Shown piece after piece: positions 1 through 64,000 of a DNA stretch of 64,000 nucleotides; within the stretch, counting starts at the first letter, position 1; each line of letters begins with the position of its first letter. Under the pieces are notes generated by a model. That model did no database searches and was not told the origin of the DNA. It saw nothing but the letters and a program-made list of their open reading frames with translations. The translations under genes were made by a program, and so were the position numbers. Source of the DNA: Urechis unicinctus (taxonomy: Eukaryota; Annelida; Polychaeta; Xenopneusta; Urechidae); NCBI GenBank assembly GCA_034190875.2, contig CM067351.1, positions 4,644,926 to 4,708,925 of the forward strand, read 5' to 3'.

Positions 1-310
1 TATCGCATTGTGCCCAACGATCATCAGCAATGCGGTCAATTTCAACGACGAATATCAAAGCTCTTGTAAAATGGCATTAACCCATAATACACCATTACAA
101 GAGTTGCAAATAGTATAATAGCTCTATGTTGATATACATGTTCAACGTGCTGCATTATGTTGGTAAATAACACAAACGATGGAACAAATGATGAACGGAA
201 ATAACGAAAGTGTCCTAAAATGGGCTGGTAAATGTACTAAAGATATGAAGATTCGTAGTGATTGTCGGCATGACATTCTCATTGCACCATTACGGTGTTG
301 CTCAAATGAG
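1..310 (+). repeat. Repeat X, copy 1 (window edge)
   Basis: This stretch aligns in direct orientation with 37,808-38,108. Both begin with TATCGCAT and share the runs CTGCATTATGTTGGTAAATA and CATTCTCATTGCACCATTA, with small indels between them. The similarity stops near base 310. No coding capacity is shared between the copies. The second copy lies in the spacer between A and A', so this copy may mark another spacer or junction that continues outside the window. Confidence 0.75.
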
Positions 311-2799
311 ATACAAGATATTCTCCTGAAATGCGTCTACATCAGCTATACCGACAACATGATTACACATATCCATACATAAGATATACGAAATCGTAGC
401 GCCAACCTGTATTTCATCATATCATGATGGCTTACAATGAACAGGAACCAAACGCGACGACTGATAGTGCCCCTCTCAGCCAATATTTACAGCGACTATG
501 CCAATTGTATTGAACAAACAAGAGGGTGCAACGCTAATATAACGCAGATTTTCAATAACGAAAGAGCATAGATGGTGAGTAAAAAACAATGACCGATAGC
601 AGAGATTTTTATGAGCTCTTTTTTTAAAAAGTGCTTTTTATCACTTATGGGTGGACTGAAACGCCCAATTAACAACTATTCCATTCGCAAGCCCATGTAG
701 TTGTTTCATTCTAAATCCGGTCTGGGGCGAGAGCAGTGTAATTGATAGTCAAAGCATACACTTCCTTGGGTGTTACCTTTTTTCGATGCACTATGAAGGA
801 GAAGTCGCTACGGAGGCTGATATGTACTATACTATAGTATCATTTCGTTCATGCTTTTTACCTTCCCGTGTTCTCGGCTGCACATCACATTCCCCCGTGG
901 CCCCAGTCAGGGCTCAGGTTCCAATACTAAAGGTAGTAATGATATCATACACGTTTTCATGAATATCATAACATTGTTATGGTTAACCCTCGGTTGTCTT
1001 GTTTAGAATTATTTTGAGCATCTTACACAAAAGACATATCTGCAATTTACTTTGTCGATCAGCGGACAATAATAGTTCACGATTATCGACAATGCAATTC
1101 CAGGCCTAGGTTTTTTTCCAAAATACCACTTGGCGCTCAAGTAATCGCCAATGTGTATTTTTATTCATAATTTGATGTATCAGATTTGATCACCGCTTGC
1201 TTAACTAAAGCAAAGGATCGCATTGAGAACAAATCGAATCGACACATCCTGATTGACCGAACAGTAATAATGATTGACGGTTGAGCAGCATAGCATGGCT
1301 AAGTACTACCTCTCACCCGAGGTTTCTCTAATGTACCGTTGGTACCCGATGACAAACAAGATTGATATTCTCATCCTGGTTTACCATGTGTCTCTATCTT
1401 GGGGCTATTGGTAGTACACCATCCTTTGGTTAGACTATCATCAATGAGACCGCATTCGTTGATAATTTATAGGAAAATAAACGGCTGCAATAATGATGAT
1501 TCATACGCAACATAAGTTATGATCAGTGACAAATAGCACGCTATCGATGCAGAAGTGGTGTTTGCTTGCTATCGTTTGGCAAGCACGGCTTGAGATAATC
1601 ATAAATTGTACCACGTCAATTTTATTTATCAAGCGCACATATAACGTTCCTGTCATGATTAAAAGCATACGTGTTTTACCTTCTCCTTTTAAATGAACTA
1701 GTTCTTGACAGTAAAATTGCGTTTTAAACGACTTGCATTGTCATTGATACAATTTAAAGCACTTTGTGGAAGGGTGCAGTAATAAGAATGTCATTTCTAG
1801 TTAGGGATAGGGTCATTGTATTGTATATACAAAGCTAACCAACAATCCAACATAAGTGAGATATACAGGGTTCGTCGGAACAGATCCAAACATTTAGGGA
1901 TGAAAAGCATGCGTTACGTTACTTTTGATAATGCACAAATGCAATGCCAATAAGCATTCTCTGTCACATTAAATAAGGCAAAGCGAGAATGTGACCCAAT
2001 TACTTATTTTGATACCTTGATATGAAAACGAAGAACGGCCTTTCTGACCAGGATATAGCAGAATACAGGGTGGTTATTAGTTGTATCCGAATGTCTGCCC
2101 TAACAGCTTGGAACATGACAAATTAAAGGTTATTGTGTGAACGCATTAAAGCTACGAACAGATTAAGACTGGAAACTGCAAAGAGAGAGTGAATAGTTGG
2201 AAATCAATTTCTAACTGCTCTTTATGAATAGCTAATACCTGAGTATTTACGAGAACACTCTTTTTGCTATTGGCGATCAGTTTTACTATTATTTTGGGAA
2301 TATTATAGGCATAACATGTAAGAGAGTGTGGCATAAAAAGCGACAAATATTGATACCAACCTCGGCAGTGTATTGCTTATTCCACTGACACTTACAACAA
2401 CCAACTGACGTGTTGAAATCCGATAATATTCACCTTATTGGTTATTTATCAAACAACACCAAACGGAGGAGAGTTACAGCTTGAAATATGCTGTGTTTTT
2501 ATTGTATCGACTAACGCGTGTAGTTGTGTTATTTTATTGAAATCTTATTGGTCCTTTTCTAGTTAGAAAATTGTTGAGCAGGGAAAGGGTATGGCATGCG
2601 TTACTAAAGCTAGCAAACGAATTGTCCAATAGCAAAGAATGCATGATGTAGCGGGAAGTAGGTAAGACTGAGGCAATGGGCGACCGTCAGTGAGGACGGG
2701 GATGCGAGACCGGATATCGTGCTCGCATTTTCCATAAGCTCAGCAAATTCGCCAAACTGAAGGAATATTCGTAGCTTGTTGATTTTCAACATAACATTA
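311..2799. other. No gene recognised; not repeated in window
   Basis: AT-rich non-coding sequence between repeat X and the outer end of the left arm. I saw only short open frames and found no counterpart on either strand elsewhere in the window. Confidence 0.5.
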
Positions 2800-3075
2800 A
2801 TTTTTCATTTTCGTTTTGCGCGGTTTTACGCTGTTTGCTGAACAATTTGAAAGGCAAACTATTCATCATGTGTCTGATTGCGCCATATAGGAGTCAAGTT
2901 GTGTATAAATGGCAAACGCATTTATTGACCTTGTTCAGCATACGATATTCGGACGCTAAAGCCGGTAATTTCCTCTTGACATAATTTCTTGACCTGTTTT
3001 GCTTAACAAAAGCTCAACATACAAATGGGTTGCTTTTGTCTCATTGATAAAAAAACTATGCGCATGGGATTGTGT

Positions 3076-4029
3076 ATTATTGCTTCCCTAAAGCAGGGTG
3101 TCGGATATCAAATAGCCCCAGTATTAAGGCACACATAGCGCAAACAAGCAAGCCTGAACGGATCAAACGAGCGAACTCCTACGACATTGACGCAGAGTGA
3201 GTAACGATGGGGTCAGCACGATGCCATATGTTGGAGACCAGATATGTTAGTGATTGAGGAGCGGGTCCATTTTATGCTCTTTTATGCTGTAATTCAGTGC
3301 AATCGTTCACATCGTCTCCAAATGTTTTGCATCTGTAGCACTAGTATTAACATGAACTGGTTAACCAATATCTTATTAAATCTACGTGGTTCATTTTATT
3401 AAGAAAACCCGTCTGGCGCGCATAAAGACATTTTACAACAGCTACAGATTGGAGTACCTGGAAATCATAAGCTCACATCATGTGACCTCCAGCTTGTTTT
3501 TGCGACTGATTTTCCAGGTCGATTGTTCGCCTCGTCTTGATTCCTAATTGCTACACATATTCCCTACAGAGTTGAAAAACTCTGAATGTTCCAATCATTT
3601 CAATATAGTCGCAGCAGCTTGACGGCACAATTTTATTTCATCTCTCGTATTTGTATTTGTATCAGTTCACAGCAGATGTCAGGTGGAGACATTCTTCTGT
3701 CAATACTTTAAATAGTTACATTTAAGGTCATTTCAGAGTCACAAAGTGCTATTGTCTTTAAACAATGATGTAGTTGGGAAAATTTGTGTCATGTTAAACA
3801 TTTAGCACTTTTTGTACTTTTAGCGGAAAAGATAAGTTAGGTAAAGCATCAATATAAATCTCTTCTAATCCAAAAGTTTCAAAATGTAAATAACTCTAGC
3901 AGCACTTATCGGATCCGTTAATTTCTGTTTGACATTTATACTTATTTCAAATCGAACGCTGGTGAAATAGAACGATGTTCTGTATTCAAGTTTTGTGATG
4001 AGCCACGGTAATCTTTGGATAAAAGTAAT
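3076..4029. other. Left-arm-only insertion, about 950 bp
   Basis: In R the sequence matching both sides is joined near 57,960, so this block is extra in L, or less likely lost from R. I saw no terminal repeats, clear target duplication or coding relic in it. Confidence 0.55.
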
Positions 4030-4779
4030 AACATGACGGATGCTTACAAAAATATTTAGCTGTGTCAGAAGCAAATAGTGACACCTTATATGGATAGTAA
4101 CGCGGGATACCAACCATCACTACACATGTTACATTGTAAGGCATTGAAGCACAGACTTAATGCGGTGTAAATCTTTGCCAAATCCATTAACAAGTACAAG
4201 GTATTTGGCCGAATCAACCAACGGAATTTAATTAACATAGATTAAGGCATTGCTGCCAAATTATATAAAAAAAAGATACTGTCTGTAATATGGCTATCGA
4301 CATACGCAACGACTGAACCATGAATATTGATGGAAACATAATACACACAGTATCAACGACGACTAAGTTTGGGCTGATAGGTTGACTAATTTTTTACCAT
4401 AAGTACAAGAATTAGTTGTTGTTCAAGTGTATGTAGCCCATGGTTATCTGTATGAACCAATAGTGAATATTTGGCATTTGCTTTATAGGCCAGCATATTC
4501 ATCAAGTGCATTTCCACTTACCCGTCACATATCGAGGAGCTTACAAAGGCACAACGGCTAACTTATGATTCAATATGGCTATTATGGCAGACTGGTACAC
4601 CTATTGGGTTTTGCTTTATGCCTATCAAAGTCACCAGGACTTTTGTGTGCGTTCCAGTTGGTTTAATGCTTGTCAACGGCCTAATGAAAGATGATTCGAT
4701 CAGGGAAGATTCTGTATGATGGTTGATATCAATTACATGGCAAGGAAGGATATCATTTCATCTCGTAGCAGTAAACACT

Positions 4780-5475
4780 TCATTTGCAAAATATTCAAAA
4801 GAACCACGACAACGATATCGTTCGAAGGCATGGCGGTTAATGCTTGTTTATAAAGGGTGATCATGATAGTTAATCTATCATTATAATCTGTATGCCCTTT
4901 ATTTTGATTTGTTGAGTGATGTTGATTTAAAGAGTGTCAAGGCCAAGAAGGCCGTTTGGTCCATAGACACTTTGTTCTGGAAGATACAATTGTTTAGTAG
5001 TTGGTAAATCTAGTCAAAATGTTACTAAAATTAAACTTGTCCGTGTTAATCGCCAGTTTAAGTATTAGAACAAATAGAAGTTACATAACCACGGTAGTTC
5101 TTTCACAAGGTTAGGGAGGGGTTGATTTGGTGCGAATGCTTTGTTGGTCGATATTCGCCGTGGTTTAATGGTTTCATATTTATCGTTCCCACGCTCTCGC
5201 CGTTAGGTTCTCTTACTGGCTGTTTGGATCGTGAAATTTCGTCAGTGAATGCTGATGCAAAGTATTAGCTAGTCAAGTCTTCCTTTACTTTGTATTATAA
5301 AATGAGAGATTTGTTCAGTTCCCAAAAAGCGAACTCTCAACCAAAACAAATGCAAGATGTCACCGACCCGCAGCTGTCTAAACTCTGCCCATGCCAGTCT
5401 CTGCGACTTCGCAATGTTATTAAATTGCGTTTATTCGATCCCCTGATCAGATGCGTTTTGTTGCGATCTATGTGC
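4780..5475 (+). repeat. Direct duplication D, copy 1 in L
   Basis: Aligns with 9,680-10,765 in the same orientation. Shared landmarks are GGCCGTTTGGTCCATAGAC-like and GTCTGTGCGACTTCGCAATG-like segments, found here near 4,945 and 5,396 and in copy 2 near 10,173 and 10,653. Copy 1 lacks about 350 bp that copy 2 has at 9,810-10,160. The reverse complements are at 56,250-57,140 and 52,650-53,290. Confidence 0.85.
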
Positions 5476-8400
5476 AAAGAAAAAGACAGGTTGATAATGA
5501 TCATGGCTGATCACAGCTGATCGAACGAACGCTGAGGTGTAAAAGTTCAGTCCCGCCTCTCCCCTCAAACATTTTATTTTCACCATTTACACAACTGTAT
5601 TTCGCTCCATGTGAACATATATTCATTGTCTTGCGCATCATAACAAAGACGTAAGCAAATCAAAATGCTGCGTTATTTATTAGTCAATCGTACAAAGTTA
5701 GTGGAAATGGTCTACATATGATATGTTACATACATGGTCGCCGACGCATTCCGATAGTGACGAGTGCAATTGTTGAACATTTGCTCTTGCCCGGGTAAAT
5801 AGGTCTGCTTATAGTAAACATGACATATTGCTCGGATGCTTACAAATGTTATGTAATAGGTATTGATGGAAGCATGATGGACCAAACCAATCTAATTACG
5901 TCGACGAGGACATGCGGTAATAGCATGTTAATTGACGGCACAAATTGCGCGAACTCTCGAGCGCAGTCTAAATAAGAGGTGAATTATGTTTCTTAACAAC
6001 GGGTAACTGACTTATTGCGTAAAGTTTCGTACTATTGATTCGTTGCGACATAAATTACATATGTCCGCAACAATGATCTTTCACGTAATATTCGTCTACG
6101 TGTAGCAGTTTCTAGGTCACAGATCTATAAGCTAAGCTGACAATATATATTTCTCTTTACCGAGCGATTGAGTGAGAGTTCAGATTCGCTGTCACGCCTA
6201 CAGATAACGGAGCATGCGACAACCAGTTAAGAAAACTGTCTTGAACTTTAAAAAGTCGACAAGATGATTGTGCGAGATACACACATCTGGAATAGCATTT
6301 ATGTTATATTGCTAACAGTATTTGAACACTTCCTGCTTCTCTCAAAGCCTGTCAAGCAAGACGACTTAAAGTATTACCCAATGATAATAGACTGACTCAA
6401 GACTGGCACACTACTGATATCAGATTGCTCGCCATCGCCACCTGACGTTTGTCAAAACAGCCAAAGACCAAAACAACATATGTTCCACCTAAAAGCGCTA
6501 CGGTGGATTTACTGAGGGAAATGGAGGTTGGATGGGAAGTGCACATAGGTGCATGCGAATACATAATCGTCCAGTATTAAGGTTGGATGCCTCAGAATCG
6601 GACGATTGAAGATAACGTAGCTGCATCATTTGATATCCGTTTTCTCCCGAGTTGATGCTGTATTTACTGCGCATCATCTGCTTGGGATACTATATATTTC
6701 TGAAGGCAAAACGTTGTCAGTGCCGTGTTTTTCTGGCCAACGCATTAACCATCGTATTTATTTGGAATATGGAACGAAGCATTTATAACGCTGGATGTAA
6801 TTTATTACTCGACATAAGTGGTTTAAATCGAAGATACGAGGAAACTTCACAAGGCAAATTGTGATTTTCTATTTCAGGAAACACACCCAGCTATAGCTAA
6901 ATAATGAATGCAGTTGCAAGAAAGCCGTAAAAAATGGATGATATCAGTTGGAAATTTTTACGACAGACCATAAAAAAGCAAATATAATGCAAGGTGCTAT
7001 TAATGATCATTATATTTTATTTGGATAGTTTGAAAATATGTAATCACAATCATAAAGTACGGAAATGTACGTATCTATAGCTACCTGCAGAAACTGGTTT
7101 CCTAATAAAATTTACATAGTCTGTCATAATATGGAAAGGGGATAAGACGTAAATAAAGTTGAATTCATATTGATATTCAAGAACATTCATTTCCATCTCT
7201 GCAGACTGGCTTTAGGCTTGGGCTTCTCCTGTTTCCTCGCTAACATATATTCCCCTTCATTACTGACACTCGATATTGCACGTGTTGGCACGAAATAGTG
7301 GAAAGGTTATCTACATTCCCGAATGCAAGCAAAGTAATTACACCCATACAACCACAGGCCAAGGGCGAGGTCCAGTTGATATTAACCGATTCGCGGAGAA
7401 GAAAACATCATCTGCGTGCTTAAAACCAAACAGGGACTCAAATTAACCACTAACCTGCTACTACAAATAGTGAGCATTGTGCGACTTGACGAGTCTGGTA
7501 TGGGCTACCATGGTGCAAACCTACTATATTAATAAGGATGTCGCTTTTGACTGAATGTACTGAGATGCCAGAACATACACTAGCTGAATTATTTCTTGAA
7601 TTATACTAGTCAAATTATCAGCCTAATTAGCGAATTGATCCTACTGATACTAATAAAGTGACGCAATGATGAGTCAACACCAAGCGTAGATGCCCGTTTG
7701 TCAAATATTGGAAATTCGATTAAGTCGCAGGAAAGTAAGTGCAAATAATTTCCCTGCCTCGTCTAATAAAGTAATGTACCATTACAAGTTATTTACCCGA
7801 CTTTGTGTTCAGGAAACCAAGACAAGCATCCATCAATGCATTCTCGTAACCGGCAGATCTTCACTTATTTTCTAATAATCAAGTTATTAAACTCTCAAAG
7901 GGCATGAACAATGCCGATACAGCGCGCTGTCATTTTGCACGCAAGCTTGCCGCTGATTGCGTTTGCTGCGCGCATACAATGGCTTTAAAACAAAAACATA
8001 GGAAACCGTGGGTTATGGTAATTCATTTTATTACGATTGTATCCATTTGTATTTTATGTATGTGAAGCCTTTGGAATTTCTTAAAAAATGTTCTTCACTC
8101 TATGGATTTCTTCATGGTGGCCATACGATTATGAGCCGCAGACCGCTTTCATCTTTTTCAAGACAACGCTCACTCATATTTGTAAAGCAGAAACAGTCAC
8201 TGTCAGTAAAAGCACAGGTACAATTTTTTTTTTCATATTGCAATGCTATCATATACAAAATTTTGCTGCTGTGCGCTTTTAATTTAGAAGATTTTAACAA
8301 AAGTGAATATCAAATTATCAGGGTCCCCTGGGAGGCGCTAGTTGTTGTTGCATACTTTCTAAACCATACTTAGATGTACACAAAAGCTATGACAATTCAA

Positions 8401-9679
8401 TGAAAAGTTTCCAAACCAAAGTAATGTTTTTCGCGACTGTGGTATATTTTGTTGCAAAGACGATACTCGCGGATTATTATACAAGCAGTACATATATGCT
8501 TTACACACATAGTGGAATCATAAATGGCGACTGTGTGTTTTTAGAAACCAGTTCTCATGTCTGTCTACCTGCAAAGGCATAGACGTGTGCAATACTTGCC
8601 ACAAAAAAGTAAAAAAGATAAAAATACCATTACCAATAGCAAATTACCCATTACATGCTTTGTATACTTAAACGCGATCCCCAAAAATCCACCTTGCATG
8701 TTTATTCGAAACTACCATTCCAATATCTCCTTGTCATGTAAGTGGTATGATGACTACGCCAGCCATATTGATCCCTGACAAGGCCTAACAACATTTTACT
8801 AGATCATTAAACGTTCGTCATGATCATCCCAACGACACAAAAAAGGACAATCTGACATCAAAACGACTTTGCCTGCTGCTATACAGTGTTGGTTACTTTG
8901 TTTGGATGACTGACCTTTTATGACTACATGCTTTTTCTCAGAAACCAAGTGAAATGAATGATGCAGTCGAATCTGGCTTCTCTTCTAGGGGTGATCAGCG
9001 AGCAATAAAAACTATAGTGCTGTATCTTCTTAAAATGAATGAGAGCTAGCCGTACTATAAAACACAGAAACCGCATTTGGTCAACTACGCCCTGATTTGA
9101 AAATCATGACACATGTAGACTAAAATATTAGCAATGAATAAAAAAAAATTATATCTTCCATGAGGGTGATTGCGAACACGACATGCTAAAATGAAATGTG
9201 ATCCTGGCGTATTCCTCACTAATCATTTGTAAAACTTCATAACCGACTGTCTGATTTGATTGACACATTTTCACTATTTACATAAAGTGTACTGCCAAGA
9301 AACAATAGGGAGCCGTACATAACCTTCAAACAAAATACCCATGGTGGGCAGCCGTTATTGCGTCAAGCAAATCCGATCCATATCCTCACCACCGATATGT
9401 AATACTTGTAATTATTATCAAAATGATTTGTCGTTATATATTGCGCTAAGTTATCAGTATGAAAACAATAGAAACGCATCGGTGCCAATCACAAACATAC
9501 CACGTATGTTTTCGGATGAAATGTTGCCTAAATTGTGCTGTCAAAACTATCTTCGCCTGGATAGCTGCATTAAACGTTTTATTCGCTGTTTTAACGGTAA
9601 GTGGACACATTTGGCTTTGTGTGATGTTTAATATCATTTACATTGGCAGGAAGCATAAAGTGTTCTGTCGTATCGGCAT
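5476..9679. other. L segment between D copies; non-coding
   Basis: Matches R in reverse complement over most of 5,520-8,600 (partner 53,570-56,220). The part at 8,620-9,680 has no clear counterpart, because the matching R stretch is only about 280 bp. The longest open frame here, at 8,008-8,373, is not kept in the mirror copy at 53,872-54,184, which has stops and indels. I therefore see no gene. Confidence 0.6.
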
Positions 9680-10765
9680 TAACTTCATTTGTAAAAACAT
9701 TCGAAAGGAATACGACTACAAGGCACGTCGAAATAATTATCGGTTGATGTTTGGTTATAATGGCGTTCATGATAGTAAATCAATAATTATAATCCGCAAG
9801 ACCGCCCAGGACGAGTGCACGGTTTGTGTATGCTCCTAACATCCGAACGTTGTAAAGTTGCGAAACAGCAGCATGTGTCAATGTCGAATGTTGTGCTATG
9901 AGTCTGTAATAGGAACCGTACTTCGCCCTAGCTTAACCAAGCCAACACAGAACGCACTGTAAATCTGATGCCATATACATCGCAGAATTGTATCGTAAAG
10001 CACAAAAGCTACACCTGTAATTCACGGACCATGGCAAACATACATTGCAATTGCAAGTTATCATGCTCTTATCCGAGGACCAATATCAATATTTACCATC
10101 AGGGAAAATTGGCTGATTATAACCACAAAAGGCGGTCACTTAATCTGGTTTGTAAGATGGTTAGCAAAAGGTCAAGAAGACCGTTTGGTCCATAGACGCC
10201 CTGTTCTGGAGGATACAGGTGCTTATGAGTTGGGAGATATGAATGTTATATTACGCACCACAATCCAGTTATAATGTTACTTGAATCTATTTTAGGTTTT
10301 TTCCGTTTAAAAAGACAGTTCAAATATTCTAACAGGTAAAAGTGACATTACCGAGGTTATTTCTTTCACGGGGTTCGGGAAAGAGTTATTCAGGTGCAGG
10401 ATGATTTGTTGGCTGACATTTGCCGTGATTTGATGGTATCATGTTTACCGTTTCCACACTCTCGGCGATATGTGATCTTATTGATCCCTTGGTTAGTTAA
10501 ATTTTGACAGGTAATGCTGATGCCAAGTATGAGTTAATTATGTCTTCCCTTTCTTTATATTTTGAAATAAGAGATTAGTTCGGTACCCAAATGCGAACTT
10601 CTTAACCAAAACATGGGCACGATGCTAATGACGCACTGCTGTGCAAACTCTGCATGTGCCAGTCTGTGCGACTTTGCAATGTTGTTGGTTATGATAATTC
10701 GAGACGGCTCCATTCCCTTGTGAGATATGTTTTGCTAATATCAATGTTGCCATCTATTAGCATTA
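9680..10765 (+). repeat. Direct duplication D, copy 2 in L
   Basis: Second copy of the D repeat. It keeps an internal segment (9,810-9,960) that is missing from copy 1 but present in R at 56,890-57,060. The duplication therefore existed, with this segment, before L and R were formed. Non-coding. Confidence 0.8.
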
Positions 10766-11409
10766 AAATTATCAGCAAAGTATTCATTGTGGTTTGAACG
10801 GTTTAGTTGGATGCAATTGTAGTGCGCCAGTTCAGTTTTCTAAATATAATACGCAAGGTTGTAGCCTTTCAAAAGCACTCGGTTTGGAGTCGCCTGATAG
10901 CTACAAAGTATGGCTTTCAGTAGAAGATGGGACAGAACAGAAGGATAGCTGCAAGGGGATAGAAGTTTATGCAGAATGGTATGAACGAAATTCAATTGCT
11001 ATAATTATCAGACAAATTTACATTTATTTAATCCCTAAAAGTCGATATCAGCATCATAATCATTTTCAGAGGGAGTAATAATATACTGTTGCGAAATATC
11101 ATTTAGTCGCTCAGCAACAAAGCTATCGTGTCTCATTGAAACTCAAAACGCGAGCAAAGTTTATCTGCTAACACTGCGCGAGATCTTGGCAGGCTGTACT
11201 GCTTTACAAACATTGCAAAGTTGTTTTCTCATGCAATATGCTTGCTTGTTCCGTAATCGGACACCTACAAACATAAATGAATCGAAACCAGATCAACTAA
11301 GCTGCTTCCCAAGTGATTTCTTTGATATGTTTGGCTTACCCGATTTTAAAGATTGAGATGTGATTATGGAATTTCATTATAAATATTACAATTCCTGTTG
11401 AATCAGTAC

Positions 11410-11918
11410 AGCTCTCGCCGTAAGCGGTATACATTCAGTAAAGCCTTTGTGTGATAGTCGACACAAAGTGACAAAAAAGCATTGGTGAATGGGCTATAAC
11501 ACAAAACATTAATTAAATGTTTTGCGAAGAGTTAAATAACATGAACAGCAATATTCTCATTCTTTAGTTGCGATTTAGTTGCGTTATGGAGATAAATCGA
11601 AAATGATTGTACTAGAGTAACGATGAGAAAAAATTGCTTTATGCTATAATATTGAATTGGTTGCATCTAGAACGCTCCTCGGCTGTATGCTTAACATGTT
11701 TATGTACAAAATATGATACAGAGGTATTATTGCATCGAATGAAATTAACAAGGTTTCTGTTAACCTTATGGGTGAATGCGCATGCATCACAGTAAGACTA
11801 GAAAAACCTCCTAGGCAGAGACGAATAAGACCATCAATACGTTGGTTCCGAGCTCTTGGCAGAGGTGAGGTAAATTAAAAAAATAAAGTGAATCGATTAC
11901 AAAGGCCACTAAAAAAAT
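11410..11918. other. Left-arm-only insertion, about 500 bp
   Basis: The flanking sequences match R continuously near 52,080, where this block is absent. It contains A-rich runs near 11,880-11,920. I recognise no family. Confidence 0.5.
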
Positions 11919-13364
11919 ACCGAGACGCATTAATCGCGATTGGAAAACCTATTTCCGTCTTGTAAATTCGATGTGTCCCCAATTACTCATCATGAATACA
12001 ATCGATCAAATGCCATGTCGAGCGAAGAGGAGGCGAATTAGCATCAAGCAATGCTAATATGGAGGAATATTGTGTCATTTCTACCAACTGTAGCCTCTTT
12101 GTGACACAATGCTATCTCCATTTCATTACCGATGCTTATTCTTGGAATATGTATACCACACATATAATTATGCTGCTGAATGAATATAGCGTCACATATG
12201 CAAAAAGTTTAATTGCTCACACTTTGTCCATGTTGTGATACCATGTTGAGTCTGGGACAATTAAGGTTAAGAATAGCAGTGAGATTACCTCTAGTTCTGC
12301 ACTGTTCGAATGTTTTCGATCTGCAATCGCATGACTCCTGATGATCAAGCATTGACACCTACAAGGTCATATATGCTAATCGTAGTTTCGATTATAATGT
12401 AGTGTCCTGTGTGGTGCATATCATTAGCATATAAAAAAACGTTGATGTAATCCTTTTATGCTTTTATCAATATGGCAGCCGTCTAAGTACTTATGAATGG
12501 CATCGATAATGACAAATTAATACTACTTTATATCGAAGAATTAAGTATGCCATTTATTAATCATAGAGCGCGTGTGAAATTGTATGTATCAAGTTTAAGA
12601 GCAATGTGAGCTGAATCTATTGCTTGCTTGCTCTAACATTAAGCACAGTCTACAGCAAAGGTTAATCAGGTGTGTAATTATTATAACTGCTATAAATTAA
12701 TCTGGATATAAGATTTGTTACGATGGTGGGAATCATAATAACCGCGTTTGGAGATCGTTCGGAAGCAATTCCGTCCTTTTCAAAAACAGCAGTCTGTATA
12801 TATGTATACGGCATGGCCGTGCTGGATAAAATTATTTATGGGACCGAATATTGTCAGACCTAGTTATCGTCTCCATTAATAACTCATAGCCATATTAGAA
12901 TCAAGTCGAATATGGATTTGTTTCTATTTAAAAACATATTTGATAATTATTGTTAACTGACATTAGTTAACTTGACATTTTTCGTCAAATGATCACGCCT
13001 AGAACACGAGGTGGCATATCCGTCATCTATTGACATTCCGTCATTATGTTGGATAGACAATTATATGCATCTAAAATGCGCAAATTTTACATGATTATTC
13101 ACAAATGACATTCCATAAGTGTCCACATATTTCCTCATAGAGCTGGCATGCATACTACGTTCAGGAAATGTATGGATTCTTATGCAATTTTACACACATT
13201 ATCCCAGTAGAAGGGTCCAGAAAAAGCATTATAAGCCAACACGATCGAAACGTATCTTTTCATTGACTCATCTAACATAATAGTGCATTAACAACAATGG
13301 ACCATACATTGGTAGTTTCTGCAATTTGGCATTCACTCGTCTTGTGGGCTATTGTAAATGGACG

Positions 13365-14900
13365 TAGATTTTAATTCCTTTCAGTGCTCGCCCCCTGTTT
13401 AGTAGGTGTTAATGTACATTAAAGCTACGATTCTAACACCAATTTCTAGCTATCGGTTGATACTGATTGGGCTGCCATCTCATATAACAATGCGCACACA
13501 AAATGATAGGAGTTACTGAACGTTGTCATAAGGGCCATCCTTGCTTGCGAGTGACTACAAATCGATGTGCGTTTTCAGTGAATGATAGACGGTACACCAA
13601 TGTCAATAAAACAACGCTAAAATGTACTGCGTTGACAAGGAACTGCATTCGAAAACAAGTGAATAGAATTCACCTTGCACTTTCGACTTGCTATAGACAT
13701 AATGGTTATGTTATGAATCATATTTTCGTTACATGCAGTTATGAATAGAAATTATTCATGCCTGGCTTCTTTGCCGTATGTCAAAACACCCTAACCATTT
13801 GTCACCCTATTACGTTTCTATATTGCACTTAATAAACCATACCAACACATTTCTGTAAACACCTTCATATACTCTAGACCTAGACCTACACTACTCAGTT
13901 ATAGATATCTAGGTGGTGAACTACTGCTAAACACACTTGTGTATGTTTCGAGTCACAGTATTGATGTAACATCTTAACGACTATGATATAACAAATACCT
14001 ATTAGAGTAAGTTCATAGATTTACTTTCCACATGGGCTACATCATAGGCAGCTATTTTGCATTTTCAGTCTCAGAATCAGCTTTTTATGTATCCCCTTAA
14101 TAGAGGGAACTACTAAACACATCTTGTGTGTGACAGCAATTTTACTATTGCGCCACAGGTGGCATTATAACGACGACATATGATATTAAAACAACCTTTT
14201 ACGGTAGTCTTAAAACATTTGTTTCCATAAGGGCTACATCGTAAACAGGCATTTCGCATTTTCAGTCTTAGAATCAGTTATCCATGTACCCCCTTTATAA
14301 TGGAAGGAATGTTATCAGATGTGATGTCCAGATGATGACACTGTGTGATCATAGAAGGAGATGAAGCTGAAAGGACTATCTGGTTATTTGTAGTGAACAA
14401 ATGTTATTTCGCATTAGATGCGTAGCTAAAACAATGTTTTGGCACGATTCTGACTTATGTGATCACGACAAGTAAGTACGATAATGGAGATGAAAACAAT
14501 AAGTTAACTATTGTTGCTTAGCTACTGTTGATAGATTGCGTTGATACCTTGGTCTGATTAAGCTCAACGTCTGTTATGCTTACCTAAAGTTGTAGCGGTA
14601 CTTCTTACAAATATTATGTTGCGACAAGTGCAATATATAGATTATCGATAAAACTTTTGCATGGACACGTTTTACGGAGTGGTCTGTAACGGTTTGAAAG
14701 TTGAGTGAAAATGACACGTTAGACGCTTTGATGCCAATAGCTAAATATGATTGTAAACAACATATGTTACAAAGTTTTACGTCACATTCACACGAGATTC
14801 TGGAGCATGAATATAACATCGTCAAATAGATTCAGTCAGATACAAAATATACATTTGGATTTCTTAGCCGCCCATAGGGATCTATTGAGTTGATAAACAG
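13365..14900. other. Left-arm-only insertion, about 1.5 kb
   Basis: R has only about 340 bp (46,790-47,130) between the sequences that flank this block. It holds a tandem duplication at 13,918-14,310 and otherwise only short open frames. I see no terminal repeats that would assign it to an element class. Confidence 0.55.
13918..14310 (+). repeat. Tandem duplication, unit about 190-200 bp
   Basis: Copy 1 is 13,918-14,106 and copy 2 is 14,107 to about 14,310. Both open with GAACTACT and an AAACACA core, and both carry GGGCTACATC, GCATTTTCAGTCT and AGAATCAG at matching positions. The copies differ by substitutions and by an indel in the middle. Confidence 0.8.
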
Positions 14901-17160
14901 TCACTTGAATGAATAGTGATTGGTATTGTATATATGCATCTTGCCCATGATATCACAGTTATATGCCCTGGGGGATGGAATATGAATTACATGCTTACAT
15001 ATAACAAATAAAATCACGTCGTGCTACACGATGGACAGGGCACAACTGGAATATTTACCTGGCAAATGAATGTTTGTTAGTCCATGGGAACTACGACCAA
15101 AATGGAATTCATATTGTTCAAATGTAGAGGCCGAATTGAATACTTGGTATGCATGGCTGTTCGTTTTGACATTATGTTTATAATAGAAATGTGCGTATTC
15201 TAATCCATTTACGCTGAATTACTATTGCAGTAAATATCTGATTTGGAACACTGGACTAGCGTAAAGAAATATATGCTCTAGCTCTGTGACTATTTTAGAA
15301 TAGCGATCAATATACGTTTGTAGCATGTTTGCAATTCAAGAAATATGCAGGCTTTTTTGGGTTGATTGCAATGTAGTGTTTGTTGACTTGCATACCATTT
15401 GCATGATATTTGCATTAAATAAATGCCGTAATATTTATAGAAGATAAAATATCATTATCAGGGCCGTGTTATTGCTTACACACTACTCAGCAATATACTA
15501 AACCAATAGCCTCTATAGTGCTAATTTGCTTGAAATGCTATTATAACGGAGATGTGACGTGCGGATAAAATAATTGTATATAGCTCAACATACACTAGTA
15601 TCAAATTGCGGAATCAACACATTATCAACAACGCTAACTGTGTATGATATCTGTGTAGATGACCTTATTCTGGTCCTTTCAATTATTTTTTTCCAACGAG
15701 CAGGTGAAGCAAAAGGCCGAAATGTATTTATTTTTGTGACCACAGCTTAACACTGCTAAACGTATATATTGCAAAACAGCTAGATGGAATCCACACTCAG
15801 TCGAACAATCCGTTATTGGCATGAAGACGAATGAGCTTTCTGATGCTCATATCTTGCTCTAATAGTATTATACAGTACTTGTTTTATCGTGTAGGTTGCA
15901 TGTTAACTATTGCGTTGGAAGAACTGCAGAAGTGCTTCGTGCAAAGTGTTCTAAAATATTCTTTACTTATTGCATTGTATCGTAACAGTCACATGTCTAA
16001 GGCCGCCAAGAACAGTGATGCTTATGATGAACAGCTTAGGAATTTCGTATTCTAGAAACATGGAATTTAGTGAAGACGAGAGAGATTGACAACTGGCTGT
16101 TACCCTCCCCTCATTGCATAACATTAATCTCCCGATCGATATTTGGTAAGTTGGTGCAATAATGTTTAGCTACAGAATGTAGAGATCATCCTTGCGAAGC
16201 ACCAATAAATGCATTATTTGGATATCACTAGGGTATATATTTTTGAGTTTTAACAGTAACAAATGGTGCGTTATATTGCAAGAATTAATTTGACTGCTTG
16301 ATTCTCTACTCGGTGTAGGCACCACATCACGCTAAAATCTCGTTAGTTTTGCGTGTAAAAGCATTTCGTATTCAATGAACGATCCATCTCATATCATTCT
16401 TCAAGCATCTTCCTGGGGATGTAGTTTATTGAAACTGTCATGAAGGTAGTTGGACAGGACTTGTGGGAGCAAATGCATCCACCTCATCGAATGGCAACTA
16501 CCTCATATGACCTGGGTTTGAAAGCTAAGCAATTATTTATATCATTGCAGTATCGGGCATGAACCTACTTCGCAGACATTTCGATTTAGTGCACCCAAAT
16601 TTAACGCGATTTAGTGTACGAAATGAATCCTTGGATCACCTGGTTTTGCCGCGCACATTAATGCTGATGTATCCTAATTGGCATGACGCACCAATATATT
16701 ATGGACTGTAATATAACTTTGTAATGTGGATTATCGTTAGCATCTGTTCAACAGTATGCCAAAGAATCATAACCGCGATATTTGAAAGCCCACCTTGCTG
16801 TATAGTTTCTGTACAATTAATATACAATCCATGTACCAGAAGTTAAGGCACAGATAAAGACCCTGGTGTGAAATATTAAGTTTCATTATGCATAAAGTAA
16901 TTATTCGATGATATGCCACATCAACCAAGTCAGCTGTAACAAATGGCGGGTTGTAGTAAATGTTCTACAGCTTGACACAAATGAACTAACTTACACATTT
17001 CTAGCCGTTCAGTGAGTACATAAATTCAATAGCAAAGAGGAAGAAGCAAAGTGCCCTTTATTTGTCGAAAGGCGAAATAGATTGGGTTGATGCTAATTGA
17101 CGTGGTCTGGGCGTTCCTTAAGGTCTCCGAATGCTTTGGAACCCCCGCGGAGCTCTCTGG

Positions 17161-17169
17161 TGACGTCAT
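17161..17169. promoter_or_regulatory. CRE-like palindrome TGACGTCAT
   Basis: A perfect TGACGTCA core lies in a local GC-rich patch just outside the left terminal repeat of the 17.2-20.25 kb element. The same nine bases occur in the leader of the P2X7-like gene at 47,503-47,511. Function is inferred from motif identity only. Confidence 0.25.
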
Positions 17170-17221
17170 TGGACACACTGGTCGTTTCTCCAGCACAGTA
17201 AGGCCTTTATTAAGCCGCGGA

Positions 17222-17285
17222 CTGACCGGAGAAGTACAAAGTACGTACTTCGTTCCCAGTACGGCGCACCTCGATTGAGGTACAT
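17222..17285 (+). repeat. Left terminal inverted repeat of 17.2-20.25 kb element
   Basis: Pairs with 20,160-20,240. It contains the self-complementary core AAGTACGTACTT, so each terminus is also a small palindrome. Confidence 0.6.
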
Positions 17286-18071
17286 ATGAAAGTCGTGCCC
17301 CCGCCCTCTGCTGTTTTGCATTTTATGAAATGTGATTGGCTTTGAACGATTTAATTATGCAAGTATATTATGGCCTACATTGGGAACCAAATCTGTTGTT
17401 GTGAGCGATATCGGGCGTTCACTAGAAGAGTTTTCACTTCCATTATTCGACAGTGACTGCAAGTGTTTCGACGTTCATGGTTAAATTTTTTTACACGCAT
17501 CAACATGGCAGAGGTAAGGTCTATGTTTTCTGATATAATGGCGTATTGATGCGTTCGTACATAAATCGAAGTAGTGTGTACTTCCTTTTGAATTGGTGCC
17601 ATAGTCTGATAGTAGATCGTATACAGATACAAGATTGACACTTATGGCTCATACGAACGAACCGCAGGTCGAATGTAGCCTTTCCTGGTGGTGTTCTTAT
17701 ACAAGATAACTTGTTTTTTAGAAATTTGAAACCTCGTACTTGTGAAGTCACATAGGCCCCTCTGACGGTAGTATACATATGAATCAACAAAACGTCGTGC
17801 ACGGCTTGAAGTGACAAGGTCAATAATTTCCACCTAATATGATTTGGTCTGTTAGTAGAGGGTGATATAAAAATCTCACAAGAATTGCTGGTTTGTGTTG
17901 TGAACTTAAACAATGATTATAATATTTAATGTTATGTATTTGACTAGACAGTGTCTGAATTACTTAGCTTTTTTCCCAGAATTGAACAGCTATTGGCCAT
18001 GCCATTTTTAAAACAGTCTGCATTGTAAAGCCTTCATTCACAATGAGGATGTTCGGAAACAGGAAACCTGA

Positions 18072-18305
18072 AATCCAAATTTCAAAGTGGTGTCTAAGAA
18101 AAACTGTTGGATTTGGTTGGAAAAAAAGAATCTGTCCATTACACAAAAACTGCTCCTCTGTCAATCATGCAATGACGAAGTCGATGAAATATATCCAGAC
18201 TTGAACATTCCTTCAGTCCGTGCAGCCGCCTTCCAAGCCGCTGAAAGTTTCAACTCTCTCAATGAAGAAGCTATTCCTGGGACGGGTGTACCAGGTCTCG
18301 CCTGA
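18072..18305 (+). CDS. Possible terminal exon, unknown protein
   Basis: An open tract of about 78 codons ends in TGA at 18,303-18,305 and is followed at once by AATAAA (18,309-18,314), which suits a last exon with a polyadenylation signal. The peptide has a CQSC motif, then an acidic and alanine-rich tail (DEIYPDLNIP, then VRAAAFQAAE). An acceptor-like AG lies at 18,086-18,087. I do not recognise the family. The opposite strand of the same DNA (18,213-18,498) is equally open, so the two readings compete and at most one is likely to be real. It lies inside the inverted-terminus element and has no copy in the window for comparison. Confidence 0.25.
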   Translation, partial: NPNFKVVSKKNCWIWLEKKNLSITQKLLLCQSCNDEVDEIYPDLNIPSVRAAAFQAAESFNSLNEEAIPGTGVPGLA

Positions 18306-18498
18306 ACAATAAACCCATCTTTTATTGCTCTCGTCTATATACTCAACCACAATATTTCCCTCACACCGCCGAACAAGTTCATAGGACTTTGTGCATATTA
18401 TCCTCTTCCTATCGTTTCTGCTCTCGCGGCATTCAGTACCATCAGATATGTATGCATTAGGTATTTTACCGGGTGGTGTTTCCACTTTTGACCTCTGA
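18213..18498 (-). CDS. Competing antisense open tract, unknown protein
   Basis: On the minus strand an acceptor-like pyrimidine stretch ending TTTCAG (18,499-18,504) opens a frame of about 95 codons that ends at 18,213. The peptide is hydrophilic, with segments such as RRCEGNIVVEYIDESNKRW. The amino-acid composition looks protein-like, but no domain is recognised. It overlaps the plus-strand tract ending at 18,305. I list it because the two antisense frames cannot be separated by reading alone. Confidence 0.2.
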
Positions 18499-20159
18499 AA
18501 GTTTAAATAGTTGTTTTCAATATATTCCATTCCAAACAAAAGAGACACAGAGAGAATATTTTATTGTGGGTTCCATTTTCATGAAAACATTGGTTTGGGC
18601 GCATTTTGTGCAGAGTCGAATTTACAAACGTTATTTTTTTTATCGCGTAAGTCCTTATTTCTCCTTCTTTGAAGGGAAATGGCTGCTCCAATTAAATCCC
18701 GCGCGGATAAGGTCAGGTACCCAGCGCTTCTTTGTCTTTCGGAATTAGATTTTAACGACATAACATCGATTTGCTCTCTGTTCCAAACCCCTGCCTCTCT
18801 TTCCGTTTCCAATGCCACCCCACCTTTTGTACATAATTTTCCTCTAGTTTTATCATTCAACACTCGCTGTTGTAATATGCATGTCTGTACATGTATAGGT
18901 ATATCAATTAATCCTATCTGTGTCATGATCTATTAAAGTAGCTTTATCTTGTGTTGTGTAACCTGTCTTGGACATATCATAGTTATGCATCTCGATTATT
19001 GCATCAACATCATACATATACCTTTAGCTGTCAAACACTCATAACGTTACTATACTTGTTATCATTATCTGCCTCATTGTAATACTGGTAATTGATTTGT
19101 AGTGTACCTGCACTCGGTATCCTATTATATAATACCAAATATTTTAAGTATGTGATTTTGAACACAATTTTTTCTAAACTAAAATTAACTCAAACATTGC
19201 TGTTCCTCCACTCCTCCACAAAATATGGATCTGCATGATACATTGTTAAAGGCATATGATTTGGCCGTTAGAAAATCAATTATTAACTGGTTGTAGGAAA
19301 AACACCATCATGAAGTTTACAGAGGTGGAATATTCTTATGTCCACATTGCAATGGAAGCAATTGTAATAAAGCATGGTAAATTTCAATACTTCCTGCTCG
19401 GTGACCCTGTGATTTTGTGAACAATCCATTCCATATCTGGTAAACCTTAAGTATGCTTAAATGATAATGTTCAATACATATGTAATGATGCTCGTTTCCA
19501 TCTGTAAAGCCTTAAATAATAATCTAACATCCAATTAAAACAAGAACAAAAGTTTTCAAAAACTCGAACAGAACAGGCCAACAAAAGTATGAAAACTTAA
19601 TGTTGTGGAGTTTTGGGGGGCATTCTGTTCGATATCAAACACCTGGTTGCTTTTTTTATTCTATTTTAGAAGAACATTCATTTTTAAACACAACTGAACA
19701 CGTATGTAAACACTCTCAATCAGACCCTGGTGGACAGCAAGCGAAATTGGAAACAATCATGGTTTGGCGTACTTCGATTGGAGTACAAAAATATCAGGTG
19801 TGCAAATGGATTGACATGGGGTGTGATGTTATCATCCATAAGTCACAAATATGGCAAACAATTTTCACTAAACTATATTTCACATAATCTAGACAGACTA
19901 TGCTCCGCAAAAAGTAAGTTGTTTACTTTGACAAACTGATTCAAAAATGATTCTTGCCTCATCAATCTTTGGGAAAGACACGCGATGGCCACTGTTCTAA
20001 AGTTTGAAAACGCATAGAAAAGCCTTCTCGTACACGTGCAACGCTAAATATGATCCCACATCGAGGCTGTGACAACTAAGGGGGTTTCCACGATTTTACG
20101 CAACCATATCTCAGTAAATGATGTCACAATTTGCAAAATAGTTAAGAAAATTAAGGTTT

Positions 20160-20240
20160 ATGCATGCATACTTCAAACCAAGTACGCCGTACTAAGAACG
20201 AAGTACGTACTTTGTTTGAGGTACGTACTTCCTTCTGCGG
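20160..20240 (-). repeat. Right terminal inverted repeat of 17.2-20.25 kb element
   Basis: Reverse complement of 17,222-17,285 with a few mismatches. Outside it, the CGACCGCAGAAG-like stretch has only a partial match at the left end, so the outer limit is uncertain. Confidence 0.6.
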
Positions 20241-20471
20241 TCGTTTTTGACCTGTTTAAACATAAATCCTTGGATGCTAATACGACAAAATAAATATTTA
20301 TTACATCGTGTCATTAGAGGGGAAAAAGATCAAATAGGTCCAAAACATTCTTATCTTCATGTGCACATTGCAAGCACAAATGAGTTTTTTTGTTTTATTT
20401 ATAACTGTCTTTTAAGTAAGGTAAATGACCTAGCACCGACGTAATGAAATGCATTATATGGATGTATATCA

Positions 20472-20516
20472 CGTTATACATAGCGAATTATGCATAGCGA
20501 CGTTATACATAGCGAA
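20472..20516 (+). repeat. Short tandem repeat, about 15 bp x3
   Basis: Three consecutive copies of a TTATACATAGCGA-like unit, the middle one with G for A (TTATGCATAGCGA). Confidence 0.7.
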
Positions 20517-22909
20517 ACATGGTAGCCTGGACCAGCATGAGCCAATTTTAACCTTGCTTAAACCCTTCACAGCTAACAATGGGTCACAACCGGCGTGTGC
20601 GGAAATGTCTTGGAATGCACGACCGCACATGTGATTGGGTAATGAGAGATAAAAAGTGGCGTTCCTCGGCTTTGTAACTGGAATTAAAGAAGGGTTTACG
20701 GCGGCAATGCGGTCACTGAAAACAGATCCTGACATCCGCCGTCGCAATTTTTGTTGTTGTCAGAAATAACGCTTGCATGCTCGTCTGTCTGATTTTTTCA
20801 AGTGTTATCATGGATGCTAAGACTAAAGCGCAAGGCAAACACATCCAAGTCTCTCCTTATACGTGTATACGCGGAAGTGAACACATCAACAGCGAGCTAG
20901 TTATAGGGCGCACGTAAAGATTTACAGCCAACTCGTGCGGTTCATGGTTTCAGGGAGGTACCAAACCAACAAAGCCAGACAGGTTTCTTCAACACATCAT
21001 ATGCATTTGCACAACTATGTTGAAAATTTATCTCCATAATATATTATCAAATTCGGGGCATAAAAAGAACGACGGCAGTTAGTTGCTGTATTTAACTTGG
21101 ATGCTAGATTAGTTTTACATTGTTTCCAATAATGCAATCGCCTTAGACCACTAGATATAACGCTTTATTTATAATATCGTATTTCGAATATGTAGTTCTA
21201 AGCATGGTTGGGCGAATATACATGTCACTTTTGTCCACACAAGATACAGTAACATACAATCGACTGTCATTGTTGTTTTTTTTTGCACAATACTGAAACG
21301 TTTACTTTTGACCCAAAAGATTTCTGTTGCGTCCTCGTCCTTGGTAACCAATTGGAGCCGCTAGATTAAGTTGTCTTTGCGCCATAGGTGTCTAACTAGA
21401 TTATCTGGCGTTTTGTTTTTTAAAACACTTCAGTAACAACGATGGTAGACTAGCAGATAAGCATGTAAGTACCTGGCAAATAGAGATAAACGCATGAACG
21501 GATATTCGGACAATCGATGAAGAGATATAAAAACGCTGACTATATTTCACAATGCATTGTGCACGTAGTTATTTGGTTATTTTCAACATTGTTTGAAAAA
21601 CAGTTAGCGTATCATAACAGGGAACCCCACATATTTGTAAGTATACACTGGATAGCAAAACGTCTATAACTATTCACCTCAGGAATCGATATGGCTTTGT
21701 CACACTCCTCTATATGTTTTGTAAAAAAACGGTTATCTTTATTGGGTTTATAGCGAACGTTCAGAAACAGTTGCCGTATGCTTACTTATCTACGCCGAAT
21801 CTCAAACCTAACCCAGCGTATTGACCCATACTATGTAGGCAGTGGAGAATAGCGTTACGTTGTCAACGATAAGCTACTCGGGTTAACAATTCATCACACA
21901 AATAGCAACGTATCAGTTAGTCTCGGAAGATTGCTCATCGACCATTGAGTCCATGTGACCAAAGGACAGGAACAACGACGTCCTATGAGGAGCAAGGATC
22001 CTGTATGGTTTCAATATAAAACACCTAATCGTATCGATATGGTTATGTCAAAAAATATGGCCTTATGCCACTGACACCGTGTGCGCTGTGTGGAAAGTGT
22101 GCTGTACCGATGCAAAGGTGCTTTATATGAATATCATCGCGTAGTCCAGGCCTTTATGTCCCTTTACTTACCAAGGTTCTCCGTATCCTTTGAGACCGTA
22201 GCTCATGTTGCAGGCATATAAGCAACGACCAAAGTAAATCACGCGCCACGGCAATATAACATAAAATCCTATCAAGCTTTGAGCGGCACTAGGCGTTCCA
22301 CACTATTGCTTTGTACGTAACTCCTGCATGTAAATATCACTTTGTAAATACTGTAAAGCAAGCATGATAGTCGACTTGTGATGTGATTTTTCCGAGTGTG
22401 TGTTTGCCGCGATCAAATGTCATGGGATCATGTTATCGTCGATTCAACTCACCAAATTAGCCAATGCACCCTAACGTAGAAGGATTAATTGCTTCACTTC
22501 CTCTTGTGACCGACCCATCAGTGAGGCACGTGATGTGACTACATAGCGCGACGACGGATGCTGCCTTTGCGCCAGATGACTTGGCAACTCGATTTACAAC
22601 GATTGCACATAATGATGATATGAATGTCTATATTTACACACGGGCAATAATTTTCCGCCTGCAACTGCTGTGTCAAAACAATCCAAATGCGATGACTTTG
22701 GACTTTGGCGTCACAATTGCAGACAATTAAACATATCAATGATGTGACTAAGATCATCCAGGGTGTTCAATTCAATACAGTAATAATTCTATCATTCACC
22801 TGCGAACGTATGGAAAGATTAGGGTATGCGTATTGAAACAGTTGCTTTTGAACAGCGATGAGTAGTACTATGTAATCTATGATATATGTTTCGTAAGCAT
22901 CATATAGCC

Positions 22910-23538
<629 letters not shown>

Positions 23539-24723
23539 GTTTGAAATTCTAACCAGATTATAAGTTGTTGAAATTTAATCTGCCACTTTGGGAGGGCTGT
23601 GCATTGTGTTCAAGATCCTCAATGATGTTCGGATATCCGAGCTTAGCTTGTATGATGGTACAATATTACTAACACTGTTGCCTTGACGCTCAACCAATAT
23701 AAGATACATTGGGTCGTTAAGCTCATGCTATATTCATGCTGCTATGGGAAGACAGACACTAAAGGTGTAATTGTGTGATTTAATTTGATCATTAGTAATT
23801 CCCTATTAACCAATACTAGTGAACGACGTAGGCGCTTATTGAAAACACTGCCAGAGGCTTAGTTTCGGCTATGAATGGTATTAGGCTCAACCCGGTAATT
23901 GACACGTACCCTTAATCTTCCGAAATATGCGTAGCCTACGTGTAGCTAATCAAATATCGTTCCTTTCTTGATATTCTGTTCACTGCTGACACTAAGGTTG
24001 TAATTTAAATGAATCGGGAATCAATTAAACTGGAACTTCAGCATACCTAAATAGTCTTGAATCCACTATTATCGTCATATTTAGGCTTATGGATGATTTA
24101 ATAGTCCTGAAGCAATGTCTAGAAACTACAACATGATTCGTCAAGATTCGTCTTCGATTAGTCATTCATGTCATACATGTCGTTCGTACAATCAGACACT
24201 TAGCACATCATTGCTGGTAGAATCGTTAGGACAATGATTGTAGCTTGAAACACGTCGTCCTTGCATTAGAAGCGACATAATATTTCATTTAAATAATTGC
24301 CTTGAGTTTATTAAAGCAGATTAACTGCATTGTTAAGCATTGGCGGTATATTAGTTGTTACAATCAGTGTGTATGATCAGACGATAAGCGCAAATTACAC
24401 ACGGTAATAAGAATATCAATCAGACTTGCTGTTTAGTACCATGCATAGATTGATATGCACCTTATTTGAGTGATAATACTAAAATGGCATGTAGCTTCAT
24501 AGTCAAAAATGATTATAAAATGGCAAATGGGTGCGTCGATTGTACTTGGAATATGCAATCTGAATGCGATCCTAATACGTCCTGTTGAGTAATCGGTGAT
24601 CCAATCTAGCTTTGGCGATAATATCAGCGCAAAGTTTGTGTAAACATAATAAGTTAACATAATTCACAAGAGTTACAATGAGCCTTGGGTTTAAGCAGAG
24701 AACGGCATATCAGCCTTCAATGA

Positions 24724-24747
24724 TCACATGTACAACGACACATGTGA
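24724..24747. other. Perfect 8-bp hairpin
   Basis: TCACATGT and ACATGTGA flank an eight-base loop. Confidence 0.6.
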
Positions 24748-25953
24748 CAGGGGGCTTACACATACTGACGTTTGGATTTGTACGAAAATATGTGTTCAAT
24801 TGTCACGTACTTCAAGTGATTGAAAGCTTAAATCCGTGTTGAGAAATAGGCCATTCAGTTTATGCAACAGGGGATAATCAGCAGCACTTCGTTATCGATC
24901 CTATTCAATATCTTATTGCTCTGTTGATATATGACTGTGTCACACCTGCTCTCGAGAGAAGGATTGAATTAAAACATTGCCATTCGTTAGGTGTCTGTGG
25001 ATCCGCACTCTACCTCGAGATCATCTACTAATAAAGCTATGGCAAATTATCTGCTACTAAAGCAGCTGGCACCGGCAGCTCCAGCCTAAGCATTATGTTT
25101 GCTTTTCTTCTTCATGTTTGTTCAGGACTAATTGCCTCGCCGCTGCTATAAACGCTGACAAACATGCACTCATTCGTATATTCGAAAACTAGAGGCAAGA
25201 GATGTGTGGTTCAGATTGATGGGTCAACCCACAGAATGTTATGTAGTGTTCCTTTCTGGTACATCTATAATCTACCAGGACATCTTCAGAAAGATGCACA
25301 GAACAATAAGAGAATTTGTTTTAGAGCTACACAGATTGTACATTTAGTCAGTGAAGCTACAACTTTTGTAATAATCTGTCTGCAGTGCAATGCAGAGAAA
25401 AGAAGATATAATTTACTGAAAAAGCATCAGATAAAGTTATTTAATAATGAAACATCACATGGCAGCGCATGACTAATCTACAAGCTTAAATAACAATTCA
25501 GCCTACACCACAATTGTGCAACAATTGTATATAATATATGACAACTACCTAAAAAGAGATACTGATCTTTCTGTCAAATTTATCCTGATTAATACAATAT
25601 ATTCTGGAGTATATATACCATACATGGGAGAAGTTTCCTTAGATTGGGGAGCTGAATATATCTTCTGAAGGCAAGATGTAGAGCTTGGGTCTGCCTTGTA
25701 TCCCATTAGAAGCGGTCTGCATGTGCATTGATATATTGTTTTCATATTTGGCTATTTGTTGCTAGTTATCTAGTTATAGCAGACTTGTAATGACTTTCAT
25801 AATATAGCACAGGCCTTTATAGACCATGCAGTAGGTAGTGCCTTTTCTTATGAAGGTCACTCAACTGGAATTCATTTATCATGCAAAAAAACCTTTCTTT
25901 GGTTTATACCTTGTCACTAGTTAACAGTTCACTAAGGAATGAAAAATACTCAC

Positions 25954-26117
25954 TTGTACCTTTGATGCATGTTCTGCTCGAGACATCCTGATCTGACTCG
26001 AGTCACTAGAAATCAAGTTGTTTTTGTTGGCATCTTTAAGTCTGGGGTCTACAGGGCTTGTTGTTCTAGGCAGACTTGTGGCATAACTGGTACTTGCTTG
26101 GGCTGCTGGTTCAGTAA
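25954..26117 (-). CDS. Candidate internal exon of unknown gene
   Basis: On the minus strand a pyrimidine-rich acceptor (TTTGTTTATTAG) opens a tract of about 55 codons that ends at a strong donor, CAA|GTGAGT. The peptide is polar and rich in serine, alanine and proline (for example AAQASTSYATSL and TTSPVDPRLKDA), which looks like a disordered linker. No domain is recognised. A second minus-strand open tract lies downstream at 25,545-25,745 but has no convincing splice sites. This is the only host-like exon I can offer in the island. It is single-copy in the window, so there is no comparison for codon constraint. Confidence 0.35.
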
Positions 26118-26930
26118 CTAATAAACAAAAGCACATACATTTTACAATATGTATTGCAAAATTAATATAATTGACACATTACAGACTATGCATTAATTCA
26201 GATGTGAACAATGAGGAACAATGTTTGTATCATTGCATATTTCTGCCATTGCTTCACATTTGTTCATGTTTATGTGACCATCAAATGGTGTGATTTTTTC
26301 ATAACCGTTTAATTGATCATTTGATGAAATTCGAACATTTTCCAAAAGTGTCTGTATGGTTGTGGTACATAATTGACAAATACTTCATCATATAATGTCT
26401 TTCGATACAAGCAAACAAACCGACTGTGTCAAGGCAATCCATTTATGCCAAGTACACACCCACTTTAGTTGTGGTCGATTCAGGCAGTAGTCTCTGATAG
26501 GTTCCCTAGCTCACATCTGACATAGCTATCTATATTAATGAAACATATATGGGTAGATTTGTGGACATAAACATATCTGGTTGGTTCAGAATAGAATTTC
26601 TTCCATATTAACAGTTCATGGGCCCAAACTTTAACAGAGCTCTATATATATGAAAATGCATTTCAATTTGCATCTTTTTTAGAGAACTGAATTTGAATGG
26701 AAGCCTGTAAAGGTTAGATCACATGATTCAAAGCCAGGCAACTTATGTGAGGCCACATCAGCTGTTCAGCTAAAAACATTCAATATTAGCTACTGTCAAA
26801 TTACATAATAATCATAGTCATTGTTTTTATAGCACAGATGCTCATTTATAATACAATTAAATAGTTATGCAGTTCAGAGGCTGTTTATTTAATGGCTGGT
26901 GTTAGTTGTATAAGGTGACCCTGTGGTGAT

Positions 26931-27076
26931 TGTAGCATTATGAAGCCCTCACTGAAAATCATAAATTCCACTGCATGTGTTGGATGGTGGTTAAAAATTA
27001 AGATTCTCTTCCGGTCTACATGATGTCGTCCTCGCTTGGGTGTTTCTCAATGTAGTTATTTGGACATAACATAGCA
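26931..27076 (+). repeat. 5' LTR of Gypsy element
   Basis: 146 bp, beginning TGTAGCATTATGAAGCC and ending CATAGCA. It matches 30,413-30,545 over its whole length, with an extra segment of about 17 bp near 27,022-27,040. The LTR is very short and I see no clear TATA box. Confidence 0.9.
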
Positions 27077-27094
27077 TGGTGACACTAAGTGGGA
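27077..27094 (+). promoter_or_regulatory. Primer binding site
   Basis: TGGTGACACTAAGTGGG directly follows the 5' LTR. It starts with TGG, the complement of a tRNA CCA end. The tRNA species cannot be named by eye. Confidence 0.75.
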
Positions 27095-27443
27095 TCTAAA
27101 ACGACCGAAAAAGATCACCAACTGTGTTTTTATCTTCCGCTTGTCAGCAGTGGAAACAACAGTCGTCTTGAGGCCAATGAGCCCAGGATTTCAGTGAGAA
27201 CAGTTCACCTCCTGAACGATCCCGCTCAAACGCACATGGTCGGCGTCGGATTGTGTGACTGTTGTGTTCGAATGTCAAGCTACAAAACCGCAAAGTGCAA
27301 ACCGCAATTAAGCATCTGCATGTGGCATTATCAAGTCTAGTGATCGTGTTGGACGTTGTGGAAAATAATTGCATCGCGTCAGTGACAGTGTGCAATTTAT
27401 CGCCCGTCAATAAACTATATCTGAATCAAACCCAGAAGCAAGC

Positions 27444-28190
27444 GTGCAGTATGAGCACTCAGACGATCTAGCCGGTATTAAGTTGCCCTCATTCAACTGG
27501 GACAGTGACGATTTGCCCCATCAGTTTCGCTCATTCAAGCGTTATTGTGAACTTTTGTTGTCGACTCCAACGTACAATAACAAAGCAGGTCATGAAATCG
27601 TTAACTACATCCTACTGTGGTTGGGACCCAATGCTTTGGAAGTCTACGACAACTGGTCTCATCTGACAGCTGAGCAGAAGAAAACGCCAGAGTCAGTGTG
27701 GCAGGCATTCCAAGACTATTTTGAGCCCAAGGCTAATTATAGACTTTCCCGCTTTCAATTTCGCGACATTCGTCAACAGTCAGCCGAGCCCATCGACACA
27801 GTTATAACTCGTCTTAAGGTGCAAGCACGAAAGTGTAAATTTGAGGCTGCTCTCGAGGACATGCTGATCGACCAAATCATTATTGGCACTGTGCACAGCC
27901 TCGTTCGCAAAAACTACTCGACCATGATCCCGAGAAGTTGACACTCGACAAAGTTCTTGACTGTGCTCGCACATACGAGGCCACACAACAACAGCTCAAT
28001 CAGTTTGGGCAGGCTACGAAGGTGAACAGCATCCATCAAAAGCGAAACCACCAACATAAAAGACCGATTCCACATGCTGAATCGACCTCAAGGAACACAA
28101 GCCACTTTTGTGGTGGGACTAGACACCATCGGAGGAATGCCCCGCTCGCCACCAGAAATGTAATTAATGGTTTAGAGTCGGTCATTTGGG
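27444..28190 (+). pseudogene. gag: Gypsy gag, frameshifted
   Basis: Gag would form the particle coat and bind element RNA. The first part (27,444-27,941) is a 165-codon frame rich in W, F and Y with the capsid-like segment VNYILLWLGPNALEVYDNW, typical of this invertebrate Gypsy lineage. A one-base loss in an A-run at about 27,906-27,913 shifts the frame, and the remainder (TLDKVLDCARTYEATQQQL) continues in the frame starting at 27,938. Two zinc knuckles follow. In the first, near 28,108-28,150, the first and last cysteines are changed (SHFC, and N-A in place of N-C). The second is split by a further frameshift near 28,160-28,185. An untranslated leader fills 27,095-27,443. Confidence 0.85.
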
Positions 28191-28586
28191 AAAAGTCTGT
28201 CGCAGTACTGCTGCACACAGTTCTACTCAAGGACATCGCAGTGGCTCAATAAAGTACAGTACTTCAAAGTATAACAAACAGAAGCAGAAGCCTGATGTAC
28301 ACTCTGTTTGTTTTGAGAATCGGGATGACCCTCAGTTTGAACAGTGCACATTTGACACTCTCTCCAATTCAACAGTAAGCCGGGACAAAGCATTTGCAAT
28401 ACTGCGCATTGAGGCATACCCCAAAAAGGAGAAAAATCTACGAGGTAAAGTGGATACAGGCGCTCAAGGGAATATCCTGCCTCTGCGAACGTTCCGCAAT
28501 AAATACCCATCACATGTAAATGAAGATGGACTGCCAACAGCCTTAGTTAAAAGTGACACCAAACTCACTGCATACAATGGCACTCG
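28186..28586 (+). pseudogene. pol: Gypsy pol, aspartic protease part
   Basis: A frame open from 28,186 carries the retropepsin active-site motif VDTGAQGNILPLR near 28,450-28,490, preceded by a linker of about 85 residues after the second zinc knuckle. Downstream the sequence runs to LTAYNGT, a usual protease landmark. After that the protease homology stops abruptly and, in another frame, RNase H sequence begins. The whole reverse transcriptase is therefore deleted, with the junction between about 28,580 and 28,588. The active-site aspartate is retained, but the enzyme would be cut short at its C-terminus. Confidence 0.85.
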
Positions 28587-30325
28587 CATGTGTATTTGGA
28601 GCAGAACGCTGTCACACATACTTGTATGGCAAACCATTTACCATAGTGTCAGATCATCGTCCACTGGAAATGATCTCAGCCAAATCACTCACATCTGCCC
28701 CAGCCCGTCTGCAGCGTATGCTGTTAAGGTTGCAGCGCTATGACTACGAGATAAAATACAGACCTGGCAAAGAGATGATTCTAGCGGACAGCCTTTCTCA
28801 ACTCCCAAAGCCTAGTGCTGATGAGCACATTGAACTGAATATTTAGGTATGCTTCGTTCAATTCAGCAACAGACGACTTGATGAGCTTCGTGAAGCAATA
28901 ACAAATGACGAGACACTCAATCGCCTGTCAAAATACATTATCCAAGGATTTCCCGGACGCCAAAGGGACGTCCACCACAGCATTTATCCTTATTGACCCT
29001 TCCGAGACGATCTAAGCATTGAGAATGGTCTCATTCTGAAGGGACGAGAACTGCTGATCCCGGAGATCCTCCGTGACCAATATCTAACTGACATTCACAC
29101 TGGTCACCAAGGGATTATCCGCTGTCAGATGCGCGCTAGAGGTAGCGTGTACTGGCCTGGGATCGACTCTGACATCGAGTGCATCATATCACAATGCGCC
29201 ATTTGTCAAAAGCACCAGGCATCGCAGAGTAAAGAGCCAATAGAACCCGTTATGACAACCGTTCCACCATATCCCTGGTATACTATTGGCTCAGATCTCT
29301 TCACACTGAATGATGAGAACTATCTCATCATAGCAGACTACAACTCAAAGTACCCGATTGTTGAACGCCTTGGACGTGACACTTCCAGCCGTCACGTAAC
29401 TGCCATTACCAGTCATGTATTTTCAATGTTTTGTTGTCCAGACCCCATCATCTCGGACAATGGTTCACAGTTTATAGGCAGTGCTTACCAGGCGATGACA
29501 AACAACTATGGAATAGCTCATGTCACCAGCTCCCCTCACCATCCTCGTTCACACGGTTTTATTGAACACATGGTCCGGAGCACGAAAGCCCTCATTAAGA
29601 AGTCACCTGAGGAAACCGACAAAGCTATTCTTGTGTACCGAATAACTCCTCTAGGCCCTAAAATCCCCTCACCAGCTGAACCCCCTTTCCAACGGAAAAT
29701 TAACTTCAACCTACCAGTCTACAACCAAGGCAGTGCCCATGACATAACTGCAGCTAGACAGCTAGCCCATCAGAAATCTGAAATGTGTTACAACAGCCCG
29801 AGCAAAACCCTCGATGAGCTTGACATCACCCAGCCAATTTACTACCAGGATGTGGCACGTAAAAACTGGATCCCCGGTAAGGTTATTGGAATTGGCCCCG
29901 AACCATGTTCCTACACAGTGCTATGCTGCACGACAGGTCGCCCTCTAAAACGCAACAGAATATTGCTACGACCTCGACCCATAGCCACTGACACTTACAC
30001 AAGCCCAACTCCGTCACCACCAGCTGCACCCTTAGTTGCCCCACCTACTCTACAGCTAACACAGGATAGCCCCGTACCTGATCCCATCTCCACACCTACT
30101 TGTAAAGTGAATCACAACGCAACAGTCTCCTCACCTGCGATACAGAAAAGTGGAAATACTACAATACCTATACCACGTCCCAAGCAAAATGTCATGCCTC
30201 CACGTCTCATATATCTAAGATATTTAACCGAACTACATATTCATATTGTAGCAGAACCAGATAGTATTGTTTTGTATGAATGTCAACTTGGGACTAGATT
30301 TAAATTGTGTGTCATTTTATTGTAA
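28575..30325 (+). pseudogene. pol: Gypsy pol, RNase H end and integrase
   Basis: One frame runs from the deletion junction to 30,325 with two in-frame stops: TAG at 28,844-28,846 and TGA at 28,994-28,996. The second stop stands where relatives have tryptophan. The 5' part has the RNase H landmark SDHRPLEM and the stretch YRPGKEMILADSLSQLP. Integrase follows, with a zinc finger (HTGHQG near 29,097, then CAIC) and a core with GSDLF, SDNGSQF and HGFIEHM. Counting from the methionine codon at 29,129, the acidic residues are D56, D110 and E146, an exact DX35E spacing. The C-terminal part is a proline-rich tail of about 110 residues. The integrase half from 29,129 is uninterrupted for 398 codons, the longest open frame in the window. 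Confidence 0.93.
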
Positions 30326-30398
30326 CAGGATGACTGCTACCTTTTTGTTTGTGACTGCAGACAAGAAACTTACATAATGTCTGTCATTGATGATTTCT

Positions 30399-30412
30399 TA
30401 AAAGAAGGGGGA
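30399..30412 (+). promoter_or_regulatory. Polypurine tract
   Basis: A purine run (AAAAGAAGGGGGA) ends directly at the TG of the 3' LTR. This is the expected site for plus-strand priming. Confidence 0.85.
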
Positions 30413-30545
30413 TGTTGCATCATAAAGCCCTCACTGAAAATCATAGCGTCCACCTCATGTGTTGGATGGTGGTTAAAAATAAAGACAGTTCTCTTCCCGT
30501 CTACATGGGTGTTTCTCAATATAGTTATTTGGACATAACATAACA
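30413..30545 (+). repeat. 3' LTR of Gypsy element
   Basis: 133 bp, TGTTGCATCATAAAGCC to CATAACA, matching the 5' LTR. The two differ by scattered substitutions and one indel. Confidence 0.9.
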
Positions 30546-33100
30546 ATGATATCTGACACTTTCAAGTCTGTTTTTGCACCATCAACTTATTCCCTCTTTT
30601 GATAGACCATCACGTTAGCCATTGCCTGGATAGGCAACAACCCAATATGCATGTGAAGTTGTGACTTCAAACTGTAATTGATACTTGGTCATGACATCAG
30701 ACAACTGTTTACAATTTAGATCCAACATCAGAAATAGGACTACCCCCAAGTACTGTTATAATTGCAATCTGAGGGCTTTTTAACCTTTGAGGTCTATCAT
30801 ATTAAGATAATTGGCATTAGTGGATAAGCAGCCGTTGATATGTGTTGATAAGTTTATAAAACCTACGATGCAAATCATGCAGGCCAGTTAAAACCATCAA
30901 TGGTGCTGCAACATTAGTCTCGTCAATCACAACTTGCCAAACAGCACAGTACCATACACATTATGGTTATGTCTGACCATATAACAACATATCTATCTTC
31001 ACGGCTGAAGGGCATCCATTATTTGTTAAAATTGTTAAGTTGATGTTGCATAGTCAAGTTCGCTTTACACTTAAATATCACTGAACAGTAATAACTTTAA
31101 TAGCCAAACAAGTCTGTCAAACAACAATTTGTTTTTCAACTTAACAACACCATCCAACAGTATTGAAACGAAAGCTGTTAAGGCCGAAATAGTAAATCAG
31201 TTGATCAGCTGATCGCGTTCGTTCGGTCGAGGGAATTGGGCAATGGATATAAATTCGGTCTGGGTAGGGGTAAAACGAGGATTAGGTAATACAGAGCACG
31301 CAGTAATAGAGATATTATATTATGTTACTGGTATAGCTTCTTTTCTGTCGATGTCAGAATGTATTTGTCGTGGAAATCCGTATTTAACAAAAAATTTCCA
31401 TGCGAAGTTGGTGGCCTAATGCAGAGTTTCGTAATTTATGAAATGTAATTATTAGCCGAAATACTGTAACAATCGTATCATTCTTAACCAGGGCTGTGAT
31501 AAAAGAAGTTTAATTGAATCTTAATGATCAATATTTGTCAGATTGGCAATTTTATGTGACTTGACTTCGCTATTCGTCTGCTAGTTTTTCTCTATATATT
31601 TCGCTGATCTGTCGCCCTTCGGCGTCATGGCAACGATCTGCGTCCTTGGGAGATCTCATATTGCGACTTTGTCAAAGGATGGCGCGTCTGAGTAGGTCAC
31701 GTTTTTTTAAGTTAGCCGATCTGAAATTTAACCCGATTTACAAAATCAATTGTACTGTTGAAGTTATTTGCACGATTCACAGCCATTTGGCGTGTGTGAC
31801 AGAAACTGTTGCAATGTTTAATTTTTTGTCATGAAATCCCGCTGAATCTATCAATCCAGCTTATTAAAACATCCCAATGAACTATTTGACCGGCATTGTT
31901 TGGGAAACTCACTTGTTCTCTGCATCCCGTATCTTTTAACAAATACGGATGAACTCTGTAATGATACTCAGAATACAACAATTTTGTCAGACTTGCACGT
32001 TCAACATCCTCACACTCTAAGGAACTTATCTAAAACAAATGTGGAAAAGAATACAATAAAGTTTTCTCGGGACAGTAACCACGGTGTAGGATAATGGTCG
32101 CCTGGTGGGTAAGGACAGAAGAGCATTCTCGCGTCGGAGTAGGATGCGTAAGGGGTTCAGGAACATACAGCGCTACAGTTAACTGGGTCACGGGAGTATA
32201 CGGAGGTGTCTGGGGGTATATGAATCGTTTGGAGGTCTTAGCGGACTGGATGGGCGCATAGGCGCTCGTGTCACTCAGAGCGCGAGGGCAGCGTTTGAGA
32301 GGGGAGCAGCAAAATAACGCTGCTGGTGGTTATGTGATATCAATGGCTATTAGTGAGTGGCTGTTTCCCAATATTATCATTCAGAGGGTTATGAATAAGC
32401 GTGCAAACATTCGTCGATTCTATGAAATCAATAATACTATCACTCACGCTTCCCAATGTAATGGTAGGTTGGGAATAAGAGTTACTTTTGAATCAACATG
32501 ACACTTTTAGCAGTAAATTAACACATATGCCATTTTATACCATATATGGTGCATCCATGACTAATCAGTAACTGATAGAGAAATGATTAAGAATATACAT
32601 AGTGATAATTCCATAAACATCTATATCAGGGTAAAATGATATGCTGAAATGAATATGCAACATATCAATTGTTATTTAATAGCTCAGTTTACATGGACTT
32701 TTTATTTTCCAACATGGTAATTGCATAAAAAAACAATAATAAACCAGCAGCTTTCAAGACTGATTTTTTAGCTGACATTGTCATATCTCGTTGTACACAT
32801 CTAAGGGGTAGGGTGTTACATGATAATATAGGTGTTTTGTTCACATGCGGTTTTCACAGAGACAGCTTAAACAAAGTCTGAACTAGTTATTGCATATTAT
32901 GACAAATTGTCATGGCAATATCTCCTCAGGTGTAGCAACCACATAGATTTTCTGAATGTTCGGGATCCAAACTTGCTATGTATTGAATTCGGATATCCGA
33001 CATTCATAGGGTGGTTATTGAGTAAGTGAATTATATTTGTGGATGGGAATATACTTTTAGGACCAATAATGGAGTTGACAACCTTCAATAAGCTTTTTGT
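30546..33100. other. No gene recognised
   Basis: Single-copy, AT-rich sequence with short open frames only. A G-rich plus-strand patch lies at about 32,095-32,300, with several GGGG or GGAGG clusters but loops too long for a convincing quadruplex. Confidence 0.4.
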
Positions 33101-33570
33101 GAAGTTTTAAGTCGTCTTCTGTCCAAAAATCTACTTATAAAACAAAATATTCATTAAAATTAGCGCTGATAAATTTTTATGAGGCTCTCACTCCAAGAGG
33201 TCTTTGTGATTAAATAAGGCTCCAAATACACTGGGAGCTTGAGAAAACTGCTGGTTCGATGTCTACATTTATTTTAGCAAAAGTGTGCAGTTAGAATGAG
33301 CTACACAATGATGTAAATTTTGTAGCAATTCGACCATTATTAACAGAGTTTTTCGAGATACTAGTTTTTCACTTATATATATATGACCTTGACATTAGTT
33401 TCAGATCAAGGTCAAAACAAAACCTCTTGGTTTTTCGCATTATTGACGTCTAACGATTGAAAAAAAAGATTGCAACCTGTATCGCGGATCAAAATTTTTT
33501 TTACATACATATATACATACATTATGACAAACTAACCAACAGAACTTGGCGAAGCGATTCGCCAAGGCCG
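33100..33570. repeat. Hairpin-rich interspersed-repeat candidate
   Basis: This stretch ends in two perfect hairpins: TGACCTTGA/TCAAGGTCA (33,384-33,392 with 33,406-33,414) and CTTGGCGAA/TTCGCCAAG with a four-base loop (33,545-33,566). Between them are A/T runs and TATACATACAT repeats. TGACCTTGA motifs and such a mix are common in short non-autonomous repeats of invertebrates. There is no second copy here, so the family status is inferred. Confidence 0.35.
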
Positions 33571-34069
33571 GCTTGACTTCACATAGCTAAAGTACCTCAA
33601 ACATTGAACAGATTCCATTTATATGCCAGATTGAGTATATTACACAATATATCGAATCTATCGCACGAGCGTTGTCATAATTTAGATCAACGACAAATAT
33701 CACAGTGGGAGATATTTATAAACCCAGGCTGAGAACACAGGTTGTCGAGTCACTTTAGCGACGTTATATATATTTTCTCGCTATCATCTGGTTGACTTGG
33801 TTATAAGCGTCTTAAATAACGATATAATATATTCAAGAGTTGTGGCTAATGCTTACCAAATCATAAGATATTCTCGGCCAGCAACGCAACTTCATCTAAA
33901 AGCACAATGTGCCTTAAGAATTATCCGACCAGCTGAAGCATTTCGGTTTGTCCGGGCGAATGTATATCTGTCTCCAGCCTCATTGGAAAACCAAATATGT
34001 ATATTTTTTATTCCCCCTATCGAGTGTCACGTGGATAGAATAAATTTGTGAAGGGAGTAATTCTAAGCA

Positions 34070-36646
34070 GTTCATGCAACCTCTCATAAATACGGTTAGA
34101 CCAGCAGTTGGGAGAATATTCCTGGAATGTTTGCACCCATATCAGAGAGCATCTCTCATTGCAAGTGCCTGTTCAAAATACTCAGGTCTAAAATGGTCGC
34201 TACGCAAAAACGAGTATGTTTTCGGCTTGGGTAAATCTGCTCTTTTACACCGCGCTTAAGATATCCATAGTTACGCAATGTCTCCTCCCGAAAAACAAAT
34301 AAATAACCAGATGCATACTGAAGAAAAGTTCTAAATAATCGCCGAAGAACGTTAAATATCTCAATTATTATTCATCGGAGGCCGAAACTTTTACCATCAT
34401 TCGATCTACATGAGTTTGTTAAGCTGACGAGCAATTTTTTTTATTTTAGGTGTCCACAATTGAGTGACTAATTAACAGTGACTCTGCAAAAGCCCCTGAG
34501 AGGTTTCGAAAATCGCAGTTTTAGCTTGGCCTAATTTATTTGGGAATGAAACCACTGCATCAAAACGAACAAATTTCATATCGAATGCCTTGTGTCAGAA
34601 GACGTAATCCTCATATATAGAGCTGTTCGATGAAGCCATATAATAAAATGTTACTGAATACTCTTACATTCTTGTATGTGCTCTGAATCGGCACTGTTGA
34701 TGGGCATTATGGCATCGCCCACGGACAGAGATATGTATGCAACTAGAATTTACCAAGCATAAACAATGGATTTGATGATCGCACTACTTCGATGGTCAGT
34801 GCCAAATATGAAGCTTTTGTTGAATATAAATGAGTTTATCAGTAACGCAAATGCTTGACGAAAATGTCCGATCAATGCCAAAAATTCTAACACCATTCGA
34901 TCCGCATGTGTTTGCTCAGCTAAAGAGCAAATTGTTTATTTTAGGTGTCATAAGCACTTTAATATAAATGTCGAGTTATATAATTAATATCAACGGTGGC
35001 ATCTGTATATCTGCTTCCATTTAACAATGCAGCCAGATTCTTGCAGTTAAAGCTTCAACATCAGCCACATGCAGCAGCAATGTTAATGACCCGCTGAAGC
35101 ACTTTAAGTAAACGGATGCGTAGGTTTTACTTATTTGATAGGATAAGATAAGTCAATGCGTAGGACGCAAGATAATTTAACTCTATCATCTGTTACCTAT
35201 TCTGTGCAAATCACGCAATCTACCAACCAGTAAGCTTCCAATGGAACGCCAAAGTATTCTCTACACCCAAGGGTCCGTTGGATTCCTCAGAGAGCTATCT
35301 ATTCTTAATACGCATAAAATGAAAGGACGCATATTCATTCGAAGCATTCAGTTAAGATAAATTATTCATGTCCCAGCAAAGCAGCTTTGATCATCTGTGC
35401 CTGTACGAGGCCGAATATTGTGCGGGCTGCTTATTGAGCAGCATTACATGTGTAAGCACGTAAATGTGCAAGGCCGCTTGAGTGTAAAAATATCGATAAC
35501 GACAGATTACAGACATAAATGAAGTCAGATATACCAGGTTGACTTAAAGGCGTAAATAAACACAAGAAGACAAAAACATAAGCTCACAACGAACACATTA
35601 TATCTCTGGAAACATTTGAGTATAATCTGTGTGGCGTTGATTGTAATGGCCAGAATAAAGCTGATCAAAAACTTTGGCTTTTACTACTACTTTGTTCAAG
35701 CATATCCGCTTTTATTTAGCAAGCGATACATTATTATGCGTAGTACAGCGACGATCATTTATTTCAGACTTTGTCCTATGGCATCTTTAGAGCCTTGCAT
35801 CGCCGCATCAAATGCACTGCCATGTACTGTAACAGCTGCTCGTGTACATATGCAGATTGATGCTAACGTTGAGTGGTTGTCCATGATGCGGTTGGTATTT
35901 AATGTGTCACAGTTTATCATAATGTAATTGTTATCTTTGCTGCAAGAGTTTCATTTTCAACAATGGATATACAACTGGATAACAGATATCATTTTGAAAA
36001 TAAAATATCCGAATTTTGCCTCAAACAAAAGGTCGCGTACGCAGTCAAATGGAATTTGCCACTCGCTGTTTTGCTTGTGCCATTATTGGCATGCAATACG
36101 TTGTCACGTATGTGTGACCCTAGAATCAAGATTTAGATAAAGGTACAAACCATGTCTTAGTAGATAATCAGCACGACATCGCCATACAAGGCATCTTTAA
36201 GGGTGTTTGGTATACTTTCTAAGTTATTTATCGAAACCAATTAAAGTAAACGATTGAATGCTTATCTATTGATAAACTGCAATGCACCAAAATGCAGAAT
36301 GTACTGCGAAACAAAATGCAGCTGCACGCGTGGTTTGTTTTCAATCGCAGTTGCAGCTGCTTAGAGCTAAATAATTCAGGAGATACGGAGCATATGCGAT
36401 ATAATTTGTCTTTTTCTATAAGGTCAGATACTACCTTCACAATTATTCAACCATATAATAAACAGTATTATCCCTTTTATGCGTGTAGACAAGCACCAAG
36501 CCAGAACTTCCGGCATAGTTGACTTTTATAATGTGACCTCTCACTGAGAAGAAACGAACGATGTGTTGTACAGTACGGTCGCAATAACGAAACTGGCTCA
36601 ATTAATGACATGATTTAATTGTTGTTGCCGTACTCTTATGCTGGCA
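34070..36646 (-). repeat. Block A: rearranged inverted copy of A'/A''
   Basis: Three joined pieces, each the reverse complement of right-side sequence. 34,070-34,440 matches 41,000-41,390, about 34,680-34,870 matches 43,310-43,560, and 34,870-36,646 matches 60,066-62,030 (A' has the same region with a deletion of about 0.9 kb near 40,960). The boundary piece 34,370-34,440 recurs at about 34,875-34,945, so A contains a local duplication with a piece of distal sequence between the copies. Confidence 0.85.
34074..34259 (-). pseudogene. THAP-like remnant in block A
   Basis: Read on the minus strand, the frame matches the THAP-like peptide of A' (41,166-41,360): SFLRSDHFRPEYFE, then QALAMRDAL, a stop, and YGCKHSRNIL. 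The AVPTIF box is altered to a related AGLTVF. As in the other two copies, arginine stands where the C2CH cysteine before xxHF is expected. The remnant ends at the left edge of block A, so the upstream and downstream parts differ from A'. Confidence 0.45.
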
Positions 36647-36651
36647 TTAAT

Positions 36652-36783
36652 ATGTATACATACTTATTAATATATATTTATAAATATATATATTTATATC
36701 TATATATATACATACAAATAATTATATACTTATATATCGATATATATATGTATGTTTTAAACACAAATATACATATATGTATA

Positions 36784-36817
<34 letters not shown>

Positions 36818-36872
36818 CATATGTATACATATATATCAATATAAACATATATGTATCTACATAAATATATGC
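36652..36872. repeat. Impure TA/TATACA microsatellite
   Basis: TA-rich simple sequence directly at the inner edge of block A, close to the centre of the palindrome. Tyrosine-isoleucine frames on both strands are repeat products. Confidence 0.85.
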
Positions 36873-37807
36873 ATTCAGTTGATGTACTTTGGTCTTTATC
36901 CTCTCAAGAGATATACAAGTGCACTGCATGCATATCAAACCATTTGCATGTATACGCACGTGCAATTTGCCTGAGCGGTAACGTTCCACTTTGTTTATTT
37001 CAATAGCTGTATCGCATTTCGTGTAGGAAAATACAGGTGGCTGGCCCACAACAATTGTCAGATTGATTTAAAAGTCAGAGAATTCTAAGCATAGCTTATG
37101 CTGCCGTCCCACTGCCTAACAAACCGGTTTAAAATAGCCGGATAGCACATTCCTGCACACTACCACATTTCCACAACCCATACCAAAAATCCTATTTACG
37201 ATAATTTGGTCGGAGAAAAGCGGAGAAAGGCGCAGAAAGGCGATGAACAGCAGCCATGACCATGACCCAAGTTTATTGCAGTAGCACCTCCCAAACGAAA
37301 TGACCAAGCATAATCACAGTGTTCGACATGACATAAAGAAATGGTAAGATTATTAGTAGCAGTAAAGTAATTGCACTTCTTGGAATGTAGCCAAATGGTA
37401 CAATTCAAGTAACCCAGTACATCACACGTAATACACGCACACATATAAACACACACACTCACAAACACACAAACGCACATTCACCCAAGAACATATAAAG
37501 CTGCGTACAACCATTACACTTTTTAACCAACGATTCAAGCGTAAAATATTTGTTGCAGCAGCATTATATATAAAAAGCGTGTTTGTCATCAAAGCTGAAA
37601 GGGTTGTTGCATATTGTCTTTGACCAGAAATATCGTTTTAAAACAAGTATGGTTGGTGCAAATATTATGTACAGTTTTGCTAATTAGAGGAAATATTTGG
37701 ATAAGCTATTGAATCTGTTAAGTTTCATGAGTATCGCTACATGCATCTTCTACGTCACAAGGCCAAAATGAATAGTAGATATTGTCTTGATCTAGAAGGT
37801 CATTGCG
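36873..37807. other. Central spacer; no gene seen
   Basis: Contains a three-unit 10-bp repeat of CGGAGAAAGG type at about 37,210-37,241 and an ACAC-rich stretch at 37,432-37,484. Otherwise single-copy and non-coding as far as I can read. Confidence 0.5.
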
Positions 37808-38108
37808 TATCGCATAGTGCCACCAGTCCTAACTACCGTTTTAGTGTGTAATAAGAGCAACGACGGATATCAATGCATAAAGCCACAATACACCATAATT
37901 AGGGTTGCTATTAGTATAATAATTTTGATGGACCACTTGAACGTGCTATCGCTGCATTATGTTGGTAAATAACACATACAATGGATCAAAATTATGAACG
38001 CAAATAGCGTCATAAATTAAGCAGATAAATGTACTTAAGATATGACGATTCGTAGGCATAGTAGGCGTAACATTCTCATTGCACCATTAAGGTGTTGCTC
38101 AAATCAGA
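37808..38108 (+). repeat. Repeat X, copy 2
   Basis: Direct copy of 1-310, placed in the palindrome spacer about 480 bp before A' begins. An open frame crosses its right edge (38,042-38,320) but is not kept in copy 1. Confidence 0.75.
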
Positions 38109-41100
38109 TGTGTCGACGGCAGCCATACCAAGAACTTGATTGCGCATGCCCGTGCATGGCCGAGATAAACGCCTGGATATATATCGTGCCTTGCAGAGCA
38201 GGGTTGCAGGGCACTGGTAGTCGATTGTCAATAAGAACCAGATCGCTGAACTACGTCAAAGGGTTTTTGACCAGCATGAACTATTATTGGCGTACTTTTC
38301 TCAAATACCATGCAAACTGATGCACTTGCATTGAGGTATGTCATACGTTGACAGCGATGTATGCACAGTTCGATCATTATCTTTGTATGCAAAATCTACT
38401 GTTGGCCAAACTGTTTGCCTTGCAGCTGCTGCGGATCGATTGAGATGATCTGAAGAGTTAGGGGTTACCGGGTCTGTAGGATATATATGTACCGATTTGA
38501 AAGCAAGACGAAGCCAACAATTGAACGACACAAATAGATGCCCAACCTGCTCGTGGTCAAATGATTTGAGCGAAAATGGAGTGCAGTGACAGATCCAAGT
38601 CAGTATAAAGCATTCTTCTTTTGATAACTGTTGATGAATCAGGAACTCGTTAGTCTCACTGCATTAGATGGTATCATTGCATCAAGGAATTTTGCGATAT
38701 CAATAGATATACTTAGATAGTATGACGTTTTCCGACACATGGATAATCTGACAAAATGTTAAAATGCTGGTATCGCGAGGAGATTTTAACCTTCATATGC
38801 GCACATCCGGTTAAAATGTAATTTAAATGGGCATTTGTTTGCCGTGAATATAAAATTTGGTTATAACGGCCTTGTAGTTCATACTATCCAAGATTTCTCA
38901 TAGTAGCTCGGTTCCGTTTGTTTAGCATGATGCTAAAAAATGCCATGAACACCTATTGAAAAGTGCATAATGTTAGGTGACTAGAGGTATGCATATTTGC
39001 CATTCATCTTTTCGTGACCCGTTTAAAACAACCTGACGATCGAACAAGAGCGATCGTATCCTTGTCATTTCTTATCAACAGCAGAAAATTAAAACGATTG
39101 ATGTGACTACAACTTAATCAATTGTCCATCGGTAATATTATAAGCATCAAGCTATGGTACGATATCGCCACGGTAAACACGATAACACCCCTGCACCATT
39201 AGCTTCATAGTATTCATTTATTTTACCCCTATGTGTTTGTACGCGATACACCATCATCATTGCACCAACTAATATCGTCTCACAATCAGCCTCCAAGCGA
39301 TATGGAGAACACCAATCTTGTTTGCCATGTAGGACCATCAATATACTAGATTCGTCAACAAATAATTTGAGAGATATATCTCAGCCTTTAAGCTATAACC
39401 TTCCGTCTTGATAACCGTTAAGGCGATAAGGATGGGTTCGCGTGACTTGCCCTGTGTTGTCCAAATGCGAGGTTTGGTTTTGAAAGCCGTGATCTTACCT
39501 GGCCCACCTCGTAGATTTGAGCTGCTCCATATATTCTTTTCAAATAATATGCGTCGTGTGATTTAATACGGCCATCAACACAAAGCTATATCGCATCATC
39601 GGCTCATTAACACCCAATACTAATTAGCGAGAACGCAACATTGATGCCAGTCATTGAGATGGACGGCGCTCTTGACTCGCTACTCACAAGACACAAACAT
39701 ATTACACACACCAAAATACGCTTTGACCAGCTCGGTCCAGGCTATTTCATACGCACGATCAAACCACGTTTGCAATGGGATATAACTGTTCTTAATCGTA
39801 ATGTATGGTTTGGTTAAGCTCTCATTTACGCTGAACATTTAAAAGACTTCATTCTCTACTATGGTGATCTTCCTTGCTATTTACATATAGGCACTGGATC
39901 ACATCAATGCCTGCTCAATTATCTGGTCTTGGCCCGGAAACTGTATAGAATGCTACCAAGCAGTAGCGAGTTATGTTTTTTGGTGATACACGAGTTCAGG
40001 GTAACGCATGAGAATCGAATTATCACGGCAAATTTATCGGTAGCATGTGCATTTTAGCTAGAATCATTTAATAAATCCTGATTTGTTAGGCGGTTTTGGG
40101 CTATTATCGTGCCTCAGCTGATCTCCATATATAACAACAAGAGATTTATTGAGCCAGCATCACTATTTCGACCGTACTGTACAAAACATCAGTCGTTTCT
40201 TCTCAATCCGAGGTCACTTTCTAAAAGTAAACTATGCCGTGAGTTCTAGCTTGGTACTGTTCTCCGTGCGAAAAAAGCAGGAATACTTTTCATAATGTGG
40301 TTGCATCATTGTGTAAGCAGTATCTGACCTTAAAGAGAATGACAAATTATTTCGCATATGCACCGGATTTCAAGCATTATCTTGCTCAAAGCAGCTGCAA
40401 CTGCTAGTGAAGACAAACCACACTGGAGGTTATTAATAGATAAGCATGGAATCGTTTGTTTTAACTGGTTTACTCAGAAAGTATACCAAACACGCTCAAA
40501 CATACATGCCAATCTTGCAGCAGGTTACTAATTGACCAATAACGATTATCTATTGCATACCTTGCCCTTAAAGATGCACCGTGTGGAGATGCTGTGCTGA
40601 TTATACACTAAGGCTTGGTTTGTACGTTTACCAAGTTCTTGATTCCAGGGTCACACATACGAGACAAGTTAGTTCATGCCAAGAATGACACACGTTGTAC
40701 ATTGAGTAGCAAGTGCCATTCGACTGCGTAGGCGTCATTTTGTTTGAGCCAAACATCAGATATTTTAATGTCAATATGATATCTGATATCCAATTATAAG
40801 TGCAATGTTGTAGCAGCACTGATAACAATTACATAAATAAAGACTGTAACACATTCATCACCAACCGCATCATGGACAACCACTCAACGTTAGCATCAAT
40901 CAGCATGAGTACACGAGCAGCTGTTAGAGTACACTGCAATGCATTTGATGCGGCGATGTGAAACGCTGATCGGCATTAATATAAAGTGCTTACGACGCCT
41001 TAAATAACATTTGCGCTTCAGCTTAACAAACACATGCGGATCAAATGGTGTTATAATTTTGGGCCTCCGATGAATAATAATAGAGATATGTAACGTTCTT

Positions 41101-41165
41101 CGGCGAACAGTTCGAACTTTTCTTCCGGAAGCGTCTGGTTTTTCATTGTTTCTCGGGAGGAGACA

Positions 41166-41435
41166 TTGCGTAACTATGGATATCACAAGTGCAGCGTACA
41201 AAGGGCAGATTTAACCAAGGCGAAAACCTACTCGTTTTTGCGTAGCGAGCATTTTAGACCTGAATATTTTGAACAGGCACTCGCAACGAGAGATGCTCTC
41301 GGATATGGCTGCAAATATTACACGAATATTTTCGAAACTGCTGTTCCTACCATATTTACGAGAGGTTGCACGAACTCGCCACCAGTCGGGAGATCAGCGG
41401 AGAAGAGCGAGTACCAAATCGGAGCTGACGTTTAG
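41166..41435 (+). pseudogene. THAP-domain remnant in A'
   Basis: An open frame of 89 codons resembles the second half of a THAP zinc finger, a DNA-binding domain found in many transposases. It has a QRADLTKAKTYS segment, then SEHFRPEYFE at residues 27-36 and AVPTIF at residues 59-64. AVPTIF is the characteristic closing box of THAP domains. The family's third zinc ligand, a cysteine three residues before the histidine, is arginine here (residue 26), and I cannot find the N-terminal CxxxC pair in frame, so zinc binding is lost. The frame starts at a TTG and has no plausible start. Copies occur in A (minus strand, 34,074-34,259) and A'' (62,113-62,301). This is likely a decayed exon of a DNA transposon. 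Confidence 0.5.
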
Positions 41436-41981
41436 CGCACTGTTTAAAAGATTATGTGGTTTACCCAGATAGATAATGAGGCCCCCACCAACCAACGCGG
41501 TGAAAATAAGTGGTGTATAAATATTTATCTAGAAATTCATTCCGCGTGAAAGAATCAGCAGCATTAGAGTAACTAAGCTTATCTTTTAATAAAATAATGC
41601 AACATTGGTATCCGAAACCCCTTAACCAGTATAACTGCTTGGATTAGCACATTAAAGCTAGATATTTATTTTATCTATAATATCGTTCTGTTTACAAAAA
41701 CTTTGTCCTGATTTTCCGGATCTGGAGACATTGTTTTTTTGCAAATCGCAGAACTTGCAGTGTCTATCTAAGAGTATTCGCCGTGCTAATAGTTTCACTT
41801 AGTTAATGAATTACACATATTTCACACTAGTGGCATGGAATCCTGCAACGCTACGTGTTGGTTTCCGACATTGTAGGAGCCAGCCGTCGTGGAGAAAGCA
41901 GTATATGCAGAAGCAATGAAAAGAAACCCAACCATAGGATATTTGTAATTTGGCACATGATTGCGAATAGTAATTTGTCTA

Positions 41982-42071
41982 CATGAGATTCGTGATGGGA
42001 GTGCAGAACGACTCGCCAATACCGACCGTCTAAGGCACATGTTACTAAGGCGCATGGAAATCATCGTTTGA
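41982..42071 (+). pseudogene. Arginine-rich peptide tract in A'
   Basis: A short plus-strand frame reads HEIRDGSAERLAN, then TDRLRHMLLRRME, and stops at 42,069-42,071. After the stop the same frame goes on with AGDRARIAPE. The spacing of R, L and E resembles the repeated EERxxRLxxxRxRxxxRR tracts seen in proteins of several invertebrate mobile elements. A'' carries nearly the same peptide at 62,874-62,963, ending at the same stop. There is no start codon context. Low confidence. Confidence 0.3.
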
Positions 42072-44132
42072 CTTGCAGGTGATCGTGCCAGGATTGCGCC
42101 TGAATGATTACAATATGTGGATTACGTGGGTTCACTCAGGCTTGCTATGTTGTGAATATTTCCATTTGTGAACTGCACACCCATCGTAGCGCTTAACATT
42201 ATAATATACACATGAGAACATACCAGTCGAGACAGAACTGTTATATTTCGAATTTCGTGTTGTCGGATGCAATCAATGTGTTATATAATTTGAAGGTCAT
42301 CCTCTACAATTAATTATATTTATTTTATTCAATTATATTCACACAATCAAAATTCATGTCTTACGCATGCTAAGTGATGCGTATTCGTCCACAAGCGTTT
42401 ATAGTCACGCAATTATTAGCTAACATATGTACCAGTGATCATTCTGGTGATGTGGTACGGTAAGTGAGGAATTAGATACTATACTAGGTAGGCAGCATTA
42501 CTCCTTCATACGAGTGACAGGTTATATTTCAATGATTGTTCTTTTACAATGATTACATAGCATGGCTGAAATACTATCCAATGAATTTTGAAATTTGAAT
42601 CACCTCATTCTACTGATGACTTCCTGTTGACGTTACTTTTATGGCTGCCACGGTGGTCGCACCTCCTGCACGATTCGTGCTTTATCATTCATACAGACCT
42701 TTTCAATGTCTGCTATCGACAGGTATGCGCAGCCGCAGCAGCACACCAACCCACACTTCCGCGTACAAAACGGAAATTAGAATCATGAGAGAATGTATGT
42801 CCTTAAACAAAACGGCTATGCTCACGATTGCACAGATAGACGGCGCCAATGAAGTACTTTATAAAACCAAAGAGAAGATATGATTTTCTTGATACGCTAG
42901 ACTAATATTCTGTAACGTTGGTATCCTTGTATTTACTAGATAAAAATGTGGGCAACGATCATGGCATCAACTAGTGCATGACGTGGACGCTTAGATAGCT
43001 TCCAAATCTAGTGGGAATGCAAATGGATGTTATCGGTTTTTATGAGAAATAATGGAGTGGTAATCACACAATGGTTTCCATAGGTTACTTATCCATACTA
43101 TAACAATATTGAAAAAAGCGTTGGTTGTCAAATCATAGGCAAATAACTAACAGGCTTATTTTATGCAATGGTTAGTTTCATATGTGTTTCGCTGATCAAA
43201 TTCATTATACATAGAGTCCAAGATTTAATTGGCTAACCTGTCTTTAGTAAACTAACATTAGCGGGTAATATGGTGCTTACGAGAGGAAGGCACGGACAGG
43301 CTCTTTGGAATGAACAATTAATCACAAATTTTCGTCAAGCATATACAGGACTGATAGACTTATTTATATTCAACAAGAGATTCCCGCTAGGCACTAGACT
43401 TTGCAATACGCATAGGTAATTGCGAGTAGTGCGATCATCAAATCCATTTTTTTTAAACATGGTAAATGCTTGTACCATGTCTCTGTCACTGGGCGATGTC
43501 ATAATGCCCATCAGCGTTGCTAAATGCAGAGCACATACAAGAACGTTTGAGTATACAGTATCGGTTATATTTGGCTAAAATCGACAAGCTATATATATAA
43601 GGATTATGCCCTCTGACAGAAGGCATTAGATAGGAAATTGATCTCTTTATTGGCGTGTACAGCAAATAGAACCTCGATGGCAAATTGTTTGTCACTTTTT
43701 ATTCCTCTTGAATACTTTTGTCTTCTAAAGGTCGTCCACGAATGGTAAAGATACTCATTAATCCGTACAGATCTAACTTTTTTTTGCCTATATATATTTG
43801 CGTATTTTTGTGAAATAATGATATTTTGAAATAATTTTTAATCAGAATGGATTATGAAAATAATATTTGTCGTAGATGTGGTCATTAAGAACGACTGGAA
43901 GCGTTTAGCGATCTAATTTGTTCGTGTAGATTGATAAATAATGACACAAAGTAGAGTTTTCGGTGATAAAATTTTGAATTCAATCAAATCAGTTGATATC
44001 AAATATACAAAAACTCATGTTTAAATATTATTTCGACATTTGGGTCAATGCATATATGGTTGCAGGTACGAAATCTTTTCAAACATTTTGGATTAAATGT
44101 GCATTGCTCTTATGTGGAAATAGTGGTTTATT

Positions 44133-44158
44133 CTTTCGTAGACCCAAGTCTACGAAAG
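44133..44158. other. Perfect 11-bp hairpin with 4-base loop
   Basis: CTTTCGTAGAC and GTCTACGAAAG flank CCAA. It lies between A' and R, in a stretch (43,600-44,440) with no copy in the left half. No poly-T run follows it directly. Confidence 0.75.
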
Positions 44159-47100
44159 GTTGGCGGTTTGTCTATTAAAGGTCGCGTTCGTGCTTACCCG
44201 TGTTGCAGTGCCATTCTGGAAATTCGGCTCGCTCGTAAGCGATATGTACCTATTTGTCAATCCAAAGTATTAGCCAAATAACAGGAAACTTTCCAACAAG
44301 TAATGGGATCAACTAATGTATACAAACAGCTAATAAAGGTCAAGGGCGGCAGAGACATTCAGGCTAATTTGTGAGAATGTACAAATAGTGGGCAGCTATA
44401 GCGCGTCAATTCACCTCATGTGCGTCGAACCGAATTTGGAAGTATTATCTCTCAACTAAGGCGCAAATCAATCTATGCAGGGTTCGAAAAAGCAAGTCCG
44501 ATTGATATTCTTATTCCCGTTTGTAATTTGCGCTTATCGTCTGATCATACACACTGATTGTAATAACTAATATACAGCAAATGCTCAACCATCCAGTTAA
44601 GCTGCTTTATTAAGCTCATGGCAATTATTCGAATGAAATATTCTGTCGCTGCAAATGAAAGGACGACGTGTTTCAAGCTCCAAACATTGTCCTAAACATT
44701 CTACCAGCAATGATGTGCTCGGTACCCAGCCCGATTTTACTAACGACATGCAGGACATGAATGACTATTCAAGACGAACCTCGGCGAATCATTGCTTCAG
44801 GACTATTGAATCATCCGAGATCCTAGATATGACGTCAAATAGTGGTTTTAATACTATTTTGGTATGCTGAAGTCCAGTTAAATTGATTCTTGATACGTTT
44901 GATGTACAATCTTAGTTACAGGAGTGAACAGAATATCAAGAAAGGAACGATATTTTATTTGCTACACGTAGGCTATGCATATTTTGATAGATTAAGGGTA
45001 CAAATCAATTACTTGGTTATGCCTAATACCATGCATAGCCGAAACTAAACTACTGGCAGTTTTTTTCAATAAGCACCCACGCCGTTCACTAGTATTGGTC
45101 GTAAGGGAATTACCAATGATCCAATTAAATCATACAATTAGACTTAAAATTTCTCCCTTCTCTTAGCGGCGTGAATATAGCATGAGGTTAACGACCCAAT
45201 ATACCTTCTATTGGATGAGCGTCAAGGCAACAGGGTTAGTTACATTGTAAACAACCAAACAATCTTAACTCGGATTCCCAAACAAAATTGAGGATCTTGA
45301 CCGCAATGAAGTGGCAGTCGAAATTCAAAAACTTATAATCTGCTTAGAATTTCGAACTTATTGGTTTTATCGGCTATATGATGCCTATGAAATATATATT
45401 ATCGATCAACATCTTGATGTTGCAATCCTTTGCAGGCTATTTTGGCAGTGATCCACTACTCAGCCCTATACAATGCGCATACCCTAATGCTCCTGTACGT
45501 TGCCAGGGGAATGATGTGAATTATTACTGTATTGAATTGAACACTCTACATGATCTATGCTAAATCATTGATTAGTTTAATTGTCTGTAATTGTGACACC
45601 AAAGGCCAAAGTAATAGCATTTGGATTGTTGTTACACAGCAGTCGCAGGCGCAAAACTAATTCCCGTGTGTAATTATAGACATTCATATCATATCAAAGT
45701 TTCCCATTACATCCAGGAGAAGTGCGTCTTCCCATGTTCCCAAAAAACGCAATTACTCCACGGTGCAAGAGTTGGCAGAATTAAACTAAGCTGTTTATCA
45801 TAAGCATCATTGTTCTTGACAGCAATTAGACATATGACTGTTGCCTTACTATGCATTAAGTAAAGAATGGGTCAGAAAACTTTGCACGAAGCAATTCCGA
45901 AGCAATTCCATCGCAATGTATAACATTCAACCTACACGATTAAAAGTACTGTATAATATACTACTAGAGTAAGATACAAGCATCAGAAAAATGTTAAGCT
46001 GTGGTCACGAAAATGAATACATTTCGGCTCGTAGCAAGAAATAATTGAAAGGACCAGAATAACGTCAACTACACAGTTATAATGTTGATAATGTGTTGAC
46101 TCCGCAATATGATGCTAGTGTATACTGAGCTTAATACAATTATTTGATCCGCACATAACATCTCCGTTATTATAGCATATCTAGCAAATTATATGTAAAG
46201 ACACAGCTATATAGGCTATGTAAGCACGTACACGGCCTTGATAATGATATATTATCTTATATAAACATTACGGCATTCAATTACTGACAATATCGTACAA
46301 ATGGTGTGCAAGTTAACAAGGTCTATATGGCAATCAACAACAAAAAATGCCTACATATTTCTTGAATTGAAAACATGCTACAATCGTATATTGATCGCTA
46401 TTCTAATATAGTCACAGAGCTAGAGCATATGTTTCTTTACGTTAGTCCAGTGGTACCAATCAGATATTTATTTTCCGCAATAGTAATTCAGCATAAATGG
46501 ATTAGAATACGCACATTTCTATTATAAACATAATGTAAAACGAAGAGCCATGCATACCAAGCATTGAATTTGGCCTCTACATTTGAAGGCAGTGAATTCT
46601 ATTTTTGTCGTAGTTCCTATAGACTAGCAAACATTCATTTGCCGGGTAAATACTCCAGTTGGGATCTGTCCATCGTCAGGCACGACATGGTATTATTTGT
46701 TCATATGTAAGCATTTTAAGTCATATTCCATCCCCGGGTCATATAAGTGTGATATCATGAGCAAGGTGCATATATCCAATACCAATCACTCTAGATGGCC
46801 GCCTTGTATTTGCAAGTATTATTAGTTAATGAAAATGGTCAACGAAATGGGATGTGCTGAGATCGCGTCAGCTTATTAGGTCACCCATTGGCAATGCTCG
46901 CAATTTCATGCAGTCCCAGAACGTTTGTCGGTTTGGTGTTACCACAGATAGAAAAATAAACAATAAATCATTCCATTGTCACAAAAGGTTGCTGCATTTA
47001 TCGGACATTAGTAGGGTCGCATGATATGGGCTAGGCGCAAATTACAAAGTGGACTAAAATCGCACATGGAATATCTATTTTGCTCCTCATGAAGTGCAAG

Positions 47101-47296
47101 TAAGCGCCTGCCTAAACTGCCGATTGTACCGATGCGAAAGAACATTAATATAGCACACAAGACGAGTGAATGCATAATTACAGAAACTACCAATTTAGGG
47201 TCCATTGGTGTTAATGCACTATTGTGTTTTATTTGAACGTAAAGATACGCTTCAAATGTGCGCTTCTACTGGGATAATTTGTGTAAAATTGCTCAA

Positions 47297-47318
47297 GTGT
47301 CAGCTACAACGATTTTCA
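47297..47318 (+). repeat. Left terminal inverted repeat of Kolobok-type element
   Basis: GTGTCAGCTACAACGATTTT matches AGGTCAACTACAAAGATTTT at the right end with four mismatches. Confidence 0.7.
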
Positions 47319-47502
47319 TCATTTCTTTATAATGTGTTTCAAATTGAAGATTAATAATTCATAAATCAACGGGGACCCATAATTCATTGCAACGGCATGC
47401 ATAAGTACAAAAAATCCACCGATAAGGTTTCATTCGGAAGAAAATACGAAGCCATCTTTTCAATGCCATTTTGCCTCAGTTGGCCGCTAGGTGCACGTTG
47501 CG

Positions 47503-47511
47503 TGACGTCAT
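47503..47511. promoter_or_regulatory. CRE-like TGACGTCAT upstream of P2X7-like gene
   Basis: Lies about 100 bp before the ATG at 47,608, in a GC-richer leader that also has a short GCGA repeat near 47,547-47,566. This would be a fitting promoter position, but no TATA box is evident. Confidence 0.3.
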
Positions 47512-47607
47512 TCCTGCTGCGCTGCCTCCAAGAGAATTTGACTGCGAGCGAGCGAGCGAAGCGAAAAACGATTGTTTGGATTTTAAAATTACACCATTTT
47601 GACAAGC

Positions 47608-48692
47608 CATGTCGTCTTCTGATGAAGTTTACGAGTCCCCATAGCATAACATTGGGGCAAATCATGTCCATGACTATTTATTTGAGCCAATACGGACGGG
47701 AGTTGAACAATCCAAGTCACACTACGTATGACACCGGGAGCTCTAAGTCTAACTCAAGGGTCCGCTTCGGATGAAGAATCAACAAAAGATTTCGACGAAT
47801 GGTAAGTTTTAGAATACCTTCCCAAGCTTTATTGAACTATATTAACTGGTAAAAAATAATCGTTAGTTTCATTTACCCAATAAATTTACACATTCTGTAA
47901 GTTGAGGATGGTATGTTGACAGACCTAACTACTACAACAAAAATAGTACTTGGCTAGTGAATGTAGCTTTGTCATTGTACCCTGAGCACATTGAATATTG
48001 TGGACAGATGTTTGCATGCAGTTTATAAAGTATTTTCCTTTTATATTCATTCATTGTACCACAAATATAAATTTACAATGACTCTTTAATTATTTCTCTA
48101 ACTTAGGTGTAGATGTCATTACTGCATCACAATGGACACAGCCACAGAAGTTTGGAGAGAGTGATGGCTCTAACGGAGGAATGGACATGCATCATCAAGC
48201 ATCCCAGATTCCTGGCTAGCTGCATGAATAAAAATGTGATGGAAGTGTCCAAATTTGAATCTATTCAAATGGACAGACCTGTTGGAGATGAGGTCTCTAC
48301 AATGGGTTAGTGAGCCATTACTGCTACCAAAAAGGATGGTTTGAGGTTGAACAATCATATTTATTACAAAGGGAACATTAATTCCACTGTGTAAAATATT
48401 CAGTGTTCATATTGATGAACTACAATATATTTTACATAGCCAAGAATAAATAATGCCAGTTACATGAAATCCAGAGGCAGAGCTTACAATAAAATTATGA
48501 AGTGAGGGAATGGTTGACAAATGACAATTGTTTTTTTAACTTATTTTAAAACCATAGACAACTAATTGACATATTGCTTCAGATTATTCAGGTATCTAGC
48601 TTACCGCCAGTCTACAAACAGGAAAGTGCTGGCAGCCTGTGTGGCTACAGCTGTTAGAAAATCCTTCCCTGACCCGGGCGGCAAATATACAG
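47608..48692 (+). pseudogene. P2X7 C-terminus-like zinc-binding protein, 3 exons
   Basis: Exon 1 (47,608 to about 47,811) codes for an acidic N-terminus ending GSASDEESTKDFDEW, with the donor inside the W codon (TG|GTAAG). Exon 2 starts at 48,107 after TAACTTAG and gives CRCHYC, M and T, the start of the CxCxxCxxMxT zinc-ribbon known from the intracellular C-terminus of P2X7 receptors and from many invertebrate proteins of unknown role. CIIKHPRF and SCMNKNVMEV follow. Exon 3 (48,583-48,692) gives FRYLAYRQ, then a basic stretch, FPDPGGKYTG, and a donor at 48,693. The gene is dead: a stop at codon 12, a frameshift in exon 1, and a stop with frameshift after TATEVWRE in exon 2. The later cysteine pair is lost. 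I infer it is cargo or an accessory gene of the surrounding transposon. Confidence 0.7.
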
Positions 48693-49069
48693 GTTAGCTA
48701 CAATGGAACGGAAGATTTCTTGGTCAGGTTGAATCGACACCTGTGAGCACCTACGAGAAGATCCTTTTCAGGTTTCTCGTACTGAGAGGCAATAGGTGGT
48801 GGGACAGTCCTGTGATCTGCAAGGACCTCAGCAAGTCTGTAGCTTGGGTATTTTTGCCTTAGATCAAGCACCTGATGTACATAGTCTGAAGCAAATCAAT
48901 GATATTCATATTTTATGATAGTCATATAATAAGTAAGTTATATTATATGCCAATTTTTAATTGGGTAACAATGTTTGTGCAAATGAAACTTATTCAGGTT
49001 TTGGTAATAAATGTCAAAATAACATGTGTTTCATTTTAGATTAATGCATGTTCACACCAAAAGAAATTG

Positions 49070-50227
49070 TTACTTTGACAGACTTGGGAATTTCCCATAC
49101 CTGAACATGTTCAGTGTTCTAATAGCACTACTGCCACTAACAAAAATCCCTGAAGCCATAAACAAATTCCATGCGGGCATAGCTCCTATAAAAAGTTGGC
49201 AATCCCACATCTTACGGTGTCCATTCACGCCGATTTGTTCAAAACCAGCAAAACTCCCCCGGTATTTTTGATTCTGACTAGGGCCATCCTCCAGATCAAC
49301 ACCACTGTACATAAGCATTCTGTGAGCTAAATTTTTCTTCCATCAAATAAAACCCTGTGATTACACTACAAACAAAACAATATTTACCTAACAGTTCTTC
49401 AAACGCCATGTCATCATCAGTTTCCATCTCAGCATCATCACTTCGTCAGTTAAGTCATAGACAGGGTCAGTTTCCATCTCATCATCGCTGTCCACCAGTC
49501 CAACAGATTCCTCCTGGGGCTCATATTGGGTGCCCCTGGTGACACTTTTGGTGAGATGGGCCAACTTAGGTACCTCTTGAATATTTCTTTATCCCAGGAA
49601 AGATAGAACTCTGTGTCTGTAGACACTTGTTAGCCATCTATGGTATCAATACAATAAGTATGCTACAATTTCATTCATCACAGCCTTTAAGAATGTAAAT
49701 GTTTACAAATTGACTCTGAAAAGACACATGGATACATACAACAGAAGTTATTCCTGCCAATGCATTTCATCATATATAATAATGCAGTTGCCTTGTGACA
49801 CTCACCAAAACATTTGCCTGCACCCCTAATGACAAGTGAGAGCAAGCTTCATGGTCGGCAAACGGCAAGCACACTCGCCCTGGTGTAGCCTAGGTCAGCA
49901 GTACTTGAGTGTGACACCTCAGTCTGTGATTCATCACTGTCACTTGATTTATCTATCTGCTCAGCTGCCAATACCATTTCGGAGCCTAGGTTTCTTACGA
50001 AATCCTAGACTTTTGAGCAGCTCTGGGTCAGTCTCATAAGCACTTTTCTCGAAATGATCAGAACATAGAACTGTCGTATAACTATAACTTATAGTATAAG
50101 GGCAGGACTCCAGTGTTTACGCTTGACTTTCGACAGCCATATGCGGCGCATATGTCTTTTAGAAACAAAACAAAATCACGCCTGACTTTTCATTGTTCCG
50201 ACAACCAAACGCACAACAATAAGGCAT
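49070..50227 (-). pseudogene. THAP-domain transposase of Kolobok type, 5' part
   Basis: On the minus strand the gene starts at 50,227 with MPYCCAFGCRNN, the N-terminal C2 pair of a THAP zinc finger. WLSKVKRKHWSPAL, LCSDHF and LLKSLGFRKKPRL follow, down to about 49,985, in order but across frameshifts. Then come an acidic serine-rich linker (SSDSDESQTEVSHSS), a second exon (about 49,534-49,388, with VDSDDEMETD and DDDMAFEELLG, donor GTAAAT) and a third (from 49,326, acceptor AATTTAG) with MPAWNLFMASGIFVSGSS. That last motif is typical of the N-terminal region of these transposases. Homology ends near 49,070 at a stop, and the catalytic domain is absent. The element is therefore non-autonomous and the gene a pseudogene. 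Confidence 0.75.
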
Positions 50228-50504
50228 AATCCACCCCAAGAAACGCACCAGACCGTGAAGAAAGACGAGTTAGTCACACGCTGTTAACCAACCGGGAAGG
50301 CTAAAGATGGCGATGAATATTCGCAAACAACCTAAATGACGTTACTGTACGGAAATTCACGAATTTTACCGAGCGGTATCTTGTCAGATTCGACGTGGGA
50401 AATATACATTTAAAAATCATTTTTCTTAAAGAAAAAAAGCGCGCAGTCACCTTTTTTGGTCACGATACCCTTTTAAAACATAGAAATTTGGTAAAATGGA
50501 ATAA

Positions 50505-50530
50505 AAAAAATCTTTGTAGTTGACCTTTAA
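50505..50530 (-). repeat. Right terminal inverted repeat and TTAA target
   Basis: The inverted terminus ends at 50,526 and TTAA occupies 50,527-50,530. R/L homology resumes at once with GAATCCATTC. Confidence 0.75.
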
Positions 50531-52649
50531 GAATCCATTCATTTCCGGAACACAATATGCGTGCCAGCACTATGAGGAAATATCTGGTTCTCATATAAGA
50601 CTCTTATGGAAGGTAATATGTGAATAATCATGGAAAATTTCGCTTTTTTAGATTCATAGATTTGTCTATCCGACATTATGACGGAATGTCAATGGATGAC
50701 AGATATGCCCGCCTTGTGTTCTAGGCAATTTGACGGAAAATGTTAAGTAAGCTAATGTCAATTAACAGTGATCAAATTGTCAAATATGTGGTTAAATAGA
50801 AAAAAATCTATATTCGACTTGATTGTAATATGGCTATGAATTTGTATTGGAGCCAATAATTAGGTCTGATATTTGATCCAACCAATAATTTAATCCAGCA
50901 TGGCCATGCAGAGAATATACACCGACCGCTGTGTTTGAAAAGGACGGAATTGCTTCCGAACGGTCTCCGTACCGGGTTATTATGATCTCACCATCGTAGC
51001 GAAATCTAACGTCCACATTAATTAATATCAATTATAACCATTACTCCCTGATTAACCTTTCCGGTTGACTTCGTGTGATCTATAGAATACAAATTTTAAT
51101 GTCATTTTACAGTTGCTCGAAACAGCTATGCTAAATGTTAGAGTAGGCAAGCAAGAGTTTCAGCTCACGATGCTATTATACTTTATACATATTGTGCTTA
51201 ACGAAAAGCAATCAATATCCTGTCAATTGCGCTTAAGATACCATGAGCTGATTTATCCAACTCACGCTATATGATAGATATTTAGCATAAGATAATTCTA
51301 GGATTTAAAATAGTATTAATATGACATTATCGATGCGATTCACAAGCACTAAGACGGCTGCCATATTGATATAAAGCATAGTGTTTTTACACCAATGCTT
51401 ATTTATATGCTAAAGATATACACGACACAAGACACTACATACTAGTCAACCAATAAAGTCACTGCATTTGTTAGACTTTCAAAGGGGTGCAGTCTCATTT
51501 TGATGGATATTCGAACAGCAGCAAAGCATTATGTTTTAAAGGTTTTACGTCTTATAAAATAAGTCAGTCATTTGAGAAAAGCCTAATAAATTCGAATTAT
51601 ATGAATTGTTTATATGACCTGGTAGGTGCCAATGCTTGATCAACAGGTGTTATGCAACTGCAAGCTGAGACAAGCGAACAATGCATGACCAGATGAAACC
51701 TCACTGATTTTCTAAAGCTGAATTGTCCCAGACTCAACATGGTATCACAACAAGAACAAAGTGTGAGCAATCAAACTATATGCATATGTAAAGCTATATT
51801 TCATTCCGCAGCATGAATATATGTGGTATACTTATTCCACTATTATGCATCAGTAATGGAATGTAGATCGCATTGTGACACAAAGAGGTTACAGTTGGTA
51901 GAAATGACATTACATTCCTCCATAGCAGCATTGTTTGATGCTTATTCGCCTTAACGCCGCTCGAAATGACATTTGATCGATTGTATTCATGATGGGTAAT
52001 TTGGGAAACATCACATTTACAAGACGGGAATAGATTTTCTATTCGCGATAAATGCGTCTCTGTCATTTTGTCAGGATTTGTTTTATCAATAATGAAATTA
52101 CATAATCCTACTCTATCTTTAAAATCGTGTAATGCAAACATATCAAACAAATGTGGCCTTTAATCACTTGCGAAGTAGCTCAGTTAAACTGGTTTTGATG
52201 TATTTATATTTATAGCTGTCCAATTCGGGAACAAGCTTGCATCTTGCAAGAGAAAACAACTTTGCAATGTTTGTAAAGCAGTACGGTCTGCCAAACCACA
52301 GATCGCACACAGTGTAAGCAGATAAACTTTGCTTACTTTTGAGTTTCAATTAGGTACGACAGCTTTGTTTCTGAGTGATTCTGAGCGACCAAATGATAAT
52401 TTGCAACAGTACATTATTTCTTTCTCTGAAAACTATCATGATGCTGATATCGACTGTTTGGGTTTAAATAGATGTTAAATTGTCTAATAATTATAACAGT
52501 CGAATCTCATTCATACTATTCTGCATAAACTTATATCCCCTTGCGGCTTCCTGACTTTACCGAGTGTTTTTAATAGGCTACACCATAACGTAGTATAACT
52601 AGAAAACTGAACTCGCGCACTGCTATTGTATCCAACTAAACCGTTCGCC

Positions 52650-53290
52650 AACACTAAATACTCTGCTGTTTAGTTTGATGCCAATAGATGGCAACATTGA
52701 TATTAGCACAACATATCTCACAAGAGGATTGAGCCATTTCTACTTACCACAACCAATAACGTTGCGAAGTCGCAAAGACTGGCACAGACAGAGTTTGCAC
52801 AGCTGTGCGTCAATAACATCGTGCCAATGTTTGGGTTATAAAGTTCGCATTCGGGTACCGAACTAATCTCTTATTTTATAATACAAAGAGAGGGAAGACT
52901 TAATAAACTGAAACTTTGGATCAGCATTAACTGACGAAATTAAACTAACCAAGAGGTCAGTAAGATAACATATCACCGAGAGTGTGGCAACGGTAAAAAT
53001 GATACCATCGAATCACGGCGAATGTCGGCCAACAAATCATCCCCACTTGAATAACTCTTTCCCGAACCTCGTGAACGAACTAACCTCGGTAATGTTACTT
53101 CGACTTGTTCGAATATTTGAACTGTCAATTAAAACGAAAAAGTCCTAAAATAGATTCAAGTAACTTTTTAACCGGATTGTGTTGCGTAATATAATACATT
53201 TTAAGTTCATATCTCCAAACTTGCAAGCACCTGTATCCTCCAAAACAGGGCGTCTATGGACCAACCTATCTTCTTGACCTTTTGCCAACC
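52650..53290 (-). repeat. D duplication copy in R (partner of 10,160-10,765)
   Basis: Reverse complement of D copy 2. The CAGGGCGTCTATGGACCAA segment lies at 53,246-53,264. The outer 480 bp of D copy 2 are not found here. Confidence 0.8.
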
Positions 53291-56249
53291 ATCTAACAAA
53301 CTAGATTAATCCTCTAAATGGGGTAGAACAACCATTAATATGACGTAATGAAACTTGCATCGGTTCATTTTTCGAGAATTGGTGCCGAATGATGTCCGAA
53401 TGGTAGAGGGATCCTGCTTTGTTGAGAAAAATTACTGACGGATATCTCTTAAAAACCATAAAGGACAATCAGCCTTTCATAAGGTCATACATAATGAGTG
53501 TAAACCTGTCGTTTGTTTAACGGAAGGAATCACTGACAGTGTTTATATCTTTCACTCACATGCTTGTAGTTTCTTGTAGATAGTATTGCACATGGCTATG
53601 CCTTTGCAGGTAGACAGACATGAGAACTATTGTCTAAAACAAATAGTCGCCATTTATGAATCCATTATTGTGTGTACAGCATTCATGTACCTCTTGTATG
53701 ATAATCCGCAAGTATCGTCTTTGCAGCAAAATGCACAACGGTTGTGTAAGACATTCCGTTGGTTTGGAAAGTTTTCATCGAATTGTCATAGCTTTTGTGT
53801 ACATCCACGCATGGTATAGAAATTATGCAACAGCAACTAACGCCTCCCAGGGGAAGCTGATTAATTGTTATTCATCTTCTGTTAAAATTTTCTAAATTAA
53901 AAGCACAACAGCAGCAAAACTTTGTATATGATAAAATCGCGATATGTACAATCAATGAATAAATCATTGCATCTGTGCTCTTAGTGACAGCAACTGTTTC
54001 CGCTTTACAAATATGAGCGTTGTCTTGATAAGATGAACGCGGTCTGTGGCTCATAATCGTATGGCCACCATGAATAAATCAATAGAGTGAAATACATTTA
54101 TAGGGATTCCAAAGGCTTCACATACCTATGATATAAAATGGATAATAACACTATCGTAAGAGATACGAACTGTCATAACCCACGGTCTCCTATGTTCTTG
54201 ATTTAAAGCGATCGTATGCGCGCAGCAAATGCAACCAGCAGTATATGTCCGCATGCTGGCATGCAAAATAACAGCGTGCGGTAACGGCATTGTTCGTGCC
54301 CTTTGGGAGTTTTATAAATTGATTATTAGAAAATAAGTGGAGAAGATCTGCCGGTCACGAGAATGCATTTATGGATGCTTGTTTTGGTTTCCGGAACACA
54401 AAGCCGGGTAAATAACTTGTGTTGGTACATAACTTTATAAGACGAGGCAGGGAAATTATTTGCATTTACTTTCCTACGACTTAATCGAATTTCAAATATT
54501 TAACAAACGAGCATCTACGCTTGGAGATGACTCATCAGTGAGTCACTTTATTAGTATCAGTATGATCAATTCGCTAATGAGGCTGATAATTCGACTAATG
54601 TTATTCAAGAAATAATTCAGCGAGTGAAATATTCTGGCATCTCAGTACATTCAATCAAAAGCGACATCCGTATTAATATAATAGGTTTGCACCATGTTCG
54701 CCCATACCAGACTCGTCACGTGGTACAATGCTCACTACTTGTAGTAGCAGGTTAGTGGTTAATTGGAGTCACCTGTTTGGTTTGAAGCACGCAGGTGATG
54801 TTGTTTTTCTCTGCGAATCGTTTAATATCAACTGGACCTCGCCCTTGGCCTGTGGTTGTATTGGGGTATTACTTTGCTTGCATTCGGGTATATCGATAAT
54901 CTTTTTACTATTTGGTGCCAACACGTGCAACATCGAGTGACAGTAATGAAGGGGAATATATGTTAGCGAGGAAACAGGAGAGGCCCAAGCCTATAGCAGA
55001 GAGTTGGGAAATGAATGTTCTTGAATATCAGCATGAATCCAACTTGATTTACGTCTTATCCCCTCTACATATTCTGACAAATTATGTCAATGTATTTGGA
55101 AACCAGTTTCTGCAGGTATATATAGATGCGTACCAACCCTAATGCTGAACGATTATGTATTCGCATGCACCAATCTGCTCTTTCTAATCAAACCCTCAGT
55201 ATATCCATCGTAACGCTATTAGGTAGAACATGTGTTGTTTTTGTCTTTGGCTATTTTGACAATCGCCGGGTGACGATGGCGAGCAATCTGATATCAGTAG
55301 TCTGCCAGTTTAGAGTCAGTTTATTATGATTCGGTAAGTCTTTATGTCGTCTTGCTTGTCTGGCTTTCAGAGAAGCAGGAAGTGTTCAAATATTGTTAGC
55401 AATATAACATAAATATGCTATTCCAGATGTGTGTTTCTCGCACAATCATCTTATCAACCTTTTGAAGTTCAAAACAGTTTTCTTAACTGGTTGTCGCATG
55501 CTCCGTTATCTGTAGGCGTGACAGCGAATCTAAACTCTCACTCAATCGCTCGGTAAAGAGAGATATATTGTCAGCTTAGCTGATATATCTGTGACCTAGA
55601 AGCTACTGTATGTAGATGAACATTACGTGAAAGATCATTGTTGCGGACATAAGTCATTTTTGTCGCAACGAATCAATCTTACGGAACTTTACGCAATATG
55701 TCACTTCCCCGTTATAAAGGTGCATTATTGACCTTTTATTTAGACCTTACAAGTGAGTTCGCGCAATTTGTGCCACCAATTAACATGCTATTAACGCATA
55801 TCCTCGTCGACGTAATTAGATTGGTTTAGTCAATCATGCTTCCTTCAATACCAATTACTTAACATTTGTTAGCGTCCGAGCAATATGTCATGTTTACTAT
55901 AAGCAGACCTATTTACCCGGGCAAGAGCAAATGTTCAACAATTGCAATCGTCACTACCGGAATGCGTCGGCGACCATGTATGTAACATATCTAGCATATC
56001 ACATGTAGACCATCTTCAATAACTTTGTACGATTGACTAATAAATAGCGCAGCATTTTGAGTTGCATAAGTCCTTGTTATGATGCGCAAGACAATGAATT
56101 TGTGTTCATATGGAGCAAAATACAGCTGTGTTAATGGTGAAAATAATATGTTTGAAGGGAGAGGCGGAACGAAACTTTTACTCCTCAGCGTTCGTTCTAT
56201 CAGCTGTGATCAGCCATGATTTTTATCAACCTGTCAGTTTCTTTGCAAC

Positions 56250-57140
56250 ATTGATAGCAATAAAACGCATCTGACTTGGGGATTGAGATATCTCGAATAA
56301 CCGTAATCAATAACTTTGCTAAGTAGCAGAGACTGGCACTGGCAGAGTTTAGACAGCTGTGCGTCGGTTACATCTTACATATGTTTTAGTTGAGAGTTTG
56401 CATTTGGGTACGAGACTAATCTCGTATTTTATAATACAAAGAAAAGGAAAACTTGACTAGCTATTACTTTGTATCAGCATTCACTGACGAAATTCCACGT
56501 TCCAAATGGCCAGTAAGATTACCTAACGGCGAGAGCGTGGGAACGATAAACATGAAACCATTAAACCACGGCGAATGTCGACCAACAAAGCATCCGCAGC
56601 AAATCAACTCCTCCCGAACCTTGTGAAAGAACTACCGCGGTTATGTCAATTTGCTCTAATACTTAAACTGTCGATAAACACGGAAAAGTTTAATTTTAGT
56701 AACATTTTAACAGGATTTCCCAACACCTAAGCAATTGTATCTTCCAGAACAAGGCGTCTATGGACCAAACGGCCTTCTTGGCATTGACACCCTTTCAATC
56801 AACATCACTCAACAAATCCAATAAAATTTCCCGAGCTTAACTGAACCAACCTATTAATCCAGACGATAAATATTGATTTTGGTCCTCGCATGAAAGCATG
56901 ATATCCATGGTATCAGATGACAGGATGTCCTCTGCTTGCTTACGTGAAGCACAGTTTCTATCACAGACGCATAGCACAACGTTCAAAAATGACACGTGCT
57001 GCTGCTTTAAAAACTTTATTATGTTCGGATGTTGGGACCATACACAAACCATGTACTCGTCCAGGGCTGTCTTACAGATTATAATGATTGATTAACGTTC
57101 GTGAGCACCCTTTATAAACAAGCATTAACCGCTAATTGTT
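56250..57140 (-). repeat. D duplication copy in R (partner of 4,780-5,475)
   Basis: Reverse complement of D copy 1, with the AACAAGGCGTCTATGGACC segment near 56,750. It also keeps, at 56,890-57,060, the segment that L retains only in D copy 2. Confidence 0.8.
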
Positions 57141-58247
57141 TCGTCGTGCCTTAGAACGATATCGTTGTTGTAGTCCTATTTATTATTTTGCAAATAAAGG
57201 GTATACCTTGCCATGTATGTGATATGAACCATCATACTGAACCTTCCCTGATCGATTCATCTTTCAAAAGACCGTTGGCAAGCCTTTAACCAATTGGAAT
57301 GCACGAAAAGGTCCTAGTGACTTTAATAGGCATAAAGCAAAACAAAATAGGTGTACTAGTTCTGCCCTTATAGCCATATTGAATCATCAGGTAGCCGTTT
57401 TGTCTTGGTGAGCTCCTCAATATGTGACGGGAAAGTGGAAATGAATTTGATTGATATGCTGGCCTATAAAGCAAATGCCAAATATTCACTATTGGTTCAT
57501 ACAGATAACTAATACAACTAATTGTAGTACTTATGGTAAAAATAAGTCATCCTATCAGCCCATACTGAGTCGTTCTTTGATAATGTGTATATTATGTTTG
57601 CACCAACAATCATGGTTCAGTCGTTGTGTATGTCGATGGCCATATTACAGACAGTATTATTTCCTTTTGTATAATTTGGCGGCGATGCGTTAATCTATAT
57701 TGATTAAATTCCGTTGGTTGATTTGGCCAAATACGTTATAATTGTTAATAGATTTGGTAAAGAATTACACCGCATTAAGTCTGTGCCTTCATGCCTTACA
57801 ATGTAACAAGTGTAGTGATGGTTGGTATCCCGCGTTACAAATCATATAAAGTGTTAAGCGTACCAAGATTCATTTATAATGACATTCGGCTTTATGCTGC
57901 AAACACTATTTGCTACTGACACAGCTTAACATTTTTGCAAGCATCCGTCATGTTTTACACAATCTCATACGTATAGTTTTTTATCAATGAGACGAAAGCA
58001 ACCCATTTATATGTGGCGATTTCGTTAAGCAAACACAGGTCAAGAACATCTGTCAGAAAGTAATTACTGGCTTTAAGGTCCGAATATCGTATCCTGCACA
58101 AGGTCATTGAATGCGTTTTCCATTAATACATCACTTGCCACATGTTAAACCGTTCATCAATGTTTTGCAAGCAGACACATAATGAATAGTTTGCCTTGCA
58201 AATTGTTCAGCAAACAGCGCAAAACCGCACACTAGAAAATGAAAAAC

Positions 58248-58931
58248 AAAAGTTATGTATTAAAAATGCAAGTTCCCCGTAGATGTCATAAACCGGTACG
58301 CATATTGAAAGGGAAAGCAAAATCTGACCCAAGAAACTTATGAATATGCGAGAGAGGGAGTAAGTTAGATGATTTCGCTGAGTGGCAGCAGATTACAGCA
58401 GAAGGTTAAATACTGATAAATATATTGAACTATGCAGAGAAAAACGCCCTTTAGAGAGCGTTGCTGTAGTTTTATAAGGTAACGCATACAAAGCATTGAT
58501 AACCACACGAATATGATGCGCACAATCATGTATAGTAGTGTCATCATTGAATAGATTACATTACAATCATTACAACGCAATAGTAGTTGCATTGCTATGT
58601 GTTAAGCAGCAATTAAAGCCCATTAGCAAGTTATCTGACTCTGCTGAATATTTTGACATAGCAGACTGTTTTGAAAGTATAGTCACACGCTCAACACGCT
58701 CGTCTAACGTTGACAAATAGTTCGTCGCGCGCCAGCGGCACGTTAGCACACGCTAATGGTTTTCAGCGGTATCTTATGTGGTCGCTGTTACACGCTAGTC
58801 ATGCATTAGGCACACGTTAATCACAAGTAAGATGTGTCCTTCTCATTCTAGAATGCTCAAAAATGGAACGATAGAAATGTTCAGAGAACGTCGACCAGAA
58901 CGGCATGGTGTGACGGCCCCATAAGATAGTG
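58248..58931. other. Spacer between R and A''; no gene seen
   Basis: Single-copy in the window. CACGTTAGCACACGCTAATG and a related CACACGTTAATCAC at about 58,738-58,822 form a loose short repeat. Nothing else is recognised. Confidence 0.5.
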
Positions 58932-61900
58932 AGAGATCCAAGTCAGTATAAAGCATTCTTCCATTGATAACTTTTGATGAATCAGGAACTCGTTTGTCTC
59001 TCTGCACTGCTTATTTATAAGCAGATAAGCGTCCTGCATTCAGCTGCTTCGGTTTTGTTTTGCATCTGGAAAAAATGTGAAATATGCAATCAATGTCCCG
59101 CGAATAGAATGCTTTCAATCCTCGTGCTGCAAAATTGTGTGCGCTTGTTTAGTCCCACCTATACCATATATGTTATAATTGCATCAAGGAAGTTTGCCAT
59201 CCCTAAAGATATACTTAGATAGTATGACGTTTTCGGCACATGGAATATCTGGCAAAATTTACAAATGCATAGTAGCTCTGTTCTGTTTGTTTATCATGAT
59301 GCTTTAAAATGCCCAGAACACCTATTGGAAAGTGCATTATGTTAGGTGACTAGGGGTATGCATATTTGCCATTCATCTCTTTGTGACCCGTGTTAAATAA
59401 ATCAATCTAAGCATCGATCAAGAGCGATCGTATCATTGTCATTCCTTATCAACAGCGGAAGTAAAAACGATTGATATGACCACAACTTAATCCATTGTCT
59501 ATTGGTAATATTATAAGCATCAAGCTATGATGCGATCTTGCCACGCAAGGCACGATAACACACCTGCATCATTAGCTTTGTAGTGTTAATTTATTTTGCC
59601 CCTTCGTGTTTGTACCGGGTGCACCATCATTATTGCCCTTTTCCGTGTTAATTTATATTACTCACACCAAAATGCGCGTTGACCAGCGCGGTCCAGGCTA
59701 CTTCCTAAGCGCGATTAAACACGTTATGCGTGGTTTGGGTCAGCTCATATTTACGCTGGATATATAAGGGACTTGACTTCATTTTCTACTATAGTGATCA
59801 TCCTTGTAATTTACATATAGACACTGGATTACATTGATGCCTGCTTAAGGATCTGGTCTTGGCTCGGAAACTGCATAGGATGCTACCAAGCAGAAGAATC
59901 GAGATATGTTGATGGTGATACGCGAGTTCAGGGTAACTCACATGATTAGCACTACGAATACAGCAGTAGGATGTGCATCGTTATCTAGAATCTTCTAATT
60001 AGGCTTGATTTGTTAGGTCCTTTTGGGCTGTTATCGTGTTTCAGCTGATCTCCATATATAACAAGAAAGCCGGCATAAGTGTACAGCAACAACAATTAAA
60101 TCATGTGATTAATTGAGCCAGTTTCGTTATTGCGACCTTACTCTACAACAAATCTGTCGTTTCTTCTGTCATAGGTCACATTGTAAAAGTCAACTTTTGC
60201 CGGAAGTTCTGGCTTGGTGCTTGTCTACACGCAAAAAAGGGGGAATACTTTTCATAATGGTGTTGCATCATTTGTTAAAGCAGTATTAGACCTTAGAGAG
60301 AAAGACAAATTTTTATGCATATGCACCGTATCTCCAGCATTGTTTTGCTCAATTGAAGACAAACCACACTTGCAATTGCACTTTGTTTCGCAGTGTCTTC
60401 CGCATTTTGGTGCATTGCAGGTTATTAATAGATAAGCATTCTATCGTTTGCTTCAATTGGTTTTGATAAAATACTCTGAAAGCATGCCAAAAACGTCCAT
60501 GCCAAGCCAATCTGGCAGCAGGTTACTAATTGATCAATATACGATTATTTATTGCCAAACTTGCCCTTCAACATGCCTTGTGTGGCGATGTCGTTCTGAT
60601 TCTCCACGGAGGCTTGATTTGTACCTTTACCTAGGTCTTGATTCTAGGGTCATACATAAGTGACAACTTATTGCATGCCAATAATGGCACAAGCTCTACG
60701 TTGAGTAGCAAATTCAATTCAACTGCGTACGCGTCATTGTGTTTGAGGCAAACATTTTATATCTTATTGACAATATGATATCTGATATCGATTTTATATA
60801 TTCATTGTTGAACACGAAACTCCGGCACATTATTATAGACTGTGACACATTCATTAACAGCCGCATCATGGACAACAACTCCACATGAGCATCAATCAGC
60901 ATGAGTACACAAGCAGTTGTTGGAGTACACTGCAGTGCATTTGAGGCGGCGATACAAGGCGCTAAAGATGCCATAGGACAAAGTCTGAAATAATTGATTG
61001 ACGCCGTTCTACGCATAGTAATGTACCGCTTGCTAAATAAGGCGGATATTCTTGAACAAAGTAGTAGAATAAGCCTAAACGTTTGAACAGCTTTATTCCG
61101 GTCATTAGAGTATAAGCCACACAGATTGTACTCAAATGTTTCCAGAGATATAATGTGCTCGTTGTGAGCTTTGATTGGTCTTCTTATGGATAGTGAGTGA
61201 TAACGTGTTTATTTTCTACGCCTTTAGGCCAACCTGGAATATCTGACTTCATATATGTCTGTTATCTGGCGTTATCGATGTTATTGCACTCAAGCGGCTT
61301 TGTCGTCTTAGCAAATTTACGTGCGTATGCATGTAATGCTACTCAATAAGCAACTCTCACACATTCGGCCTCGTACAGGCAAACATGATCAAAGCTGCTT
61401 TGCTGGGACATAAATAATTTATCTTAAATGAATGAATATGCGTCTTTTCCTTTTAGTCGTATTAAGAATAGATTGCTCCCTGAGGGATCCAATTGACCCT
61501 TGGGTATGGGGATTACTCTGGCGCTCTATTGAAAGCTTTCTAGTTGGTAGTATGCGTGATTTGCACAGAATAGGTAAAAGATGATGGAGTTATGAACGAG
61601 GCACAAAATTGCTCAATGAGTTATATGGGCGACATCCATGGGTTAACTCATTAAATTATCTTGGGACCCTACAACTCTCGTGAATATGTATACGCAATGA
61701 GTCCTACACACTGACTTATCAAATCCCATCAAATAAGTCAAATAAAGGCATGCGTTTACTTAAAGCTCTTCAGCGGGTCATTAACATCTCTGCTACATAT
61801 AGCTAATGCTCAGACCTAAATTGATGCATGAATCTGGCTGCATTGTTAAATGGAAGCAGATATACAGATGCCACCATTGATTTTATTTATTTAACTCGAA

Positions 61901-62112
61901 AAAGTCGACAAAACTGGAATTAAATAAACATAGTAACGCTGATCGGCATTTATATTAAAGTGTCTATGACACCTTAAATTGCTCTTCGGCTGAGCAAACA
62001 CATAGGATAGAATGGTGTTAGAATTTTTTGCCTCAAATGAATAATAAAAGAGATATATAACGTTCTTCGGCGAACATTTCGAACTTTTCTTCAGGAAGCG
62101 TCTGGTTAATCA

Positions 62113-62301
62113 TTGTTTCTCGGGAGAAGACAAGGCGTAACTATTGATATCTCAAGCGCGGCGTACAGATTTACCCAAGCCGAAGCCGAAAACCTACTCG
62201 TTTTGCGAAGCGTGCATTTAGAGCCTGAATATTTTGAACAGGCACTCGCAATGAGAGATGCTCTCGGATATGGGTACAAATATTCCAGGAATATTCTCTA
62301 A
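62113..62301 (+). pseudogene. THAP-like remnant in A''
   Basis: Same peptide region as 41,166-41,360: LVLRSVHLEPEYFE, then QALAMRDALGYG and KYSRNIL, stop. A one-base loss near the start and the stop near 62,301 set it apart from A'; beyond the stop the DNA still matches the AVPTIF region of A'. Arginine again replaces the expected cysteine, so the loss came before the copies separated. Confidence 0.45.
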
Positions 62302-62873
62302 ACTGCTGTTCCTACCTTATTTATGAGAGGTTGCCCCCCACAGTAACCTTAAGCAGTGGAGAAGAGCGACATCCAAATTGGAGCTGACGTTAAGCGCAAT
62401 GTTATCTAGAAATTCATTCCTCTAATGAAATCCCATCAACCAAAGCATTAGAAAAAGTTATTAATAAGCTAAAATTCATTCCTCTTGAATCAAATTAGAT
62501 TAACTAAGCAACATTGGTATAATGCAACATTGGTTTCCAAAATTCCTTAACCAGTAAAACTGCTTGGATTAGCACATAAAAGTTAGCTGTTTACTTAATC
62601 TATACTTTCGTCCTGCTAACTTAAATTTTGTCCTGATTTTCAGGATCTGGAGACATTGTTGTTGGCAAATCACAGTACTTACAGTGTTTATCAAAGAGTA
62701 TTCGTCGTGTTAGTAGCATCACAAATTTTACACTAGCGGCATGGAATGTTGTTGTTGGAAAATTGTAGGAGCCAGCCGTCGTGGAGAAAGCAGTATATGC
62801 AGAATTAATGAAAAGTAACCAAACCATAGGATATTTGTAATTTGGTACATGCTTGCGTATAGTAATTTGTCTT

Positions 62874-62963
62874 CATGAGATGCGTGATGGGAATGCAGAA
62901 CGACTCGCCAATACTGACCGTCTAAGGCACATGTTACTCCGGCGCATGGAATTCATCGTTTGA
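62874..62963 (+). pseudogene. Arginine-rich peptide tract in A''
   Basis: Counterpart of 41,982-42,071: HEMRDGNAERLAN, then TDRLRHMLLRRME, same TGA stop. The two tracts differ by four amino acids among 29. Confidence 0.3.
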
Positions 62964-64000
62964 CATGCAGGTGATCGTGCAAGGATTGCGCCTGAATGTT
63001 TACAGTATGTGGATTACGAGGGCTCGCTCAGACTTGCTATGTAGTGAATATTTTCATTTGTGAACAGCACACCCATCGTAGCGCTTGAGGTTACAATATA
63101 TAAATGAGAACATACCAGTCCAGACTGAACTTTGATATTTCGTGTTGTAAGATGCAATTAGTGTGTTATATAGTTTTAAATTCATCTTCTACGTATAACT
63201 ATATTTATTTTATTTTATTAAATTCACACAATTCATGTCTAACGCATGCTAAGTGATGTTTATGTTTCAATGATAGTTCTTTTATTATGATAACATAGTA
63301 AGGCAGAAAAAAACCCTGAAATATTCTCCAATAAAGTTTGGAATGTGAATCACCTCATCCCACTGATGAATTTCTTTGGACGTAATCTTTATGGCTGCCA
63401 CGGTTATAATGTCGCTGCAGTGGCCTCACCTCTTGTGCGATTCGTGCATTATCATTCATACAGATCTTTTCAATGTCTGCTATCGACAAGACTAACAGTA
63501 ACAATTTTCAAGGTATGCGCAGCCGCAGAAGCACACCAACCCACAGTTCCGCGTATAAACCGGAAATTTGAAACACGATAGAATGTATGTCCTTAAACAT
63601 CACGGCTATGCTCACGATTTCACAGATAGACGGCGCCAGTGAATTACTTAATAAAACCAAAGAGAAGATATGATGTTCTTGATACGCTAGACTAATATTC
63701 TGCAACGCTGGTATCCCTGTATTTACTAGATAATAATTAGAGATTATGGCATCGAATAGTTCGTGACGTACACGCCTAGATAGCTTCCAAATCTAGTGGG
63801 AATGCAAATGTATGTTATAGGTTTATATGAGAAATAATAGAGTGGTAATCACACAATGGTTTCTATAGGTTACTTATCCATGCTATAAAAACTTTGAAGA
63901 AAGCATTGATGGTCAGATCATATTAATAATGAACTAACATGCTTTTTTGATGCAATGGTTAGTATCATATGCGTTTCATAGATCAAATTCATTATACATA

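Follow-up and report, generated by a model that had tools for sequence, protein, structure and literature searches.

The long inverted match described here is very probably one part of a local, mosaic cluster of segmental duplications, apparently non-coding, that occupies about 4.468-4.768 Mb of C10 and has a relative on C16. The window, which is the whole stretch of 64,000 nucleotides that was analyzed (C10:4644926-4708925, in a genome of 1,190,315,542 bases or ∼1.19 Gb), holds both arms of the match. It had been read in the initial annotation as an old inverted duplication. The arms are indeed inverted and old, and they do not belong to a dispersed family, but the idea of one event has to be given up because the two arms are only two among at least 12 partial copies in a cluster of ∼300 kb. 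This cluster is characterized by many partial copies of mixed age, an orientation switch spanned by the two arms, mosaic relationships, and adjacent head-to-tail units that are nearly identical. Judged from the sequence, the best reading is that it has grown by repeated tandem and inverted duplication and that, given pairs at 97-99% identity, it has been active recently. With less certainty, the duplicated sequence probably lacks any conserved product and is passively carried along, which is the simplest account because no product was detected.

A self-BLAST of the window, serving as the dot plot that had been proposed as a check, gave a long anti-diagonal. The left arm, A1 (2783-24480, a + unit of the cluster), pairs with the right arm, A2 (58265-44441, a - unit), through 13 strictly monotone, colinear inverted blocks, from the outermost (2783-3076 with 58265-57956) to the innermost (23528-24480 with 45368-44441). 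The ten or more anchor blocks originally noted over 13.8 kb of the right arm are confirmed as 13 blocks over 13,825 bp. The blocks total 9,332 bp within the 21,698 bp of A1 and 9,362 bp within the 13,825 bp of A2, and ten first-order Markov resamplings of the window produced no inverted hit at 1e-8. Block identity is 70-91% by BLAST, and identity per aligned base is 83-89% in seven MAFFT alignments. In the core block (5307-6464, +), which is present in many copies, A1 and A2 differ by ∼0.11 substitutions per site, in agreement with the old age first assigned to the pair. The arm lengths likewise bear out the remark that the match is far longer than a foldback element.

The homology of A1 to other copies reaches beyond the paired region, extending right to ∼25188 and left past the window start to C10:4644542. 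The unequal spans of the arms are mainly due to a 3.2-kb high-copy element in A2 (47299-50527) and to a 6.6-kb stretch of A1 (16040-22614) that is absent from A2. Pieces of this stretch are seen in other copies (16125-16880, 20390-21331, and 22075-22614), and therefore A2 probably lost them. Long TA-rich microsatellites lie at 22932-23257, inside A1, and at 36670-36870, near the center of the inverted pair.

Toward that center, the anti-diagonal is extended by a more diverged pair, 34069-36661 (-) and 40131-41376 (+), which involves a second duplicated segment. One copy of this segment, B1 (34069-36661, -), is inverted relative to two others, B2 (38585-43213, +), the inner neighbor of A2, and B3 (58928-64000, +), which reaches the window end. 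With B1 and B2 carrying the anti-diagonal inward, the center of the inverted match falls between ∼36.7 and 38.6 kb. B2 and B3 are direct copies of each other, a relationship that is missing from the initial annotation, as are the many copies outside the window, including a further one, B4, at C10:4721391-4726275. Between B1 and B2 lies a central segment (36867-38109, +). Direct copies of two of its pieces, 36867-37767 and 37875-38109, are present left of A1, at C10:4643561-4644465 and window positions 74-312, respectively.

To place the window in its surroundings, it was compared with 200 kb on its left (207 rows at E 1e-15) and ∼39 kb on its right, within a fetched region of 318 kb of which 20,000 bases are N. 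The interval of C10 between 4.468 and 4.768 Mb is filled with related copies whose likeness is ∼65-99%, the part past 4758156 being represented by search hits. Partial A copies run in + orientation from 4468157 up to A1, and the next ones rightward are in - orientation, so that A1 and A2 straddle the switch. To the right of the switch, A2 is followed by two further - copies, of which the first (4714254-4721245) is partial and the second (4731136-4747889) is longer and continues, still in - orientation, in 4748159-4750216. In this region the order B(+)A(-) occurs three times, as B2 with A2, B3 with the partial A, and B4 with the last A. The arrangement is also irregular in places, as + matches return from 4751306 and at 4766554, and 4637392-4638981 matches B and is also +.

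Among the 275,001 readable bases of 4468156-4758156, 204,154 have a counterpart elsewhere in the 318-kb region. The identities of the aligned bases grade without a break from 60-65% to 95-100%, about three-quarters of these bases being at 65-80% and 17,228 at 95% or more. In alignments longer than 800 bp, the most similar head-to-tail neighbors are ∼10.3 kb apart and match at 97.5% over 5.3 kb and at 98.8% over 5.0 kb. Neighbors ∼7-8 kb apart are 94-98% alike (for example, 3.4 kb at 97.7%, ∼7 kb apart), and those ∼22-23 kb apart are 90-94% alike (for example, 7.7 kb at 93.5%, ∼23 kb apart). Several cluster pairs of 1-8 kb, at 90-98.8%, therefore exceed the 1 kb and 90% identity by which segmental duplications are recognized, and A1/A2 itself falls below 90%.

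Whole-genome searches placed every scored candidate of three arm segments within C10 4.47-4.77 Mb or C16 59.08-59.12 Mb. For the core (5000-6500), all 21 candidates were scored, and its 29 matches comprise 26 on C10, counting the query itself, at 4468157-4746739, and three on C16 near 59.08-59.09 Mb. Segment 9450-12400 (27 of 27 scored) has 47, divided between C10 (36, to 4767549) and C16 (11, at 59082602-59120451). All 24 matches of the inner right arm (44441-46790; 20 of 20 candidates scored) are on C10, and the right arm is thus not scattered through the genome in hundreds of copies, a distribution that would have made the pair a chance meeting of insertions. For three other queries, 22000-25300, 34600-36650, and 40962-43213, the best 40 of 2228, 237, and 558 first-look candidates, respectively, were scored, and among the matches listed those beyond the cluster cover only short dispersed parts at ∼25185-25277, 34874-34982, and 40973-41739. 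Because the three arm segments were scored completely at two sites and the outside matches listed are confined to short parts, the arms are not a dispersed family. The search passes over very common words, so its repeat counts are lower bounds and a miss is no proof of absence. A dispersed repeat or foldback transposon, for which many scattered copies would be expected, was rejected on these results; the arms are long, low in copy number, and restricted to a few loci, as segmental duplications are.

Several mobile or dispersed sequences are embedded among the copies. A1 lacks the 3.2-kb element of A2 at the corresponding site, near 13182, and the insertion of this element most likely followed the split of A1 and A2. 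The element has 2001 first-look candidates, of which the best 40 were scored, and among the matches listed 18 extend over 7-3235 of the 3,235 query bases, with 93-95% identity. By eye, its ends are imperfect inverted sequences of ∼15 bp, and its four open reading frames (ORFs) gave no Pfam hit. The left spacer holds a decayed Ty3/gypsy-like LTR element (26931-30545, +), in which the integrase domains H2C2 and rve score over the Pfam cut-off, a gag-like ORF scores below it, no reverse transcriptase was found, and the LTR-like ends of ∼150 bp are 79% alike. Inside B2, 40973-41739 corresponds to a repeat that is dispersed throughout the genome (558 first-look candidates, best 40 scored), and a 93-bp dispersed repeat marks the right edge of the A1 homology at 25185-25277 (2228 first-look candidates for the whole query, best 40 scored).

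To the left of the window, C10:4523735-4529900 (L017:3735-9900) carries ORFs with YqaJ-like recombinase and DNA polymerase B domains, the latter DNA_pol_B_2 of the organellar or viral type. These domains point to the insertion of an element of virus-like or Polinton-like type within the cluster. Four ORFs of this element had no match in PHROGs. The observed/expected ratio of CpG is 0.69 in window positions 25189-34068 and 0.61 in 47293-50527, against 0.95 for shared window sequence, and it ranges over 0.82-1.27 in five further stretches that are not shared. The two low values may reflect transposon methylation.

Just left of the cluster there is a receptor gene on the - strand, two exons of which lie within C10:4460862-4463130 (L011:862-3130). 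Exon C10:4462774-4463130 matches positions 1-46 of the 7tm_1 profile (30.3 bits, against a cut-off of 30.5), and exon C10:4460862-4461920 matches positions 46-260. Among the best 60 of 594 matched sequences, the closest solved relatives are the 5-HT2C and 5-HT2A receptors; dopamine D2 is nearly as close. Given the strand of the gene and its position to the left, the cluster is on its 5′ side. A location of the cluster inside the gene, between TM2 and TM3, was rejected because the exon for profile positions 1-46 is outside the cluster.

Gene clusters can have a similar appearance, and an aminergic, 5-HT2-like receptor gene adjoins this one. The same cluster might therefore be a tandem family of protein genes whose exons are short or fast-changing, such that the visible homology is intron and flank. 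We consider this unlikely, and it would replace only the passive part of the preferred reading. Pfam scans covered the window and the left side of the cluster. The window list holds 248 ORFs of at least 57 aa, with TA-rich and window-end ORFs omitted; 233 of these matched nothing better than E 0.003, four giving single-member hits at E 0.003-0.01, and four more belong to the gypsy-like element. On the left side, 112 + 9 of 144 ORFs of at least 90 aa were scanned. Among the 112, only a receptor exon (7tm_1, outside the cluster) and the YqaJ ORF of the inserted element fall below E 0.001, and three more hits are at E 0.006-0.009. The nine scanned separately yielded 7tm_1 and DNA_pol_B_2, the YqaJ hit being located near the ORF of the latter. 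The seven weak single hits of the window and left side, all at E 0.003-0.01 (Innexin, THAP, DUF7234, Tudor_krimper_1st, Ost4, AtDEF-like, and NRP1_C), count to some extent for protein genes. These scans revealed no protein family that would account for the arms, just as the initial annotation had said.

Tests of coding signal also speak against protein genes. A codon-position rate test covered 8,750 windows to the left of the analyzed stretch and 1,741 within it and showed no clear signal (maximum t 4.3, with stops inside), and a column-shuffle test of seven A1 regions reached a maximum z of 3.7, with stops in most copies. None of 673 ORFs with at least four aligned copies is open throughout, the best being open in four of five. 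Moreover, the 318-kb region contains no copy of the larger receptor exon. A tandem array of protein genes with open reading frames conserved among its units was consequently rejected by the Pfam and codon tests, which are blind to short, fast-evolving exons under strong positive selection.

A second alternative is that the units are non-coding RNA genes or regulatory elements in an array, possibly including a hairpin RNA at 12059-12121. Of 177 windows screened with alifold, each against 25 shuffles, one had z -5.7 (8 copies) and another z -4.2 (9 copies). The former is the hairpin, which has 22 pairs in A1 and keeps 145 of 176 pair cells, compared with 46-98 when the partner is slid, although the structure was derived from A1 and this favors an A1-based score. 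Its arms are also more like A1 than are the flanks (0.85 vs. 0.79). On the other hand, 16-19 of the 22 pairs are kept in the seven other copies, and compensatory double changes occur in none of the 176 cells. Conservation among the copies is mild and not entirely even: their identity to the window, taken per 250 bp, is 68-88%, and some 30-bp stretches reach 92-95% across 5-12 copies; such peaks could be due to constraint. Known RNA families lend no support, as Rfam gave no hit in the window at the gathering threshold and, at E up to 1 in 4700-25300, only three chance-like mir-297 hits on TA repeats. A tRNA scan with bacterial settings found none. On these results, from screens that would miss transcripts lacking conserved structure, we regard an array of RNA or regulatory units as improbable. 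A more specific proposal, that the cluster is a lineage-specific array of such units 5′ of the 5-HT2-like receptor gene, expanding and flipping under selection, would be very unlikely.

The relationships among the copies bear on whether the arms are a single ancient inverted duplication, that is, a long palindrome that has since diverged. Two observations fit this scenario, namely the 13 colinear inverted blocks and the core tree, in which A1 and A2 are sisters (100/99). This tree was built from 13 rows in which 70% or more of 5700-6460 is present, with shorter pieces omitted, and is midpoint-rooted for drawing. It also sets A1, A2, C10:4745535, and a C16 copy opposite nine left-hand copies (95/96). 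A palindrome should have exactly two arms with one history, but at least 10 further core copies are local. Furthermore, A2 is the best match of A1 over most of 4.8-8.0 kb, but at 8.0-8.8 kb its place is taken by C10:4714-4716 kb and at 10.8-11.2 kb by C10:4739-4740 kb, and for several A1 segments A2 has no counterpart. Likewise, B1 groups with B3 and B4 rather than with B2 (98/94, 5 rows). These discrepancies make a single palindrome highly improbable.

Another tree agrees with a mosaic of pieces that have different histories. In this tree, of 8040-8585 (7 rows), A1 joins C10:4714769 with A2 outside, a grouping whose support of 90/89 is below the starred level. A1, A2, and a third right-hand copy appear in no resolved order in the trees of 10513-11300 (6 rows) and 12000-12370 (8 rows). 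In all four trees, the right-hand copies fall together on one side, and A1 and A2 are placed with them. Because the nearest relative of A1 switches along its length and B1 and B2 are not sisters, the arms look like the outcome of several events.

For a cluster that has grown by repeated duplication, established knowledge suggests that direct copies would arise by unequal crossing-over between tandem repeats. Inverted copies would come from at least one inversion, between inverted repeats, or from fold-back or template-switch events. Old copies would then decay through point changes, deletions, and transposon insertions.

Among known systems, macrosatellites of the DXZ4 type are similar in having kilobase-scale units repeated at one locus. 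They differ from the cluster, in which unit distances vary from ∼6 to 28 kb, copies are not homogenized, and orientation changes, and a macrosatellite of homogeneous, one-length, head-to-tail units was rejected. Macrosatellites such as DXZ4 are treated in PMC4199704. PMC4053137 gives the identity of human segmental duplications as usually >90%, whereas most aligned bases of the cluster, at 65-80%, are far below this value. Mosaic intrachromosomal segmental-duplication clusters (duplicons) are described for primates in PMC3747353. The C10 cluster shares with them its local, multi-copy nature, mosaic order, mixed orientation and age, transposons inside, and some copies above 90%, but no gene was found in its units. 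Fold-back and origin-dependent models describe single recent events with readable junctions. Neighboring long copies in inverted orientation are a point of likeness, but in the cluster junctions are eroded and several events overlap. PMC3907307 covers large inverted duplications by fold-back, and PMC4689423 covers origin-dependent inverted-repeat amplification.

The clustering of segmental duplications is a known route of genome growth to which this locus adds an example. The locus is not described in the literature found on such duplications, in a search that was not made by species and hence could hardly reach it. A long inverted match, however striking, can belong to a larger local cluster with many copies, and the surrounding genome should therefore be searched before such a match is called a single inverted duplication. 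With copies of all ages at one locus and no gene found, the cluster could serve the study of how non-coding segmental duplications start, flip, and decay.

A second, smaller site of related copies lies at C16:59082602-59120451 and, with the exception of one 4-kb locus, is represented by search hits. It contains - copies and three + copies at a spacing of ∼6.4-7.1 kb. An alignment of 4,083 columns between the C10 locus at 4.744-4.748 Mb and the C16 locus shows 96% identity, which indicates that this second site and the right end of the cluster have a recent common origin. After transfer from C10, the copies at this site were possibly amplified further.
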